A stretch of DNA of 56,403 nucleotides from Klenkia terrae. GTDB taxonomy: Bacteria; Actinomycetota; Actinomycetes; Mycobacteriales; Geodermatophilaceae. The stretch spans positions 2,189,892 through 2,246,294 of the forward strand of contig NZ_UEXK01000004.1 in NCBI RefSeq assembly GCF_900491935.1, written 5' to 3'. The position numbers and the translations under genes are program-made. Positions 1 to 56,403 of the stretch are shown piece after piece (the stretch's first letter is position 1; each line of letters begins with the position of its first letter). The notes under the pieces are model-generated. The model ran no database searches and was not told where the DNA came from. It saw only the letters and a program-made list of their open reading frames with translations.

Positions 1-4
1 CTTC

Positions 5-142
5 GTGTCCGCGCACCTCGACGACCTCGACGCCGACCTGGATGCCTGGCTGCGCATCCCGTCGATCTCCGCCGACCCCGCGCACGCCGCCGACGTCGCC
101 GCCAGCGCCGACTGGCTGGCCGGCGCGCTGCGGCGGGGCGGG
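5..142 (+). CDS. M20 family dipeptidase, N-terminal fragment
   Basis: About 46 codons from a GTG at position 5 read [10 protein letters not shown]...[11 protein letters not shown]...[12 protein letters not shown], the usual opening of actinobacterial M20 metallopeptidases/dipeptidases (zinc-dependent exopeptidases). The typical continuation (a Val-Glu-rich strand, then the first metal-binding His) never appears. Instead the frame enters a nearly pure G/C stretch and meets an antisense yidD. No metal ligands are present, so this is only a start fragment. M20 genes are not normal neighbours of yidD/rnpA, so I read it as a foreign end joined at the contig edge rather than a real gene remnant. 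The family call rests on one short segment. Confidence 0.55.
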
Positions 143-148
143 GTCCCC

Positions 149-181
149 GGGGGGGGGGTGGGGCGCCCGCCGGGGCGCCCC
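149..181. repeat. G10 run plus perfect 9-bp GC hairpin at a probable false junction
   Basis: Ten consecutive G (149-158) are followed by an inverted repeat: GGGGCGCCC at 160-168, loop GCCG, GGGCGCCCC at 173-181. The segment lies exactly between the point where M20 similarity stops on the plus strand and where YidD similarity stops on the minus strand. Such structure commonly breaks sequencing and assembly. I see no coding or regulatory content of its own. Confidence 0.6.
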
Positions 182-192
182 GCGGGCCCGGC

Positions 193-339
193 ACCGCGGG
201 CGGCGCCGTGCACCTGCACCGCCTCCTGCGCGTACTCGCTGCAGGTGGGGGTGAACCGGCAGCGCGGCCCCAGCAGCGGGCTGATGCCGCGGCGGTAGAA
301 GCCGATCAGGCCGAGCAGCGCCCGGGAGGCGATGGTCAC
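193..339 (-). CDS. yidD: Membrane protein insertion efficiency factor YidD, truncated
   Basis: From a GTG at 339 the minus strand reads [20 protein letters not shown], then [20 protein letters not shown] and VQVHG. This carries the family hallmarks: the F-Y-(R/Q)-R-x-I-S-P segment, LGPRCRF, and P-T-C-S-E-Y. YidD is a small membrane-associated helper of YidC-mediated insertion. Its GTGA start overlaps the rnpA stop, the standard rpmH-rnpA-yidD operon arrangement. After about 49 residues the protein loses similarity: the expected His-Pro-(F/W)-His-Pro-Gly-Gly-x-D-P-V-P tail is replaced by Gly/Pro/Arg-rich translation of the G/C junction. The 3' end is therefore missing here, and yidC, expected next, is absent. 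Confidence 0.8.
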
Positions 340-707
340 GGCCGGTCCAGCACCCGGTCGAGGCCCCGGGTGAGGTCGCGTCGCAGGGTGCCGATGTCGG
401 CACCGGCCGCCTCGGGACGGGCCCGGACGACGAGGTCGGCCATGGCCGGCAACCGGTGCAGCTCCTCGCGCACCAGGTGCCGCAGCTGCCGGGTCACCCG
501 GTGCCGGCAGACCGAGTTGCCGACCGTCTTGCCCACGACGAAACCGGCCCGCGGTCCGCTCGGGGGGTCGCTGGGACCCCCGTCCAGGACGACGGGCCGT
601 TCGGGGAGGTAGTGCACCACCATGGTGGGGCGCCCGGCACGCCGGCCGGAGCGGACGACCACGGTGAACTCCGGACGCCGGCGCAGGCGGGCCTGCGCAG
701 GCAGCAC
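336..707 (-). CDS. rnpA: Ribonuclease P protein component
   Basis: 123 aa from a GTG at 707 ([14 protein letters not shown]...). RnpA binds the RNase P RNA and helps it remove 5' leaders from pre-tRNAs. Visible signatures are the N-terminal LRRRPEF, the [20 protein letters not shown] segment (RnpA core, including the basic RNR-like motif written here [15 protein letters not shown]), and the [11 protein letters not shown] strand. Length fits the family. The GTG start lies one base from the end of rpmH, so the two are translated together, and the stop overlaps the yidD start. An upstream in-frame ATG at 752 would fall inside rpmH, so I prefer the GTG. Confidence 0.93.
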
Positions 708-708
708 G

Positions 709-846
709 TCAGGCGGAGAGCTTCTCGCGGCCCTTGCGGCGACGGCCGGCAAGGATGGCGCGGCCGGCGCGGGTGCGCATCCGGAGCCGGAAGCCGTGGG
801 TCTTGGACCGGCGACGGTTGTTCGGCTGGAACGTGCGCTTGCTCAC
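709..846 (-). CDS. rpmH: 50S ribosomal protein L34
   Basis: 45 aa from GTG at 846 ([13 protein letters not shown]...LSA). It has the invariant L34 pattern: [20 protein letters not shown], then [19 protein letters not shown]34 is a small basic protein of the large ribosomal subunit. It is divergent to dnaA and first in the rpmH-rnpA-yidD operon, as in nearly all bacteria. A TATGCT hexamer on the minus strand (1043-1038) could be its -10 element, but no convincing -35 is present, so the promoter assignment is weak. Confidence 0.97.
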
Positions 847-1018
847 GAGGGACTCCCACTGACGACGACGAGGCGGTGACCACCGGTCGAGGTGGTCACG
901 CGGCGGTGCAGGTCGGGGGTCACGCACGACGTGCTGTCGCGACCCCTGCCCGCACCGAGGCTGGTGGTGCTGCGGCCACGTCCGGTCGACCGCGTGCCGG
1001 GCACGCTGCGACCGTCCG

Positions 1019-1402
1019 CTGTCCACAGACGTCCCAGAGCATAGCCGAGTCGGCGTGACCTGCGGCGGACGGGCGACGGGGAGGGGTCGGCAGGACCCGG
1101 CCGGGGTGCCCGCGGGGCCCCGGACCGGCCCGGTGGAACCACACCGATGTCGTTGCCCGCCTGTGGACGGTGCTGTTAGCGTCGCCTCGCTCGGCCCCGG
1201 TCGGAACGGTCTCGGGAGGCGGTCTGCACAGCCTCGGACCGCACCCGGCACCCGGTTCGTTCCACACCCACCCACAGCTCGCTGAGCTGGGCGGATCGTT
1301 CGCAGGACGCCGGCCGGGCCACCATCGACCACAGCACGTCCCCACCCGTCGTCCACACTCTGTGGACAGCGGTGTGGACCTGGCTGCCTGCCCCGGTCCA
1401 CA
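1019..1402. promoter_or_regulatory. DnaA-box-like cluster in the rpmH-dnaA spacer
   Basis: The 636-bp spacer 847-1482 has no gene. Compared with the actinobacterial DnaA box TTGTCCACA it holds one-mismatch sites CTGTCCACA (1019-1027), TCGTCCACA (1349-1357) and TGTGGACAG on the opposite strand (1361-1369). Weaker two-mismatch sites lie at 1162-1170, 1373-1381 and 1394-1402. The 1349-1402 group is just upstream of dnaA, as expected for autoregulation by DnaA. Binding is inferred from sequence only. Confidence 0.5.
1153..1181 (+). promoter_or_regulatory. Candidate dnaA promoter
   Basis: TTGCCC (1153-1158) and TTAGCG (1176-1181) are 17 bp apart, a spacing compatible with a housekeeping sigma factor, about 300 bp upstream of the dnaA ATG. 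The second hexamer matches poorly, so this is tentative. It is bracketed by DnaA-box-like sites, which would suit autoregulation. Confidence 0.25.
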
Positions 1403-1482
1403 GCGGTGGACCCGACCGGGGACGGCGGGCCGCACGGGGGACGGGCAGCAGGCACCACGGGGACGGAAGGGGACAGGAGTCG

Positions 1483-3189
1483 ATGGCCGACACCACCAGC
1501 GAACTGGGGCCGGTCGGGGACCGGACCCGGGACCGCCGGGCCGGCGCCCTGCCCCGCCAGCAGAACGCCATGCTCAACCTGACCCGGCCGTTGGGCCTGG
1601 TGGAGGGCGTGTTCGTGCTCGCCGCCCCCAACGAGTTCACCCAGACGGTGCTCGAGTCGCGGATCCGCACCGCCCTCACGGAGGCGCTGACCGCGGAGTT
1701 CGGCCGGGACACCAAGGTCGCCGTCCAGCTCGAGGACGCACCGCCCGCCCCGGCGGCCGACCCGGCACCGGTGCTCGACGAGCCCCGCCGTCCCGGGTGG
1801 GACCGCGAGGAGCGCGCCGACCGCGACCAGCGCGACGCCGACGCCCGCGAGCGCGCCGAGCGGGACCGGGACGCCGAGGACCGGGCCGCCCGGGCCCAGC
1901 TCGACGACGGCCGCAGCGCCTTCGGGGTGCGCACCGACGCCCCGCGCAGCGACGTCTGGCTGCCCGAGTCCGGCGACGGCCGCGACTGGTCCCGCGGCAA
2001 CGGTGCCCCCTGGGACTCCCCGCGCTCCGATCCCCGCCGGCCCGCTCCCTGGGACGCCGACGACACCGGGTCGCCCGACCAGGGCACCCGCGGCCGCCGG
2101 TCCGGCGACGGTGCGCCGTCCCAGTTCGGCAACGACCGCCGCTCCGGCGGCGGCGACCTCGGGCTCAACCCCAAGTACGTCTTCGACAGCTTCGTCATCG
2201 GCAACAGCAACCGGTTCGCCCACGCCGCGGCGGTCGCGGTCGCCGAGGCGCCGGCCCGGGCCTACAACCCGCTGTTCGTCTACGGCGACTCCGGGCTGGG
2301 CAAGACCCACCTGCTGCACGCGATCGGGCACTACGCGGCGCGGATGTTCCCCGACGTCCGGGTCCGGTACGTCTCCACCGAGGAGTTCACCAACGAGTTC
2401 ATCAACCTGGTGCACTCCGGCCGGGCCGAGGACTTCCGCCGTCGCTACCGGGACATCGACTTCCTGCTGATCGACGACATCCAGTTCCTGGAGCGCGCCG
2501 AGCGCACCCAGGAGGAGTTCTTCCACACCTTCAACACGCTGCACAACGCCAGCAAGCAGATCGTCATCACCTCGGACCGTCCGCCGAAGAAGCTGACGAC
2601 CCTGGAGGACCGGCTGCGCACCCGCTTCGAGTGGGGCCTGATCACCGACGTCCAGGCGCCGGACCTCGAGACCCGCATCGCGATCCTGCGGAAGAAGGCC
2701 TACGGCGAGCGGCTGCAGGCGCCGGACCCGGTGCTGGAGTTCATCGCCAGCAAGGTGCAGACCAACATCCGCGAGCTCGAGGGCGCGCTGATCCGGGTCA
2801 CCGCCTTCGCCAGCCTGAACAAGCAGCCCGTCGACCTGGCCCTGGCCGAGCTGGTGCTCAAGGACCTGATCAGCGACGAGCAGGGCCCGCAGATCACCGC
2901 GGCGATCATCATGGCCGCCACCGCCGAGTACTTCAGCGTGACGATGGAGGAGCTGCAGGGCGCCAACCGCTCCCGCACGCTGGTCAACGCCCGGCAGATC
3001 GCCATGTACCTGTGCCGCGAGCTGACCGAGCTGTCGCTGCCCCGGATCGGTGCCTCGTTCGGCGGCAAGGACCACACCACGGTCATGCACGCGGTCAAGA
3101 AGATCACCGGCCTCATGGGCGAGCGCCGGGCCACCTACACCCAGGTCACCGAGCTCACCGCCCGCATCAAGAGCCGCGCGAGGCAGTAA
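1483..3189 (+). CDS. dnaA: Chromosomal replication initiator protein DnaA
   Basis: 568 aa from ATG 1483 ([11 protein letters not shown]...) with AGGAG just upstream. DnaA binds DnaA boxes at oriC, opens the duplex and loads helicase. Domain I (about 1-85) is followed by a long Asp/Arg/Pro-rich linker (about 86-225), usual in actinobacteria. The AAA+ core starts near [14 protein letters not shown]. Walker A is GDSGLGKT (268-275) and Walker B is LLIDD (328-332). Domain IV carries the DnaA signature [11 protein letters not shown] (527-537). Oddity: in domain I the conserved Trp after GPV is Gly, and a helix Leu is Arg ([17 protein letters not shown]); a T-to-G change at two positions would restore VWDRTRDRLAGALPR, so base errors are possible. 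It opens the dnaA-dnaN-gnd-recF cluster. Confidence 0.97.
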
Positions 3190-3286
3190 CCGGCCATGTC
3201 CCAGGGGCCCCGTGCGCGCGCAGCGCGTGCGGGGGAGTCGACAAGGCCGGTTGTCCCCAGAGCTGTGCACAGGTTGGGGAGACCGG

Positions 3287-3301
3287 ATCCCCATGTCGAC
3301 C
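3287..3301 (+). repeat. Origin-region repeat, copy 1
   Basis: ATCCCCATGTCGACC, identical to the copy at 3434-3448; the last 13 nt recur in the gyrB-gyrA spacer (13786-13798). The first half resembles a degenerate DnaA box (ATCCCCA against ATCCACA) and the second half contains the GTCGAC palindrome. Confidence 0.7.
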
Positions 3302-3433
3302 GCCTCCGTACCCAGCTTCTCCCCGGGTCCGTCCCCCGGACGGGTGTGCTGGGGACGGACCCGGGGGTCCAGGCGGGAGAGAGGGTGGACCAGGGGTGGA
3401 GCGGGGCGGTCGCCGGTGGACGGGAGCCGATTC

Positions 3434-3448
3434 ATCCCCATGTCGACC
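3434..3448 (+). repeat. Origin-region repeat, copy 2
   Basis: Exact second copy of ATCCCCATGTCGACC, 147 bp downstream of copy 1 in the same spacer and orientation. Its left flank (GGAGCCGATTC) also matches the flank of a DnaA-box-like site at 20440 (GGAGTCGATTC). Confidence 0.7.
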
Positions 3449-3735
3449 CCAGGTGGACGGTCACCGGCCCACACCGTGCGAACAGGCCCCCACCGGCCCT
3501 GACCTGCGCCGACGGCCTCGGTCCCCAGTACCCACACCTGTGATGACGGTGATGAGCTATCTCTTCCCAGGAGTTCTCGAACCACACCCTGGGTGTGCAG
3601 GCCCGGTCGACGAGTCGATCCGGGGAGCAGCAGGGCAGCGGTGGGGTCGGGGAGGGGCATTCGACGGCAGCCCCTGCGGCAGGGGAGACTGACCGCCGCA
3701 GGAGAGCCGGACGACGAGCAGGGGTGGACGACGAG

Positions 3736-4878
3736 ATGAAGTTCCGGGTGGCACGCGAGGTGCTCGCCGACGCCGTGGCGTGGACGGCGCGCAGCCTGCC
3801 GCCGCGTCCGTCGGTCCCCGTCCTCGCCGGGATCCTGCTGGAGGTGCAGGGCAGCTCGCTGTCGGTCTCCGGCTTCGACTACGAGGTCTCCGCCCGCGCG
3901 GAGATCGACGTCAGCTCCACCGAGGACGGCCGTGCCCTGGTGCCCGGCCGACTGCTGGCCGAGATCACCCGGGCGCTGCCGCCGCACCCGGTGGAGGTCA
4001 TCGCGGAGGGTGCGCGGCTGGCGATCAGCTGCGGCAACGCCAAGTTCTCCCTGCCGACCCTGCCGGTGGAGGACTACCCCTCGCTGCCGTCGATGCCCTC
4101 GACCGCCGGCGTGGTGGACAGCGACGCGTTCGCCGAGGCGGTCGCCCAGGTCGCCGTCGCCGCCGGCCGCGACGACACGCTGCCGATGCTCACCGGCGTC
4201 CGGCTGGAGATCGAGGACGACCGGGTCACCCTGGCCGCCACCGACCGCTACCGCCTCGCCGTCCGCGAGTTCGCCTGGCGGCCGGAGACCTCCGGGCTGT
4301 CCGCGGCGGTGCTGGTGCCCGCCCGCACGCTGGCCGACGCCGCGAAGACGCTGACGAGTGGCCCCGAGGTCGTCCTCTCGCTGTCCTCGGGCGGGTCCGG
4401 CGAGGGCATCCTGGGCCTGTCGGGCAAGGACCGGCAGACCACGACCCGCCTGCTGGACGCCGAGTTCGTCAAGTACCGGGCGATCATGCCCAACGAGTCG
4501 GCGTCGCACGCCCTGCTGCCAGTCGGGTTGTTCACCGACGCGGCCAAGCGCGTGGCCCTGGTCGCCGAGCGCGGCACGCCGCTGCGCTGCGAGTTCACCC
4601 CCGGCCAGGTCACCCTGCGCGCGGGCGGCACCGACGACGACGGCCAGGCCGAGGAGAGCTGCGACGTCGACTTCGACGGCGACCCGCTGACCATCGGCTT
4701 CAACCCGACGTTCCTGCTCGACGGGCTGGCCGCGGTGCACACCGACCGCGCCCGGATGGACTTCACCAGCGCGCTCAAGCCCGCGGTGCTCTCCGGCCAC
4801 GAGGAGCCCGGGGAGGACGGGGTCGTCCGCCCCGGCTCCTACCGCTCCCTGATCATGCCGGTGCGGCTCCCGGGCTGA
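3736..4878 (+). CDS. dnaN: DNA polymerase III beta subunit (sliding clamp)
   Basis: 380 aa from ATG 3736 ([20 protein letters not shown]). It forms the ring-shaped processivity clamp that tethers DNA polymerase III and other DNA enzymes. Length and content fit the three-fold clamp repeat: [17 protein letters not shown] in domain 1, [14 protein letters not shown] and [12 protein letters not shown] in domain 2, and [17 protein letters not shown] leading to the C-terminal [13 protein letters not shown], the conserved peptide-binding tail. Upstream in-frame GTGs exist, but the family start MKFR decides. It sits between the candidate oriC and gnd; the spacer to gnd is 109 bp and includes a short GC hairpin. 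Confidence 0.97.
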
Positions 4879-4897
4879 CCCCGGCACCCGCCGCGCG

Positions 4898-4912
4898 GCC
4901 CCGGACCGGGGC
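4898..4912 (+). terminator. Short GC hairpin after dnaN
   Basis: GCCCCGG A CCGGGGC, a perfect 7-bp inverted repeat with a single-base centre, 20 bp beyond the dnaN stop. No T-tract follows. It could be a weak intrinsic terminator or attenuator, or chance in GC-rich DNA. Confidence 0.3.
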
Positions 4913-4987
4913 GAGCACGATGGGCACGACGACGCCGGAGGGCAGCGCAGCCTGCTCCGGGACGACACCGACTCGAGGAGAACCGCT

Positions 4988-5911
4988 GTGCAGCTGGGCC
5001 TGATCGGACTGGGCAAGATGGGCGGCAACATGGCCGAGCGCGTACGCCGCGCCGGCCACGAGGTCGTCGGCTACGACAACGCACCCGGCAAGCGGGACGT
5101 CGACAGCCTCGAGGCGCTGGTCGGCGCCCTGCAGGCGCCGCGCGTGGTGTGGGTGATGGTGCCCTCCGGCGACCCGACCCGGCAGACGGTCTCGGCGCTC
5201 AAGGAGCTGCTCGAGGAGGGCGACGTCGTCGTCGACGGCGGCAACTCCAAGTTCACCGACGACAAGATCCACGCCGACGACCTGGCCACCAAGGGCATCG
5301 GCTACGTCGACGCCGGCGTCTCCGGCGGCGTGTGGGGCCTGGAGAACGGCTACGCGCTGATGGTCGGCGGCTCGAAGGAGGACGTCGCCAAGGTCCAGCC
5401 CGTCTTCGACGCGCTGAAGCCGCCGGCGCCGCAGGACGAGACCGGTGCCTCGGTGCCCGGTGCGGGCTTCGTGCACGCCGGCCCCGTGGGTGCCGGCCAC
5501 TTCGCCAAGATGGTCCACAACGGCATCGAGTACGCGATGATGCAGGCCTACGGCGAGGGCTACGAGCTGCTGGCCGCCGTCGACCTGGTCGAGGACGTCC
5601 CCGGCGTCATCGCCTCCTGGACCCAGGGCACCGTCATCCGCTCCTGGCTGCTGGACCTGCTGGTCCGCGCGCTGCAGGAGGACCCGGGCCTGGACGACAT
5701 CACCGGCTGGGCCGCCGACTCCGGCGAGGGCCGCTGGACCGTCGAGCAGGCGATCGAGCACTCCGTCCCGATGCCGGCGATCTCGGCGTCGCTGTTCGCC
5801 CGGTTCTCCTCCCGCCAGGACGACAGCCCGACGATGAAGGCCGTCGCCGCGCTGCGGAACCAGTTCGGTGGCCACGCGGTCAAGGCCCGCGAGGTCGAAG
5901 ACCCCGCCTGA
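4988..5911 (+). CDS. gnd: 6-phosphogluconate dehydrogenase, short decarboxylating type
   Basis: 307 aa from GTG 4988, preceded by GAGGAGAA. It oxidises and decarboxylates 6-phosphogluconate to ribulose 5-phosphate with NAD(P)+. The Rossmann motif [10 protein letters not shown] (7-16) is at the N-terminus. [11 protein letters not shown] and [21 protein letters not shown] are substrate-site segments, and [13 protein letters not shown] contains the catalytic Lys174 and Asn178. This is the roughly 300-aa bacterial form rather than the 470-aa dimeric form. Placement between dnaN and recF is common in actinobacteria outside mycobacteria. The recF start follows the stop by 13 bp, suggesting cotranscription. 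Confidence 0.95.
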
Positions 5912-5924
5912 TGGGCCCCGCCCG

Positions 5925-7133
5925 TTGTACGTGAGACATCTCCAGCTGGGGTCCTTCCGCAGCTGGGAGTCCGTCGACCTGCCGCTGACGCCGGGTCCGA
6001 CGGTCTTCGTCGGCCGCAACGGCCAGGGCAAGACCAACCTGGTCGAGGCGGTCGGCTACCTGGCGACGCTGGGCAGCCACCGGGTGTCCTCGGACAACCC
6101 GCTGGTCCGGCACGGCGCCGAGCAGGCCGTCGTCCGGGCGGCGCTGCGCAAGGACGACCGGGAGCTCCTGGTCGAGGTGGAGATCAACCCCGGCCGGGCC
6201 AACCGGGTGCGGGTCAACCGCTCCCCGTTGCCCCGCCCGCGGGAGCTCCTCGGCCTGGTCAAGACGGTGCTCTTCGCCCCCGAGGACCTCGCGCTGGTCC
6301 GCGGCGACCCGACCGAGCGCCGCCGGTTCCTCGACGACCTGCTGGTCAGCCGCACGCCGCGGCTGGCCGGCGTCCGGTCGGACTACGAGCGGGTGCTCAA
6401 GCAGCGCAACGCCCTGCTCAAGACCGCGAAGCTGGCCCGCGGCGGGGCGATCGCGACGCTGGAGGTCTGGGACGGGCACCTCGCCGACCTCGGCGGGCAG
6501 CTGCTGGCCGCCCGGCTGCAGCTGGCCGCCGACCTGGACCCGCACGTCGGCGCGGCCTACGAGGGGGTCGCCGGCGAGGGCGCCGACCGGGCCCGGCTGG
6601 GCTACACCAGCACCGTGCCGCTGGCCGGCGACGGGACGGCGTTCCTGCCCGGCCTCGGCGTGCCCAGCGCGGCCGACCTCACCGCGGCCCTGGCCCGGCG
6701 GGTGGAGGAGCGGCGCAAGGAGGAGGTCGACCGCGGCGTGACGCTGGTCGGCCCGCACCGCGACGACCTGGTGCTGCACCTGGGCCCGGCCCCGGCGAAG
6801 GGCTACGCCAGCCACGGCGAGTCCTGGTCGTTCGCGCTGGCGCTGAAGCTGGCCTGTTTCGCGCTGCTGCGCGCCGACGGCGAGGAACCGGTGCTGGTGC
6901 TCGACGACGTCTTCGCCGAGCTCGACGCCGGCCGGCGCACCGCGCTGGCCGACGTGGCGCGGACGGCCGAGCAGTGCCTGATCACGGCCGCGGTGGCCGA
7001 GGACGTCCCGGTCGCGCTGCGCGGGACACGGGTGCAGGTGGCCGACGGGACGGCGACCGTGCTGCCGCCCGACGACGCACCGGCTGCGCTCGACCTGACC
7101 GGTGCGGCGGAGGACGCTGGGTCGCATGGCTGA
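5925..7133 (+). CDS. recF: DNA replication/repair protein RecF
   Basis: 402 aa, starting at TTG 5925 so that the protein begins [19 protein letters not shown], matching the family start M-Y-V-R-x-L. A GTG two codons later is the alternative; an earlier ATG at 5911 is out of frame. RecF is an SMC-like ATPase that helps load RecA at gaps. Walker A is GRNGQGKT (30-37); the family segments [30 protein letters not shown] and the Walker [16 protein letters not shown] are present. It follows gnd by 13 bp and overlaps the DUF721 gene by 8 bp, so these are one operon. Confidence 0.95.
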
Positions 7134-7635
7134 CCAGCCCGCGCAGCGGCCGTCGCGCCCCAGCGACATCGCCCGGGCCGCGCTGGACGCCGCCCGGGCC
7201 GCCTCGGCCGCCCGGCCCCGGCCCACCCGGCGACGGGTGGCCGGCCCCCGGCGGTCCTGGAGCGGGCCGCACCCGGGCGCCGACGACCCGCAGACCCTGG
7301 GTTCGCTGGTCGACTCCCTGGTCAGCGCGGAGGACTGGAGCGAGCGCACCAAGGTGGGCTCGGTGTTCGGCCGCTGGGACGCCCTGGTAGGCGCCGACAT
7401 CGCCGCGCACTGCGCGCCGCAGTCCCTGAGCGAGGGCGAGCTGACCGTGGTCGCGGAGTCCACGGCCTGGGCCACCCAGCTGCGGATGATGGCGCCGACC
7501 ATCCTGGGCAAGCTGCACAACCAGGTGGGCGGGGACGTCGTGACCCGGTTGCGCGTTGTCGGACCGACGGCACCCAGCTGGAAGAAGGGCCCGCGGACGG
7601 TCCGGGGACGCGGTCCGCGCGACACCTACGGCTGA
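7126..7635 (+). CDS. DUF721 family (DciA-like) protein
   Basis: 169 aa from ATG 7126, overlapping the recF stop. The N-terminus is Ala/Arg/Pro-rich (1-55). The conserved DUF721 part follows: [50 protein letters not shown] and [23 protein letters not shown]721 includes DciA, the ancestral helicase loader that delivers DnaB at the origin, and is the actinobacterial Rv0004 equivalent. Position directly after recF and close to dnaA supports a role in initiation. The DciA function is inferred from the family. Confidence 0.9.
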
Positions 7636-7678
7636 CCCGGCGCCCCCGAGTCCGACCCCCACCGAGAGAGAGCAGCAG

Positions 7679-8689
7679 ATGAGCACCCCCCGCGACGGCT
7701 CCGGCGGCTTCGACGACCGACCCGAGGACCAGCGCGGCTGGTCCGAGCCCTCCCACCTCGGCGACGGCTCCACCGGCTCCGACCGGCCGGCGGACCAGCC
7801 CGCCGACCAGCCCGCCGACCGCGCGGCGGACCGCGGGTGGGAGCCGCCGGGCTGGTCGCTGCCCGACGCCGCCCCCGACCGGCCGGCGCAGCAGCCCCCC
7901 GCCCAGGCGCAGCCGCCGGCGCAGGACTGGGAGGCCACCCCGCCGCCGGCCCCGCAGCAGGGGTGGGAGTCCCACCGCGCCGAGCCGCAGCAGTGGGACG
8001 CACCGCAGACGCACGAGGCGCCCCCGCAGGAGGAGAAGCGCGGCGGGGTCCTCGGTGGCCTGTTCGGCCGCGGCCCCCGCAAGCTCTCGGAGGTGCAGCA
8101 GCAGTTCCTCCCCAAGGGCGGCGGGTCGCAGGACCTCGCGGCGTGGGGCCAGGCCTACGGCTGGACGGCGTCGGACGGCACCGGCCCCGAGGACGCCGTC
8201 CTGGTGGAGCTGACCCGGTCGGCCCCGGTGCGCCCGGCGAAGTCCGAGGTGCCCAGCAACGTGCTGCGCGGCCGGGCCGACGGGCTGGACCTGGTGGCCT
8301 TCGACATCGTGTCCCCCTACGGCCGGGGCTGGGTGGCCACCCACGCGGTGACCGCGGCACCGGTGCTGGGCCAGCTGCCCGGTTTCCGGCTGACCCCCGC
8401 CCGGTTCTGGCGGCACGGCACCGGCGGGCCGCTGCAGCTGCCCAGCGGCGACCCCGAGTTCGACACCCGCTGGGGGCTGCTGGCCGCCGAGGACTCCCCG
8501 CAGCTGCGCCGGGTGGTCGAGGACCCGGTGGTCCGGCAGGCCCTGCTCGGCTCCGACGACGGCGACGAGCTGTGGTCGGCGGTCGGCTTCGTGGCCGCGA
8601 TCCGGCCCGACGGCCACCGCCCGCTCCTCGTCGAGCACCACGCCCGCATCCTCGCCGCGGTCGGCGCGGCCCTCGGCTCGCATCGGTGA
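7679..8689 (+). CDS. Conserved protein of unknown function with disordered N-terminus
   Basis: 336 aa from ATG 7679, preceded by GAGAGAGAG. Residues 1-120 are low complexity, rich in Pro/Gln/Asp/Trp, with tandem DQPADQPAD units. The ordered part starts near KRGGVLGGLFGRGPRKLSEV. It holds aromatic-rich segments (LAAWGQAYGWTASDG, FDIVSPYGRGWVATHAV, FRLTPARFWRHG, FDTRWGLLAAED, LWSAVGFVAAIRPDG). The F-x-x-R-W-x-L-x-A-x-D pattern resembles cytoplasmic DUF3137-like domains, but I do not claim membership. No signal peptide or membrane segment is seen. Its stop overlaps the GTG of the ABC transporter, so they are likely one operon, not part of the conserved dnaA-gyrB core. Confidence 0.7.
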   Translation: MSTPRDGSGGFDDRPEDQRGWSEPSHLGDGSTGSDRPADQPADQPADRAADRGWEPPGWSLPDAAPDRPAQQPPAQAQPPAQDWEATPPPAPQQGWESHRAEPQQWDAPQTHEAPPQEEKRGGVLGGLFGRGPRKLSEVQQQFLPKGGGSQDLAAWGQAYGWTASDGTGPEDAVLVELTRSAPVRPAKSEVPSNVLRGRADGLDLVAFDIVSPYGRGWVATHAVTAAPVLGQLPGFRLTPARFWRHGTGGPLQLPSGDPEFDTRWGLLAAEDSPQLRRVVEDPVVRQALLGSDDGDELWSAVGFVAAIRPDGHRPLLVEHHARILAAVGAALGSHR

Positions 8690-10446
8690 CCGCACCCCCG
8701 GTCGGGTCGGCCGGGCTGCGCGAGCTGCTCCCGCTGCTGCGCCCGCACCGGCGGGCGCTGGTCGCGGCCGCGGCGCTGTCCCTGGTGGCCGCCGCGGCCG
8801 CCCTGGCCCAGCCGCTGCTGGTCTCCCGGGTGGTCGACGCCGTCGGCTCCGGTGCCGCGCTGCTGCCCGGGGTGGCCACGCTGGTCGTCGTCCTGGTCGC
8901 CTCGGCGGTGCTCAGCGCCGGCCAGCAGTACCTGCTGCAGCGCACCGCCGAGGGCGTCGTGCTCAGCACCCGGCGCACGCTGGCCGACCGGCTGCTGCGG
9001 CTGCCGGTGGCCGAGTACGACCGGCGGCGCACCGGTGACCTGATGAGCCGGGTGGGCTCGGACACCACGCTGCTGCGGGCCACCGTCACCAGCGGCGTCG
9101 TCGAGGTGGGCGGCTCGCTGGTGCTGGGCATCGGCGCGCTGGTCGCGATGGCGCTGGTCGACGTGTGGCTGCTGCTGGTCACGCTGGCGTCGGTCTCGAT
9201 CGGCGTGGGGACCGCCATCGCGGCGGCCCGCCGGGTGCGGGTGCTGTCCCGGCAGGCGCAGGAGCAGGTCGGCGCGATGAGCGCGGCGGTGGAGCGGGCA
9301 CTGTCCGCCGTCCGCACCATCCGGGCCAGCGGCGCCACCGGCCGCGAGGTGGTCACGGTCGGCTCGTCGGCGGAGAAGGCCTTCACCGCCGGCGTCGCGG
9401 TGGCCCGGCTGCAGGCACTCGTCGCACCGGCCACCGGCATCGCGATCCAGGGCGCGTTCCTGGCCGTGCTCGGCGTCGGCGGCTACCGGGTCGCCAGCGG
9501 CGCGATCGGCATCCCCGACCTGATCGCCTTCATCCTCTACCTCTTCCTGCTCATCCAGCCGCTGGGCCAGGTCATCCGCGCCTACACCGAGCTGCAGACC
9601 GGGCTCGGTGCGCTGGCGCGGGTGCAGGAGGTGCTCTCGCTGGACCCCGAGGACGACGACCGGCCCGCCCGCCCCGGGACGACGACCGCGCCCCGGCTGC
9701 CCGCCGCCGGTGACCCGACCCCGCTGCTGGAGCTGCGCGGGGTCGACTTCGACTACCCCGATGGCACCCGGGTGCTGCACGACGTCTCGTTCTCGGTCCC
9801 CGCCGGGACCCGGACGGCGCTGGTGGGGCCCTCGGGTGCGGGCAAGTCCACGCTGCTCGCGCTGGTCGAGGGCTTCTACCCGCTCAGCGGGGGCAGCATC
9901 CGGTGGGCCGGCACCGACGTCCGCGACCTGCCGCGCTCGGTGCTGCGGGCCCGGATGGGCTACGTCGAGCAGGAGGCCCCGGTGCTGGCCGGCACCATCC
10001 GGGAGAACCTGCTGCTGGCCGCGCCGGACACCCCCGAGGCCGCGCTGCGGCAGGTGCTCGAGGACGTCGGGCTGACCCCGGTGGTCGACCGGTCCGAGCT
10101 GGGCCTGGACGTGCTGGTCGGCGACGACGGCGTGCTGCTGTCCGGTGGTGAGCGGCAGCGGCTGGCCATCGCCCGCTCGCTGCTGGCCCGGCCGGCGCTG
10201 CTGCTGCTCGACGAGCCGACCGCGAGCCTGGACGCCCGCAACGAGACCCTGCTCCGGCAGACGCTGGAGACCGCCGCGCGGGACCGGGCGCTGCTGGTGG
10301 TCGCCCACCGGTTGTCCACGGTCCGCGACTCCGACCAGATCGTGGTGCTGGAGGGCGGCCGGGTGGTCGCCGTCGGCACGCACGACGAGCTGGTGGAGAC
10401 CGACCCGCTCTACCGCGAGCTGGCCACCGCCCAGCTGCTGGTGTGA
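8686..10446 (+). CDS. ABC exporter, fused permease and ATP-binding protein
   Basis: 586 aa from GTG 8686, overlapping the previous stop as GTGA. This is a half-transporter with an N-terminal six-helix membrane domain (about 20-310) and a C-terminal nucleotide-binding domain. Walker A is GPSGAGKST (381-389), the signature LSGGERQRL, Walker B LLLLDEPTAS and the switch VAHRLST. MsbA/MdlB-type exporters work as dimers and move lipids, peptides or drugs; the substrate cannot be told. An acidic/Pro linker (DPEDDDRPARP) joins the domains. It sits between the DUF721 and gyrB genes, outside the usual core order, and converges on the SDR gene with a 10-bp gap. Confidence 0.93.
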   Translation: MTAPPVGSAGLRELLPLLRPHRRALVAAAALSLVAAAAALAQPLLVSRVVDAVGSGAALLPGVATLVVVLVASAVLSAGQQYLLQRTAEGVVLSTRRTLADRLLRLPVAEYDRRRTGDLMSRVGSDTTLLRATVTSGVVEVGGSLVLGIGALVAMALVDVWLLLVTLASVSIGVGTAIAAARRVRVLSRQAQEQVGAMSAAVERALSAVRTIRASGATGREVVTVGSSAEKAFTAGVAVARLQALVAPATGIAIQGAFLAVLGVGGYRVASGAIGIPDLIAFILYLFLLIQPLGQVIRAYTELQTGLGALARVQEVLSLDPEDDDRPARPGTTTAPRLPAAGDPTPLLELRGVDFDYPDGTRVLHDVSFSVPAGTRTALVGPSGAGKSTLLALVEGFYPLSGGSIRWAGTDVRDLPRSVLRARMGYVEQEAPVLAGTIRENLLLAAPDTPEAALRQVLEDVGLTPVVDRSELGLDVLVGDDGVLLSGGERQRLAIARSLLARPALLLLDEPTASLDARNETLLRQTLETAARDRALLVVAHRLSTVRDSDQIVVLEGGRVVAVGTHDELVETDPLYRELATAQLLV

Positions 10447-10456
10447 GGCCGCGGGG

Positions 10457-11353
10457 TCAGCCGGCCAGCGCGACCCGGACGGCGTCCTCGAAGCCCAGCC
10501 GCGGGGGCGAGCCGATCACCTCGGCCAGGTCGTCCTCGCCGGCGACCACGGTGTTGGCCAGCGACTCCACCAGCGAGCGGGCCAGGTCGCGGGACACCGG
10601 CGTGAGCAGGTCGATGCCCACCGCGGCCAGCGCCGCGCTGCGGATCGGCACCGGCAGGAAGCGGCGGCGGCCGAGGCCGGCGACCGCGGCGTACCGCTGC
10701 ACCAGCTCGGCGTAGGTCATCACGTCGGGACCGGCGACGTCGAAGGCCCGGCTGACCTCCGCCGGCAGGGTCGCGCACCCGACCAGCGCGGTGACCACGT
10801 CGACCAGCGCCACGGGCTGCACCCGGGTGCGCACCCAGTCCGGGGCGGGCAGCACCGGCAGCCGCTCGGTGACGTGCCGCAGCATCTCGAAGCTGGCCGA
10901 CCCGGCGCCGACCACGATGGCCGCACGGAGCACCGCCGTCGGCACTCCGGAGGACAGCAGCAGCGCGCCGACCTCCTCGCGGGAGCGCAGGTGGTCCGAC
11001 AGCGGCTCGTCCACCGGGCGGGGTCCGCCGAGGTAGACCAGCCGGCCGACCCCGGCCCGGCGGGCGGCGCGGGCCAGGCCGCGGGCGTGCGCCCGGTCGG
11101 CGGCGGCGAAGCCCGGACCGGCGTCCAGGGCGTGGACCAGCCAGTACGCGGTGTCGACCCCGGTGCAGGCCCGGGTCAGCGCGTCGTCGTCCGCGGCGTC
11201 GCCGACGACCACCCGCACGTCGGGCAGCCACGGCCGGTCGGCCAGGCGGTCGGCGTCCCGGGTCAGGACGGCGACCTCGTGGCCGGCGGCGAGCAGGGCG
11301 GGGACGAGGGCTCCGCCGACGTGGCCGGACGCGCCGGTGACCAGGCTGTGCAC
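10457..11353 (-). CDS. NAD(P)-binding SDR/NmrA-like epimerase family protein (paralogue 1)
   Basis: 298 aa from GTG 11353 (VHSLVTGASGHVGGALVPAL). The start is a choice: the frame continues upstream to 11431 through the parS-like palindrome, but the nucleotide-binding strand should begin near here. GASGHVGG is the glycine-rich dinucleotide motif. DTAYWLVHALD and RLVYLGGPRP are typical of the atypical SDR group with DUF2867-like relatives. No Tyr-x-x-x-Lys catalytic pair is evident, so it may be a redox sensor or ligand-binding rather than a dehydrogenase. It is clearly paralogous to the protein at 20758-21705 (shared YxLVHxLD, YLGGxxx, HLRSRxxVxxLL, VLRAxIVVGxG). The two lie either side of gyrB-gyrA. 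Confidence 0.85.
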   Translation of the reverse strand: MHSLVTGASGHVGGALVPALLAAGHEVAVLTRDADRLADRPWLPDVRVVVGDAADDDALTRACTGVDTAYWLVHALDAGPGFAAADRAHARGLARAARRAGVGRLVYLGGPRPVDEPLSDHLRSREEVGALLLSSGVPTAVLRAAIVVGAGSASFEMLRHVTERLPVLPAPDWVRTRVQPVALVDVVTALVGCATLPAEVSRAFDVAGPDVMTYAELVQRYAAVAGLGRRRFLPVPIRSAALAAVGIDLLTPVSRDLARSLVESLANTVVAGEDDLAEVIGSPPRLGFEDAVRVALAG

Positions 11354-11366
11354 CGCTGCAGTGTGC

Positions 11367-11382
11367 GGTTCCACGTGGAACC
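11367..11382. promoter_or_regulatory. parS-like centromere site 1
   Basis: GGTTCCACGTGGAACC, a perfect 16-bp palindrome. The bacterial parS consensus recognised by ParB is close to TGTTYCACGTGRAACA, so the 14-bp core GTTCCACGTGGAAC fits. It lies about 8 kb from the candidate oriC, just upstream of (or within the extreme 5' end of) the SDR gene. parA/parB are not in the window; they usually lie beyond yidD/yidC, past the left edge. An identical core occurs at 40506. Confidence 0.75.
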
Positions 11383-11548
11383 GCGCCCCCGAGCGGCGGT
11401 GGCCCGAGGCACTCACCGGCGACCACCCCACGGGGCCGAGGAACTGAGTTTCGTCGGCCGGGGCAACACCGGTGGTGGTCGAGGTCCTCCTGGTGCGTCA
11501 GGGGTGACCTCAGGGCGTGGACGGCGCCTCCTGGGTCGATGGACCCGG

Positions 11549-13701
<2,153 letters not shown>

Positions 13702-13844
13702 CGGGGCGATCCGGGCTGATCCGGGTCCCGGTGGACGGTGTGGTAACCCACCGTCCACCCGCCCGCCACTCGGACGTCGTCCCAACCCCATGTCGACCTG
13801 GGGTTTTGTCCACCGCTGTGCACTGACCTGTGGAGAACTGAACC
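13702..13844. promoter_or_regulatory. gyrB-gyrA spacer with DnaA-box-like site
   Basis: 143 bp. TTGTCCACC (13806-13814) is one mismatch from TTGTCCACA; CCTGTGGAG lies just before the gyrA GTG. CCCCATGTCGACC (13786-13798) is the same 13-mer found twice in the dnaA-dnaN spacer. It may carry a gyrA promoter, but no convincing -35/-10 pair is visible. A link between DnaA and gyrase expression would be an inference. Confidence 0.45.
13786..13798 (+). repeat. Origin-region repeat, copy 3
   Basis: CCCCATGTCGACC, identical to the last 13 nt of the repeats at 3287 and 3434. It is followed by TGGGG, giving a short interrupted inverted repeat CCCCA...TGGGG around GTCGAC. Confidence 0.65.
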
Positions 13845-16331
13845 GTGACGGAGACCCCGAGCCGCGACCGCATCGAACCGGTCGACCTGCAGGAGGAGAT
13901 GCAGCGCAGCTACATCGACTACGCGATGAGCGTGATCGTGGGCCGCGCGCTCCCCGAGGTGCGCGACGGCCTCAAGCCGGTGCACCGCCGCGTGCTGTTC
14001 GCGATGTACGACCAGAACTTCCGGCCCGACCGCGGGTACGTGAAGTGCGCGCGACCGGTCGCGGAGGTCATGGGCAACTACCACCCCCACGGCGACACCG
14101 CGATCTACGACGCCCTGGTCCGGCTGGCCCAGCCCTGGTCGATGCGCTACCCGCTGATCGACGGGCAGGGCAACTTCGGCTCGCCGGGCAACGACCCCGC
14201 GGCCGCCATGCGCTACACCGAGTGCCGCCTCACGCCGCTGGCCATGGAGATGCTGGCCGGCATCAACGAGGAGACCGTCGACTACCAGGGCAACTACGAC
14301 GGGCGCACCGAGGAGCCCGTCGTCCTCCCCGCCCGGGTGCCGAACCTGCTGATCAACGGCTCGGCCGGCATCGCCGTCGGCATGGCCACCAACATGCCCC
14401 CGCACAACCTGCGCGAGGTGGCCGAGGCCGTCTACTGGATGCTCGACCACCCCGAGGCCCCCGCCGAGGAGGCCCTCACCGCGTGCATGGAGCGGGTCAA
14501 GGGCCCGGACTTCCCGACCCACGGCCTGATCGTCGGCCGCGACGGCATCGAGGACGCCTACCGGACCGGCCGCGGCTCGGTGCGCATGCGCGCCGTCGTC
14601 GCCGTGGAGGAGGACTCCCGCGGGCGGGTGCAGCTGGTGGTCACCGAGCTGCCCTACCAGGTCAACCCGGACAACCTGGCCGAGAACATCGCCGAGCAGG
14701 TCAAGGACGGCCGGCTGCAGGGCATCTCCGAGATCGCCGACGAGTCCTCCGACCGCGTCGGCCGCCGGCTGGTCATCACCCTGCGCCGCGACGCCGTGGC
14801 CAAGGTGGTGCTGAACAACCTCTACAAGCACACCCAGCTGCAGACCTCCTTCGGCTGCAACATGCTCTCCATCGTCGACGGCGTGCCCCGCACGCTGCGC
14901 CTGGACGAGCTGGTCCGGTACTGGGTGATCCACCAGATCGAGGTCATCCAGCGGCGCACCCGCTACCGCCTGCGCAAGGCCGAGGAGCGCGCGCACATCC
15001 TGCGCGGCTACGGCAAGGCCCTCGACCAGCTCGACGAGGTCATCGCCCTCATCCGGGCCAGTGCCTCCGCCGACGCCGCCCGCACCGGGCTGATGGAGCT
15101 GCTGGAGGTCGACGACATCCAGGCGCTGGCCATCCTGGACCTGCAGCTGCGCCGGCTGGCCGCTCTCGAGCGCCAGCGGATCATCGACGAGCTGGCCGAG
15201 ATCGAGGCCACGATCGCCGACCTGCAGGCGATCCTGGCCGACCCCGAGCGGCAGCGGCGGATCGTCCGCGACGAGCTCAAGGAGATCGTCGACCGGTTCG
15301 GCGACGACCGGCGCACCCAGTTCGTCGCGCACGACGGCGACGTCTCCATGGAGGACCTCATCGCCGAGGAGCAGGTGGTCGTCACGATCACCCGCACCGG
15401 CTACGCCAAGCGCACCAAGGCCGACCTGTACCGGTCCCAGCGCCGCGGCGGCAAGGGCGTCATGGGCGCGACGCTCAAGCAGGACGACCTGATCCAGCAG
15501 TTCTTCGTGGGGTCGACCCACGACTGGATCCTGTTCTTCACCAACAAGGGCCGGGTCTACCGGGCCAAGGCCTACGAGCTGCCCGAGGCCGCCCGCACCG
15601 CCCGCGGGGCGCACGTGGCCAACATCTTGGCGTTCCAGCCCGACGAGAAGATCGCCCAGGTCATCCAGATCAAGGACTACGCGGTCGCCCCGTACCTGGT
15701 GCTGGCCACGGCGAACGGCCAGGTCAAGAAGACCCGGTTGACCGACTTCGATTCCCCGCGCAGCGGCGGCGTCATCGCGATCAACCTGCGCGACGGCGAC
15801 GAGCTGGTCGGTGCGGCGCTGATCGACCCCGAGCAGAACCTGCTGCTGGTCACCCGCAAGGCCATGAGCATCTGCTTCAAGGCCGACGACGCCCAGCTGC
15901 GCCCCATGGGCCGGGCGACCGAGGGCGTGCGCGGCATCTCGCTCACCGACGACGACCGGCTGCTGTCGATGATCGTGGTGACCGAGGGCGTCGACGTCCT
16001 GGTGGCGACCGAGGGCGGGTACGCCAAGCGCACCGGCATCGAGAACTACCCGGAGCAGAACCGCGGCGGCAAGGGCGTGCTCACCGCCGACCCGAAGTCC
16101 CGCAAGGGCGTGCTGGTCGGTGCGCTGTCGGTCGTGCTCGGCGACGAGCTGTACGCCATCACCTCCACCGGCGGGGTCATCCGCACCCCGGTCAACGGCG
16201 TCCGGCACAACAAGGACCGGGCGACCATGGGCGTCAAGCTGATGAACCTGCCCGAGGACGTCTCGATCGTGGCCATCGCGCGGACGACTGACGACGAGGA
16301 GGTCGAGGTCGCCGACCCGACCTCGCTCTGA
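13845..16331 (+). CDS. gyrA: DNA gyrase subunit A
   Basis: 828 aa from GTG 13845 ([20 protein letters not shown]). It is the DNA breakage-reunion subunit. The active-site Tyr is Tyr124 in [10 protein letters not shown]. The quinolone-resistance region reads [20 protein letters not shown], with Thr where E. coli has Ser83 and M. tuberculosis has Ala90, and the Asp87-equivalent kept. The C-terminal beta-pinwheel carries the GyrA box QRRGGKGV plus repeated blades ([42 protein letters not shown]), which supports gyrase rather than topoisomerase IV. It ends with an acidic tail and is followed by a terminator hairpin. Confidence 0.97.
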
Positions 16332-16339
16332 CCCGGCAA

Positions 16340-16372
16340 GCCGTGCACCTTGCTCGACCGGGGGTGCACGGC
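16340..16372 (+). terminator. Terminator hairpin after gyrA
   Basis: A perfect 10-bp stem, GCCGTGCACC (16340-16349) with GGTGCACGGC (16363-16372) and a 13-nt loop, 9 bp beyond the gyrA stop. There is no T-run, as is common for actinobacterial terminators. Confidence 0.6.
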
Positions 16373-16558
16373 GTGCCGGTCGGTCAGTCGGGGCGGGATA
16401 GGCACCCCGGCGCCTAGGCTGGGGCGAATGCCGTCACCCGGTGCGGGTCGCGAGGTCCACCCGGGACGGCTGAGCGACCACCGATGTGCGGTCGCCACCC
16501 CACCGGGTGGCACCGGGCGCGACGGGGGCGGGAGACCGGCCCCGGGACGGAGAGCGGG

Positions 16559-17470
16559 ATGAGCGACCGGACCCAGTCCTCGGTGCGGACCGAGGACTCC
16601 TCGGCGGCAGCCGACCCCGAGACCGCGGCGATCACGCCCGACGAGCCGGCCCGGTCCTCGTCGGCGCCGGCCGCCGGCGCGAAGGGCGCCCCGGCCACCG
16701 CGCCGGGCTGGGGCGGTGCGACCCCGAGCAAGCAGAACCCGGCCAAGGGCGCCGGCGGGCAGAAGCCCGCCCAGCAGGCCCCGCCGGCCGGTCAGGCCCC
16801 GGCCGGGCCCACGCAGCCGGCCGGCAAGCCGGCCCAGCAGTCCGGCCGACCGGCCGGCAACGGCCAGCCCGCCGGTGCACGTCCGGCCGGCCAGCGCCCG
16901 GCCGCGGCCGCCGGTGCCACCGTGGGTGCGGCCCGCCAGGGTGCTCCGCAGACCGGGGCCCGCCCGGCCAACCGGGCCGCCGCCGGTGCGCCCCGGCCCG
17001 CGACCGACCGGCCCCCGTCGGTCGTCGCCCGCGCGGCCGAGGGTCGTGGCCCGGAGTCCGCCGAGGGCGAGCGGCCCAGCGGCAAGGTGCGCGGCTCCGG
17101 TCGCGGACCCCGCCGGGCCCGCCTGCAGCTGCGGCACATCGACACCTGGTCGGCGCTGAAGATCTCGCTGGTGCTGGCCATCGCGCTGTTCTTCGTGTGG
17201 ATGGTCGCCGTCGGCGTCCTCTACGGGGTGCTCAACGGCCTCGGCGTGTTCACCACCGTCAACGACCTGATCGGCCAGCTCGGCTCCAGCTCCGGGGACG
17301 CCGGCCCGACCGACGTCATCACCCCCGGCATCGTGTTCGGCGGCGCGGCGGTCATCGGTGCGGTGAACATCGTGCTGTTCACCGCGCTGTGCACCGTGGG
17401 CACGTTCGTCTACAACCTGTGCGCGGACCTGGTCGGCGGCCTCGAGGTCACCCTGTCCGAGCGCGACTAG
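16559..17470 (+). CDS. DUF3566 membrane protein with long disordered N-terminus
   Basis: 303 aa from ATG 16559. Residues 1-185 are low complexity, rich in Ala/Pro/Gly/Gln. From about 190 comes the conserved part: RRARLQLRHIDTWSALKISL, a membrane segment (LVLAIALFFVWMVAVGVLYGVL), VFTTVNDLIGQL, then a second hydrophobic segment (FGGAAVIGAVNIVLFTALCTVGTFVYNLCADLVGGLEVTL). This is the DUF3566 layout and the Rv0007 position immediately after gyrA. Function is not established; such proteins are inner-membrane proteins with a cytoplasmic disordered arm. It precedes tRNA-Ile by 59 bp. Confidence 0.9.
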   Translation: MSDRTQSSVRTEDSSAAADPETAAITPDEPARSSSAPAAGAKGAPATAPGWGGATPSKQNPAKGAGGQKPAQQAPPAGQAPAGPTQPAGKPAQQSGRPAGNGQPAGARPAGQRPAAAAGATVGAARQGAPQTGARPANRAAAGAPRPATDRPPSVVARAAEGRGPESAEGERPSGKVRGSGRGPRRARLQLRHIDTWSALKISLVLAIALFFVWMVAVGVLYGVLNGLGVFTTVNDLIGQLGSSSGDAGPTDVITPGIVFGGAAVIGAVNIVLFTALCTVGTFVYNLCADLVGGLEVTLSERD

Positions 17471-17510
17471 CCGGCCGGACCCCGCGCGGCGGCGCCGCAC
17501 GAGGTCCAGG

Positions 17511-17516
17511 TATGGT
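17511..17516 (+). promoter_or_regulatory. Candidate -10 element for tRNA-Ile
   Basis: TATGGT, 13 bp upstream of the tRNA 5' end and so well placed for a -10 with a very short leader. The -35 region is GC-rich without a recognisable hexamer. Confidence 0.35.
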
Positions 17517-17529
17517 TTCCGAGGTTCAC

Positions 17530-17603
17530 GGGCCTGTAGCTCAGACGGTTAGAGCGCATCCCTGATAAGGATGAGGCCGGAGGTTCAAGTCCTCCCAGGC
17601 CCA
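17530..17603 (+). tRNA. ileT: tRNA-Ile (anticodon GAT)
   Basis: 74 nt cloverleaf. Acceptor stem GGGCCTG pairs with CAGGCCC; TAGCTC begins the D arm. The anticodon stem CATCC/GGATG encloses loop CTGATAA with anticodon GAT at 17564-17566. The T arm is GGAGG-TTCAAGT-CCTCC. Discriminator A is followed by CC but not an encoded CCA. It is the Rv equivalent ileT, next to gyrA as in mycobacteria. Confidence 0.97.
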
Positions 17604-17638
17604 CCGTGCACCGCTCGACGGCGAGGAGGTCGGCACCC

Positions 17639-17779
17639 GTGCTGAAGAAGGTCGCCGTGGCGGCACTGGCCGCAGGGGCACTGCTGGCCCTGCGCAAGCG
17701 GTCGGCAGCCCAGATCGACGAGGACCTGTGGGCCGAGGCCGCCCGCAGCCCCGACGCCGTCCGCACGACCCAGCGCTAG
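17639..17779 (+). CDS. DLW-39 family small protein
   Basis: 46 aa from GTG 17639: a basic start (VLKK), a short hydrophobic helix (VAVAALAAGALLAL), then RKRSAAQIDEDLWAEAARSP. The Asp-Leu-Trp followed by Ala-Glu-Ala is the hallmark of the DLW-39 family, tiny actinobacterial proteins encoded near gyrA and tRNA-Ile. GAGGAGG lies 11 bp upstream, a very strong ribosome site that supports translation. Probably a single-pass membrane peptide; function unknown. It lies between two tRNA genes on the same strand. Confidence 0.85.
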   Translation: MLKKVAVAALAAGALLALRKRSAAQIDEDLWAEAARSPDAVRTTQR

Positions 17780-17805
17780 ACCCGGTGGTGCCCGCACCGC
17801 CTCCC

Positions 17806-17878
17806 GGGGACGTAGCTCAATTGGTAGAGCACCGCCTTTGCAAGGCGGGGGTCAGGGGTTCGATTCCCCTCGTCTCCA
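17806..17878 (+). tRNA. alaT: tRNA-Ala (anticodon TGC)
   Basis: 73 nt. Acceptor GGGGACG pairs with CGTCTCC. The anticodon stem CCGCC/GGCGG encloses loop TTTGCAA with anticodon TGC at 17839-17841. The T arm is AGGGG-TTCGATT-CCCCT. Discriminator A; CCA is not encoded. It immediately precedes a lipoprotein gene with an unclear start. Confidence 0.97.
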
Positions 17879-17880
17879 CA

Positions 17881-18432
17881 GCGTCCCGGTGGTCCGCCGT
17901 CCCGGTCCTGGCCCTGCTGCTGGCCGGTTGCGGCACCTCGACCACGGACGAGCCGGCGGCGTCGTCGAGCGCACCGGCCAGCACGGCCGCGACCAGCGCC
18001 CCTGCCCCGCCGACCAGCAGCGCAGCGGTGCCCGCCGAGCCGGTGACCACCAAGCAGGACTGCCCCTACCTCGACACCGCCTTCGTGCAGGACACGGTGG
18101 GCCAGCAGACGCCCACCGTCACCACCACCGGGGTCCCCGGCGGCCCGCCGCCGGGCTGCACGTTCGCCAAGCCGAACGGGGAGCCGGCGCTGACCGTCGA
18201 GATCACCCAAGCCGCGGACGGGGTCGCTGCGCGCACCGCCGCCGTCGAGCGGGTGGCCGGCATCGGCGGCACGGCGGTCACCGACATCGCCGACGGCGGG
18301 GGGATCGCCGTCGGCACCGGCCAGACCGTGCTCGCCGTCGCCGACGGCACGCTCGTCGTCGTGGTGACGGTCAACCAGGAATCCAGCCTGCAGGCGCGCG
18401 AGATCACCCAGACCGTCGTCGCCGCGGTCTGA
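17881..18432 (+). CDS. DUF2020-like lipoprotein, start unresolved
   Basis: Lipobox LLLAGC (Cys codon 17929-17931) follows a hydrophobic stretch (VPVLALLLAG). Next is a Ser/Thr/Ala/Pro linker, then CPYLDTAFVQDTVGQ...PPGCTFAKPNGEPALTVEI...QTVLAVADGTLVVVVTVN, a secreted DUF2020-like domain with a probable disulphide pair. The problem is the start: between the tRNA-Ala 3' end and the lipobox the frame has no ATG, GTG or TTG. A GTG at 17889 is out of frame, yet loss of one base just after it would give VVR-VPVLALLLAGC, an ideal signal peptide. A base error, a true 5' mutation or a rare start (CTG) are all possible. Coordinates give the open frame after the tRNA. Confidence 0.65.
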   Translation, partial: ASRWSAVPVLALLLAGCGTSTTDEPAASSSAPASTAATSAPAPPTSSAAVPAEPVTTKQDCPYLDTAFVQDTVGQQTPTVTTTGVPGGPPPGCTFAKPNGEPALTVEITQAADGVAARTAAVERVAGIGGTAVTDIADGGGIAVGTGQTVLAVADGTLVVVVTVNQESSLQAREITQTVVAAV

Positions 18433-18475
18433 GGCGGGTCGGCAGCCCATCGCCGCAGGTGGGACGATGGGGGGC

Positions 18476-19009
18476 GTGACCGAATCGACTCCTGCGCGGC
18501 GCGCAGTCCTGCACACCAACCACGGCGACATCACCGTGGACCTGTTCCCGGACCACGCCCCCAAGACCGTCGCCAACTTCGCCGAGCTCGCCGAGGGCAG
18601 CCGCGAGTGGGTGGACCCCCGTACCCGGGCGAAGACCACCGACAAGCTCTACGACGGCACGATCTTCCACCGGGTCATCGACGGCTTCATGATCCAGGGC
18701 GGGGACCCCCTCGGCCAGGGCACCGGCGGCCCCGGCTACCGCTTCGGCGACGAGTTCCACCCCGACCTGCAGTTCTCCAAGCCCTACCTGCTGGCCATGG
18801 CCAACGCCGGGCCGGGCACCAACGGCTCGCAGTTCTTCATCACCACCACCAACACCCCGCACCTGAACAACAAGCACACGATCTTCGGCGAGGTGGCCGA
18901 CGACGCCTCCCGCCAGGTCGTCGACGCCATCGGCAAGGTCCCCACCGCCCGCGGTGACAAGCCCCTCGAGGACGTCGTGATCACCTCGGTCGAGGTGCAG
19001 CGCAGCTGA
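18476..19009 (+). CDS. ppiA: Peptidyl-prolyl cis-trans isomerase, cyclophilin type
   Basis: 177 aa from GTG 18476 (VTESTPARRAVLHTNHGDI); an ATG three codons upstream at 18467 is an alternative. Cytoplasmic cyclophilin that speeds proline isomerisation. Active-site segments are visible: FHRVIDGFMIQGGD (catalytic Arg, Phe, Met and Gln), the AMANAGPGTNGSQFFIT core, and the NNKHTIFGEV His region. It has an insertion after LAEGSREW common to actinobacterial PpiA. It is the Rv0009 counterpart; its stop overlaps the proposed CTG start of the rhomboid gene. Confidence 0.95.
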   Translation: MTESTPARRAVLHTNHGDITVDLFPDHAPKTVANFAELAEGSREWVDPRTRAKTTDKLYDGTIFHRVIDGFMIQGGDPLGQGTGGPGYRFGDEFHPDLQFSKPYLLAMANAGPGTNGSQFFITTTNTPHLNNKHTIFGEVADDASRQVVDAIGKVPTARGDKPLEDVVITSVEVQRS

Positions 19010-19881
19010 GCACCACCGACGGACCCGGGGGTGCGGGCGCCCAGCCCGCGCCCCCGGCCACCACCTGCTACCGGCACCCCGACCGGCCGACCCGGATCTC
19101 CTGCGTCCGCTGCGGCCGGCCGATCTGCCCGGAGTGCATGAACCCCGCCTCGGTCGGCTTCCAGTGCCCCGAGGAGCTCGCCGACGCCCGACGCACCGTG
19201 CGGACCCCCAAGCGCACCACCGGCGTGCGGGTCGCCGGCAAGCGCTGGGGCCCGGTCACCCTCGTGCTGGTGGCCATCAACGTCGCGGTCGGCATCGCCA
19301 CCGCGGTCGCCGCGCTGGTGTCCGGCGGCAACCCGGTCAACTCGTTCAACTCACCGCTGACCAGCGAGCTGCTCAGCGCCCCCGTCCTGGTCGACCAGGG
19401 CGAGTGGTGGCGCGTGGTGACCAGCGCCTTCACCCACGCCAGCATCCTGCACCTGGCCCTGAACATGCTCGCCCTGCTGCTGTTCGGCTCCGAGCTCGAG
19501 CGCCTGCTGGGCAAGGGCCGCTACCTGACCGTCTACCTGGTCTCCGCCCTCGGTGGCGCCGCTGCCCTGCAGCTGTTCGGTGCCTACCTGGGCGGGGTCG
19601 TCGGTGCCTCCGGTGCCATCTACGGCCTGCTCGGTGCCTTCGGCGTCGTGCTGCTGCGGCAGAAGCAGGACCTGCGCGGCCTGCTCACCCTGCTGGCGAT
19701 CAACCTGGTGATCAGCTTCCTGCCCGGCGTCTCGCTGCTGGGGCACCTGGGTGGCCTGGTCGCCGGTGCGGTGACCGCCGTCGTCCTGCTGTGGGCCGGA
19801 CAACGCCGGGTGCTGGCCGTCGCCGGGGTCGCCGCCGTGGTGGCCGTGCTGCTCGTGCTGACCTTCGGCGGCCTGCGCTAG
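19006..19881 (+). CDS. Rhomboid family intramembrane serine protease with N-terminal Zn-ribbon
   Basis: 291 aa if it starts at CTG 19006, which overlaps the ppiA TGA as CTGA in the manner of ATGA/GTGA couplings. The in-frame ATG at 19138 would cut a cysteine-rich N-terminus (TCYRHPDRPTRISCVRCGRP, then ICPECM) that is conserved in actinobacterial rhomboids, so I prefer the upstream start. About six membrane helices follow. The catalytic dyad is Ser202 in GASGAIYG and His247 in GHLGG; FTHASILHLALNM is the family's His/Asn oxyanion segment. Substrates unknown. Confidence 0.9.
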   Translation: MSTTDGPGGAGAQPAPPATTCYRHPDRPTRISCVRCGRPICPECMNPASVGFQCPEELADARRTVRTPKRTTGVRVAGKRWGPVTLVLVAINVAVGIATAVAALVSGGNPVNSFNSPLTSELLSAPVLVDQGEWWRVVTSAFTHASILHLALNMLALLLFGSELERLLGKGRYLTVYLVSALGGAAALQLFGAYLGGVVGASGAIYGLLGAFGVVLLRQKQDLRGLLTLLAINLVISFLPGVSLLGHLGGLVAGAVTAVVLLWAGQRRVLAVAGVAAVVAVLLVLTFGGLR

Positions 19882-19891
19882 ACCTGCCGCG

Positions 19892-20290
19892 CTACACCGG
19901 TCGGTGCCCCAGGAGCTGGGCGCCGACCTGCTCCGGGTCGGTCCCCAGGTCCCGGCGGCCGAGCACCAGCAGCACCGCGTCGTCGCCGGTGTCCTCCAGC
20001 TCGAGCGTGGTGCTGCGCATCCCGAGCCGTCGGCCGGTGCGCACCCGGGCCCGCAACCGCTCCCGGGGGATGACCGTGCGCCCGCCCAGGGTGGCGACGA
20101 CGACCTGCGCCTCGTCGGCCAGCAGGCGCGGCCTCAGCACCAGGTCCCGCACGACGACGGCGACCAGCAGCAGCGTCGCCGCGCCGAGCAGCACCCGGCC
20201 CGGGGTGTCCACCAGGAGCACGCCGGCCCCCAGGACGACGGCCACCGCGGCGGCCACGAACGTCTCGCCGGGGCGGGTCGACCAGTGCAC
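19892..20290 (-). CDS. Bacterial PH domain protein (Rv0010c-like)
   Basis: 132 aa from GTG 20290 (VHWSTRPGETF), chosen because GGAGGA (20301-20306 on the minus strand) lies 10 bp upstream; the frame itself stays open further upstream. Two membrane-spanning segments (VAAAVAVVLGAGVLLVDTPG, VLLGAATLLLVAVVVRDLVL) precede a PH-like beta domain (EAQVVVATLGGRTVIPRERL, TTLELEDTGDDAVLLVLGRR, DLGTDPEQVGAQLL). It matches Rv0010c in sequence style and position between ppiA and crgA. Function unknown. It runs opposite to the rhomboid gene. Confidence 0.8.
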   Translation of the reverse strand: MHWSTRPGETFVAAAVAVVLGAGVLLVDTPGRVLLGAATLLLVAVVVRDLVLRPRLLADEAQVVVATLGGRTVIPRERLRARVRTGRRLGMRSTTLELEDTGDDAVLLVLGRRDLGTDPEQVGAQLLGHRPV

Positions 20291-20757
20291 CGGGCCAGCT
20301 TCCTCCACACCGTCCACCTGGTTGTCCACAGGGCGGGGTGTCGACACCGGGACGCGCCGTCCGACCTCGGCGTTCGTGCTCCCGGCCACCGTCCGGACAC
20401 GCCCGGTGACCGCCCCCGGGACGGGGTGGTCACGGTCGCGGAGTCGATTCGTCCACACCTGTGTGCACAGGTGGGGACAGAAGAACAGGGATGTAGTTAC
20501 GCCGGTGCGCCTGGCGTCCCACCCGTCACAGCCGGGGCGGAACCGCAGGTCAGCAGCCGGTCGACCGGTGCGCTCCCTCCACACTCGGTGGACAAACCTG
20601 GGGGCGGTCGGTCACCGCCGTTGTGGATCAGGTCGTCGTCCTGTGCACACGTCGGGGACGGACCGGGCGGCCCGCAGTGGTCGACATCTCGACACCGACC
20701 GGACCGGTTCGTCGCACTCGGGCTGCGGGGTGGCCCGCGAACCCGGACGCTGGACGG
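20291..20757. promoter_or_regulatory. 467-bp spacer with DnaA-box cluster
   Basis: No gene seen. Contains the only perfect TTGTCCACA noted in the window's spacers (20322-20330), plus one-mismatch TCGTCCACA (20449-20457) and GGTGGACAA on the opposite strand (20587-20595), TGTGGATCA (20622-20630; reverse complement is one mismatch from TTATCCACA), and a CTGTCCCCA variant (20472-20480, opposite strand). An ACCTGTG...CACAGGT imperfect palindrome surrounds 20464. GGTCGACAT (20679-20687) is the reverse complement of the core of the dnaA-dnaN repeats. It also holds the divergent promoters of the PH and SDR genes. Confidence 0.55.
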
Positions 20758-21705
20758 GTGCAGGTTCTGGTGACTGGAGCGTCCGGGTTCGTGGGTGGTC
20801 GGCTGGCGCCGGCCCTGGTGGAGGAAGGGCACCGGGTGAAGGCGATGACCCGACGCCCGGCGGAGTACACCGGTGCCGGGGAGGCCGTGGCCGGCGACGT
20901 GGCCGACGAGGCGTCGCTGCGGGTCGCCCTGGAGGGCTGCGAGGCCGCCTACTACCTGGTGCACAGCCTGGACAGCTCGGACTTCCAGGACAAGGACGCC
21001 GACGCCGCGCGCAGCTTCGGCCGGGCCGCCGCCGACGCCGGGGTCCGCCGGATCGTCTACCTGGGCGGCCTGGGCGACGACGCCGACGACCTCTCCGCGC
21101 ACCTGCGCAGCCGCCGCCAGGTCGAGCACCTGCTGGGCGAGGGCGGGGTGCCGGTCACCGTGCTGCGGGCCGGCATCGTCGTCGGCCACGGCGGGGTGTC
21201 GTGGGAGCTGACCCGTCAGCTGGTCGCCCACCTGCCGGCGATGGTCACCCCGCGCTGGGTGCACACCCGGACCCAGCCGATCGCCGTCGCCGACGTCGTG
21301 CGGTACCTGGTGGGCGTGCTGGAGTCCCCCGAGGCGGAGGGGCGGGTCTTCGAGGTCGGCGGTCCCGACGTCCTGGAGTACCTGGAGATGATGACCCGGG
21401 TGGCCGACATCCAGGGCAGGCACATGTTCGTCGTCCCGGTGCCGTTGCTGACCCCGCAGCTGTCGGCCCGCTGGCTGGCGCTGGTCACCGATGTCGACCT
21501 GCAGACCGGCAAGTCGCTGATCGACTCGATGACCAACGAGGTCGTGGTCCGAGACGACAGCATCCGGCAGGTCGTGCCGTTCGAGCCGATGGACTACGAC
21601 ACGGCCGTGCTGACGGCGCTGGGCGAGCGCGCGGCCGAGCGCCGCGCCAAGGCCGGCGGCCGGACCCGGCACGGCGGACTGCTCGCCCGCGGGGCCCGGT
21701 CGTGA
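20758..21705 (+). CDS. NAD(P)-binding SDR/NmrA-like epimerase family protein (paralogue 2)
   Basis: 315 aa from GTG 20758 (VQVLVTGASGFVGGRLAPAL). Dinucleotide-binding motif GASGFVGG (8-15). Similar atypical SDRs contain YYLVHSLDSSDFQDKD, RRIVYLGGLGDD, VLRAGIVVGHGG and FEVGGPDVLEYLEMM, all seen here. The classical YxxxK is not evident. The C-terminus is basic. It overlaps the next gene (GTGA), so the SDR and CPBP proteins are probably co-expressed. Paralogue of the 10457-11353 protein; the two differ mainly in the C-terminal third. Confidence 0.88.
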   Translation: MQVLVTGASGFVGGRLAPALVEEGHRVKAMTRRPAEYTGAGEAVAGDVADEASLRVALEGCEAAYYLVHSLDSSDFQDKDADAARSFGRAAADAGVRRIVYLGGLGDDADDLSAHLRSRRQVEHLLGEGGVPVTVLRAGIVVGHGGVSWELTRQLVAHLPAMVTPRWVHTRTQPIAVADVVRYLVGVLESPEAEGRVFEVGGPDVLEYLEMMTRVADIQGRHMFVVPVPLLTPQLSARWLALVTDVDLQTGKSLIDSMTNEVVVRDDSIRQVVPFEPMDYDTAVLTALGERAAERRAKAGGRTRHGGLLARGARS

Positions 21706-22505
21706 CCGGCCTGCCCCGCTGGGGCACCCGGGCGCTGCGGCCCTCCGGTCCGCTGGACCGCACGATCACCCGGTGGGCGCGGCGCGCGCCGGCCTGGCTG
21801 ATCGACCCGGTGCCGCGCGACCACCGGGAGTCCGACCAGGCCTTCCGCCGCCGCCGGAAGGTCACCGCCGGGGTCTCGGTGCTCGGTGCGGGCCTGCTGG
21901 GGGTCTCGCTGTCCCAGAAGCCGGACTCCAAGGAGTTCTACAGCTTGACGATGGCCGTCGCGGGCACCTGGGTGGCCGGCGGGATCGCCTCCGGGCCGCT
22001 GCACCTGGGCTGGATGCGGTCGTCGAAGGAGGTGCTGCACCGGCCGGTGATCACCCCGGTGCTCAGCGGCGTCGGCATCTTCGGGGTGTTCTACAGCGCG
22101 GCCCTGGTGGCCCGGAAGATCCCGGTGCTCAACGCCGCGGTGACGCGGATCCTGCGCTACGCCCACCAGGGCAACCCGGCGCTGGTGGCCACCACGACGC
22201 TGGCCAACGGCATGGCCGAGGAGGTGTTCTTCCGCGGCGCGCTGTACGCCGCGGCGGGCACCACGCACCCGGTCGCGAAGTCCACCGCGGTCTACGCGCT
22301 GGCGACCACGGCCACGCGCAACCCGGCCCTGGTGCTGGCCTCGGTGGTGATGGGTGCGCTGTTCGGGTGGCAGCGCAAGGTCACCGGCGGCATCCAGGCC
22401 CCGGTGCTGACCCACCTGGTGTGGTCCACGTTGATGCTCAAGTTCCTGCCGGCGCTCTTCGACGACCAGCCCGAGATCGAGGTCGAGCGCCCGCAGGATG
22501 AGTAG
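21702..22505 (+). CDS. CPBP family intramembrane glutamic protease
   Basis: 267 aa from GTG 21702, overlapping the SDR stop. A cytoplasmic N-terminus of about 50 residues is followed by several membrane helices. The CPBP (Abi/CaaX protease-like) motif is AEEVFFRGALY with Glu173-Glu174 and Arg178; the later conserved segments are TATRNPALVLASVVMGALFG and APVLTHLVWS with the second-site His. Related proteins process prenylated or membrane substrates or act in immunity; the role here is unknown. It converges on crgA with a 12-bp gap. Confidence 0.85.
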   Translation: MTGLPRWGTRALRPSGPLDRTITRWARRAPAWLIDPVPRDHRESDQAFRRRRKVTAGVSVLGAGLLGVSLSQKPDSKEFYSLTMAVAGTWVAGGIASGPLHLGWMRSSKEVLHRPVITPVLSGVGIFGVFYSAALVARKIPVLNAAVTRILRYAHQGNPALVATTTLANGMAEEVFFRGALYAAAGTTHPVAKSTAVYALATTATRNPALVLASVVMGALFGWQRKVTGGIQAPVLTHLVWSTLMLKFLPALFDDQPEIEVERPQDE

Positions 22506-22517
22506 GGCGCGGGCGCG

Positions 22518-22790
22518 TCAGCGCCAGCGCATCGACATGACCAGCCCGGCCACCATCGCGCCGAAGCCGATCGCGAAGTTCCAGGCCGACAGCGAGACCA
22601 TGAACGGGATCTTGTCGCCGGCCACGTAGTAGACGACGATCCAGACCAGCCCGACGAGCATCAGGGCGATCATGAGGGGTGCGTACCAGCGGGGGCTGGG
22701 CTGCGCGGCCCGCACCCGGTTCGCGCTGGAGGGCAGCACGCCCTCCGGCGGGGTGTACACCGACTTCTTGCGCACCTTGGACTTGGGCAC
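22518..22790 (-). CDS. crgA: Cell division protein CrgA
   Basis: 90 aa from GTG 22790 (VPKSKVRKKSVYTPP), with GAGGAGA 7 bp upstream. The N-terminus PKSKVRKK and two membrane helices (WYAPLMIALMLVGLVWIVVYYV; WNFAIGFGAMVAGLVMSMRWR) define CrgA, the actinobacterial septation regulator that binds FtsZ, FtsQ and penicillin-binding proteins. It is the Rv0011c equivalent, transcribed opposite to its neighbours. Confidence 0.95.
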   Translation of the reverse strand: MPKSKVRKKSVYTPPEGVLPSSANRVRAAQPSPRWYAPLMIALMLVGLVWIVVYYVAGDKIPFMVSLSAWNFAIGFGAMVAGLVMSMRWR

Positions 22791-22973
22791 CGCGACGTCT
22801 CCTCGACCTCGATGAGCACCGGCTCGCCGGTCCTGGCCTGCCGGCCGGGCCCTGCTACCAGACGGGGGACCGGCCGTCGTGGCCGGTCCGGTTCCTCCCC
22901 AGCCTAAGCTGCAGGCAGCGCGGGTGAGGCCGACGGCCTGCACCGCGCGCCGTCGAGGTCCCGGGAGGTGCAC

Positions 22974-23723
22974 GTGCGCAGGAGCAGGGCACGCCGCCGG
23001 CGGACCGCGTGGGACGCCCTGGTGCCCGTGGTCGCGCTGGCCGCCGGGCTGCTGTTCGCAACCTCCGGGCAGACCGCGCGCGGCACCGACCTGCGGGCCG
23101 GGGACGTCACCGAGCTGTCCCAGCTGATCCGGCAGCTCCAGCGGGACAACGACGGCCAGCAGGTCGTGCTCAACGACCTGCAGGACCGGGTGCAGGCGCT
23201 GACCGCCGCCGAGGCCGGCAGCAACGGCGAGGTGGCCGAGGCCGCCGCGCAGGGTGCCGCGCAGGAGGCGTCGGCCGGGTTCACCGCGATGTCGGGTCCG
23301 GGCCTGGAGATCACCCTGGACGACGCCCCGGAGTCCGCCGACGGCACGCTGCCGCGCGGGGCCACCCCCGACGCGCTGGTCATCCACCAGTCCGACGTGC
23401 AGGGCGTGGTCAACGCGCTGTGGGCGGCCGGCGCCGACGGGGTCACCATCATGGGCCAGCGGCTGATCGCCACCAGCGCCGTCCGCTGCGTCGGCAACGT
23501 CCTGCTGCTGCAGGGCCGGACCTACTCCCCGCCCTTCGTGGTCACCGCGGTCGGCGACGCCGACGCGATGCGCGAGCGCCTCGGCCAGTCCTACGAGGTC
23601 TCCCTGCTCCAGCAGGCGGTGGACCGCTTCGGCCTCACCTACCGGGTGGAGGACTCCTCGCAGGTCGACCTGCCCGCCTACGATGGCGCGCTGGACCTGC
23701 AGTACGCCTCCGCCGCCGGCTGA
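22974..23723 (+). CDS. DUF881 family protein
   Basis: 249 aa from GTG 22974; GGGAGG ends 5 bp before it, which favours this start over the GTG at 22968. A basic N-terminus is followed by one membrane anchor (LVPVVALAAGLLFATSG), a coiled-coil-like stretch (about 40-85) and the DUF881 domain: MSGPGLEITLDDAPES, DALVIHQSDVQGVVNALWAA, QRLIATSAVRCVGNVLLLQG, YSPPFVVTAVGD. It is the Rv0012 counterpart next to crgA; DUF881 proteins are extracytoplasmic and linked by neighbourhood to cell division, but the function is not proved. Confidence 0.9.
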   Translation: MRRSRARRRRTAWDALVPVVALAAGLLFATSGQTARGTDLRAGDVTELSQLIRQLQRDNDGQQVVLNDLQDRVQALTAAEAGSNGEVAEAAAQGAAQEASAGFTAMSGPGLEITLDDAPESADGTLPRGATPDALVIHQSDVQGVVNALWAAGADGVTIMGQRLIATSAVRCVGNVLLLQGRTYSPPFVVTAVGDADAMRERLGQSYEVSLLQQAVDRFGLTYRVEDSSQVDLPAYDGALDLQYASAAG

Positions 23724-23749
23724 GACCTGCTGCGGGGCGGGGAGGCACC

Positions 23750-24733
23750 ATGGACGACACCGAGGCCGGGCGACCCCGGCGCGGCCGGCACGCCCCGGAG
23801 GAGCCGACCGACCGGGTCGCCGCACCGCCGCCGGCGGCCGATGCCACCGTCCGCACGACCCGGGTGCCCGACGTCCCGCAGGACGACGACCTCCCCGCCC
23901 GCGACGCCGACCCCCGCGCGGCCGACGACGAGCAGGACAGCGAGCTGGACGACGAGCCGGACGACGACGCGTCCGACCGCCGTCCGCCGCGGCCGGCGCG
24001 CAGCCGGGGCGACCTGGTCCGCACCGGTGTGCGCGGGGTGGGCCAGCTGCTGGTCACCGCCGGTCTCGTGGTGCTGCTGTTCGTGGTCTACGAGGTCTGG
24101 ATCACCGATCTGTCCAGCGACCGCAAGCAGGACGCGCTGTCCCAGGAGCTGCGCGAGGACTGGGGCGGCGGCTCCGACGACCCGACCGTGCCCACGCTGC
24201 CCGGGGGCGGGCTCTCCGAGGTCCCCCTCGGGGAGGGCTTCGCGTTCATCCGCATCCCGCGGTTCGGCGCGGACTACGTGAAGGTGATCCTCGAGGGCAC
24301 CGACGAGGACGAGCTGGTCGAGGGCCCGGGCCACTACGTGGACACCGCCATGCCGGGAGAGCAGGGCAACTTCGCCCTGGCCGGCCACCGGGTCGGCAAG
24401 GGCTCGCCGTTCCTGGACCTGGACCAGCTGCAGTCCGGCGACCCGATCGTGATCGAGACCGAGGACACCTGGTACGTCTACCGGGTGGTCGGCGACGACG
24501 ACCCGAACGGCGTGCCTGCGCAGCAGATCGTGCTGCCCACCGATGTGTCGGTCATCGCCCCCATCCCGAACGGTCCGCTCGACGGCCCGCCGGGCGGGGC
24601 ATACCTGACGCTGACCACCTGCCACCCGAAGTTCTCCGCCCGCCAGCGCCTCATCGTGCACGCGGCGCTGGACGGCGACCCGATCCCCAAGGCCGACGCC
24701 CCCGATGGCCCGCCGGCGCTGAGCGAGGGCTGA
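23750..24733 (+). CDS. Class E sortase
   Basis: 327 aa from ATG 23750, with GGGGAGG upstream. Residues 1-90 are acidic and disordered and cytoplasmic. One membrane helix (VGQLLVTAGLVVLLFVVYEVW, about 97-117) follows, then the sortase beta-barrel. Catalytic residues are His213 in NFALAGHRVG, Cys291 in TLTTCHPKFS and Arg298/300 in ARQR. TLTTC rather than TLxTC with a later Arg is the class E pattern of high-GC actinobacteria, usually cleaving LAxTG-type signals to anchor surface proteins. No obvious LAxTG substrate gene is in this window. Followed directly by a small membrane protein gene. Confidence 0.92.
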   Translation: MDDTEAGRPRRGRHAPEEPTDRVAAPPPAADATVRTTRVPDVPQDDDLPARDADPRAADDEQDSELDDEPDDDASDRRPPRPARSRGDLVRTGVRGVGQLLVTAGLVVLLFVVYEVWITDLSSDRKQDALSQELREDWGGGSDDPTVPTLPGGGLSEVPLGEGFAFIRIPRFGADYVKVILEGTDEDELVEGPGHYVDTAMPGEQGNFALAGHRVGKGSPFLDLDQLQSGDPIVIETEDTWYVYRVVGDDDPNGVPAQQIVLPTDVSVIAPIPNGPLDGPPGGAYLTLTTCHPKFSARQRLIVHAALDGDPIPKADAPDGPPALSEG

Positions 24734-24891
24734 TGTACACCTGGATCTGGCGGCACCTCCCGGGCGGGACGGCGCTGAAGAGCATGCAGGCACTGCTGCT
24801 CGTGCTCGCCGTCTGCGCGCTGCTGCTGTTCGTCGTCTTCCCGTGGGTGGAGCCGAAGCTCCCCTTCAACGAGGTCACGGTGGGCGGATGA
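24733..24891 (+). CDS. Small single-pass membrane protein
   Basis: 52 aa from ATG 24733, overlapping the sortase TGA by one base, and overlapping the pabA ATG at its own stop (ATGA). The sequence has an aromatic N-terminus (MYTWIWRHLPGG), one hydrophobic helix (ALLLVLAVCALLLFVVFPWV) and the tail EPKLPFNEVTVGG. Tight coupling on both sides indicates it is translated. Similar tiny proteins occur in this place in other actinobacteria; function unknown. Confidence 0.8.
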   Translation: MYTWIWRHLPGGTALKSMQALLLVLAVCALLLFVVFPWVEPKLPFNEVTVGG

Positions 24892-25538
24892 CCGCGCGGG
24901 TGCTCGTCGTCGACAACTTCGACAGCTTCGTCTACAACCTGGTCCAGTACCTCGGCCAGCTCGGCGTGGACAGCGAGGTGCGCCGCAACGACGCGGTGAC
25001 CGTCGAGGAGCTCGCGGACCTCGACGTGGCCGGTGTGCTGCTCTCGCCGGGCCCGGGGACGCCGACCGACGCCGGGGTGACCGTGCCGATGGTGCGGGCC
25101 GCCGCCGAGGCCGGGGTGCCGGTGCTGGGTGTCTGCCTGGGCCACCAGGCCATCGCCGAGGCCTTCGGCGGGGACGTCGTCCGGGCGCCGGAGCTGCTGC
25201 ACGGCAAGACCAGCCAGGTGGTGCACGACGGCGTCGGGGTGCTGGCCGACCTGCCGTCGCCGTTCACCGCCACCCGCTACCACTCGCTGGCCGTGGAGTC
25301 CTCCACCGTCCCGGCCGAGCTGGAGGTCACCGGCCGCACGCCGTCGGGGATCGTGATGGCCCTGCGGCACCGCGAGCTGCCCATCGAGGGCGTGCAGTTC
25401 CACCCCGAGTCGGTGCTCACCGAGGGCGGCCACCAGCTGCTGGCCACCTGGCTCACCCAGTGCGGCCTGACCCCCGACCCCGCCTTGGTCGAGTCCGCGA
25501 GTGCAGCCGCGAAGCGCCTCCTGACGGCGGTCAGTTAG
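24888..25538 (+). CDS. pabA: Aminodeoxychorismate/anthranilate synthase glutamine amidotransferase
   Basis: 216 aa from ATG 24888 (MTARVLVVDNFDSFVYNLVQ). Class I glutamine amidotransferase that supplies ammonia to the chorismate-using partner for folate or tryptophan. Motifs: LLSPGPGTPTDAG (oxyanion and glutamine site), LGVCLGHQ with the nucleophilic Cys, YHSLAVE, and GVQFHPESVL with His and Glu of the triad. It is the Rv0013 (trpG/pabA) counterpart. No partner pabB/trpE is nearby, so which pathway it serves, or both, cannot be said. Confidence 0.93.
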   Translation: MTARVLVVDNFDSFVYNLVQYLGQLGVDSEVRRNDAVTVEELADLDVAGVLLSPGPGTPTDAGVTVPMVRAAAEAGVPVLGVCLGHQAIAEAFGGDVVRAPELLHGKTSQVVHDGVGVLADLPSPFTATRYHSLAVESSTVPAELEVTGRTPSGIVMALRHRELPIEGVQFHPESVLTEGGHQLLATWLTQCGLTPDPALVESASAAAKRLLTAVS

Positions 25539-25596
25539 CCGGCGAACCCGACCACCTACGGATACGGACGCGCGCAGCGCCGTGCGCCGCCGGTGC

Positions 25597-25613
25597 GGAG
25601 GACGGAGTCCTCC
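25597..25613. terminator. Perfect hairpin between convergent pabA and pknB
   Basis: GGAGGAC, triloop GGA, GTCCTCC: a 7-bp perfect stem in the 155-bp gap between the converging pabA and pknB. It would read as a hairpin in both directions. There is no T-tract. Confidence 0.45.
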
Positions 25614-25693
25614 CGCCGAAGGTGCACAGACGCGCTCGCCGCAGCTCGGGTACGGCTCCTGACCGCGGTGCGATCCGGAGGATCGCCATGTGC

Positions 25694-27469
25694 TCAGTTC
25701 GACGGCAACGTCGGGATCGGGATGCCGGTGCCGGTGCTCGGCGCGGTGGTGGTGGGCACCGAGGTCGTGGTGGTCTCGGTGGGGATCGGCACCGCGATGA
25801 GCACGGTGATCTGGTCGTCGGCGGTCGCCTGGGTGTTGGTGCCGGGCTCGGTGCCGATGGCCTGGCCAGCCGGGACGTCGTTGCTCTCGGCGTTCTGCTG
25901 GGTGATGTCGGTGAACCCGGCGGCCTGCAGGGTGGCGCGGGCCTGGTCGTAGGTCTGGCCGCGGACGTCGGGGATCGGTGCGCTGCCGCTGGACAGGCTG
26001 AGCGTGATGACCTGGGTCTCCGGGTTGGCCTCGCTGCCCTCGGCGGGGCTGACCGACACCACGGTGCCGGCCGCCTCGGTGGAGGGCACCTGGCTGGTGT
26101 TGATCCGGGTGAAACCAGCGTTCTCCAGGTTGGCGCGGGCCGCGGCCTCGGCCAGACCCACCACGTTGGGGATGGTCTCGGTGTCGGGTCCGGCGCTGAC
26201 CAGCAGGTTGACCGCGGTGCCCTCGTCGACCGACTGGCCGGCGGCGGGGTCGGTGCTGATGACCGAGCCCTCGGCCACGGTCGTGCTGGCCTCGGTGCTG
26301 ACGGTGCCGAGCTCCAGGCCCTGCTGGGTGAGCGCGGCCTCGGCGGCCGCCTGGGGCTGGTTGACCAGGTTGGGCACCTGCACGGTGGCGGTGGTGGGCG
26401 CGGCCGGGGTGTCGCTGCCGCCGCCCCCGCTGTAGAGCGCGACGAGCAGGGCGATCAGCCCGCCGAGCACCAGGACACCGGCCACGACCAGGGCGATGAT
26501 GCCGCGCTTGCGGCGCTGGGCGGCGGCCTCGTCGTCGGCGTCCCACTGGTCGTCGTGGCCGGGGTAGCCGCCGGCGCCGATGTAGGAGGTGCGCTCGGCG
26601 TCGCCCATGACCGGGGTGGCCTCGACCCGCTGGCCGGCGACGGCCCGCAGCAGGTCGCTGCGCATCTCGGCGGCGGACTGGTACCGGTTGGCCGGGTTCT
26701 TGCTCATCGCCTTGAGCAGGATGGCGTCGAGCTCCGGCGGCACGCCCGGGTTGATCGAGGACGGCGTCCGGGGGTCCTCGCGCACGTGCTGGTAGGCCAC
26801 CGCCACCGGGGAGTCGCCGGTGAACGGCGGGGCGCCGGTGACGAGCTCGTAGAGCAGGCAGCCGGCGGAGTAGACGTCGGAGCGGGCGTCGACGCCCTCG
26901 CCGCGGGCCTGCTCGGGGGACAGGTACTGCGCGGTGCCGATCACCGCTGCGGTGGAGGTCATCGTGGCGGCGGAGTCCGACACCGCGCGGGCGATGCCGA
27001 AGTCCATCACCTTGACGGTGCCCTGCGGGGTGATCATGACGTTCCCGGGCTTGACGTCCCGGTGCACGATGCCGTTGCGGTGGCTGAAGTCCAGCGCGGC
27101 GCAGATGTCGGCGGTGAGCGACATCGCGCGGTCGGGTTCGAGCCGGCCCTCGCGGCGCAGCACGTCGCGCAGCGTCTCGCCCTCGATGTACTCCATGACG
27201 ATGTACGGGGTGGCGCCGGTGGTGGTGCGGTCCTCGCCGGTGTCGTAGACCGCCACGATCGCCGGGTGGTTCAGCGACGCGGAGGCCTGCGCCTCGCGGC
27301 GGAAGCGGACCTGGAAGGACGGGTCGCGCGCGAGGTCGCTGCGCAGCACCTTGACCGCGACCTCGCGGCCCAGCCGCAGGTCCCGGCCGCGGTGCACCTC
27401 GGCCATGCCGCCCCGGCCGAGGACTCCACCGATCTCGTAGCGCTCACCGAGCACCTGCGGGGTGGTCAT
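25694..27469 (-). CDS. pknB: PASTA-domain Ser/Thr protein kinase PknB
   Basis: 591 aa from ATG 27469. Kinase domain about 10-280: Gly loop GRGGMAEV, Lys40 in VAVKVL, HRDVKPGN with Asp138, DFGIARA. Thr171 and Thr173 sit in the activation loop at the same numbers as the M. tuberculosis phospho-sites. A basic stop-transfer and membrane helix (323-347) lead to three extracellular PASTA repeats (about 362-427, 430-495, 496-560) and a Thr/Pro-rich tail. The mycobacterial enzyme has four PASTA units, so this one is shorter by one. PASTA domains sense muropeptides or lipid II and control growth and division. Last gene of the fhaA-to-pknB operon; it follows pknA with a 94-bp gap. Confidence 0.96.
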   Translation of the reverse strand: MTTPQVLGERYEIGGVLGRGGMAEVHRGRDLRLGREVAVKVLRSDLARDPSFQVRFRREAQASASLNHPAIVAVYDTGEDRTTTGATPYIVMEYIEGETLRDVLRREGRLEPDRAMSLTADICAALDFSHRNGIVHRDVKPGNVMITPQGTVKVMDFGIARAVSDSAATMTSTAAVIGTAQYLSPEQARGEGVDARSDVYSAGCLLYELVTGAPPFTGDSPVAVAYQHVREDPRTPSSINPGVPPELDAILLKAMSKNPANRYQSAAEMRSDLLRAVAGQRVEATPVMGDAERTSYIGAGGYPGHDDQWDADDEAAAQRRKRGIIALVVAGVLVLGGLIALLVALYSGGGGSDTPAAPTTATVQVPNLVNQPQAAAEAALTQQGLELGTVSTEASTTVAEGSVISTDPAAGQSVDEGTAVNLLVSAGPDTETIPNVVGLAEAAARANLENAGFTRINTSQVPSTEAAGTVVSVSPAEGSEANPETQVITLSLSSGSAPIPDVRGQTYDQARATLQAAGFTDITQQNAESNDVPAGQAIGTEPGTNTQATADDQITVLIAVPIPTETTTTSVPTTTAPSTGTGIPIPTLPSN

Positions 27470-27560
27470 CGTCGGTCCTCTCGGGCGGCGGCCGGGATCC
27501 CCGGGCCACCAGGCAGCGTAGGCGATCCGGGGTGCGGGATCGGGGAGATGCGGGGGGTGG

Positions 27561-28988
27561 TCACGGGACCGGCTGCCCCTCGGCGACGGACGACTCGGTG
27601 GTGGTCGTCGCGGTCGTCGGCGGGGTCGTGGTGACCGGCGGCGGCGCCTGGGTCGTGGTGGTCCGCGTGGTCGTCGGCGCCTGGGTCGTGGTCGCCGGCG
27701 GGGGAGCCTGCGTGGTCTCCTCGCCGGGCTCCTCGGTCGGCTCCTCCTCCCCAGCAGTGGTCTCCTCGGCCGTGGTCTCCGCCGCGGTCGTGCTGGGCGC
27801 GCTGGTCGCCGGGGGCGCCGAGGTGGTGGTGGCCGGGGTGGTGGTCGTCGAGGGTGATCCGTCGTCGTCGCCGGAGTCGCTGAGCAGCGTGAAGGCCAGC
27901 ACGGCGCCGAGCACCAGCAGGAGCACCGCGGCCGCGGCGACCCAGGGCCAGGGCGACCGGCGCCGGGGCTCGTCGTCGTCCCAGCCGTCGGTCTCCTCGT
28001 CGACCGGGGGGCCCTGCAGCGGGGGCATGGTGCGCGGGGCGGTGTCCGAGGCGGAGACCGCGGCCGCCGCCGCGGCGCCACCGCCGATCAGCTGCGTGCT
28101 GCCGCCGCCCACCGCGGGGATGAAGGCGGTCGCGGCGGAGGTGTCCGGTCCCGGTCCGCCGGCGGCGATCCGGCGGGCGGCCGCGGCGAAGGCACCGCCG
28201 TCGGGGAAGCGGGCCGCGGGGTCCTTGGACAGCGCCTTCTCCACCAGCGCCCGCACCGGGGCGGGGACGGCGGCCGGCAGCGGCGGCGGGGGCCGGTTGA
28301 TCTGGGCCAGCGCGATGGCCACCTGGGAGTCGCCGTCGAAGGGCCGGTTGCCGGCCAGGCACTCGTAGCCGAGCACGCCGAGGGAGTAGACGTCCGACGC
28401 CGCGGTGACCTGGAAGCCCTGCGCCTGCTCGGGCGAGAGGTACTGGGCGGTGCCGACCACCATGCCGGTGCGGGTCAGCGGGGCGGCGTCCCGCGCCCAG
28501 GCGATCCCGAAGTCGGTCAGCTTGACCACGCCGTCGGGCCGGACCATGAGGTTGCCGGGCTTGATGTCGCGGTGCACGACGCCGGCCCGGTGCGCGGCGG
28601 ACAGGCCCTCGCCGGCCTGGGCGAGCACGTCCAGGGTGCGCTCCGGGGAGAGGGTGATCTCCCGGTCCAGGATGGCGACCAGCGGCTCGCCCTCGACGTA
28701 CTCCATGACCAGGAAGGCCAGCGTGCGGCCGTCGTCGTCCTGGGTCTCGCCGTAGTCGTAGACCGACGCGATGTTGGCGTGCGTCAGCCCGGCGGTGTGC
28801 CGGGCCTCGTTGCGGAACCGCTCCAGGAAGTTCTTGTCGCCGGTGTACTCGCTCTTGAGCACCTTGGCGGCGACCGTGCGGCCCAGGGTGCGGTCGGTGG
28901 CCTGCCAGACCTCGCCCATGCCGCCGGTGGCGATCGGGGCCGTGATCTCGTACCGGCCGGCCAGGATGCTGCCGATGTGCAGGGCCAT
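27561..28988 (-). CDS. pknA: Ser/Thr protein kinase PknA
   Basis: 475 aa from ATG 28988, immediately after the pbpA stop. Kinase domain about 12-275: TGGMGEV glycine loop, Lys42 in AAKVLKSEY, HRDIKPGN with Asp141, DFGIAWA, and SPEQAQG. A juxtamembrane linker with LQGPPVDEE is followed by one membrane helix (349-369), then about 105 residues rich in Thr, Pro and Glu outside the cell, with no PASTA domain. PknA phosphorylates division and cell-wall proteins with PknB. Gene order pbpA-pknA-pknB is as in mycobacteria. The unusual length of the Thr/Pro tail suggests a wall-spanning or glycosylated stalk (inference). Confidence 0.95.
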   Translation of the reverse strand: MALHIGSILAGRYEITAPIATGGMGEVWQATDRTLGRTVAAKVLKSEYTGDKNFLERFRNEARHTAGLTHANIASVYDYGETQDDDGRTLAFLVMEYVEGEPLVAILDREITLSPERTLDVLAQAGEGLSAAHRAGVVHRDIKPGNLMVRPDGVVKLTDFGIAWARDAAPLTRTGMVVGTAQYLSPEQAQGFQVTAASDVYSLGVLGYECLAGNRPFDGDSQVAIALAQINRPPPPLPAAVPAPVRALVEKALSKDPAARFPDGGAFAAAARRIAAGGPGPDTSAATAFIPAVGGGSTQLIGGGAAAAAAVSASDTAPRTMPPLQGPPVDEETDGWDDDEPRRRSPWPWVAAAAVLLLVLGAVLAFTLLSDSGDDDGSPSTTTTPATTTSAPPATSAPSTTAAETTAEETTAGEEEPTEEPGEETTQAPPPATTTQAPTTTRTTTTQAPPPVTTTPPTTATTTTESSVAEGQPVP

Positions 28989-30440
28989 CTAGTCCTCCCC
29001 GTTCGCGGCCAGGTACGCCGCCATGACCTGCTGGGCGACCGGGGCGGAGAGGTCGCCCCCGGTGCCCTGCCCGCCCTGGATGAAGACGGCGACGGCGATC
29101 TGCGGATCCCCGTCGGGGCCGGCGAAGCCGACGAACCACTGGTTGTCGTCGTCGTCGGCGCTGGTCTGGGCGGTGCCGGTCTTGCCGCCGACGGTGTAGC
29201 CGTCGATCTGCGCGCGCCGGCCCGAGCCGTTCTCCACGACGCTGACCATCATGTCCTGCAGCTGGCCGGCGACCTCGGCGGAGACGGGCTGGCCCATGAC
29301 CTCGGGGTCGGTCTGGTCGACGACGCTCAGGTCGGGGGCCTGCAGCTGGTCGACGAGGTAGGGGGTCATCAGGTCGCCGTCGTTGGCGATCGCGGCAGCG
29401 ATCATCGCCCCCTGCAGCGGGGTGATCTGCACGTTCTGCTGGCCGATGGAGGCCACCGCGAGCTGCGCGTCGCCGTCGATGTCGCCCACGGTGCTCTCGA
29501 CGACCGGCAGCGGCATCTCGAACCCGCCCTGGTCGATGCCGAACGCCTCGGCCGCCTCGCGCACCCGGTCCTCGCCGAGCTCCACGCCCAGCTGGGCGAA
29601 GGCGGTGTTGCACGAGATGGTCAGCGCGTCGATCAGCGGCTGCTCGCCGCTGGGGTCGCAGCTCTCGCCGTTGTAGTTGTTCAGCGGCCGACTGGTGCCC
29701 GGCAGCGTGTACTGCTGCGGGGCCGGGACGACGGTCTCGGACGTGTAGCCGTCCTCCAGGGCCGCAGCCGAGACGACCAGCTTGAACACCGAACCGGGCG
29801 AGTGGCGCTCGGCGACGGTGGTGTTGATCCGCGGGTCGGGGTCCATCGCGCCGAGGGAGTCGGAGTAGGCGCGGATCGCAGCCGGGTCGTGGCTGGACAG
29901 CTGGGCCGGATCGTACCCGGGGCTGCTCACCATCGACAGCACCGCACCGGTCGAGGGGTCCAGGGCGACGACCGCGCCCTGCACGCCGGCCAGGGCGGTG
30001 ACCGCGGCCTGCTGCGCGGCCGCGTCCAGGGTCAGCTCGACGTTGCCGCCCGAGGGGTCGCGGCCGGTGAACAGGTCGGCGATGCGGCGGAAGGCCAGCC
30101 GGTCGTCGGAGCCCGAGAGGATCCCGTCCTCGGCGTCCTCGATGCCGGTGTTGCCGTAGACCAGCGAGTAGTAGCCGGTGACCGTGGAGTAGAGGTCGGC
30201 CTGCGGGTACTGGCGGAGGTAGGTCAACGTGTCGTCGGTGGCGACCGACATCGCGACCGGGTTGCCGTCGACCACGATCGCGCCGCGCTCGCGGTCGTAC
30301 TCCTCGGCCAGGATGCGGGTGTTGGACGCGTTGCCCCGCAGCTCGTCGGAGCGGACCACCTGGATGTAGTTGGCATTGAGGATCAACAGGGTGAACAGCA
30401 CCAGCACGCTGATCGCCACCTTGCGCAGCGGCGAGTTCAC
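28989..30440 (-). CDS. pbpA: Penicillin-binding protein PbpA (class B transpeptidase)
   Basis: 483 aa from GTG 30440. One N-terminal membrane anchor (KVAISVLVLFTLLILNANYI), a dimerisation region, and a transpeptidase domain. Active-site motifs: SPGSVFK with Ser217-Lys220, SCN at 276-278 and KTG at 420-422. It cross-links peptidoglycan, working with the SEDS partner encoded upstream. Its start overlaps the rodA stop by 4 bp (GTGA). Length matches mycobacterial PbpA (about 490). Confidence 0.96.
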   Translation of the reverse strand: MNSPLRKVAISVLVLFTLLILNANYIQVVRSDELRGNASNTRILAEEYDRERGAIVVDGNPVAMSVATDDTLTYLRQYPQADLYSTVTGYYSLVYGNTGIEDAEDGILSGSDDRLAFRRIADLFTGRDPSGGNVELTLDAAAQQAAVTALAGVQGAVVALDPSTGAVLSMVSSPGYDPAQLSSHDPAAIRAYSDSLGAMDPDPRINTTVAERHSPGSVFKLVVSAAALEDGYTSETVVPAPQQYTLPGTSRPLNNYNGESCDPSGEQPLIDALTISCNTAFAQLGVELGEDRVREAAEAFGIDQGGFEMPLPVVESTVGDIDGDAQLAVASIGQQNVQITPLQGAMIAAAIANDGDLMTPYLVDQLQAPDLSVVDQTDPEVMGQPVSAEVAGQLQDMMVSVVENGSGRRAQIDGYTVGGKTGTAQTSADDDDNQWFVGFAGPDGDPQIAVAVFIQGGQGTGGDLSAPVAQQVMAAYLAANGED

Positions 30441-31873
30441 GGCCGGACCACCTCGGTGAGCGCCTCGCCCAGCTTGGGCGCCGGGGGAGCCGGCGGCGCG
30501 GCAGGCCGGCGGGCGGCGTCGCTGATCCGGACCAGCAGCGCGACCAGGCCGAAGTTGGCCACCAGCGAGGACCCGCCGTAGGCGACGAACGGCGTGGTCA
30601 GCCCGGTCAGCGGCAGCAGGCCGGTGACCCCGCCGAGGACGACGAAGACCTGCCAGGCGACCCCGAAGGCCAGGCCGGCGGCCAGCAGCTTGCCGAAGCC
30701 GTCGCGCACCACGAGGGAGGTGCGCAGCCCGCGCTCGACCAGCACCAGGTACAGCACGACCACCGCGACCAGGCCGAACAGGCCCAGCTCCTCGCCGATC
30801 GCAGCGGCGATGAAGTCGCTCTTGGCCACCGGGACCTGGTCGGGGCGGCCGCCGCCGAGACCGGCGCCGAACAGCCCGCCGGTGCCCAGCCCGAACAGCG
30901 ACTGCACGACCTGGTAGCCGCCGCCGTCGGGGTAGTAGGCGAAGGGGTCCAGCCAGGTGTCCACGCGCACGCGGACGTGGCCGAACAGCTGGTAGGCCAG
31001 CGTGCCGCCGGCGGCGAAGAGCAGCACACCGATGACCAGCCAGGAGGCGCGCTCGGTGGCGACGTAGAGCATCACCACGAAGATGCCGAACAGCAGCAGC
31101 GAGCTGCCCAGGTCGCGCTCGAAGACCAGCACGAGGATCGACACGCCCCAGGCGACCAGCACCGGGCCGAGGTCCCGGGCCCGGGGGACCTCCAGGCCCA
31201 GCACCCGGCGGCTGGCCAGCGCCAGCACGTCGCGCTTGTCCACCAGGTAGGCGGCGAAGAAGATGACCAGGCAGATCTTGGCGAACTCACCGGGCTGGAT
31301 GGAGAAGCCGGCCACCCGGATCCAGATCTTGGCGCCGTTCACCTCCGACAGGGCCGAGGGCAGCACGGCCGGGATGGCCAGCAGCACCAGGCCGACCAGC
31401 CCGATCGTGTAGGCCAGCCGGGACAGTGCGCGGTGGTCGCGGACGACCAGCAGGACGGCGACGAAGAGCACCAGGCCCACCGTGGCCCACAGCAGCTGGG
31501 TCGGGGCGTCCTCGCGGCTGGAGACCGACTCGCCGAGGGCGTTCGCCGCGATGTCCAGCCGGTGGATCATGGCCAGACCGAGGCCGGTCAGCACCGCGAC
31601 GCAGGGCAGCAGCAGCGGGTCCGCGTAGGGCGCGAACCGACGCACGACCAGGTGGGCGACCAGCCAGATGCCGGTGAACCAGGCGCTGAAGGTGGCGATC
31701 TCCGGGCTCGGCGAGCCGGTGATCGTGATGTCGACGATCGTCTGCGCAGCCACGGTGATGAGCACGGCGAAGCCGAGCATCACCAGCTCGGTGCCGCGAC
31801 GCCTGGGTGGGGTGGTCACACCCGGTGCGGCGTTCTTGGGATCGGTGCCGGGGCCGATGGCGGGGGCGGCCAT
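30437..31873 (-). CDS. rodA: SEDS family peptidoglycan polymerase RodA/FtsW
   Basis: 478 aa from ATG 31873, whose A is shared with the preceding stop TGA (TGATG). A multi-pass membrane glycosyltransferase of about 10-12 helices that polymerises lipid II. SEDS segments are visible: NGAKIWIRVAGFSIQPGEFAKI, FERDLGSSLLLFGIFVVML, VQSLFGLGTGGLFGAGLGGG, KSDFIAAAIGEELG and the C-terminal PFVAYGGSSLVANF. Paired with PbpA in the conserved actinobacterial operon under Ser/Thr kinase control. Confidence 0.95.
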   Translation of the reverse strand: MAAPAIGPGTDPKNAAPGVTTPPRRRGTELVMLGFAVLITVAAQTIVDITITGSPSPEIATFSAWFTGIWLVAHLVVRRFAPYADPLLLPCVAVLTGLGLAMIHRLDIAANALGESVSSREDAPTQLLWATVGLVLFVAVLLVVRDHRALSRLAYTIGLVGLVLLAIPAVLPSALSEVNGAKIWIRVAGFSIQPGEFAKICLVIFFAAYLVDKRDVLALASRRVLGLEVPRARDLGPVLVAWGVSILVLVFERDLGSSLLLFGIFVVMLYVATERASWLVIGVLLFAAGGTLAYQLFGHVRVRVDTWLDPFAYYPDGGGYQVVQSLFGLGTGGLFGAGLGGGRPDQVPVAKSDFIAAAIGEELGLFGLVAVVVLYLVLVERGLRTSLVVRDGFGKLLAAGLAFGVAWQVFVVLGGVTGLLPLTGLTTPFVAYGGSSLVANFGLVALLVRISDAARRPAAPPAPPAPKLGEALTEVVRP

Positions 31874-33179
31874 CAGCCTGCCTCCCGGCAGTCCACTCCG
31901 GGCTCCTGCGTCCGGGTGGACGTCGACGTCTGGGCGGTGGTGCTCGGGGCCGAGCTGGTGGTCGGCAGCGCCGGGGTGCCGGTCGCACCGGGGTCGGTGG
32001 TGGTCGGTGCGCTCGTGGTCGGGCTCGGTGAGGCGCTGGTCGTCGCCGACGCCTCGGTGGTGCGGCACAGCGGGAGCAGCTGCTGGCGCAGGTTCTCCAG
32101 GATCCGCTCGGCGTCGGCGCGGTCGTCGGCCTCGATGCCGGAGCCGACCCGGCTGCGGGCGGCCTGGGTCAGGTCGGTGTAGGCCAGGTCGGTCGCGGTG
32201 TCGAGGCGGTACAGGTCCAGGCCGACGATCGAGGCGTTGATCCCGCGGTAGACGCCGATGTCGCCCTCGTCGACGGAGCGGACGAACCAGTGGTTGCCGA
32301 CGAAGGCGTAGAAGCCGACGGCGGCGGCCCCGAGGACGACGACCGCGGCCAGGGTGATCAGCACGGTGCGCAGCGGCCGGCGGCCGAGCGGGGGTCGACC
32401 TCGCGCTGACCGCGGTTGTCGCCGGCCGCGCCGTCGATCACGGGGTCGATCCGGGAGCTGCCGTCGTCGTCGACGACGTCGGCCACGATGCAGGTGATGT
32501 TGTCCGGGCCGCCGCTGCGCAGCGCGAGCTCGATCAGCCGGTCGGCGGTGGCCTGCGGGTCGGGGTCGCGCAGCGCCTCGGCCATCGTCTCGTGGCTGAC
32601 CACGCCGGACAGGCCGTCGGAGCACAGCAGGTAGCGGTCGCCGGCGCGGGCCTCGCGCATGGACAGGTCGGGGTCGACGTCCTGGCCGTTGAGCGCGCGC
32701 AGCAGCAGCGAGCGCTGCGGGTGGCTGTTGGCCTCGTCCTCGGTGATCCGGCCGTCGTCGATCAGCGTCTGCACGAACGTGTCGTCGTGGGTGATCTGGG
32801 ACAGCTGGCCGTCGCGCACCAGGTAGGCGCGGGAGTCCCCCACGTGGCACAGCGCCAGCCGGCCGCCGGCGAACAGGACGGCGGTGAGCGTGGTGCCCAT
32901 GCCCTCGAGCTCGGGGGACTCGCGGATGACCTCGCGCAGGTGCTCGCTGCCGTCGAAGACCGCGTTGCGCAGCGAGGCGAGCATGTCGCCGGTGGGGGCG
33001 TCGTCGTCCAGGTGCTCGAGGGCGGCGATCACCACCTTGCTGGCCACGTCGCCGGCGGCGTGACCGCCCATCCCGTCGGCCACGGCGAGCAGCCGTGGGC
33101 CGGCGTAGACGGAGTCCTGGTTGCTGCCGCGGATGAGACCGCGGTCCGAGCGGGCGGCGTAGCGCAGCACCAACGTCAT
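31873..33179 (-). CDS. pstP: PP2C Ser/Thr phosphatase PstP, split by a frameshift
   Basis: Starts at ATG 33179. The catalytic part (MTLVLRYAARSDRGLIRGSN; VADGMGGHAAGDVAS; LCHVGDSRAYLVRDG; LLCSDGLSG; GPDNITCIVADV) holds the PP2C metal-binding Asp residues. That frame ends early at 32358, after 273 aa. The expected membrane helix and extracellular domain (LRTVLITLAAVVVLGAAAVG; FVRSVDEGDIGVYRGI; Thr/Pro-rich tail) continue in another frame to 31873. The change of frame maps near a C5 run (G32390-32394 on the plus strand); one more C would give VDPPLGRRPLRTVL and a full-length PstP of about 435 aa. Either a base-calling error, a real mutation or -1 slippage. PstP reverses PknA/PknB phosphorylation. 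Confidence 0.88.
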
Positions 33180-33637
33180 GAGCGGAGCTCCAGCACTGTC
33201 TGTCCGATCCGGATCGGTTGGCCCTGGGCGACCAGCAGCGGGCCCTGCACGCGCTGCTGGTCCAGGTAGGTGCCGTTGGTGGAGCCGAGGTCCTCGACGT
33301 ACCACTGGCCACCGCGGTTGGTGAGCCGGGCGTGCCGCGAGCTGGCGAAGTCGTCGGTGAGCACCAGGGTGGAGTCGTCGGCGCGGCCGATGAGGATCGC
33401 CTGCTCACCGAGGGTGATCTTGGTGCCGGACAGCGGTCCGGCGGTCACGAACAGGTTCTTGGGGCCCCGGGCGCCCTTCTTCTTGCCCGCCTGCGCGCGC
33501 GGCGGCACCGATGCGACCCGGCCGGTGCGCCCACCGAGCAGGTCGGCGCGGACGACGCGGAACGCGGCGAAGATGAACAGCCAGAGCAGCAGCAGGAACC
33601 CGAACCGGAAGACCTGCAGCACGATCTCGGCGGTCAT
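33176..33637 (-). CDS. fhaB: FHA domain protein FhaB (FipA-like)
   Basis: 153 aa from ATG 33637. An N-terminal membrane helix (IVLQVFRFGFLLLLWLFIFAAF), a basic linker (RAQAGKKKGARG) and a C-terminal FHA domain: ILIGRADDSTLVLTDDFASS, then SRHARL and the DLGSTNGTYLD loop, with the phosphothreonine-binding Arg, Ser and Asn. FhaB/FipA reads phosphorylated partners in division. The start overlaps the fhaA stop (ATGA), and its own stop overlaps pstP (ATGA). Confidence 0.94.
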   Translation of the reverse strand: MTAEIVLQVFRFGFLLLLWLFIFAAFRVVRADLLGGRTGRVASVPPRAQAGKKKGARGPKNLFVTAGPLSGTKITLGEQAILIGRADDSTLVLTDDFASSRHARLTNRGGQWYVEDLGSTNGTYLDQQRVQGPLLVAQGQPIRIGQTVLELRS

Positions 33638-34518
33638 GCGCCGTCCTGCCGGTAGACCAGCACGGAGTGCCCGATCCGGATGACGTCGCCGTCGCTCAGC
33701 GGCTGGCGGCCCACGCGCCGGCCGTTGACCAGCGTGCCGTTGGTCGAGCCGAGGTCCTGGACGACGGCGACCGGACCCTCGAGGACGACGTCGACGTGCT
33801 TGCGGCTGACCCCGGTGTCGGGCAGCCGGATGTCGGCCTCGGTGCCGCGGCCGATGACGTTGCTGCCGGGGCCGAGCACGTGCCGGGTGCCCGGGCCGTC
33901 GACGACGAGCACGTGGCTGACCCCGGGGCGCTGGCCGGAGCGGCCGACCACGGAGGGACCGGCCGGCCCGCGGCCCTGGATGGAGGGCAGCGGCGGCAGC
34001 GGCGGGACCGGCGGGCGACCGGGCACCGGCGGGACGGCGGGGGCCCCGGGTCCGGCGGTGCTCTGGTGGCCGGGGACGGGTCCGCCCCAGTCGTCGTCGA
34101 GGCCCGCGGACAGCCGGGCCTGGCGCTCGGGCCGCGGTGCGGACTTCGGGTCGGCGACGTGCGAGGCGACCTCGAAGACCCCGGTGTGCAGCTCCTCGTC
34201 GAGCTCGAGCCGGACCTGGACGTCGCCGAAGGTCTGGAACCCCTCGTCGGCGATGTGCTCGGCGACCATGTCGGCGAGCTCGGCGGCCAGCTGCTCGGAC
34301 CACTCGGCGAGGTTGTCGTAGTCGACCTGGCCCAGGCGCACGTCGTAGACGTTGGGGACGAGCACGCGGCCCTCGCCCATCACCTTGCGCTGCTCGGTTG
34401 CCTCGCGCTGCAGGGCCTTGGCGATCTCGGCGGGGTGGACCTTGCCCTTGAAGATCCGGGCGAACGCCAGACCGACCATGCCCTCGAGGCGACGCTCGAA
34501 GCGCTGCAGCACACCCAC
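33634..34518 (-). CDS. fhaA: FHA domain protein FhaA (DUF3662 plus FHA)
   Basis: 294 aa from GTG 34518. The N-terminal DUF3662 domain (about 1-125: MGVLQRFERRLEGMVGLAFA, IAKALQREATEQRKVMGEGR, VPNVYDVRLG) is followed by a Pro/Gly-rich linker and a C-terminal FHA domain (NVIGRGTEADIRLPD; VSRKHVDVV; DLGSTNGTLVNGRRV). In mycobacteria FhaA binds phosphorylated MviN and tempers lipid II export. The linker here is shorter than in M. tuberculosis (527 aa). First gene of the operon, transcribed away from tRNA-Leu. Confidence 0.94.
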   Translation of the reverse strand: MGVLQRFERRLEGMVGLAFARIFKGKVHPAEIAKALQREATEQRKVMGEGRVLVPNVYDVRLGQVDYDNLAEWSEQLAAELADMVAEHIADEGFQTFGDVQVRLELDEELHTGVFEVASHVADPKSAPRPERQARLSAGLDDDWGGPVPGHQSTAGPGAPAVPPVPGRPPVPPLPPLPSIQGRGPAGPSVVGRSGQRPGVSHVLVVDGPGTRHVLGPGSNVIGRGTEADIRLPDTGVSRKHVDVVLEGPVAVVQDLGSTNGTLVNGRRVGRQPLSDGDVIRIGHSVLVYRQDGA

Positions 34519-34637
34519 AGTCGCTCCCTACGCTCGGCTGACCTCCCACTGACTGAGGGCCGATCGTAACCGTGACCAGGCTCCGGGGACGTCAGACGAG
34601 CCCGCGACGCCCCGGCGGAAACCTCTCCGACCCGGCT

Positions 34638-34643
34638 GATACT
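34638..34643 (+). promoter_or_regulatory. Candidate -10 element for tRNA-Leu
   Basis: GATACT, ending 14 bp before the tRNA 5' end, in the 139-bp spacer divergent to fhaA. No clear -35 is seen. Confidence 0.35.
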
Positions 34644-34657
34644 GTTCTCCCTCGCCA

Positions 34658-34740
34658 GGGCAAGTGGCGGAATGGCAGACGCGCACGGTTCAGGTCCGTG
34701 TGTCCGAGAGGACGTGGGGGTTCAACTCCCCCCTTGCCCA
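34658..34740 (+). tRNA. leuT: tRNA-Leu (anticodon CAG)
   Basis: 83 nt, class II with a long variable arm. Acceptor GGGCAAG pairs with CTTGCCC. The anticodon stem CACGG/CCGTG encloses loop TTCAGGT with anticodon CAG at 34691-34693. The variable arm is TGTCC-GAGA-GGACG. The T arm is GGGGG-TTCAACT-CCCCC. Discriminator A; CCA not encoded. In the leuT position after fhaA, as in mycobacteria. Confidence 0.97.
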
Positions 34741-34745
34741 CAGCA

Positions 34746-34785
34746 CACGAGAGGCCCCACCCGGTTCCGGGTGGGGCCTCTCGTG
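34746..34785. terminator. Strong terminator: perfect 19-bp inverted repeat
   Basis: Left arm 34746-34764 (CACGAGAGGCCCCACCCGG), TT, right arm 34767-34785, all 19 pairs perfect, 5 bp after tRNA-Leu. It also lies 18 bp beyond the stop of the converging DUF1707 gene, so it can serve both directions. No T-tract. Confidence 0.85.
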
Positions 34786-34802
34786 GTTCCGGGGACCGCG
34801 GC

Positions 34803-35228
34803 TCAGCGGCGGGTGAGGGACCCGCGGGTGGTGACGGTGCGGGCGAGCAGCACCGCGCCCCACGGGCCCACGACCCAGACCGGCCAGGGGTAGTGCCAGT
34901 CCCCGGTGCCCAGCGAGCTGGCCAGGTAGACCGCGGACACGATCATCGCGACGATGATCCACGCGCGCCAGGCGCCGCGCAGGTCGCCGTCCCCGCCGCA
35001 GCTGCCGTAGGCCGCCCGGCCGGCGTCCTCGGTCGTGGGCTCCTGCGCCGCCGTCGGCAGGTCGGTGGTGAGGACGGCGAGGTCGGCGTGGGTGCGGGCC
35101 GCGTAGGTGGCGGCCAGCCGCTCGTCGTACTCCTCGACGGTCAGGCGCCCCTCCCGCAGTGCGGTGCCGAGGACCTCGGCGACGATGGCGCGGTCGGTGT
35201 CTGCGGCTCGCAACGTGGTCTCGGGCAT
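34803..35228 (-). CDS. DUF1707 (SHOCT-like) plus two-helix membrane protein
   Basis: 141 aa from ATG 35228. The N-terminal DUF1707 segment reads LRAADTDRAIVAEVLGTALREGRLTVEEYDERLAATYAARTHADLAVLTTDLP, the usual helix-rich module of about 53 residues. Two hydrophobic segments follow (AWIIVAMIVSAVYLASSLG; WPVWVVGPWGAVLLARTV), matching the 2TM domain often fused to it. Probably a small membrane protein; function unknown. Confidence 0.85.
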   Translation of the reverse strand: MPETTLRAADTDRAIVAEVLGTALREGRLTVEEYDERLAATYAARTHADLAVLTTDLPTAAQEPTTEDAGRAAYGSCGGDGDLRGAWRAWIIVAMIVSAVYLASSLGTGDWHYPWPVWVVGPWGAVLLARTVTTRGSLTRR

Positions 35229-35316
35229 GACCCGAGTCTTCGCCGGGGTGCCCCTCCGGCACCACTGACGTCTGTCACCGATGTGCCCTGGCCGCCGTCA
35301 TGGGTAGGGGTGCCGC

Positions 35317-35955
35317 ATGACGCACCGGGAGACCGCCGACGCCGTCCTCGAGCGGTACGGCACCACCTACGCCGCCGACGCCGGGATCCGGCTGGCCGAC
35401 ACCCCCGCCCCGCTCTGGCAGCTGCTGGTGCTCGCCGAGCTGCTCAGCGCCCGGATCGACGCCGGGATCGCCGTCGCGGCCACCACCGAGCTGCTCGACG
35501 CGGGGCTGACGACGCCCGACCACATGCTGGAGGCGAGCTGGCAGGACCGGGTCGACGCGCTGGGCCGGGGCCACTACCGGCGCTACGACGAGCGCACGTC
35601 CCGCCAACTGGGTGACCTGGCCACGCAGGTCCGCGACCGCTGGCACGGCGACCTGCGCCGGCTGGCCACCGAGGCCGACGGCGACGCCGACCGGGCGGCC
35701 GCGCTGCTGCAGAAGTTCCCCGGCTTCGGGCCGACCGGCGCGCAGGTGTTCCTCCGCGAGGCCCAGGCGGTGTGGCCCTGGCTGCGCCCGCACCTGGACG
35801 ACCGCGCCCTGCGCGGTGCCGAACGGGTGGGTCTGCCGACCGACCCCGCAGCCCTCGCCGAGCTGGTGGACGGCGACGACCTGGCCCGGTTCACCGCCGG
35901 CCTGGTGCGCGTCTCGCTGCTGCCCGCCGCCGAGGACCCGCTCGGCGACAGCTGA
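35317..35955 (+). CDS. HhH-GPD family endonuclease III-like protein
   Basis: 212 aa from ATG 35317. All helical, with PLWQLLVLAELLSARIDAGI matching the start of the HhH-GPD fold and the hairpin LLQKFPGFGPTGAQVFL. In endonuclease III the hairpin reads LPGVGRKTA with a catalytic Lys; here that position is Thr (GPTGAQ). No C-terminal Cys cluster for 4Fe-4S is present. It may therefore be a glycosylase without lyase activity, or a DNA-binding relative. The usual catalytic Asp after the hairpin is not obvious. Function uncertain. Confidence 0.7.
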   Translation: MTHRETADAVLERYGTTYAADAGIRLADTPAPLWQLLVLAELLSARIDAGIAVAATTELLDAGLTTPDHMLEASWQDRVDALGRGHYRRYDERTSRQLGDLATQVRDRWHGDLRRLATEADGDADRAAALLQKFPGFGPTGAQVFLREAQAVWPWLRPHLDDRALRGAERVGLPTDPAALAELVDGDDLARFTAGLVRVSLLPAAEDPLGDS

Positions 35956-35994
35956 CCGGTCGCCCGCGGTGCCCGGCCGTGGTGAGGTGACACC

Positions 35995-37845
35995 GTGCCG
36001 ATCGACCCGCACTTCACCCCGTTCCTGCAGCGCCTGGCCGAGCTCGGTGCCACCCCGCTGGTGAGCGGGGACGCCGTCGTCGACCGCCAGCGCTACCGCG
36101 CGCTGTCGCTGGCCCGCCGAGGGGAGGGCTACCGCCCCGAACCGGTGGCCGACGTCGAGGACCGCACGATCGCCGGCCCCGACGGCGACCTCGCCCTGCG
36201 GATCTACCGGTCGGGGCTGGGCCGGGTCGGCGGCCAGACCCGGCCGGTGGTGGTCTGGCTGCACGGCGGTGGCTGGGCGGTGGGCGACCTGGACACCCAC
36301 GACCCGGTGTGCCGGGCGGTGGCCAACCGGCTGGGCGCCACCGTGCTGGCGGTGGACTACCGGCTGGCCCCCGAGCACCCGCACCCCGCGCCGCTGGACG
36401 ACTCCGTCGCCGCGGTCCGCTGGGCCGCGCACCGCTGGCCGACCGCGCCCCTCGTGGTGGCCGGGGACAGCGCCGGGGCCGGCCTCGCGGCCGGGGTGGC
36501 CCTGCGCTGCCGCGACGAGGGCGGGCCGGTGCTGGCCGCCCAGCTGCTGGCCTACCCGGGCCTGGACCCCACGATGGGGATGCCGTCCACCGACGAGAAC
36601 GGCACCGGCCTGTTCCTGGAGAAGGTCGACATGCGCCGGTTCTGGGACTGGTACCTGCCCGACGGCGGCGACCGGTTCACCGCACCGCTGGGCACCGACC
36701 TGACCGGGCTCCCCCCGGCGGTGGTGGCCACCGCCGAGTTCGACCCGCTCCGCGACGAGGGCGACACCTACGCCGTGGAGCTCGCCGCCGCCGGCGTGCA
36801 CGTCGTCCACCTGCCCGGGCCCGGCCTGGTGCACGGGTACTTCGGGCTGACCGAGATCGCCCCTGCGGCCGCCGTCCGGCGGTCCGAGGTGCTCGACGTG
36901 CTGGCCGACCTGCTCGGCACCCCGGGCGTCGGCCCGGAGGAGCCGGCCTGGCCGACCACCGAGCCGCTCGGGGCCTGGCTGGAGCGCGGTGCCGCCCGGG
37001 TCGCGGTGGACCTGCGCGGCGGCGGGCTGCGCCGGCTGGCCGTCGGGGACTGGGACGTGCTGGACGGCTACCCGACCGGCGTCGTGCCCAAGGGCCGCCG
37101 CGGCGGCCTGCTGCTGCCCTGGCCCAACCGGCTGCGCGACGGCGCGTGGTCCTGGGACGGCGCTGACCTGCAGCTGGACGTGACCGCCGAGGGCGCCGCG
37201 ATGCACGGCCTGCTGTCCTGGCAGCCCTTCGCCGTCCTGGCACGCACCCAGGACACCGTCACCGTGGGCACCGTGCTGGAGCCGCGGTCGGGCTACCCGT
37301 TCCGGCTGGCCGTCGCCGTGGACTACCGGCTGGAGCCCGACCGGCTCACCGTCACCGTGCGGGTGCGCAACGCCGGCACTCACCCGGCGCCGTTCGGCGT
37401 CGGCATGCACCCCTACCTGCACGTCGGCTCGGACGCCGACGGCGCTGTCGGGGCCGCGGACCTCGACGTGCCCGCGCGCACCGCGCTTGACCTGGACGGC
37501 GGCCTGCCCACCGGCGGGCGGCACGCCTTCGACGGCGCGGTCGGCACGATCGGCGACCGCGCGCTGGACGACGCCGTCACCGACCTGGTCCGGGACGACG
37601 ACGGCTGGGCGCGGGTCCGGCTGAGCGGCCCGGCCGGTGCGCTGGAGCTGGCCGTGGACCGCAGCTGGCCCTGGCTGCAGGTCTACACCGGCGACACCCT
37701 GCCCGAGGGCCAGCGGCGCCGGAGCCTGGCGGTGGAGCCGATGACCTGCCCGCCGAACGCACTGGCCGACGCCGCCGACCTGGTGGTCCTGGCCCCCGAC
37801 GCGACGTGGTCGGGGACCTGGACCCTCGGGTGGACGCCGGCCTAG
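35995..37845 (+). CDS. Fusion: HSL-type alpha/beta hydrolase with aldose 1-epimerase
   Basis: 616 aa from GTG 35995, in one frame. Residues 1-310 are an HSL-family esterase: oxyanion motif HGGGW (90-94), nucleophile Ser159 in GDSAGA, Asp250 in EFDPLRD and His280 in LVHGYFG, complete. Residues about 325-616 are an aldose 1-epimerase (GalM fold): PWPNRLRDG (Asn378, Arg379), MHGLLSW (His404), GMHPYLHVG (His472) and VEPMTCPPNA with the catalytic Glu581. The joint (LLGTPGVGPEEPAWPTTEPL) is Pro-rich. I know each family as separate proteins, not this pairing. The stop overlaps the PilZ stop on the other strand. Confidence 0.88.
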   Translation: MPIDPHFTPFLQRLAELGATPLVSGDAVVDRQRYRALSLARRGEGYRPEPVADVEDRTIAGPDGDLALRIYRSGLGRVGGQTRPVVVWLHGGGWAVGDLDTHDPVCRAVANRLGATVLAVDYRLAPEHPHPAPLDDSVAAVRWAAHRWPTAPLVVAGDSAGAGLAAGVALRCRDEGGPVLAAQLLAYPGLDPTMGMPSTDENGTGLFLEKVDMRRFWDWYLPDGGDRFTAPLGTDLTGLPPAVVATAEFDPLRDEGDTYAVELAAAGVHVVHLPGPGLVHGYFGLTEIAPAAAVRRSEVLDVLADLLGTPGVGPEEPAWPTTEPLGAWLERGAARVAVDLRGGGLRRLAVGDWDVLDGYPTGVVPKGRRGGLLLPWPNRLRDGAWSWDGADLQLDVTAEGAAMHGLLSWQPFAVLARTQDTVTVGTVLEPRSGYPFRLAVAVDYRLEPDRLTVTVRVRNAGTHPAPFGVGMHPYLHVGSDADGAVGAADLDVPARTALDLDGGLPTGGRHAFDGAVGTIGDRALDDAVTDLVRDDDGWARVRLSGPAGALELAVDRSWPWLQVYTGDTLPEGQRRRSLAVEPMTCPPNALADAADLVVLAPDATWSGTWTLGWTPA

Positions 37846-38486
37846 AGGTCGCCGCGCCGGGCCAGGTGGCGCAGCCGCTCGAACACGCGGCCGCGCACCT
37901 GGTCCTGGGCGCGCTCGGGCCAGTCGAGGAAGACCAGCGAGGCCTCCAGCCGGCCGTCGGTGACCGGGAAGCCGCGGCGGACCTCGGCCGGCCCGCTGAT
38001 CGAGGACCCGTCGGTCAGCTGCAGGGTCACCGTGACCCGGTCCAGCACGGCCGGCCAGCCCGCCTCCACCGGCCACCGGCCCCGGAGACCCGTCTCGCTG
38101 AGGTCCAGGCTGGTGCCGGTCACGGTGCGGCCGCCGTCGGCGAGGACGACGGGCAGCCCCACCTCGGCCCGGACCGCGCCGCGCCGCTGCGCCGAGCGGG
38201 TGCCGGACACCAGCTGCAGGCGCCAGGTCGGCTCGCCGTCCAGCACCACCTCGAGGACCTCGGCGGTGCGGGCGCGGGGTCCGGACCGGGTGGACCAGAC
38301 CAGCTCGACCTGGTCGCCGACCGGGACCCGGATCCGCCGTCCGGTGCAGTCCTGGGCCACGGTGACGACGAGGACGCCGTCCCCGGGCTGGTCCTCCGGG
38401 ACGAACGCCACGAGCAGGTCGTCGCGGTCGGCCACCTGCACGTCGATCACGCTGCGGGGGCCGGGCAGCTCCTCGCCGTCGGTCAT
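37842..38486 (-). CDS. PilZ domain c-di-GMP-binding protein
   Basis: 214 aa from ATG 38486, with AGGAG 6 bp upstream. An N-terminal YcgR-like beta region (about 10-95, VIDVQVADRDDLLVAFVPED) is followed by a PilZ domain with both c-di-GMP motifs: RRGAVR (Arg102 and Arg106 of RxxxR) and DLSETGLRG (128-136, D/N-x-S-x-x-G). It probably transmits cyclic di-GMP level to an unknown partner. It converges on the hydrolase-epimerase gene, sharing CTAG as both stops, and is divergent to the MOSC gene. Confidence 0.88.
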   Translation of the reverse strand: MTDGEELPGPRSVIDVQVADRDDLLVAFVPEDQPGDGVLVVTVAQDCTGRRIRVPVGDQVELVWSTRSGPRARTAEVLEVVLDGEPTWRLQLVSGTRSAQRRGAVRAEVGLPVVLADGGRTVTGTSLDLSETGLRGRWPVEAGWPAVLDRVTVTLQLTDGSSISGPAEVRRGFPVTDGRLEASLVFLDWPERAQDQVRGRVFERLRHLARRGDL

Positions 38487-38577
38487 GGTCGTCTCCTGGG
38501 GGGATGTGCGGTGCGGGCGACAGGTTGGCATCCCGGCGGGCGCAGCGGGGGCGGACCCGCCGCGCGACACTGATCGC

Positions 38578-39282
38578 ATGCGGGTCATCGAGCTCTGGCG
38601 CTACCCGGTGAAGTCCCTGCAGGGCGAGCGGTGCACGGCCGTCGACGTCGGGCCCGAGGGGTTCGCCGGCGACCGCGCCTGGGCCCTGTTCGACACCGGC
38701 ACCGGGTTCGGGCTGACCGCCCGGCGGGTGCCCGACCTGCTCTTCGCGGCGGCGCGGTCCACCGGTGGCCGCCCCGAGGTGGTGCTGCCCGACGGCACGG
38801 TCACCGACGACGACGCCGTCCTGTCGGCTTGGACCGGTCGGTCGGTGGAGCTGCGGCCGGCGTCCTACACCGGGCCCCGCACCTACGAGAACCCCGCCGA
38901 CGTCGACACCGAGTCGCGGTGGAACCCGTTCTCCGGCGCCGACGGCGCCTTCCACGACAACGCCACCGCCCGGGTCACCCTGCTGTCCACCGGGACGACC
39001 GGGTCGTGGTCGCCGCGGCGGTTCCGGGCCAACGTGCTGCTCGACGGCGCCGGGGAGGACGAGCTGGTCGGCCGGCAGGTCCGGCTGGGGACGGCGGTGC
39101 TGGAGATCGGCGAACCGGTGCCCCGCTGCGTGATGACCACCCGGCCGCAGCCGGGCGGGGTCGGCCGGGACACCGGGGTGCTCAAGACCATCCACCGCGA
39201 GCACGACGGCACCCTGTCGGTCGGCGCGATGCCGGTCGCCGGTGGCCGGATCGCGGTCGGCGACGAGCTGCAGGCAGGCTGA
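38578..39282 (+). CDS. MOSC domain-containing protein
   Basis: 234 aa from ATG 38578 (MRVIELWRYPVKSLQGERC). The N-terminal MOSC beta-barrel segment (WRYPVKSLQG) and the C-terminal MOSC core (FRANVLLDGAGEDELVGRQV; EPVPRCVMTTRPQPG with the conserved Cys that binds the molybdenum cofactor sulphur; LKTIHREHDGTLSVGAMPVA) are present. Likely a molybdenum-cofactor sulphur-transfer or mARC-like oxidoreductase. Short gap to the S4 gene suggests coexpression. Confidence 0.9.
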   Translation: MRVIELWRYPVKSLQGERCTAVDVGPEGFAGDRAWALFDTGTGFGLTARRVPDLLFAAARSTGGRPEVVLPDGTVTDDDAVLSAWTGRSVELRPASYTGPRTYENPADVDTESRWNPFSGADGAFHDNATARVTLLSTGTTGSWSPRRFRANVLLDGAGEDELVGRQVRLGTAVLEIGEPVPRCVMTTRPQPGGVGRDTGVLKTIHREHDGTLSVGAMPVAGGRIAVGDELQAG

Positions 39283-39287
39283 GCACC

Positions 39288-39503
39288 GTGCAGACCGTGG
39301 AGCTCCGTGCCGGCGAGGACGTCATCCGGCTGGGCCAGCTGCTGAAGCTGGTCGACGCCGTCCCGACCGGGGCGCAGGTGAAGGACGTCCTGACCAGCGG
39401 GGACATCACCGTGAACGGCGAGCCCGAGGAGCGGCGCGGGCGCCAGCTGCACCGCGGCGACGTCGTCACCGTCGAGGGCCTGGACTCCTTCCGCATCTCC
39501 TAG
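39288..39503 (+). CDS. S4 RNA-binding domain protein
   Basis: 71 aa from GTG 39288 (VQTVELRAGEDVIRLGQLLK), 5 bp after the MOSC stop. It is a stand-alone S4 domain: IRLGQLLKLVDAVPTGAQVKD, then the loop LTSGDITVNGEPEERRGRQL and HRGDVVTV. Such YbcJ-like proteins bind structured RNA. The specific target is unknown. Confidence 0.9.
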   Translation: MQTVELRAGEDVIRLGQLLKLVDAVPTGAQVKDVLTSGDITVNGEPEERRGRQLHRGDVVTVEGLDSFRIS

Positions 39504-39534
39504 CGGGGGTACACCTAGCGGGCTTGCGGAAGGA

Positions 39535-39586
39535 CCCCGTCGCCCCCCACGGCACGCTCCGCGCGCCGCGGGGCCCTGCGACGGGG
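39535..39586. terminator. Long-loop inverted repeat between S4 and nei genes
   Basis: CCCCGTCGC (39535-39543) pairs with GCGACGGGG (39578-39586), a 9-bp stem whose loop holds further GC self-complementarity. It lies between two converging genes and could terminate both. No T-tract. Confidence 0.45.
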
Positions 39587-39601
39587 CCAACGGTCAGGTC
39601 C

Positions 39602-40447
39602 CTAACGGGGCTGGCAGCTGGGGCACCACCAGACCTTGCGGGTGCCCATCTCGGCGACCCGGATCTCGGTGCCGCAGCGCAGGCAGGGCTCGCCGTCGCG
39701 GCGGAAGACGTAGAACGCGTCGTCCCGGCCGACGTGGCCGTCGGTCTCCGGCCGGTCCGCCGGGTCGGTGGTGATCTCCTTGCCGCCGCGCTCGACCGCC
39801 TCGGACATGACCCGGGCCATCTCCGACCACATGGTCGTGAACTCGTCCTCGGCGACGTCGACCCCGGGCCGGTGCGGGTCCACCCCGGCCAGGAACGGCA
39901 CCTCGGCCCGCCAGATCAGCCCGGCGCCGGCCGTGACCGCCTGGTCCAGCAGCAGCCCGCCGATCGGCTTCTTCGATTTCCGCACCTTGGCCCACGCGAG
40001 GCCGGGGTCGGCGTCGTCCCGGAGCGGGTCGGGGCCCAGCTTGGCGACGGCCCGGTCCATGCCCTCCTCGTCGACCAGCGTGCAGGTGATCGCCCCGCGC
40101 AGCTCGGCGCTGCGCTCGGCGTCCCCGCGCCCGGTGCGCAGCCGCAGCCGCACGTTGCTGGAGTCGGCGTTCACCACCGGGCGGCCGGACAGCTGCTGGT
40201 GGTCGGCGTCCCACCACGTCCAGCCGCCGATCAGGCCCAGGTGCACGTGCAGGTACTGCGGGGAGGCCCCGGAGAACCGCAGGAACAGGTTCTTGCCGAA
40301 GGCCTCGGTGTCGCGCAGGGTGCGCCCGTCCAGCGCCGCGGCGCCGTCGGCGAACCGGCCTTGCGGGCTGTCGGTGTGCACCACGCGGTCACCCATCGCC
40401 TCGTCGAAGCGGCGTGCGTCCACGTGGATCATGTGTCCCTCGGGCAT
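39602..40447 (-). CDS. nei: Fpg/Nei family DNA glycosylase (endonuclease VIII-like)
   Basis: 281 aa from ATG 40447. The N-terminus PEGHMIH has Pro1-Glu2, the catalytic pair after Met removal. TEAFGKNLFLRFSG includes the conserved Lys, HVHLGLIGGW the core, and KKPIGGLLLDQ and GLIWRAE the helix-two-turn-helix. The C-terminal zinc finger is C-x2-C (CLRCG) and C-x2-C (WWCPSCQ). It removes oxidised bases and cuts the abasic site. The sequence resembles the actinobacterial Nei2 type rather than Fpg. Transcribed away from a parS-like palindrome. Confidence 0.92.
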   Translation of the reverse strand: MPEGHMIHVDARRFDEAMGDRVVHTDSPQGRFADGAAALDGRTLRDTEAFGKNLFLRFSGASPQYLHVHLGLIGGWTWWDADHQQLSGRPVVNADSSNVRLRLRTGRGDAERSAELRGAITCTLVDEEGMDRAVAKLGPDPLRDDADPGLAWAKVRKSKKPIGGLLLDQAVTAGAGLIWRAEVPFLAGVDPHRPGVDVAEDEFTTMWSEMARVMSEAVERGGKEITTDPADRPETDGHVGRDDAFYVFRRDGEPCLRCGTEIRVAEMGTRKVWWCPSCQPR

Positions 40448-40504
40448 GGGGCCTGTCTACCTGCCCCGCCCGCATACCCGGCCGGCACCCGGCTGGCACC
40501 CGCT

Positions 40505-40520
40505 CGTTCCACGTGGAACG
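40505..40520. promoter_or_regulatory. parS-like centromere site 2
   Basis: CGTTCCACGTGGAACG, a perfect 16-bp palindrome with the same 14-bp core GTTCCACGTGGAAC as at 11368-11381. It sits in the short divergent gap between nei and the RNB gene, 29 kb from site 1, fitting the scattered origin-side parS sites of actinobacteria. ParB binding is inferred. Confidence 0.75.
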
Positions 40521-40543
40521 TCGCGCTGTGCCACCGTGGCGCC

Positions 40544-41944
40544 GTGGCTCGCGTGCTGAAGGTGTCCGCCCCGCTCGACTCCGCCCCCCTCGACTTCGCC
40601 GCGGTCCGGGCGGAGTTCGACGTCCCGACGGACTTCCCGGCCGAGGTGCTGGCCGAGGCCGACCGGGTGGCGGCCGACCCGCCGCTGCCCGAGCACGACG
40701 CGACCGACCTGCCGCTGGTGACCATCGACCCGCCCGGGGCCCGAGACCTCGACCAGGCGATGCACCTGGCCCGCACGGACGGCGGCTACCGGGTCTCCTA
40801 CGCGATCGCCGACGTCGGGGCGTTCGTGCCGCTGGGCAGCGCGATCGACGCCGAGGCCCGCCGCCGAGGCCAGACGGTCTACTGCCCCGACGGCCGGACG
40901 CCGCTGCACCCGCCGCAGCTGTCCGAGGGCGCGGCCAGCCTGCTGCCCGGCGAGCTCCGCCCGGCGGCGCTGTGGACGATCGACCTGGACGCCGAGGGCG
41001 AGGTCACCGCGGTCGACCTGCGCCGGGCCCGGGTCCGCAGCCGCGCGCAGCTGGACTACGCGTCGGTGGGTGCCGACGTGCCGCCGGAGCTGGAGCTGCT
41101 GCCCGAGATCGGCCGGCTGCTGCAGGCCCGCGCCCGGGACCGCGGGGCGATCGAGCTGGGCACGCCGTCCCAGGAGGTCGAGGCCGGGCCGGACGGCGGG
41201 TGGACCGTCGTCTTCCGCGGACAGTCCGACGTCGAGGACTGGAACGCGCAGATCTCGCTGCTCACCGGCCGGTGCGCCGCCCGGCTGATGCTCGACGGCG
41301 GGGTCGGCGTGCTCCGGACCCTGCCGCCGGCCGACCCCGGCGCGATCGCCGCGCTGCGCCGGCTGGCCCCCGGGCTGGGCGTCGACTGGCCGGACGGCGC
41401 CACCCCCGGCGAGGTCATCGCCGGGCTGGACCCCGCGCAGCCCCGGCATGCCGCCTTCCTCGACGCCGCGGCGTCGCTGCTGCGCGGCGCGGCCTACACC
41501 GCCTTCGACGGCACCCCGCCGGCCGAGCCGGGGCACGGCGGCGTCGGCGGGCCCTACGCCCACGTCACCGCGCCGCTGCGCCGGCTGGTCGACCGGTTCG
41601 GCACCGAGGTCTGCCTGGCCCTGGCCGCCGGCGGGCAGCCCTCGGCGGAGCTGCGGGCGGCGCTGCCCGAGCTGCCCGCGCTGATGGCCGCCTCCGACCG
41701 GCGCACGCACGCCGTCGAGCGCGCCGTGGTGGACCTGGTCGAGGCGACGCTGCTGGCCGGCCGGGTGGGCGAGGTGTTCGACGCCGTGGTGCTGGACACC
41801 GAGGAGAAGCGGTCGACCGTCGTCCTCACCGACCTGGCCGTGCAGGCCCGCTGCGACGGCAGGCTGACCCCCGGCGACCGGGTCCGGGTGCGGCTGACCG
41901 CGGCCGACCCGGCCACCCGCGCCGTCCGCTTCGAGCCGGCCTAG
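40544..41944 (+). CDS. RNB domain exoribonuclease (RNase II/R family)
   Basis: 466 aa from GTG 40544; a GTG three codons later is also possible. A catalytic RNB domain (about 60-360) with the DPPGARDLDQAMHL motif, whose Asp residues bind Mg and cleave RNA 3' to 5'. PYAHVTAPLRRLVDR is another family signature. The C-terminus (about 410-466, VLDTEEKRSTVVLTDLAVQA) looks like a small beta-barrel. The N-terminal cold-shock domains of RNase R/II are absent, which marks the short actinobacterial type. The stop shares CTAG with the converging FAD oxidase. Confidence 0.9.
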   Translation: MARVLKVSAPLDSAPLDFAAVRAEFDVPTDFPAEVLAEADRVAADPPLPEHDATDLPLVTIDPPGARDLDQAMHLARTDGGYRVSYAIADVGAFVPLGSAIDAEARRRGQTVYCPDGRTPLHPPQLSEGAASLLPGELRPAALWTIDLDAEGEVTAVDLRRARVRSRAQLDYASVGADVPPELELLPEIGRLLQARARDRGAIELGTPSQEVEAGPDGGWTVVFRGQSDVEDWNAQISLLTGRCAARLMLDGGVGVLRTLPPADPGAIAALRRLAPGLGVDWPDGATPGEVIAGLDPAQPRHAAFLDAAASLLRGAAYTAFDGTPPAEPGHGGVGGPYAHVTAPLRRLVDRFGTEVCLALAAGGQPSAELRAALPELPALMAASDRRTHAVERAVVDLVEATLLAGRVGEVFDAVVLDTEEKRSTVVLTDLAVQARCDGRLTPGDRVRVRLTAADPATRAVRFEPA

Positions 41945-43323
41945 ACCACCTTGCCGGGGTTGAGGATGCCGGCGGGGTCCAGGGCCTGCTTGACCGCGCG
42001 CTGCATCGCCATCACCGCCGGGCCCACCTCGTCGGCCAGCCCGGGGCGCTTGAGCAGCCCGACGCCGTGCTCGCCGGTGACGGTGCCGCCGACGGCCAGC
42101 GCGGCGGTGATGATCTCCTCGAAGGCCAGCTGGGCGCGGGCACGGGCGGGCTCGTCGCCGGGCGGCGTGATGATCAGAGGGTGCAGGTTGCCGTCGCCGG
42201 CGTGCGCGATGTTGGCGATCAGCACGTCGTGCGCGAGCGCGATCTCCTCGATCCGGCCCAGCACGGCGGGCACCGCGGCGATCGGCACGCAGACGTCCTC
42301 GGTGAGCACCGGGCCCAGCCGCTCCAGCGCCGGGTAGGCCAGCCGCCGGGCGGCGAAGAGCGCGTCGGCCTCCTCCTGGTCGGTCGAGCGCGCGGCCCAG
42401 GTGGCCCCGGCGGACTCGAAGCAGGCCAGCAGCGCGTCCGCCTCGGCCTCGCCGGCCGCGCCGGGGGCGTCGGTGCGGCCCAGCAGCACGACCTGCGCCT
42501 CGGTGGACAGGCCCATGTTCTTCCAGGCGTCCACGGCGGCCAGGCAGTGCCGGTCCACCAGCTCCAACGCGGACGGCGTCAGGCCCGCGGCGCCGACCGC
42601 CCGCACCGCCTCCCCGGCCGCGACCACGGAGTCGAAGTACCCGGCCACGGTGTGCTCGGGCAGCCGGGCCGGCCGCAGCCGCAGGGTGACCTCGGTGACG
42701 ACGCCCAGCGTGCCCTCGCTGCCGACCATCAGGCCGGTCAGGTCGTAGCCGGCCACGCCCTTCGCCGTCCGGCGGCCCAGCCGGACCACCTCGCCGGTGC
42801 CGGTCACCACCTCCATGCCGAGCACGAAGTCCCGGGTGACGCCGTACTTCACGCAGCACAGCCCGCCGGCGTTGGTGGCCACGTTGCCGCCGATCGTCGA
42901 CCAGGGGGAGGACGCCGGGTCCGGCGGGTACCAGAGGCCGAAGCCGGCCACGTGCGCCCGCAGGTCGTCGTTGACCACGCCGGGCTGCACGACGCACAGC
43001 CGCTCGACCGGGTCGACCTCGAGCACCGCGGTCATCTGCTCGGTGCTGAGCACCACGCAGCCCTCGACCGCGTTCGCCCCGCCGGACAGCCCGGTGCCCG
43101 CGCCCCGGGTCACCAGCGGGACCCCGTGCCGCAGGCAGGCCTGCACCACGACCTGGACGTCGGCGGCGCTGCGCGCCCGGACGACGGCCAGCGGCGTGCC
43201 GTACGGCGCCCACTCGGCCTCGTCGTGCCGGTAGGAGGCGGCCACCTCCGGGTCCTCGACCAGCCGGCCGTCGGGGAGGGCGCTGCGCAGCTCGTCGACC
43301 AGGGTCGCGGTGGACGTCGTCAT
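41941..43323 (-). CDS. FAD-linked oxidase, GlcD/LDH-like
   Basis: 460 aa from ATG 43323. The FAD-binding PCMH domain (about 40-215) shows RHGVPLVTRGAGTGLSGGAN, the GG(N)VATNAGG loop (TIGGNVATNAGGLCCVKYG) and GSEGTLGVVTEV. The C-terminal FAD-oxidase domain ends with NIAHAGDGNLHPLI, TGEHGVGLLKRPGL and DPAGILNPGKV, the usual GlcD/D-lactate or D-2-hydroxyacid dehydrogenase signatures. No glcE/glcF is adjacent, so it is probably a single-subunit 2-hydroxyacid dehydrogenase; substrate unknown. Divergent to a small protein gene by 58 bp. Confidence 0.9.
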   Translation of the reverse strand: MTTSTATLVDELRSALPDGRLVEDPEVAASYRHDEAEWAPYGTPLAVVRARSAADVQVVVQACLRHGVPLVTRGAGTGLSGGANAVEGCVVLSTEQMTAVLEVDPVERLCVVQPGVVNDDLRAHVAGFGLWYPPDPASSPWSTIGGNVATNAGGLCCVKYGVTRDFVLGMEVVTGTGEVVRLGRRTAKGVAGYDLTGLMVGSEGTLGVVTEVTLRLRPARLPEHTVAGYFDSVVAAGEAVRAVGAAGLTPSALELVDRHCLAAVDAWKNMGLSTEAQVVLLGRTDAPGAAGEAEADALLACFESAGATWAARSTDQEEADALFAARRLAYPALERLGPVLTEDVCVPIAAVPAVLGRIEEIALAHDVLIANIAHAGDGNLHPLIITPPGDEPARARAQLAFEEIITAALAVGGTVTGEHGVGLLKRPGLADEVGPAVMAMQRAVKQALDPAGILNPGKVV

Positions 43324-43381
43324 CCCCCGAGTGCACACCCGCGGCGCCCGTCGCGCACACGGAGGGGTCAGACTCGACGGG

Positions 43382-43633
43382 GTGGGCGACTTCGTGGACT
43401 ACCGCGGCGACCCGATCGCCGTCGACGACCGGGTCCGGATCGCCCCGACCCGCACCCGGCGCGGCGTCCCGGCCTACCTGGGCGGCGAGGTCGGGCGGGT
43501 CGCCTCCCTCGGCCGGTCCAAGGTCACGGTGGTCCTCGACCGCTACCCCGACCGTCCCTGGGTGGTGCCGCCCGACGTCCTGGCCCGGGTGCACCCGGAC
43601 CGCGGCGCGGGTCTGGGAGGCTCGCCGGCGTGA
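43382..43633 (+). CDS. Small beta-barrel-like protein of unknown function
   Basis: 83 aa from GTG 43382 (VGDFVDYRGDPIAVDDRVRI). It reads as short beta strands, DRVRIAPTRTR, YLGGEVGRVASLGRSKVTVVLD and WVVPPDVLARV, resembling KOW/SH3-like folds. No family is named with confidence. The stop overlaps the aminotransferase start (GTGA), so the two are translated together. It could be a small regulatory or RNA-binding subunit. Confidence 0.65.
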   Translation: MGDFVDYRGDPIAVDDRVRIAPTRTRRGVPAYLGGEVGRVASLGRSKVTVVLDRYPDRPWVVPPDVLARVHPDRGAGLGGSPA

Positions 43634-44802
43634 GCACCCCGCACCTCGCCGCGCGCCTGCAGGGCTTCGGGACGACGGTCTTCGCCGAGATGAGCGCACT
43701 GGCGGTGGCCACCGGCTCGGTCAACCTGGGCCAGGGCTTCCCGGACACCCCCGGCCCGCCCGAGGTCCTCGACGTCGCCCGGGCCGCGATCGGCACCCCG
43801 CTGGACCAGTACCCGCCGGGCCCGGGGCTGCCGGTGCTGCGCGAGGCGGTCGCCGCCCACGTGCAGCGCTTCCGCGGCCTGGCCTACGACCCCGACACCG
43901 AGGTGCTGGTGACCGCCGGGGCCACCGAGGCCCTGGCCGGGGCGCTGCTGGGCCTGCTGGACCCCGGTGACGAGGTCGTGGTCTTCGAGCCCCTCTACGA
44001 CAGCTACGCGGCCGGGATCGCGATGGCCGGGGCGGTCGCCGTCCCGGTGCCGCTGCGGCCCCCGGTCACCGACGGCGTGGGCGCCGACCCGTGGACCTTC
44101 GACCCCGCCGAGCTGCGGTCCGCGGTCGGGCCGCGCACGAGGCTGGTGCTGCTCAACACCCCGCACAACCCGACCGGCAAGGTGTTCGACCGGGCCGAGC
44201 TCGAGCTGGTGGCCGAGGTGGCCCGCGAGCACGACCTCCTCGTGGTGACCGACGAGGTCTACGAGCACCTGGTGTTCTCCGGGTCCCAGCACGTCTCCCT
44301 CGCCGAGCTGCCCGGCATGCGGGAGCGCACGCTGGTCGTCTCCAGCGGCGGCAAGACGTTCTCCACCACCGGCTGGAAGGTCGGCTGGGTGTGCGGTCCG
44401 GCCGAGCTGGTGACCTGCGTCCGGACGGCGAAGCAGTTCCTCACCTACGTCAACGCCGGCCCGTTCCAGCCGGCGATCGCCGCCGGTCTCGGCCTGCCGG
44501 ACAGCTACTTCGGGCAGCTGGCGGCCGACCTGGAGCGCAAGCGCGACCTGCTGGTCGCCGGGCTCGCGGCGGCCGGGCTGCCCGTCGTCTCCCCGCAGGC
44601 CACCTACTTCGCCACCGTGCGGGTGCCCGGGGACGGGCTGGAGTTCTGCCGGGAGCTGCCGCACCGGGTCGGGGTGGTCGCCGTCCCGATGTCCGCGTTC
44701 TACCTGGCCGAGCACGCCGAGCTGGGGCTCGACCTCGTCCGGTTCGCGTTCTGCAAGCGCGACGAGGTCCTCGCCGAGGCCGTCGGGAGGTTGTCCGCAT
44801 GA
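43630..44802 (+). CDS. Class I/II aminotransferase (methionine/glutamine-type, MtnE or YbdL-like)
   Basis: 390 aa from GTG 43630. A PLP enzyme: NLGQGFPDTPGPPEV, the VTAGATEALAG cofactor-phosphate loop, NTPHNPTGKVF with the conserved Asn, and SSGGKTFSTTGWKVGW with the Schiff-base Lys242. The fold-type I signature and FP-Q(Y)PPG (DQYPPGPGLP) match kynurenine/glutamine transaminase K and MtnE-like proteins. The following gene is an omega-amidase-like nitrilase. Together they would use glutamine to reaminate a 2-oxo acid and then hydrolyse 2-oxoglutaramate, a known pairing that salvages methionine. Confidence 0.9.
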   Translation: MSTPHLAARLQGFGTTVFAEMSALAVATGSVNLGQGFPDTPGPPEVLDVARAAIGTPLDQYPPGPGLPVLREAVAAHVQRFRGLAYDPDTEVLVTAGATEALAGALLGLLDPGDEVVVFEPLYDSYAAGIAMAGAVAVPVPLRPPVTDGVGADPWTFDPAELRSAVGPRTRLVLLNTPHNPTGKVFDRAELELVAEVAREHDLLVVTDEVYEHLVFSGSQHVSLAELPGMRERTLVVSSGGKTFSTTGWKVGWVCGPAELVTCVRTAKQFLTYVNAGPFQPAIAAGLGLPDSYFGQLAADLERKRDLLVAGLAAAGLPVVSPQATYFATVRVPGDGLEFCRELPHRVGVVAVPMSAFYLAEHAELGLDLVRFAFCKRDEVLAEAVGRLSA

Positions 44803-45557
44803 GGGTCGCCGCGGTCCAGCACGACATCGTCTGGGAGGACCGGGCGGCCAACCACGCCGCGCTGGCCGGACCGGTCGCCCGGGCGGTCGACGAGGGCGCC
44901 GGGCTGGTGGTGCTCTCGGAGACCTTCTCCACCGGGTTCTCGATGACCCCGGGCATCGGCGAGCCCGAGGGCGGGTCGAGCGCGACGTGGCTGGCGGAGC
45001 AGGCCCGGCGGCACGGCGTCTGGGTGGGCGGCTCCAGCGCGGAGGTCGCGGCGGGGGAGACCCTGCCGCACAACGCGTTCGTGCTGGCCGGCCCGGGCGG
45101 GGAGCTGCACCGCTACCGCAAGGTGCACCCGTTCACCTACGCCGGCGAGCACGAGCGCTTCCGGGCCGGGATGGCGCCGCTGACCGTGCAGGTCGGTGAC
45201 CTGCGGGTGAGCCTGTTCGTCTGCTACGACCTGCGCTTCGCCGACGAGTTCTGGGCGCTGGCCCCGGACACCGACCTCTACCTGGTGCCGGCCAACTGGC
45301 CCGCCGCCCGCCGGGTGCACTGGCAGACCCTGCTGCGGGCCCGGGCGATCGAGAACCAGGCCTACGTGGTCGGGGTCAACCGGGTGGGCACCGCCGGCGA
45401 CGGCACCGAGCACTGCGGGGACAGCGTCGTCGTCGGCCCGCAGGGCGAGCTGCTGGCCGAGGCCGGCGACGGCGAGGCGGTGCTGCTCGCCGACGTCGAC
45501 CCGGCCGAGGGCGCCCGCGTGCGTCAGCAGTTCCCCTTCCTGCAGGACAGGCTCTGA
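44799..45557 (+). CDS. Nitrilase/omega-amidase family amidohydrolase
   Basis: 252 aa from ATG 44799, overlapping the transaminase stop (ATGA). The Glu-Lys-Cys triad is visible: Glu41 in LSETFSTGF, Lys108 in YRKVHPF and Cys142 in FVCYDLRF. VHWQTLLRARAIENQAYVVG follows, as in C-N hydrolases. FSTGFSM and the W-rich YLVPANWPA match the YafV/omega-amidase group, which hydrolyse 2-oxoglutaramate or 2-oxosuccinamate. The coupling to a transaminase supports this, but the substrate is inferred. Confidence 0.88.
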   Translation: MRVAAVQHDIVWEDRAANHAALAGPVARAVDEGAGLVVLSETFSTGFSMTPGIGEPEGGSSATWLAEQARRHGVWVGGSSAEVAAGETLPHNAFVLAGPGGELHRYRKVHPFTYAGEHERFRAGMAPLTVQVGDLRVSLFVCYDLRFADEFWALAPDTDLYLVPANWPAARRVHWQTLLRARAIENQAYVVGVNRVGTAGDGTEHCGDSVVVGPQGELLAEAGDGEAVLLADVDPAEGARVRQQFPFLQDRL

Positions 45558-45625
45558 CCCGGCCCGCCTCCAGGGGACCGCGGCGCGCGCAGCGTGGCGT
45601 GGGGAGGAGGGAGGGCCTTCTTCCA

Positions 45626-47245
45626 TCAGTCGTCGGCCTCGACGCCCAGGAGGCGGACCTCCTCGACGTCCAGCTGGGCCATCAGCCGGCGCATGACGAT
45701 GTCGTCGATGGTGTGCTCGTCGCGCAGCCGGACCACCGCCTCCCGCTTGTCGGCCAGCAGCGCCAGCCGCAGCCGCTGCTCGACGGCGGCCTCGTCCAGC
45801 ACCCGGCGCTTGGCGGCCCGGTGGTCGGGGTCGGTGACCCGGCCGTCGGCGAGCACCTCCTCCAGGTGCTGCTGCCGGATCCGGGTCTCGTAGGCCTCCC
45901 GCACCCGCTCCACGACGGCCTCGGGTGCACCGATCTCGGCGGCCCGGCCGTCGATGGCCTCGGCGCCGGCCCGGGTCATCTCGCGCTCGGCGAGCAGCCG
46001 CTCCTCCTCCTCGGCCGGGTCCTGCTGCAGCCGGGAGAACCGGATCACCGCCGGCAGGGTCAGCCCCTGCACCACCAGCAGGACCACGATGACGCCGAAG
46101 GTCACCAGCAGCACCAGGTCCCGGCCCTCCAGCGGACCGCCGGCGGCGGTCGTCGTCGGCACGGCCAACGCGGCGGCCAGCGACACCGCACCGCGGAACC
46201 CGGCCCACTGGGTGGGCAGCCGGCCGCGGAAGCCGACCCGCCGCAGCCGCTGCTGGGGACGACGGTCCAGCGCCCGGATGACGTAGGGCAGCGTGTTGCC
46301 CCACAGCAGGCGGGTGGCCACCACGGTGAGCGACACCCACAGCGTGGCGGCGACCCCGGTCCACAGCTCGGCGGCCGACCGGCCCTCGACCACGGCGTGC
46401 AGCTCCAGGCCGACCAGGACGAACAGCGACCCGTTGAGCAGGAACGTGGTCAGCGTCCAGAACCCGGCCGACTGCACGCGGGCCCGGGCGGAGATCACCC
46501 GCGAGGCGATCTGGGTGAGAGTCAGCCCGCAGGTCACCACCGCGACCACCCCGGAGGCGTGGATCAGCTCGGCCGGCAGGTAGGCCAGGAACGGGGTGAG
46601 CACGCTCATCACGTTCTCCAGCCGGGCGTCGTGCAGCCGGCGGCGCACCTCGACGACCAGGAACGCCAGTGCCAGGCCGACGGCGATGCCCCCGGCGTAG
46701 GACCCGACCAGCCGCCACGCGATCCCGGCCGGCCCGACGTCCAGGGTGCCCACGGCCACCCCGACCGCGACGCCGAAGATCACGAGGGCGGTGCCGTCGT
46801 TGACCAGGCTCTCCGCGCGCAGCAGGGTGCGGGCCCGGCGGGGGAGCAGACCGGCCACGGTGGACACCGCCGTCGCGTCGGTCGGGGCCAGCACCGCGCC
46901 GAGCACGAAGGCCATCGGCCAGGACAGCCCCAGCGCGTGCGCCACCACGGCGACCGTGCCGGCGGTGACCAGCACCAGCCCGACCGACATCAGGCTGATC
47001 ACCCGCAGGTCGGCCCGGATCTGGCGCAGCGAGATGGTCAGCGACTCCCAGTACAGCAGCGCGGGGAGGAACAGGAAGAGGACGACGTCCGGGGGCATCT
47101 CGACCCCGCCGACGCCGGGCAGGAACCCGACCACGGTGCCCAGCGCCAGCAGGACCAGGGGAGGGGGGAGCCGGAGCCGGCGGGCCAGCACGGTCCCGGC
47201 CAGCACCAGCACCCCGACGACGACGAGGACCTCGAGCGCGCGCAC
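45626..47245 (-). CDS. CPA1 family Na+/H+ antiporter
   Basis: 539 aa from GTG 47245. About 12 membrane helices in residues 1-410. Transport motifs: FLFLPALLYWESL, VLGAVLAPTDATAVSTVAGL, SLVNDGTALVIFG with the essential Asp in NDG, and a later WAGFRGAVSLAAALAVP. The C-terminal 130 residues are cytoplasmic, charged and helical (QQDPAEEEERLLAERE...). Exchanges cytoplasmic Na+ or K+ for protons; the ion is not clear. Confidence 0.92.
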   Translation of the reverse strand: MRALEVLVVVGVLVLAGTVLARRLRLPPPLVLLALGTVVGFLPGVGGVEMPPDVVLFLFLPALLYWESLTISLRQIRADLRVISLMSVGLVLVTAGTVAVVAHALGLSWPMAFVLGAVLAPTDATAVSTVAGLLPRRARTLLRAESLVNDGTALVIFGVAVGVAVGTLDVGPAGIAWRLVGSYAGGIAVGLALAFLVVEVRRRLHDARLENVMSVLTPFLAYLPAELIHASGVVAVVTCGLTLTQIASRVISARARVQSAGFWTLTTFLLNGSLFVLVGLELHAVVEGRSAAELWTGVAATLWVSLTVVATRLLWGNTLPYVIRALDRRPQQRLRRVGFRGRLPTQWAGFRGAVSLAAALAVPTTTAAGGPLEGRDLVLLVTFGVIVVLLVVQGLTLPAVIRFSRLQQDPAEEEERLLAEREMTRAGAEAIDGRAAEIGAPEAVVERVREAYETRIRQQHLEEVLADGRVTDPDHRAAKRRVLDEAAVEQRLRLALLADKREAVVRLRDEHTIDDIVMRRLMAQLDVEEVRLLGVEADD

Positions 47246-47261
47246 CGGCAGATCCTCCGCC

Positions 47262-48224
47262 CTACCGGGCCGGCAGCACCAGTTCCGCGGCCACGGCCCG
47301 GTGGTCGCTGCCGGGCAGGTCGTGCACCGTGAACGACGCGACGCCGATCCGCCGGTCGGCCAGCACGTGGTCGATGGTCAGCCGGGGCTGCGGCCGGGTC
47401 TCCGGCGTCCAGGTGTGCACCAGGCCCTGGCCGGCCCGCGTCGCGGCGTCGGCGTACCCGCGGGCGAGCAGGCGCCGGAACGCGCCGTGGTCGCGGGTGG
47501 CGTTGAAGTCCCCGGCCAGCACCCGCAGGACGTCGTCCCCGGTCGAGGGCAGGGCGGCCATCTCGCGCTCCCAGCGCGCGGTCCGGCCCACCGACATCGG
47601 CGGGTCGGTGTGCACGGCGGTGACCTCGAGGTCGGGGCCGCCGGGGACGGCGAGCCGGACGACGGGCTGCTCGAACCGGCCCGGCGCGCCGCCGCGGTCC
47701 AGCACCTCCAGCCGGGTCCAGACCGCCCCGCCGGCCGCCGGCGGGGCACCGGGCCGGTGCCCGCGCACGTGCTCGGTGGGCAGCAGGTCGCGCAGCCCGG
47801 CGGCGCGCAACCGCTCGTCGGCGGTCGGGGTCAGCTCCACCAGGCACAGCACATCGGCGTCCAGCGAGCGGACCAGCTCGACGACGGCGGCGGGGTCGGC
47901 CCGGCCGTGCAGCAGGTTCGCCGACACGATCCGCACCCGGGCGCCGTCGGTGCGCACCGGCGAGACCCGGGCGCGGGCCAGCGTCACCCCGGCCAGCACC
48001 CCGGCCGCCGTCGCCGAGAGCAGGGTCGCGGCGGGGGAGCGGCGGGCCACCGCGAGGGCGAGCGGGAGCACCGACGACGCGGCCGCGTAGGGCACGAAGG
48101 ACATCGCGGGGACCAGCGGCCAGCCCCGCTCGTACCCCGTCACCCGCAGCGCGGCGCACACCGCCCACGGGGTGGCCACGGCCAGGGGCAGGAGGTCGCG
48201 CCGCACGGGTTCCACCGGGACCAT
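47262..48224 (-). CDS. Endonuclease/exonuclease/phosphatase family protein, membrane-anchored
   Basis: 320 aa from ATG 48224. About three hydrophobic N-terminal segments (LLPLAVATPWAVCAALRV; FVPYAAASSVLPLALAVA; LLSATAAGVLAGVTLA) precede an extracytoplasmic EEP domain: RIVSANLLHGR, VLCLVELTPTA, HTDPPMSVG, LAGDFNATRDH, RLTIDHVLAD and PGSDHRAV, giving metal-binding Asn/Glu/Asp and catalytic His. Most similar in layout to membrane-bound phosphodiesterases of actinobacteria. Substrate unknown. Divergent from the CYTH-CHAD gene by 80 bp. Confidence 0.85.
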   Translation of the reverse strand: MVPVEPVRRDLLPLAVATPWAVCAALRVTGYERGWPLVPAMSFVPYAAASSVLPLALAVARRSPAATLLSATAAGVLAGVTLARARVSPVRTDGARVRIVSANLLHGRADPAAVVELVRSLDADVLCLVELTPTADERLRAAGLRDLLPTEHVRGHRPGAPPAAGGAVWTRLEVLDRGGAPGRFEQPVVRLAVPGGPDLEVTAVHTDPPMSVGRTARWEREMAALPSTGDDVLRVLAGDFNATRDHGAFRRLLARGYADAATRAGQGLVHTWTPETRPQPRLTIDHVLADRRIGVASFTVHDLPGSDHRAVAAELVLPAR

Positions 48225-48304
48225 GATCGACCACAGGGGGTTGTTCACCTCGCTGAGGTAGAAAGCGCACCTCAACCCGTACGTCGAGCAGGAGTGGATG
48301 CACC

Positions 48305-50113
48305 GTGGCGACCGAGCACACCGAGATCGAGCGCAAGTACGACGTCGAGGAGACGTTCGTGCTGCCCGACCTCAGCGGCGTCCCGGGGGTGGCCTCGGTC
48401 GGCGCCCCCGTCGTGCACGAGCTGGCCGCCACCTACTTCGACACCGCCGACCTGCGGCTGGCGAAGGCGAAGATCACCCTGCGGCGGCGCACCGGCGGCA
48501 CCGACGAGGGCTGGCACCTCAAGCTGCCGGCCGCGGCCGGTGCGCGGCGCGAGCTGCAGTCCCCGCTCGGCCGGGCGGTCAAGGCGCCGCCGCGTGCGGT
48601 GCTGGCCCCGGTGCTGGGCGTCGTCCGGCGGGCCCCGGCCGCGCAGGTCGCCACCCTGCACACCCGGCGCACCCTGGTGACGCTGCTGGCCGAGGACGGC
48701 CGGGTGCTGGCCGAGGTCGCCGACGACCAGGTCACCGGCACCGCGCTGCCGGCCGCCGCCGGGGAGGCCGCGGTGGTCACCACCTGGCGCGAGGTCGAGG
48801 TCGAGCTGGTGGACGGCGACGAGGAGCTGCTCGGTGCGGTCGGCGCCGAGCTGGTGGTCTCCGGCGCCCGCCCGTCGGCGTCGGCGGCCAAGCTGACCCG
48901 CGTGCTGGCCGACCGGCTGGCCGGCCCGCCGCCGGCCACCGTGCAGGACGAGGCCGACGACGAGCCCGACGAGGACGACACCGAGGACGACGTCGTCCCC
49001 GAGCCCGTGGTCGAGGAGCCGCTGCCCGAGGGCAAGAAGGCCCGCGCCAAGGAGATCGCCCGCCGGGCGAAGGCCGCCGAGGACGCGGCCGCCGCGGTGA
49101 AGGCGGAGAAGAAGGCCGCGAAGAAGGCGGAGAAGGCCGCCGCGGCGGAGGCCGCGGAGCGGGCCCGCCTGGCCGCGATCCCGAAGGCCGGCGAGGTCGT
49201 CGTCGCGGCGCTCGCCGAGCAGCTGACCGCCCTGCAGCGCGCGGACCTGATGGTGCGCACCGACGTCCCCGACGGCGTGCACCAGGTGCGCGTCGCCTCC
49301 CGCCGGCTGCGCAGCGTCCTGGCCGCCTACCGGCCCGTGCTGGACCGCACCCGCACCGACGCCGTCCGCGACGAGCTGCAGTGGCTGGGCCAGGAGCTGT
49401 CGGGCACCCGGGACGCCGAGGTGTCCCTGGAGCACCTGCGCGAGCTGGTCGCCGCCCAGCCGGTGGAGTTCGTGCTGGGCCCGGTGGCCGCCCGGCTGCA
49501 GCAGGCCGAGCTGCAGGGCGAGACCGCCGGCACCGGTCACGCCGTGGCCGCGCTGAGCACCCCGCGCTACCTGACCCTGCTGGACACCCTGCACGCCCTG
49601 GTCGCCCAGCCGCCGCTGGCCGAGCGCGCCGCCGAGCCGGCCGCCGACGTGGTGGCCGACGTCCTGCGGCACACGGTGAAGCGGCTGCGGAAGCTCGTGG
49701 ACACCGCCGAGGACGCCGAGTTCGCCGAGCCCGAGGGTGCCGGGTCCGAAGCCGTCGAGAGCCCCTACGAGCTGGCCCTGCACGAGGTGCGCAAGGCCGG
49801 CAAGCGGGTGCGCTACACCGCCGAGGTCGCCGCCCCGGTGCTGGACGGGACGAAGAAGAACGGCGCCGTCATGGGTGTCGTGGACGCGATGAAGCAGCTG
49901 CAGGACGTGCTGGGCGACCGGCAGGACACCGTGGTCACCCGCGAGCTGTGCCGCACCCTGGGCCTGGCCGCGTTCGGCGCGGGGGATAACGCCTGGACCT
50001 TCGGCCGGCTGCACGCCCTGGAGGAGGCCCGCGCGATGCAGGCCGAGCGGGACTTCTGGGCGTTGTGGCCCTCGCTGGGGCCCGTGCTGAACGGCGTCGC
50101 CGGCGAGCGATGA
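48305..50113 (+). CDS. CYTH-CHAD fusion protein
   Basis: 602 aa from GTG 48305. The CYTH triphosphate-tunnel domain (1 to about 215) starts with EIERKYDV (Glu7, Glu9, Lys11), and KITLRRRTGG plus WREVEVEL fit the ring of charged residues. A low-complexity linker of about 80 residues is acidic, then Lys/Ala/Glu rich (AEKKAAKKAEKAAAAEAAE). The CHAD domain (about 300-595) contains DVPDGVHQVRVASRRLRSVL with His and Arg, and HEVRKAGKRVRYTAEV. CYTH hydrolyses triphosphates or polyphosphate and CHAD binds polyphosphate, so a polyphosphate role is likely. It precedes a phosphoesterase gene by 10 bp. Confidence 0.93.
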   Translation: MATEHTEIERKYDVEETFVLPDLSGVPGVASVGAPVVHELAATYFDTADLRLAKAKITLRRRTGGTDEGWHLKLPAAAGARRELQSPLGRAVKAPPRAVLAPVLGVVRRAPAAQVATLHTRRTLVTLLAEDGRVLAEVADDQVTGTALPAAAGEAAVVTTWREVEVELVDGDEELLGAVGAELVVSGARPSASAAKLTRVLADRLAGPPPATVQDEADDEPDEDDTEDDVVPEPVVEEPLPEGKKARAKEIARRAKAAEDAAAAVKAEKKAAKKAEKAAAAEAAERARLAAIPKAGEVVVAALAEQLTALQRADLMVRTDVPDGVHQVRVASRRLRSVLAAYRPVLDRTRTDAVRDELQWLGQELSGTRDAEVSLEHLRELVAAQPVEFVLGPVAARLQQAELQGETAGTGHAVAALSTPRYLTLLDTLHALVAQPPLAERAAEPAADVVADVLRHTVKRLRKLVDTAEDAEFAEPEGAGSEAVESPYELALHEVRKAGKRVRYTAEVAAPVLDGTKKNGAVMGVVDAMKQLQDVLGDRQDTVVTRELCRTLGLAAFGAGDNAWTFGRLHALEEARAMQAERDFWALWPSLGPVLNGVAGER

Positions 50114-50123
50114 CAATGGCACC

Positions 50124-51356
50124 GTGATCGCCTTCGGTGCCGTCGTCGGGCTCGCGATGGTGCTGCTGCACGGCTGGCTGTGGTTCCGGCTCGTGCGCAG
50201 CACCACGCGGCCCGGCCGCACCCGTCGCCTGCTGACCGGGCTCACCGTGGTGCTGGCGCTGCTGCCCACCGCGGCGGTGCTGGGTCGCCGCTCCCTGCCG
50301 CTGGACGTGCAGGCGCCGCTGGACTGGGTCGGCTACACCTGGCTGGGCGTGGCGTTCTACGCCTTCCTGGCGCTGCTGGTGCTCGAGCCGGTGCGCTGGG
50401 TGCTCCGGGCGGTGCAGCGCCGCCGGCCGGCCCCCGCCGCCGACGTCTCCGCCGTCCCTGCCTCGGCGTCCGAGCCGGCGCCGGAGCCGGCCGCGCAGCG
50501 CGAGCCGGCCGACGTCCCGCGCCGGTTGTTCCTGGCCCGGTCGTTGGCGGTCACCGCCGGCGTGGCCGCGGTCGGCACGGCCGGGTACGGGGTGTGGGCG
50601 GCCAACTCCGCGCCGGTGGTGCGCCGGGTGCCGATCGCGCTGGCCGGCCTGGACCCCTCGTTGGCCGGCTACCGGATCGTCACCTTCTCCGACGGCCACC
50701 TGTCCGCCACCTACGGCGGGCGCCGGTTCGAGCGGCTGGTCGAGATGGGCAACGCGCAGTCCCCCGACGCGGGGGCGATCGTCGGGGACCTGGGCGACGG
50801 CGAGGGCGACGAGCTGCGCGAGGACGCCGCCCCGCTCGGGGACCTGGTCAGCCGGGACGGCGCCTACTTCGTCACCGGCAACCACGAGTACTTCGTGGAC
50901 ACGAACGCCTGGCTCACCCACCTGTCCGGCCTGGGCATCGACGTGCTGCGCAACGAGCGGGTCGCGCTGGGCCGCGGCGGGGCGACCTTCGACCTGGCCG
51001 GCATCGACGACCGGACGGCGGCCGCCTCCGGGCTGGCCGGGCACGGCGCGAACCTGGACGCGGCGCTGGACGGGCGGGACGACGCCGTCCCGGTCGTGCT
51101 GCTGGCCCACCAGCCGGTGCAGGTGGAGCAGGCCCGGGCCGCCGGGGTCGACCTGCAGCTGTCCGGGCACACCCACGGCGGGCAGCTGTGGCCCTTCGAC
51201 TACGGCGTCCTGCTGGACCAGCCGGCGGTGGAGGGGTTGTCCCGGCAGGGCGACACCCAGCTCTACGTGACGTCCGGCGCCGGGTACTGGGGCCCGCCGA
51301 TGCGGGTGGGCGCCCGCCCCGAGATCACCGTGATCGAGCTGCGCCCGGCGGGCTAG
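50124..51356 (+). CDS. Membrane-anchored metallophosphoesterase (YkuE-like)
   Basis: 410 aa from GTG 50124, 10 bp after CYTH-CHAD. Three or more N-terminal membrane segments (about 3-95), a Pro/Ala linker, then a Tat-like RRLFLARSLAVTAGVAAVG region and the catalytic domain. Metal ligands: FSDGHL (D, H), VGDLGDGE (GD-x-x-D), TGNHEYF (GNHE), LAHQP and GHTHGGQLWP (GHTH). The usual FSDLHL is here FSDGHL. Similar to integral membrane phosphoesterases of the YkuE group. Substrate unknown. The stop shares CTAG with the next gene on the other strand. Confidence 0.88.
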   Translation: MIAFGAVVGLAMVLLHGWLWFRLVRSTTRPGRTRRLLTGLTVVLALLPTAAVLGRRSLPLDVQAPLDWVGYTWLGVAFYAFLALLVLEPVRWVLRAVQRRRPAPAADVSAVPASASEPAPEPAAQREPADVPRRLFLARSLAVTAGVAAVGTAGYGVWAANSAPVVRRVPIALAGLDPSLAGYRIVTFSDGHLSATYGGRRFERLVEMGNAQSPDAGAIVGDLGDGEGDELREDAAPLGDLVSRDGAYFVTGNHEYFVDTNAWLTHLSGLGIDVLRNERVALGRGGATFDLAGIDDRTAAASGLAGHGANLDAALDGRDDAVPVVLLAHQPVQVEQARAAGVDLQLSGHTHGGQLWPFDYGVLLDQPAVEGLSRQGDTQLYVTSGAGYWGPPMRVGARPEITVIELRPAG

Positions 51357-51934
51357 ATCGAGCGGAGGGCGGCGAAGGCCTCGTCGAGCAGGTCACCGAG
51401 CACGCGCTCGCCGCCGGTGGCCGCCCAGCGCACGAAGGCCGTGGTCGCCGCGGTCAGGCAGGCCGCGATCACCACCACGTCGGCGGCCCCCTCGGACGTG
51501 GTGAGGTCGATCCCCAGCTGGTCGCCCAGCACGGTCGTGGAGGCGTGCTGCCGGTCCGCGGCGCGCAGCAGGAGCGCCGGGGAGGCGAGCACCATCGACC
51601 AGCGGGACAGCAGCTCGGCGAGGACCTCGGGCGGCAGGTCGTCGGTCATCGCCCGCAGACCGCGCCGGATGCGCTCGGTGAGGGGCAGGTCGGCGGGTTG
51701 CCGGCTGAAGTGGTCGCCGATCCAGAGCGCGTCCTGGTCGGGCAGGACGACGTGCTCCTTGGTGCGGAAGTAGGCGTAGAACGTCGGCACCGAGACCCCG
51801 GCGGCGTGTGCGATCTCGGCGACGGAGACCGCGTCGTAGCCGCGCTCGTCGAAGACCGCGAAGGCCGCGGCGGTCAGGCGGCGACGGGTGGCGTCGCGTT
51901 TCTGAGCTCGCCAGTCTCGTCCTGCCACCTGCAC
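51353..51934 (-). CDS. TetR family regulator 1
   Basis: 193 aa from GTG 51934 (VQVAGRDWRAQKRDATRRRL); a GTG two codons later (51928) is equally possible. N-terminal HTH: ATRRRLTAAAFAVFDERGYD, VSVAEIAHAAGVSVPTFYAYFRTKEHVV. The C-terminal domain is all helical, for ligand binding or dimerisation, and shows no close match. Followed by TetR2 on the same strand with 41 bp between them. Its target is unknown; the nearest genes are the phosphoesterase and the second TetR. Confidence 0.87.
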   Translation of the reverse strand: MQVAGRDWRAQKRDATRRRLTAAAFAVFDERGYDAVSVAEIAHAAGVSVPTFYAYFRTKEHVVLPDQDALWIGDHFSRQPADLPLTERIRRGLRAMTDDLPPEVLAELLSRWSMVLASPALLLRAADRQHASTTVLGDQLGIDLTTSEGAADVVVIAACLTAATTAFVRWAATGGERVLGDLLDEAFAALRSI

Positions 51935-51975
51935 ATCGTGGCACGTGGGCAGATCCGGCGGCGGGTCGTCGCAGG

Positions 51976-52587
51976 TCAGCCCGCCAGGTTGGGCCGCACC
52001 AGCACGTCCGTGAGCTCGGCGACCAGATCGAGCCCGTCGGCGTCCTCGGCACCACCGCCGGTGAGCCAGCGCTCGACCAGCACCGCGCAGGCGGCGCGCA
52101 GGGCCAGCACGGGGAACGTGCCCGGTGGCACCTCGCCCCGCTGCTCGGCCCGGACCACCAGCGCCCGGACGGCGTCGGACCACTCACCCACCGGGCCGCG
52201 GGGCAGCAGCGGCAGCAGCGGGGAGTCCGGGCCGAGCGCCGGCACCGTGCGCCGCCAGGCCAGGGCCCGGGGGGACCGCAGCGCCGCGGCGAGGGCGGTC
52301 AGCAGGGCGGTGGTGTCCGCGGTCAGCGAGCCGTGGTCCTCGGCGGGCAGGAGGTCCGGGGCGGTGCTGCCGAAGGCATCGCGCACCAGGGCGTCCTTGC
52401 TGGGCCAGCGGCGGTAGATCGTCGCCTTGCCCACCCCGGCCCGCCGGGCCACGGCGTCCAGGGCGCAGGTCTCCAGCCCGCCCTCGCCCAGCAGGTCCAG
52501 CGCGGCGGCGAGGATCGCGACGTCGAGGGCCGGGTCCCGGGGCCTGCCCACGGGCCGCGGCGGCAACGGAGGTGCACCGGTCAGCAC
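51976..52587 (-). CDS. TetR family regulator 2
   Basis: 203 aa from GTG 52587, with GAGGAGG 6 bp upstream. HTH: PALDVAILAAALDLLGEGG, DAVARRAGVGKATIYRRWPSKDAL, ahead of a C-terminal TetR_C-like domain (LLTALAAALRSPRALAWRRT; AVLVERWLTGG). It is not similar to TetR 1 beyond the HTH. It is divergent from the GntR gene, with the operator palindrome (52682-52695) between them. Confidence 0.88.
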   Translation of the reverse strand: MLTGAPPLPPRPVGRPRDPALDVAILAAALDLLGEGGLETCALDAVARRAGVGKATIYRRWPSKDALVRDAFGSTAPDLLPAEDHGSLTADTTALLTALAAALRSPRALAWRRTVPALGPDSPLLPLLPRGPVGEWSDAVRALVVRAEQRGEVPPGTFPVLALRAACAVLVERWLTGGGAEDADGLDLVAELTDVLVRPNLAG

Positions 52588-52681
52588 GACACCCTCCTCG
52601 GCCGGAACGAATGTGTCCGGAAGGCTAGCGCTGCCGGAACGCGCTGGCCAGAGCCCATCCGGTGGCCCGGCGATTGGTCAT

Positions 52682-52695
52682 GACGTCTAGACGTC
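52682..52695. promoter_or_regulatory. Operator palindrome for GntR regulator
   Basis: GACGTCTAGACGTC, a perfect 14-bp palindrome in the TetR2-GntR divergent gap, 47 bp before the GntR start. The core GTCTAGAC matches the HutC-subfamily GntR operator (the DasR/NagR type site has GGTCTAGACC). It should be the autoregulatory site of the adjacent gene, perhaps also affecting TetR2. Confidence 0.75.
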
Positions 52696-52741
52696 TGCCG
52701 ATCGAGTACCTTTCAGTGGTGACCGAGCCGGAGGGACGCGA

Positions 52742-53479
52742 GTGAGCCCGGACGCCGGTCCGAAATACCTGGCGGTGCGTGAGCACCTGCGTCGACGGGT
52801 CGCCGACCTGCCCGAGCACACCCTCCTCCCGCCGGAGCCCGTGCTCTGCGAGGAGTACGGGGTCAGCCGCATCACGCTGCGGCGGGCCGTCGACGGGCTG
52901 GTGGCCGACGGCCACCTGGTGCGCGAGCAGGGCCGCGGCACCTACGTGACCCGGCCGGGCATCCGGCACGAGTACCGCGAGAGCTTCGTGCACCGGATCG
53001 CCGGGTTCCACTCGGTGATGACCGAGCAGGGCGCCCAGGTCGGCACCACGGTGCTCGGCCAGCAGGTGCTCGCCGTCCCGCCGGCGGTCGCGGCCGAGCT
53101 GCGGCTCGAGCCCGCCGACCAGGTCGTCGAGCTGGTGCGGCTGCGGTCGGTCGACGGGCAGCCCAACCACGTCGTGCGGTCGTTCCTGCCCGCCGAGGAC
53201 TACCCGAAGGCCGCGACCGAGGACTTCGGCCACGGGTCGCTGTACGAGTTCCTGCGCCGGGAGTACGAGGCCGACCTCGCCCGCGCGCGCATCGTCGTGG
53301 ACGTCGGCACCGCCGGCGCTGAGGAGGCCGAGGTGCTGCAGGTGGTCGCCGGTTCACCGTTGCTGGTGGTGCGCACGACCGTGCACGACGGGTACGGCAA
53401 CCCGCTGGTGCACTCGTTCTCCCGGCTGCGGCCCGACGTCAGCCAGGTCGAGTTCGAGGTCTCGGTGAACGGGCGATGA
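52742..53479 (+). CDS. GntR family regulator, HutC subfamily (UTRA)
   Basis: 245 aa from GTG 52742. Winged-helix domain (about 1-75: KYLAVREHLRRRVADLPEHT; LPPEPVLCEEYGVSRITLRRAVDGLVADG; REQGRGTYV), then a UTRA ligand domain (VHRIAGFHSVMTEQ through YGNPLVHSFSRLRPDVSQVEFEV). The HutC type usually senses a sugar, amino acid or its derivative. It starts a short operon: SRPBCC protein (ATGA overlap), then alpha/beta hydrolase. The operator just upstream suggests autoregulation. The inducer cannot be told. Confidence 0.92.
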   Translation: MSPDAGPKYLAVREHLRRRVADLPEHTLLPPEPVLCEEYGVSRITLRRAVDGLVADGHLVREQGRGTYVTRPGIRHEYRESFVHRIAGFHSVMTEQGAQVGTTVLGQQVLAVPPAVAAELRLEPADQVVELVRLRSVDGQPNHVVRSFLPAEDYPKAATEDFGHGSLYEFLRREYEADLARARIVVDVGTAGAEEAEVLQVVAGSPLLVVRTTVHDGYGNPLVHSFSRLRPDVSQVEFEVSVNGR

Positions 53480-53943
53480 GCACCACGGCCAGCGGCCCCC
53501 GCCGGGTGCCCGACCGCCGCGAGGACGTCTGGCGGGCCCTCGCCGTCCTGCACCCGTACTGCGCGGTGTGCGAGGTGTCCTACGTGGTCTCCGGCCCGAC
53601 CCGCAAGGGGACGACGTTCGTCTGCGTGCCCGGCGAGCTTGCCGAGGGGACGCCGCCGCCGGCGGGCGCGCCGAAGGGCACCATCGTGGAGTGGACGCCG
53701 GCCCGCGTCGTCGTCACCCGGCTGGAGCTGACGCCCGAGACGTGGACGACGCGGATCGAGCTGGCCGACGCCGGCAAGGGCGGGGCCGACGGCACCGACG
53801 TGACGATCACCGTCACCCACGAGCCGGTCGGCGGGTCGGCCCTGATGCGCTTCGTGCAGCGCAAGGCGATGGCCCGGCTGGTGCGCCGGACCGTCGACAG
53901 CGAGCTCGACCGGCTGCCGGAGCACCTCGCCGCGGCCGTCTGA
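53476..53943 (+). CDS. SRPBCC family protein
   Basis: 155 aa from ATG 53476, overlapping the GntR stop (ATGA). Reads as an SRPBCC (START-like) ligand-binding fold: an N-terminal helix, strands CEVSYVVSGPTRKGTTFVCV, TIVEWTPARVVVTRLELTPE, WTTRIELADAGK, TDVTITVTHEPVGG and a long C-terminal helix (LMRFVQRKAMARLVRRTVDSELDRL). The pocket ligand is unknown. Control by the adjacent GntR protein is inferred from the coupling. Confidence 0.82.
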   Translation: MSTTASGPRRVPDRREDVWRALAVLHPYCAVCEVSYVVSGPTRKGTTFVCVPGELAEGTPPPAGAPKGTIVEWTPARVVVTRLELTPETWTTRIELADAGKGGADGTDVTITVTHEPVGGSALMRFVQRKAMARLVRRTVDSELDRLPEHLAAAV

Positions 53944-53984
53944 CCTCGCGGGGAACCGCAGCGCGGCCGGTGCGTTGGACCGGT

Positions 53985-55073
53985 GTGACGGCGCACGCAC
54001 TCGAGTGGCAGCGGGCCGCGGCCGCCCTGACCCGGGCCATGCCGCGGCACCGCATGGTGGGCAACGGGATGCAGGCCACCGACGCCGACGAGCTGCACGC
54101 CGGGGTGTCCGCCGGCACCCCGTGGTCGGAGGTGGCGGCCCGGCTGGCCCGCCGGCAGACCCGCGCCGCGATGGCCGCCATCGAGGCCGGGGACCGGCAG
54201 ACCGCGCGGGAGAGGTTCCTGCGCGCGGCGGCCTGCTACAGCTTCGGCCAGGTGCCGCTGGAGGACGGGCCGGCCAAGCGGTCGCTCTACCGCGACCTCG
54301 TCGAGGCGTTCGGCCGGGCCGGCGCCCTGCTCGACCCGCCGGCCGAGCACGTCGAGGTGCCGTGGCGCGGGCGCAGCCTGCGCGGGTGGCTGCTGCGCCC
54401 GGCCGGGGTGGTCCGCCCGCCGGTGGTCGTGGTGCTGGGCGGCATCGACGCCTGGCGCGAGGAGTACGCCGCCGGTGCCGAGCTGGTCCGCGACCGCGGG
54501 GTGGCGCTGTTCCTGCTCGACGCCCCCGGCCAGGGCGAGACCCGGGTGCTGGGCGGGCTCCACCTGGACCGCGACGTCCGGCTGGCGCTGTCGGCCGCGG
54601 TCACCCACGTGCTGGCCGACGAGCGGCTGGGCGACCGGGTGGCCGTGTGGGGCAACAGCATGGGCGGCCACCTGGCTGCGCTGCTGGCCGCCCAGGACCC
54701 GCGGGTCGCCGCCTGCGTGGTCACCGGGGGCACGGTCCGCCCGGCCGAGACGCACACCCGCTTCCCGCGGTTCCTGGCCAAGGTGCAGGCGATGCTGGGG
54801 CTGGACCCCGAGGCCTCCCGCTCGCTGATGGACGACCTCGAGCTCGACGCCGCCACCCTGGCCGGCCTCACCTGCCCGCTGCTGGTGCAGCACGGCCGGC
54901 GGGACGCGGTGTTCAAGGTGGCCAACGCGCGCGAGGTGCACGACCTGGCCGGGTCGGCGGACAAGACCTGGCAGGAGTGGCACGACGGCGACCACTGCGT
55001 GGACAACCACGCGGACGAGAAGTACCTCGCGGTCGCCCGGTGGCTGGCCCCCCGGCTCACCGGCGCGTGGTGA
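53985..55073 (+). CDS. Alpha/beta hydrolase (FrsA/DUF1100-like)
   Basis: 362 aa from GTG 53985. An N-terminal helical region (about 1-105: ARRQTRAAMAAIEAGDRQTARERFLRAAACY) precedes the alpha/beta core: VVVVLGGIDAWREEY, LDAPGQGETR, VWGNSMGGHLAALLA with nucleophile Ser, and HGRRDAVFKV with Asp; the His is in GDHCVDNH. The helical extension and GNSMGG match FrsA/UPF0255-type esterases or 2,6-dihydroxypseudooxynicotine hydrolase-like enzymes. Likely the final member of the GntR operon. Its 3' end overlaps the next minus-strand gene by 17 bp. Confidence 0.85.
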   Translation: MTAHALEWQRAAAALTRAMPRHRMVGNGMQATDADELHAGVSAGTPWSEVAARLARRQTRAAMAAIEAGDRQTARERFLRAAACYSFGQVPLEDGPAKRSLYRDLVEAFGRAGALLDPPAEHVEVPWRGRSLRGWLLRPAGVVRPPVVVVLGGIDAWREEYAAGAELVRDRGVALFLLDAPGQGETRVLGGLHLDRDVRLALSAAVTHVLADERLGDRVAVWGNSMGGHLAALLAAQDPRVAACVVTGGTVRPAETHTRFPRFLAKVQAMLGLDPEASRSLMDDLELDAATLAGLTCPLLVQHGRRDAVFKVANAREVHDLAGSADKTWQEWHDGDHCVDNHADEKYLAVARWLAPRLTGAW

Positions 55074-55335
55074 CGGCCTCCTCGTAGTCGGGGTAGCTGG
55101 CCAGCACGTCCTCGATCTCGACGATCGAGGGGAAGTCGGCGACGTCCTGGTGCGTGCGCAGGAAGTCGACGGTGGCCGCGACCAGGTCGGCCTCGTCACC
55201 CGGTGCGACGCCGAGCTGCTGGGCGACGTCCGGTGTCACGTGGAACCAGGCCTCGACGTCCTCCTCGCCGTCGGTCATGCGGACGACGTACTGCTGGTCG
55301 CCCTGGTCCTCGATGTCGTAGTCCTCGGCAGCCAT
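55057..55335 (-). CDS. Small acidic protein of unknown function
   Basis: 92 aa from ATG 55335. Acidic and hydrophilic: an N-terminus MAAEDYDIEDQGDQQYVV, then VRMTDGEEDVEAWFHVTPDV, AQQLGVAPGDEADLVAATVDFL and FPSIVEIEDVLASYPDYEEAV. Mixed alpha/beta, no membrane segment and no known motif that I recognise. Overlap with the converging hydrolase gene by 17 bp is minor. Codon use is like the neighbours, so I take it as real. Confidence 0.7.
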   Translation of the reverse strand: MAAEDYDIEDQGDQQYVVRMTDGEEDVEAWFHVTPDVAQQLGVAPGDEADLVAATVDFLRTHQDVADFPSIVEIEDVLASYPDYEEAVTTRR

Positions 55336-55367
55336 GACCAGGCACTACCCGCCCGGGGGCGTGGGAA

Positions 55368-56003
55368 TCAGAGGGTGACGGACTCCCCAGGAGCGAGCCG
55401 GGTGTAGCTGCCGGGGACGCCCGGGCCGTTCTCGCCGAGGAAGTTCGCGCCCACCATCAGCCCGGTGTCGTTGAGCAGTCCGTCGTGCACCGCGTAGGAC
55501 CGGGTCGGCTGCACCTCGCGCACGTAGTCCACGAGCTCGCCGGTCTTGGACCACGGGGCGTGCAGGGGCAGCAGCAGGGTCTCGACACCGGTCCCGGGGA
55601 CGGTCAGCGCGTCGCCGGGGTGGAAGACCGTGCCGTCGACCAGGAAGCCGACGTTGGTGATCCGCGGGATGTCGGGGTGGATCACCGCGTGCCACTCGCC
55701 GTGGGCCTGGACCTCGAACCCGGCGGCGGTGAACGCGTCGCCCTGGCCGACCACGTGTACCTGCGCCCCGGCGTCGAGCTGGTCGGCGACCGCCTGGTTG
55801 GTCCACACCTGCAGGTCGCCGTCCTCGGCGAGGGCGCGCTTGGTGCGCTCGACGTCGAGGTGGTCGAAGTGCTCGTGGGTGATGAGCAGCGCCGAGGCGC
55901 CGGTCCAGGCCGCCTCCTCGGTGAACGCGCCCGGGTCCAGCAGCAGCCGGCGGTCGCCGTCGGAGAGGACGACGCAGGCGTGCCCGTGCTTGGTGAGCTC
56001 CAT
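55368..56003 (-). CDS. MBL fold metal-dependent hydrolase (UlaG-like)
   Basis: 211 aa from ATG 56003 (MELTKHGHACVVLSDGDRRL). Metallo-beta-lactamase fold: LLLDPGAF, then ITHEHFDHLD with the H-x-H-x-D-H metal motif, and the later metal residue in FHPGDAL; LPLHAPWSK and YAVHDGLLN follow. The short form resembles UlaG/YcbJ-type hydrolases rather than antibiotic-hydrolysing enzymes. Substrate unknown. It is divergent from the small gene at the right edge. Confidence 0.88.
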   Translation of the reverse strand: MELTKHGHACVVLSDGDRRLLLDPGAFTEEAAWTGASALLITHEHFDHLDVERTKRALAEDGDLQVWTNQAVADQLDAGAQVHVVGQGDAFTAAGFEVQAHGEWHAVIHPDIPRITNVGFLVDGTVFHPGDALTVPGTGVETLLLPLHAPWSKTGELVDYVREVQPTRSYAVHDGLLNDTGLMVGANFLGENGPGVPGSYTRLAPGESVTL

Positions 56004-56174
56004 GACCGCGACGCTGCCACGCTCGAGGTCCGGCCGCACGGCGGGACGGGCCGGTGACACGCCGTCCCCACCTGGGGGTTCCTGAGCTTGATGGTGCACA
56101 AGTGACCAACCCGGACGGGTGATTCGTGTTGCGCATCCCTGCTCGGGTGGTCCGCTCGCGCCGAACCAGGGGGC

Positions 56175-56381
56175 ATGAGCGAACTCGTCCTGACCCTCGC
56201 TGCCGCCCAGGGCCGCAGCACCGGCATCTGGCACGCCGTGGAGCTGCACCGCAGCCCGTCCGAGGTGGACGGCGCCTGCGAGGTGGCCGTCTGCGGTGCC
56301 CTGGCCCGCGTCGACCTCGACCAGGCCTGGGACGGCGACGACGAGGAGAGCTGCGAAGCCTGCGCCGACCTCCTCTACTGA
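56175..56381 (+). CDS. Small hypothetical protein with CxxC
   Basis: 68 aa from ATG 56175 (MSELVLTLAAAQGRSTGIWH). It ends DEESCEACADLLY, with Cys-x-x-Cys. The sequence AVELHRSPSEVDGACEVAVC suggests a compact fold with four Cys in total, possibly metal binding. No family is recognised. A ribosome site is not clear (AGGGGGC upstream). It lies 22 bp from the right edge and is complete. Confidence 0.5.
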   Translation: MSELVLTLAAAQGRSTGIWHAVELHRSPSEVDGACEVAVCGALARVDLDQAWDGDDEESCEACADLLY

Positions 56382-56403
56382 CCCACCCCACCCCACCCCC
56401 CCA
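56382..56403. repeat. C-rich low-complexity right edge
   Basis: The final bases are CCCACC units ending in CCCCCCCCA. Such a run can end an assembly contig; with the left-edge G10 run, both ends look assembly-limited. Confidence 0.6.

Follow-up and report, generated by a model that had tools for sequence, protein, structure and literature searches.

The origin-side spacers

Three spacers concern us in the window, by which is meant the whole 56,403-nucleotide stretch of Klenkia terrae DNA that was analysed: that between dnaA and dnaN, that between gyrB and gyrA, and a third at 20291-20757 (Table 1). Because the first holds only one 9-mer within one mismatch of the strict DnaA box, it is called oriC from synteny, degenerate boxes and a conserved block. 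By eye, that GTGATGACGGTGATGAG block, a putative unwinding region, is positioned like the CTACTACGA-type blocks of other families. The core GTCGAC precedes it by some ten helical turns.

Table 1. Positions of the features discussed, numbered from the first letter of the window
Feature	Position	Strand	Remark
dnaA-dnaN spacer, presumed oriC	3190..3735	+	flanked by dnaA (stopping near 3189) and dnaN
DnaA-box triple TTGTCCCCA..CTGTGCACAG..TTGGGGA	3251..3280	+	exact TTGTCCCCA; 9-mer in 53/57 family spacers
Composite copy 1, ATCCCCA + T + GTCGAC(C)	3287..3301	+	in 9/9 Klenkia spacers
Core composite (copy 2), with GCCGA on the left, then the box core ATCCCCA, then GTCGAC (3442-3447)	3426..3447	+	from family alignment
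CTGACCTGC element	3499..3507	+	between composite and unwinding block
CCCAGTACCCACACC boxes then GTGATGACGGTGATGAG	3524..3556	+	putative unwinding / DnaA-trio-like block
dnaN	3736-4878		Pfam DNA_pol3_beta
13-mer CCCCATGTCGACC	3289, 3436, 13786		two in dnaA-dnaN, one in gyrB-gyrA, each within a spacer
13-mer of gyrB-gyrA spacer	13786..13798	+	weak member
DnaA-box-like stretch TTGTCCACC..TGTGCACTGACCTGTGGAGA	13806..13836	+	before gyrA
Second DnaA-box array	20291..20757		between PH-domain gene (19892-20290, minus) and NmrA/epimerase gene (Pfam)
Left array site GGAGTCGATTCGTCCACACCTGTGTGCACAGGTGGGGACA	20440..20479	+	GTCGA-N3-GTCCAC in register with oriC core
GCAGGTCAG	20545..20553	+	CTGACCTGC element reversed
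GGTCGACATCTCGAC	20679..20693		found in the four Klenkia arrays that were read; L011 has GGTCGACTTCTCGAC

A preliminary description of this DNA had drawn attention to the 13-mer as confined to spacers, and all three copies in the window do lie there, the dnaA-dnaN pair within a 15-mer form that starts at 3287 and 3434. By a third-order Markov model over both strands the window should hold 0.0055 exact copies of the word, and for three copies P ~ 3e-8, a post hoc figure as the word was picked after being seen; with up to two mismatches the window is unremarkable, with 8 matches against 4.47 in shuffles, a number reached in 6 of 100. Neither many copies without origin bias nor want of conservation in relatives was found. 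The 4.8 Mb genome has four exact copies, three of them in origin-side spacers and the fourth far off inside long open frames, and all nine Klenkia genomes carry the word in dnaA-dnaN, where 16 of their 20 exact copies sit, at two sites. The genome count with one mismatch that had been proposed gave 26 places (13 for the reversed control), and since these are scattered, a tie to the origin holds just for the exact or composite form; a genome-wide regulon of one-mismatch copies was rejected, their number being near background.

A composite of DnaA box and palindrome

What, then, is the 13-mer? From alignment it appears to be the Klenkia form of a composite in which a DnaA-box core, TCC[A/C]C[A/G], is followed after one base by GTCGAC. 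The 82 dnaA-dnaN spacers collected, for which a dnaA end and a dnaN start were required (L038, L042, L043 and L063 being kept without the former), became 71 when those with identical last 400 bases were dropped: 57 from Geodermatophilaceae, a single family of soil and rock bacteria and so non-independent, and 14 from Rhodococcus, Mycobacterium and Pseudonocardia. Thirteen of the 57 had been fetched by a match to the composite itself, and in all 44 chosen otherwise (the window, 38 from a GyrB search and 5 completing a genus) GTCGAC is kept. Both GTCGAC and TCC.C occur in 57/57 and the strict composite in 53/57. The bases between the invariant box letters T-C-C-.-C and GTCGAC vary. Within the palindrome no base is less fixed than the other five, which resembles what a dimer site would show. 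TGTCGAC occurs 149 times in the spacers against 15.7 expected, and the CTGACCTGC element 60 times, in 47 of the 57, against 0.8.

From the start of GTCGAC to the GTGATGA block is 97 bp in 47 spacers, 96 in one and 98 in nine, all Klenkia; from the dnaA stop to GTCGAC the range is 217-804 bp (n=53) and from the block to dnaN 174-346 (n=57). The homologous site in Blastococcus, Geodermatophilus and Modestobacter is mostly TTGTCCACGTGTCGAC, ATGTCCACGTGTCGAC or CTGTCCACGTGTCGAC, in keeping with the earlier suggestion that a GTCGAC palindrome is attached to a degenerate DnaA box; the left half in most non-Klenkia cores is TTGTCCACG, ATGTCCACG or CTGTCCACG, the Klenkia copies, e.g., GGATCCCCA, being degenerate. 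GCCGA at the left of the Klenkia core is GTCGA in 44 of 48 non-Klenkia spacers, and in 4/7 Modestobacter spacers GTCCACATGTCGAC has a position like that of copy 1. The offset of GTCGAC relative to TCC[AC]C is most commonly 7 bp in oriC (73), in the array described below (26, tied with +29) and upstream of dnaB (8); masking the core copy costs offset -7 its first place in oriC spacers (16 against 2.9 for random placement, maximum 9 in 300).

Six more distinct crown origins beyond the 57 (L148-L150, L236, L238, L240) carry the composite, a count that leaves out L235, L237 and L239 as repeats of origins already in the set. It is missing from the 8 readable origins of basal genera (L245 yielding no readable one) and from 24 dnaA-dnaN loci of other families (L153-L176), two of which, L158 and L159 of family f5, contain TTGTCGACA or ATGTCGACA at a different spacing. 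By these alignments the composite would be specific to crown Geodermatophilaceae. Its pattern RTCCMCRTGTCGAC is present in 104/112 family genomes (reversed control 15) and, scattered, in 88/172 genomes outside the family, so that the reversed control understates the background and presence in a whole genome is weak evidence. An extension of the composite to the whole order was rejected, for despite those 88 genomes it is in 0/24 of the outside-family dnaA-dnaN loci.

DnaA-box arrays outside oriC

The spacer at 20291-20757, whose homologue adjoins crgA in other genera, has five boxes with no more than one mismatch in 600 bp, where the figure for stretches drawn at random from the window is 0.23. 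The link proposed between it and oriC stood, both being DnaA-box arrays with GTCGA-N3-RTCCMC and YCCMCR-N-GTCGAC in common, as did the likeness of two 18-mers, identical at 15/18 positions, though the first starts at 3423 and not at 3424 (the other at 20440). What fell away was GGTCGACAT at 20679 as a shared link: it is found in Klenkia only, GGTCGACATCTCGAC is not in the other genera aligned, and it is no homologue of the shared sites. The array is conserved in 31 aligned family loci, in part by selection, as these were picked from 70 loci, many not reaching the place, by the presence of TGTA[GA][TC]TAC and two or more boxes (the near-identical L047 and L048 are both counted). Its sites vary more than the oriC core, the left, GTCGA[CT]-N2-RTCCMC, being in 26/31 and the right in 25/31, with Klenkia lacking the latter. 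CAGGTCA is in 28/31; GCAGGTCAG by itself has 141 genomic copies and so takes its meaning from its setting alone.

The array thus has the features of a conserved non-coding DnaA-box cluster outside oriC. Exact DnaA boxes number 15 in the Klenkia genome, 2 in the window and 13 in 11 fetched stretches, none of which has as many as its five; the densest are L193, where three boxes fall within some 150 bp, and L195, with a pair. Composite order and spacing recur in some genera in a DnaA-box array upstream of dnaB; of the dnaB upstream regions picked without regard to the motif, only 2/14 have it.

Of the origin-side link that had been drawn among three spacers, the part joining oriC with 20291-20757 holds and the gyrB-gyrA part is weaker: among eight Klenkia spacers the 13-mer is exact in 2, has one or two mismatches in 5 and is absent from 1. 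GGTTGACC is in 7/62 family gyrB-gyrA spacers, in several exactly at the 13-mer place, and a box core followed by CTGTGYA in 37/62 usable ones.

What may bind GTCGAC

The composite's location, invariance, fixed spacing and order, and recurrence at three loci are matters of observation; that a protein other than DnaA takes part, that the two bind jointly, and in what regulatory sense, we infer. The leading reading, held with a little more doubt than belief, is that GTCGAC is occupied by a dyad-symmetric DNA-binding partner while DnaA sits on the adjacent box. The partner would help or block DnaA there, and one signal would reach both the firing of oriC and the regions bound by DnaA close to crgA and dnaB. 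The dedicated origin-binding factor of the preliminary description, still putative, fits the dyad-symmetric conservation. That crown Geodermatophilaceae gained such a GTCGAC-recognising origin protein, acting with DnaA at oriC, the crgA array and, for part of the genera, the region before dnaB, asks for more and is the more doubtful, if quite conceivable. If true, a lineage-specific signal would tie initiation to helicase supply and cell division, and a further actinobacterial oriC regulator would join MtrA, IciA and AdpA. In the literature searched no description of the composite was found. It offers an exact candidate site, whose six bases do not vary among the crown-family origins examined and which is repeated at other DnaA arrays. 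With it a binder could be fished out and origin control probed in actinobacteria beyond Mycobacterium and Streptomyces, and the branch where it arose gives a handle on how new origin control emerges.

Could DnaA itself read GTCGAC as a variant box? This is somewhat improbable, yet a serious contender. As TTGTCGACA differs from a DnaA box by a single letter, DnaA alone could suffice; in TTGTCCACGTGTCGACAA a strong and a weak DnaA site would then stand head to head, for ordered DnaA assembly beside the unwinding region. TTGTCGAC occurs 57 times against 1.7 expected, and TTGTCGACA is in 38/57 family spacers and 0/14 of those from Rhodococcus, Mycobacterium and Pseudonocardia. The DnaA helix-turn-helix is altered in the crown family, basal genera without the composite having IGQIF, IGKQF or IGKHF; co-evolution of the two is suggestive at most, the coincidence being a single branch, with counter-examples in L255 of another family and relatives that lack the composite. 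Against DnaA alone, the consensus GTGGAC/GTCCAC replaces the core GTCGAC in 0/57; the A of the adjacent box has become C in 9/9 Klenkia and that of GTCGAC is never altered; and Klenkia lost the TT..A box flanks yet retained the palindrome.

In E. coli, methylation controls access of DnaA through GATC and SeqA. A fixed six-base palindrome that many origin spacers hold more than once might likewise be a mark whose methylation state gates DnaA, a reading that is nonetheless quite improbable: GTCGAC is frequent over the rest of the genome (L187, for one, has 11 in 2.4 kb), and Pfam N6_N4_Mtase (PF01555), the one methylase family searched for, is in only 11/38 family genomes. Very improbable is that GTCGAC is no separate element and is merely carried along in a conserved origin. 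The core does have 58 invariant columns, many of them parts of DnaA boxes, but GTCGAC is among the longest invariant runs, composite order and spacing recur at non-homologous places (-55, about -223 to -278, the crgA array, upstream of dnaB), and basal genera that retain the GATGA block lack the composite. Hardly to be credited is an RNA or transcription signal (hairpin, terminator or promoter), even for the gyrB-gyrA copy alone, where AACCCCA and TGGGGTT frame the 13-mer as a seven-pair stem in the window and L072: the framing repeat is missing from the other 6 Klenkia spacers, folding at the three copies is no better than in shuffles (z -0.37, 0.02, 0.69), and a pattern scan of 13690-13860 had no terminator- or promoter-like match, including a G+C-rich stem with T run, so this candidate was rejected.

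Comparison with known systems

Low-affinity DnaA sites and inverted box pairs are known. TTGTCGACA, one change from the actinobacterial box TTGTCCACA and beside a box, is like them; unlike them, GTCGAC has an invariant CG centre, dyad-symmetric conservation and an A that never becomes C.

DnaA-box clusters outside oriC exist in E. coli, as datA and DARS, and also in B. subtilis and Streptomyces. The 20291-20757 and dnaB arrays resemble them as non-coding clusters of DnaA boxes, here close to the origin, and differ in sharing the GTCGAC composite and GCAGGTCA with oriC.

To our knowledge Spo0A is not expected in Actinobacteria. Its box in Bacillus subtilis oriC, given as TG[TA]CGAA in the excerpt of PMC4285127, where Spo0A inhibits DnaA binding, is likewise a short TGTCGA-type site; here the seventh base is C and not A in 57/57, and a full palindrome stands one base after a box. 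As for the DnaA-trio of the basal unwinding system, in the excerpt of PMC8287927, a trinucleotide-rich block likewise follows CCACA boxes, here fixed relative to the composite; by eye, however, GATGACGAGGATGAG fits the published NAN pattern only from the other side and is too far from the next box.

In the oriC of Mycobacterium tuberculosis the MtrA boxes, given in the excerpt of PMC4285127 as repeats resembling GTCACAGCG, also place a second protein, putative in our case, between the DnaA boxes of an actinobacterial origin. The sequences of the 13-mer and GTCGAC differ from them, and the GTCAC repeats beside copy 2 are separate. A better MtrA-like candidate is CGGTCACCG near the composite, with 58 copies against 3.7 expected.

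Conservation and spacing of the element at the presumed oriC

All six bases of GTCGAC, and the T-C-C-.-C of the DnaA box before it, are invariant in 57 distinct dnaA-dnaN spacers of the Geodermatophilaceae, and the strict composite (box core, one base, GTCGAC) is present at the core, the copy 2 site, in 53 of them. Searching with the composite pattern supplied thirteen of the 57; the remaining 44 are independent of it (the window, 38 via a GyrB search and 5 completing the genus), and six further distinct crown-genus origins also have the composite (L148, L149, L150, L236, L238, L240). On alignment, copy 2 pairs with TTGTCCACGTGTCGACA(A)CAGG-type sequences of other genera, the counterpart of copy 1 is GTCCACATGTCGAC in 4 of 7 Modestobacter spacers, and 44 of the 57 (44 of 48 non-Klenkia) have an exact GTCGA as left half-site 16 bp ahead of GTCGAC.

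Forty-seven spacers have 97 bp from GTCGAC to the GTGATGA block, part of the putative unwinding region, one has 96 and nine (all Klenkia) have 98, whereas the distance from the dnaA stop to GTCGAC varies from 217 to 804 bp (n=53) and that from the block to dnaN from 174 to 346 bp. Element and block thus make up a single rigid unit about ten helical turns long, measured from the start of the composite, which is 105 bp from the block in most spacers.

Does genome-wide occurrence add to this? Of the 112 family genomes, 104 contain RTCCMCRTGTCGAC (95 of the 96 of good quality), as against 16 matches in 15 genomes for the reversed control. However, since 88 of the 172 genomes outside the family contain the pattern too, that count proves little alone, and it is place and spacing that carry the argument. 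In basal genus g8 the RTCCMCRTGTCGAC matches and dnaN are on different contigs; in G074, a genome whose core is identical to that of Goekera locus L030, oriC has CTCCACTGGTCGACC and the RTCCMCRTGTCGAC match is elsewhere.

Another short element recurs in these spacers. Many dnaA-dnaN spacers of the order, those of other families included (e.g., L155, L156, L160, L249), have TGACCTGC(G) just ahead of the unwinding block, CTGACCTGC numbering 60 copies in 47 of the 57 family spacers (0.8 expected), and the reversed form of the element, GCAGGTCA, is in the crgA array and some dnaB arrays.

The 13-mer in Klenkia

The exact 13-mer occurs in all nine Klenkia genomes examined, at 20 places versus 2 for the reversed control. 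Sixteen are in dnaA-dnaN, which has two sites a genome, the second being one change from the 13-mer in G004 and G007; two are in gyrB-gyrA and two in long open frames elsewhere. The gyrB-gyrA site, in eight Klenkia spacers, is exact in 2, CCCCTTGTCGACC in 4, CCCGTTGTCGACC in 1 and absent from 1. The 13-mer sites of the preliminary description, and their partial relatives, are borne out at the positions tabulated: three exact copies in the window (0.0055 expected) and four in the whole genome (~0.47 expected), any P value for these being post hoc.

The window (C4:2189892-2246294 of genome G000) is the origin region of a Klenkia genome, and Klenkia are its closest named relatives by GyrB. It contains dnaA, dnaN, gyrB, gyrA, tRNA-Ile, tRNA-Ala, a rhomboid-like gene, a PH-domain gene and crgA. 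A Pfam check covered DnaN, the PH domain, CrgA and an NmrA-like protein; the remaining names are assigned from sequence and synteny. An abrupt apparent end of a peptidase-like reading frame accompanies a long G-run, possibly a misassembly or rearrangement, and two ARAGORN calls lack Rfam support.

Positions of features (window positions unless a contig or locus is named)
Feature	Position	Remark
13-mer, copy 1	3289	dnaA-dnaN
13-mer, copy 2	3436	dnaA-dnaN
13-mer	13786	gyrB-gyrA
13-mer, fourth genomic copy	C4:3487875	within long open frames
Partial relative of 13-mer	20679	
Paired partial relatives	3423/20440	
DnaA-box array	20291-20757	crgA array
Stretch between array and crgA	20758-22505	holds an NmrA-like gene and one more reading frame
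DnaA C-terminus	about 2797-3186	helix-turn-helix
CGGTCACCG-like repeats	about 3400-3475	both sides of copy 2
TGACCTGC(G)	3499-3507	
GCAGGTCA	20545-20553	
G-run	120-190	
tRNA-Glu (ARAGORN)	1650-1734	inside dnaA
tmRNA (ARAGORN)	17788-18570	overlaps tRNA-Ala
Intein with LAGLIDADG domain (Pfam)	L177:6715-9405	Blastococcus-type DnaB

Further copies at oriC, near crgA and upstream of dnaB

With positions given for TGTCGAC and counted from the GTGATGA block, a second oriC composite lies at -245 to -278 in all nine Klenkia, at about -223 in four Modestobacter spacers, and at -55, as CCAACATGTCGAC or CCCACATGTCGAC, in eight spacers (7 named Geodermatophilus, 1 Blastococcus). The crgA array is conserved in 31 aligned loci, with a left site, GTCGA[CT]-N2-RTCCMC, in 26, a right site, GTCGAC-N-TGTGGA, in 25, and CAGGTCA in 28. 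The left site keeps the register of the oriC core's left part, which accounts for the 15-of-18 similarity noticed earlier. In 24 non-Klenkia loci no more than about 225 bp separate the end of crgA from the array stretch, and in 4 Klenkia loci the gap to crgA is 1.7-1.8 kb; the other 3 of the 31 end before crgA.

A third array is upstream of dnaB (in L177, rplI is on its other side). Of 16 family stretches, 8 have the composite there, but 6 of these 8 were fetched for it; the unselected set has it in 2 of 14, with none among the 9 Klenkia. In oriC and upstream of dnaB, GTCGAC follows TCC[AC]C most often at an offset of 7 bp; in the crgA array this offset shares first place with +29. Once the core copy is masked, the offset occurs 16 times in oriC spacers, where random placement gives 2.9 (at most 9 in 300 placements), and is then not the commonest there. 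Outside the family, the 450 bp upstream of dnaB (L212-L234) has at least one DnaA box within 1 mismatch in 23 of 23 stretches and at least three in 20, which suggests that this replicative helicase gene is under DnaA control in those genomes. An intein-like, endonuclease-like stretch was seen by eye near GyrA residue 125 in L027, L030, L044 and L070.

Phylogenetic origin

TGTCGAC is in none of the 8 readable spacers of basal genera g6, g7 and g8, where the GATGA block is present (basal loci L246 and L248 have GTCGAC at other spacing), and the composite is in none of 24 dnaA-dnaN loci outside the family. This absence argues that the element most likely arose on the branch leading to the crown genera. 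Crown genera share a 19-residue DnaA helix-turn-helix sequence with family-specific changes, different from an example in outside families; the basal genera read IGQIF, IGKQF or IGKHF and are intermediate in its changes (L010-L071, L235-L258). L255, from a different family, reads IGASF yet lacks the element, so a link between the DnaA change and the element is only suggestive.

What reads GTCGAC?

A separate, dyad-symmetric binder is our tentative preference: all six bases are fixed, the CG centre never becomes DnaA consensus, and the A never changes to C, as the adjoining box does in 9 of 9 Klenkia. That DnaA itself reads GTCGAC is somewhat less likely; TTGTCGACA, strongly enriched, is one letter from a DnaA box, and DnaA boxes accompany the element. 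GTCGAC differs from the sites that PMC4285127 gives for the known oriC regulators Spo0A (TG[TA]CGAA), MtrA (GTCACAGCG), AdpA (TGGCSNGWWY) and SeqA (GATC). Among the matches listed from the open-licence literature, no paper is by title on a GTCGAC element in oriC or on Geodermatophilaceae origins, nor are any of the three that name both the family and oriC by title on origins; GTCGAC together with oriC and DnaA box had no match in that literature.

MtrA is present at oriC in Streptomyces venezuelae, according to PMC5487470. CGGTCACCG-like repeats, which flank copy 2 in Klenkia, are similar to MtrA half-sites and number 58 versus 3.7 expected, in 34 of the 57 family spacers.

Follow-up and report, generated by a model that had tools for sequence, protein, structure and literature searches.

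A short motif in the Klenkia terrae replication origin is the genus version of an element fixed at one place in the origins of related bacteria

Results

The window analyzed here, a stretch of 56,403 nt of Klenkia terrae, carries dnaA (1483–3189) and dnaN (3736–4878), both on the plus strand, and the motif studied, the 13-mer CCCCATGTCGACC, occurs in it in three exact copies (3289–3301, 3436–3448 and 13786–13798). As the original prediction had stated, all three copies are located in spacers, two between dnaA and dnaN, where the 15-mer form starts at 3287 and 3434, and one between gyrB and gyrA. On the plus strand of the dnaA-dnaN spacer, copy 1, ATCCCCATGTCGACC, spans 3287–3301 and copy 2, ATCCCCATGTCGACCCCAG, spans 3434–3452, with TGTCGACC from 3441. 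Beside copy 1 are the DnaA boxes TGTCCCCA at 3252 and the palindromic TGTGCACA at 3264 (3252–3271, plus strand), which are found at the same place in five and in all eight of the eight aligned genomes of the genus, respectively. Downstream of copy 2, the twin DnaA-box-like sites GTCCCCA and CCCACAC (3521–3537, plus strand) mark the edge of a presumed unwinding region, and they are followed by GTGATGACGGTGATGAG (3540–3556, plus strand), a conserved stretch with a three-base period that resembles DnaA-trios and is the presumed start of DNA unwinding. Altogether, TGTCCACA, TGTCCCCA and TGTGCACA occur at eight places in the window, all of them in the rpmH-dnaA, dnaA-dnaN and 20291–20757 spacers (flanking gene names assigned by eye).

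In the whole genome (4.81 Mb, 23 contigs) there are four exact copies of CCCCATGTCGACC, compared to none of the reversed control. Three of these fall within 10.5 kb inside the window, and the fourth lies inside an open frame of 570 aa. The 14-mer TCCCCATGTCGACC, that is, the 13-mer with a leading T, occurs exactly twice in the genome, both times in the dnaA-dnaN spacer. Thus, the exact motif is origin-biased, and with only four exact copies a genome-wide repeat is ruled out. When up to two mismatches were allowed, 91 matches to TCCCCATGTCGACC were found, spread along the genome, versus 54 for the control, indicating that the signal resides in the exact copies. A count in the window alone, with up to two mismatches, was not convincing (8 versus 4.47 expected, with 6 of 100 shuffles reaching as many). 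Outside of the genus, 28 genomes carry an exact CCCCATGTCGACC. These matches were rejected as relatives of the motif, because each of the 21 loci checked (a single locus from each of 21 of the 28 genomes, three of which have a second match as well) is part of an open frame of at least 255 aa. By eye, the motif does not fit the parS site either.

Both copies of the dnaA-dnaN spacer are present in all nine genomes of the genus, copy 1 exactly in all nine and copy 2 exactly in seven. In the alignment of copy 1, TCCCCATGTCGACC forms 14 invariant columns in all eight aligned genomes, and it is also present in the ninth (G007). Copy 2 reads TCCCCA[T/A]GTCGACCCCAG in the eight aligned spacers, where the flanks of the copies diverge; A replaces T in G004 and G007. 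In six of the nine species, the leading TG of the box is gone from both copies, which should weaken the left-half box. The original prediction had named two outcomes that would speak against it, many copies without origin bias and a lack of conservation in related strains; neither occurred. It had also linked an 18-mer of the dnaA-dnaN spacer (GGAG..CGATTC) to one in the 20291–20757 spacer. By eye, 15 of the 18 positions are indeed identical, with the first 18-mer starting at 3423 rather than at 3424, but the genus as a whole does not preserve this match, and more distant species have different letters before copy 2.

In the family Geodermatophilaceae, dnaA was located in 107 of 112 genomes and the dnaA regions of 80 were taken, which together with the window gave 81 spacers from 12 genera. 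In seven other genera, each of the 66 dnaA-dnaN spacers contains TCCACnTGTCGACA, in 64 cases exactly as TGTCCACGTGTCGACA. The distance from the start of the TGTCGACA of this element to TGATGA, in the presumed unwinding region, is 99 bp in 65 spacers and 98 bp in one. In Klenkia, the corresponding distance, from the start of TGTCGACC in copy 2 to TGATGACG (3541 in the window), is 100 bp in nine of nine genomes, and the sequence at the place of the element is [AG]TCCCCATGTCGACC. Thus, copy 2 stands in the place of the family element, and the motif is the genus version of a short element that is fixed at one place in oriC of related bacteria. In a 190-bp core (65 rows, weighted by genus) anchored on the element, the 16-mer ranked first of 175 in conservation, with 1.99 bits per column compared to a median of 1.35; with TGATGA as the anchor (66 rows), it ranked second of 175, with 1.89 bits versus 1.91 bits for the anchor stretch. 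The genus g5, represented by a single genome, has TCTCCACTGGTCGACCCC at this place, and no TGTCGACA was found in the six spacers of three deep-branching genera of the family. That this is a real conserved element is almost certain.

Among the genomes searched, the family form does not extend beyond the family. In a draw of 298 genomes from the order, 51 of which belong to the family, TGTCCACGTGTCGACA was found once each in 42 of these 51 and in none of the 247 others (reversed control 0); the nine family genomes without it are eight of Klenkia and the one of g5. A draw of 394 genomes from the class included two family genomes, one of which matched, and yielded a single match outside of the family, which was rejected as an origin element because it sits in an open frame of 359 aa. 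TGTCGACA was present in only one of 77 readable dnaA-dnaN spacers of other bacteria (80 named loci). Among the papers listed from the open literature, none was found to describe the element, and none, as judged by title, deals with the origin of this family.

In a quick tree of DnaA and DnaN, which came with long-branch warnings, Klenkia groups with g5 and with the nearest large genus, g9 (SH-aLRT 99), and is placed amid the genera having the element. From this position, the form of the motif in Klenkia looks derived. Both copies in the genus carry the same derived sequence, as would be expected if the repeats were functionless, inherited sequences whose likeness is maintained by gene conversion from one nearby copy to the other, and the tree, by making the change secondary, fits this explanation as well. 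However, the copies are fixed while their flanks diverge, and the family element is conserved as strongly as the presumed unwinding stretch. We consider gene conversion alone very unlikely.

The element consists of two halves. The left half is [AG]TCCCCA in Klenkia and TGTCCACG or TGTCCACA in the other genera, whereas the right half, TGTCGAC[A/C], differs from a DnaA box by one base (TGTCGACA) or two (TGTCGACC) and has a G at position 6, where the box has a C. The commonest family form can be written as two 9-mers, [T/A]TGTCCACG abutting TGTCGACA[A/C], head to head and without a gap. TGTCGACA is a palindrome and therefore can be read on either strand. Compared with a Markov expectation, TGTCCACA is enriched 13.0-fold in the 81 family spacers, and several of its one-base neighbours are likewise enriched, namely TGTCGACA (25.7-fold), TGTGCACA (30.6-fold), TGTCCCCA (16.0-fold), TATCCACA (16.1-fold, 6 sites), TGTACACA (14.1-fold, 9 sites) and TGTCCACG (9.3-fold); the remaining neighbours range from 0 to 3.8-fold, and TGTCGACC reaches 4.3-fold. 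TGTCGACA and TGTGCACA, both palindromes one base away from TGTCCACA, were observed at 82 and 69 places, respectively, each in 66 of the 81 spacers. Among all 8-mers of the family spacers, TGTCGACA ranked 16th by places and 21st of 307 by ratio, and TGTGCACA ranked 30th by places. Thus, TGTCGACA is not outstanding, because many stretches of the family origins are conserved.

Changes in the left half also run between box forms. In g9, the upstream copy is GTCCACATGTCGAC in 7 of 18 spacers, with CCACA compared to CCCCA in Klenkia, and two g9 species have CCGTGTCCACATGTCGACCC where G004 has CCGTGTCCCCATGTCGACCC, a single change between two enriched box forms. Judged by its sequence and these changes, the left half is very probably a DnaA site, which agrees with the degenerate DnaA box originally proposed as one part of the motif. 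The other part, the joined GTCGAC, is likewise conserved across the family, usually in the form TGTCGACA. The right half would be bound either weakly by DnaA or by another protein, and binding by DnaA is slightly favored. We rejected the idea that an altered specificity of DnaA gave rise to the genus version, because the DNA-recognition segment of DnaA (12 residues) is identical in all 81 compared sequences. Over the last 125 residues, two DnaA rows of Klenkia and four of g9 are identical letter by letter.

The distances between the copies are 43 bp in the genera g4 and g11, 125–126 bp in g9, and 146, 147, 155, 156, 168 and 179 bp in Klenkia. Six length classes cluster at one helical phase (resultant 0.86–0.89, p about 0.003–0.005, for a period of 10.4–10.5 bp), and when periods between 6 and 15 bp were scanned, 10.4 bp gave the best fit. 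The pairs for this test were chosen after the data had been seen; with all site pairs, p was 0.02–0.04, whereby the distance of one pair was taken as 167 instead of 168.

The copy between gyrB and gyrA is embedded in the near-palindrome AACCCCATGTCGACCTGGGGTT (13784–13805), with the 13-mer at 13786–13798. Among seven readable genomes of the genus, it is exact in two, has one mismatch in three and two mismatches in one, and is missing in one. TGTCGAC was not found in any of the 63 readable gyrB-gyrA spacers of other genera, within the 40 bases looked at, whereas TGACC was found in 12 (TTGACC in 6) and GTCGAC in 4 of them. Taken by itself, this copy is probably not the same element but a match that arose by chance or is related to a promoter, as the two exact cases and the absence of TGTCGAC from the other genera suggest. 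On the other hand, five of the seven genomes match with at most one mismatch, and in the window a DnaA-box-like site, TGTCCACC, starts 16 bp after the TGTCGACC of this copy. A chance match here would be compatible with binding of DnaA to both halves of the oriC element, and the copy links the motif only weakly to this spacer.

The spacer at 20291–20757 is rich in DnaA boxes, with TGTCCACA at 20323, TGTCGACA at 20339, TGTGCACA at 20462 and 20642, and TGTCCCCA on the minus strand at 20472. It also contains the reverse complement of the motif's core, GGTCGACAT, at 20679, as had been noted originally; this site is kept in three of six readable genomes of the genus, including that of the window. 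DnaA-box clusters of the datA type lie away from oriC and have roles in titration or inactivation of DnaA; this spacer, about 17 kb from oriC, is likewise a cluster of DnaA boxes, for which a role of that kind would be putative. In g4 and g11, ten TGTCCACAGGTCGACA sites were found in the matching region, eight of which align to the spacer of the window while two were assigned by flanking genes; having been picked from the matches listed, they show that the sequence occurs there, not how often. The proposal that the motif links separate origin-side spacers stood in part: an exact gyrA copy is limited to two close species, but the occurrence of TGTCCACAGGTCGACA in the corresponding third spacer of g4 and g11 lends support to a shared design of these spacers.

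Discussion

On balance, we lean toward the interpretation that the motif is a lineage-specific paired DnaA site in oriC, which would anchor the assembly of DnaA and thereby fix how far it lies from the presumed unwinding region. DnaA would bind to the box half and, less strongly, to the variant half, and the pair would hold the assembly 99–100 bp, or about 9.5 helical turns, away from the twin boxes and the unwinding stretch near dnaN; the upstream copy, facing the same side of the helix, would provide another anchor. The pairs fixed in 66 of 66 origins, the enrichment of box variants, the helical phase and the presence of TGTCCACAGGTCGACA in a second box-rich spacer favor this interpretation. 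It is weakened by the absence of the leading TG from both copies in most Klenkia species and by the loss of most of the dyad symmetry in the genus version. In addition, two 9-mers without a gap may not be able to hold two DnaA molecules together, which also counts against it.

A dedicated, family-specific protein that recognizes the TGTCGAC palindrome beside the DnaA box, and thereby helps or blocks DnaA, is a less likely explanation. TGTCGACA is enriched in the family origins yet occurs in just one of the 77 other origin spacers, which a family-specific partner would explain better than DnaA, and the restriction of the 16-mer to family genomes in the order draw points in the same direction. 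With its imperfect dyad symmetry, the 16-bp stretch would suit a dimeric regulator, and the dyad TGTCSACNNGTSGACA occurs 146 times in the 112 family genomes (reversed control 2). About 55 of these dyads lie outside of oriC, as estimated from the matches listed, compared to 100 for three other spacings together, or about 33 each (reversed control 11). Regulators that compete with DnaA are known (PMC4285127). However, the excess outside of oriC is modest, about 11 of these dyads are in one origin-side spacer, and no regulon was seen among the places listed. Moreover, the halves differ in all 66 origin copies, with C in the left and G in the right half, and the genus version is mostly devoid of symmetry and still conserved. 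A dedicated origin-binding factor, as originally proposed, would thus be putative; it is suggested chiefly by the near restriction of the right half to the family and by some excess of dyads outside of oriC. A more specific version, in which the putative protein would read TGTCGAC against the DnaA box and gate DnaA assembly, the Klenkia site having changed in both copies along with the protein, appears unlikely.

Whether both halves are read by DnaA or not, the element resembles the DnaA boxes of actinobacterial origins in that its left half is a box or near-box, that it lies in the dnaA-dnaN spacer amid other boxes, and that the recognition segment of DnaA is conserved in the family. For these origins, PMC4285127 gives TTGTCCACA as the high-affinity DnaA box of M. 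tuberculosis and S. coelicolor. Unlike such boxes, that of the element directly abuts TGTCGAC[A/C], and the two occupy a single fixed position. In the basal unwinding system, described for B. subtilis (PMC8287927, PMC10721633), twin DnaA boxes are followed by DnaA-trios with the consensus 3'-GAT-5'. Similarly, the block 99–100 bp downstream of the element consists of twin box-like sites followed by a stretch with a three-base period, but by eye this stretch departs from the trio consensus, and the element itself lies outside of the block. A second, non-standard half placed against an origin DnaA box is also reminiscent of the AdpA, CtrA and Spo0A sites that overlap DnaA boxes and of the MtrA boxes in oriC. 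PMC4285127 gives the consensus sites TGGCSNGWWY for AdpA, GTCACAGCG for MtrA and TTAA-N7-TTAA for CtrA. Compared by eye, these three consensus sequences do not match TGTCGACA.

The origins of unrelated bacteria have little in common beyond scattered DnaA boxes. In seven genera, all 66 origins carry a 14-bp pair whose distance to the presumed unwinding region is fixed to the base pair, apart from one exception, and this pair is a precise target. Such a fixed pair allows one to ask how pairs of boxes position the assembly of DnaA, and its natural replacement in one genus, with the recognition segment of DnaA unchanged, offers a comparison that can separate a DnaA site from the site of another protein.

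Further conserved elements in the dnaA-dnaN spacer

The presumed unwinding stretch at 3540-3556 (GTGATGACGnnGATGA) ranks among the most conserved stretches in the origins of the family. By eye, several other actinobacterial spacers have a similar layout, with two TCCACA-like sites followed by ATGACGA or a similar sequence.

Copy 2 of the motif (3434..3452), which replaces the core pair of the family (a DnaA box with TGTCGAC) in this genus, is flanked by direct repeats, CGGTC[A/G]CCGG, at 3407-3416 and 3458-3467; in the alignment of the genus, similar repeats occupy the same places around this copy. In two species (loci L155 and L156), the spacers contain long extra DNA and reach 917 and 986 bp, compared with 521-617 bp. 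Both carry an additional GTCACCGGCCC..GTCCACACC-like block ahead of copy 1, and that of L155 also contains repeats of GGGCGCTTCTCGTC. The oriC spacers of two other genera of the family, g4 and g11 (for example, L165 and L166), harbor another [CA]ACATGTCGACT 43 bp after the core pair, which a sequence search located in 13 spacers of these genera. Like the core pair, this element consists of a box-like end joined to TGTCGAC.

Conserved sites outside oriC

Within the DnaA-box-rich spacer, the pattern GAGTCGA[C/T]T..TCCACACCTGTGTGCACAGGTGGGGACAGAAG.ACAG...TAGTTAC at 20433-20500 is conserved in the genus. The 21-mer surrounding TGTGCACA in this stretch was present, with at most one mismatch, in all eight genomes of the genus among the 298 sampled from the order; it was found in none of the 43 other genomes of the family and, at two mismatches, in 6 of the 247 from the rest of the order. 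This stretch forms a second DnaA-box module close to oriC, and it might additionally include a promoter.

Upstream of gyrA, at 13800-13844, T[T/A]TGTCCACC..CTGTG[C/T]A...AC[C/T]TGTGGAGA forms an inverted pair of DnaA-box-like sites, conserved, by eye, in many of the 70 compared spacers. Such a pair points to a possible link between DnaA and gyrase expression.
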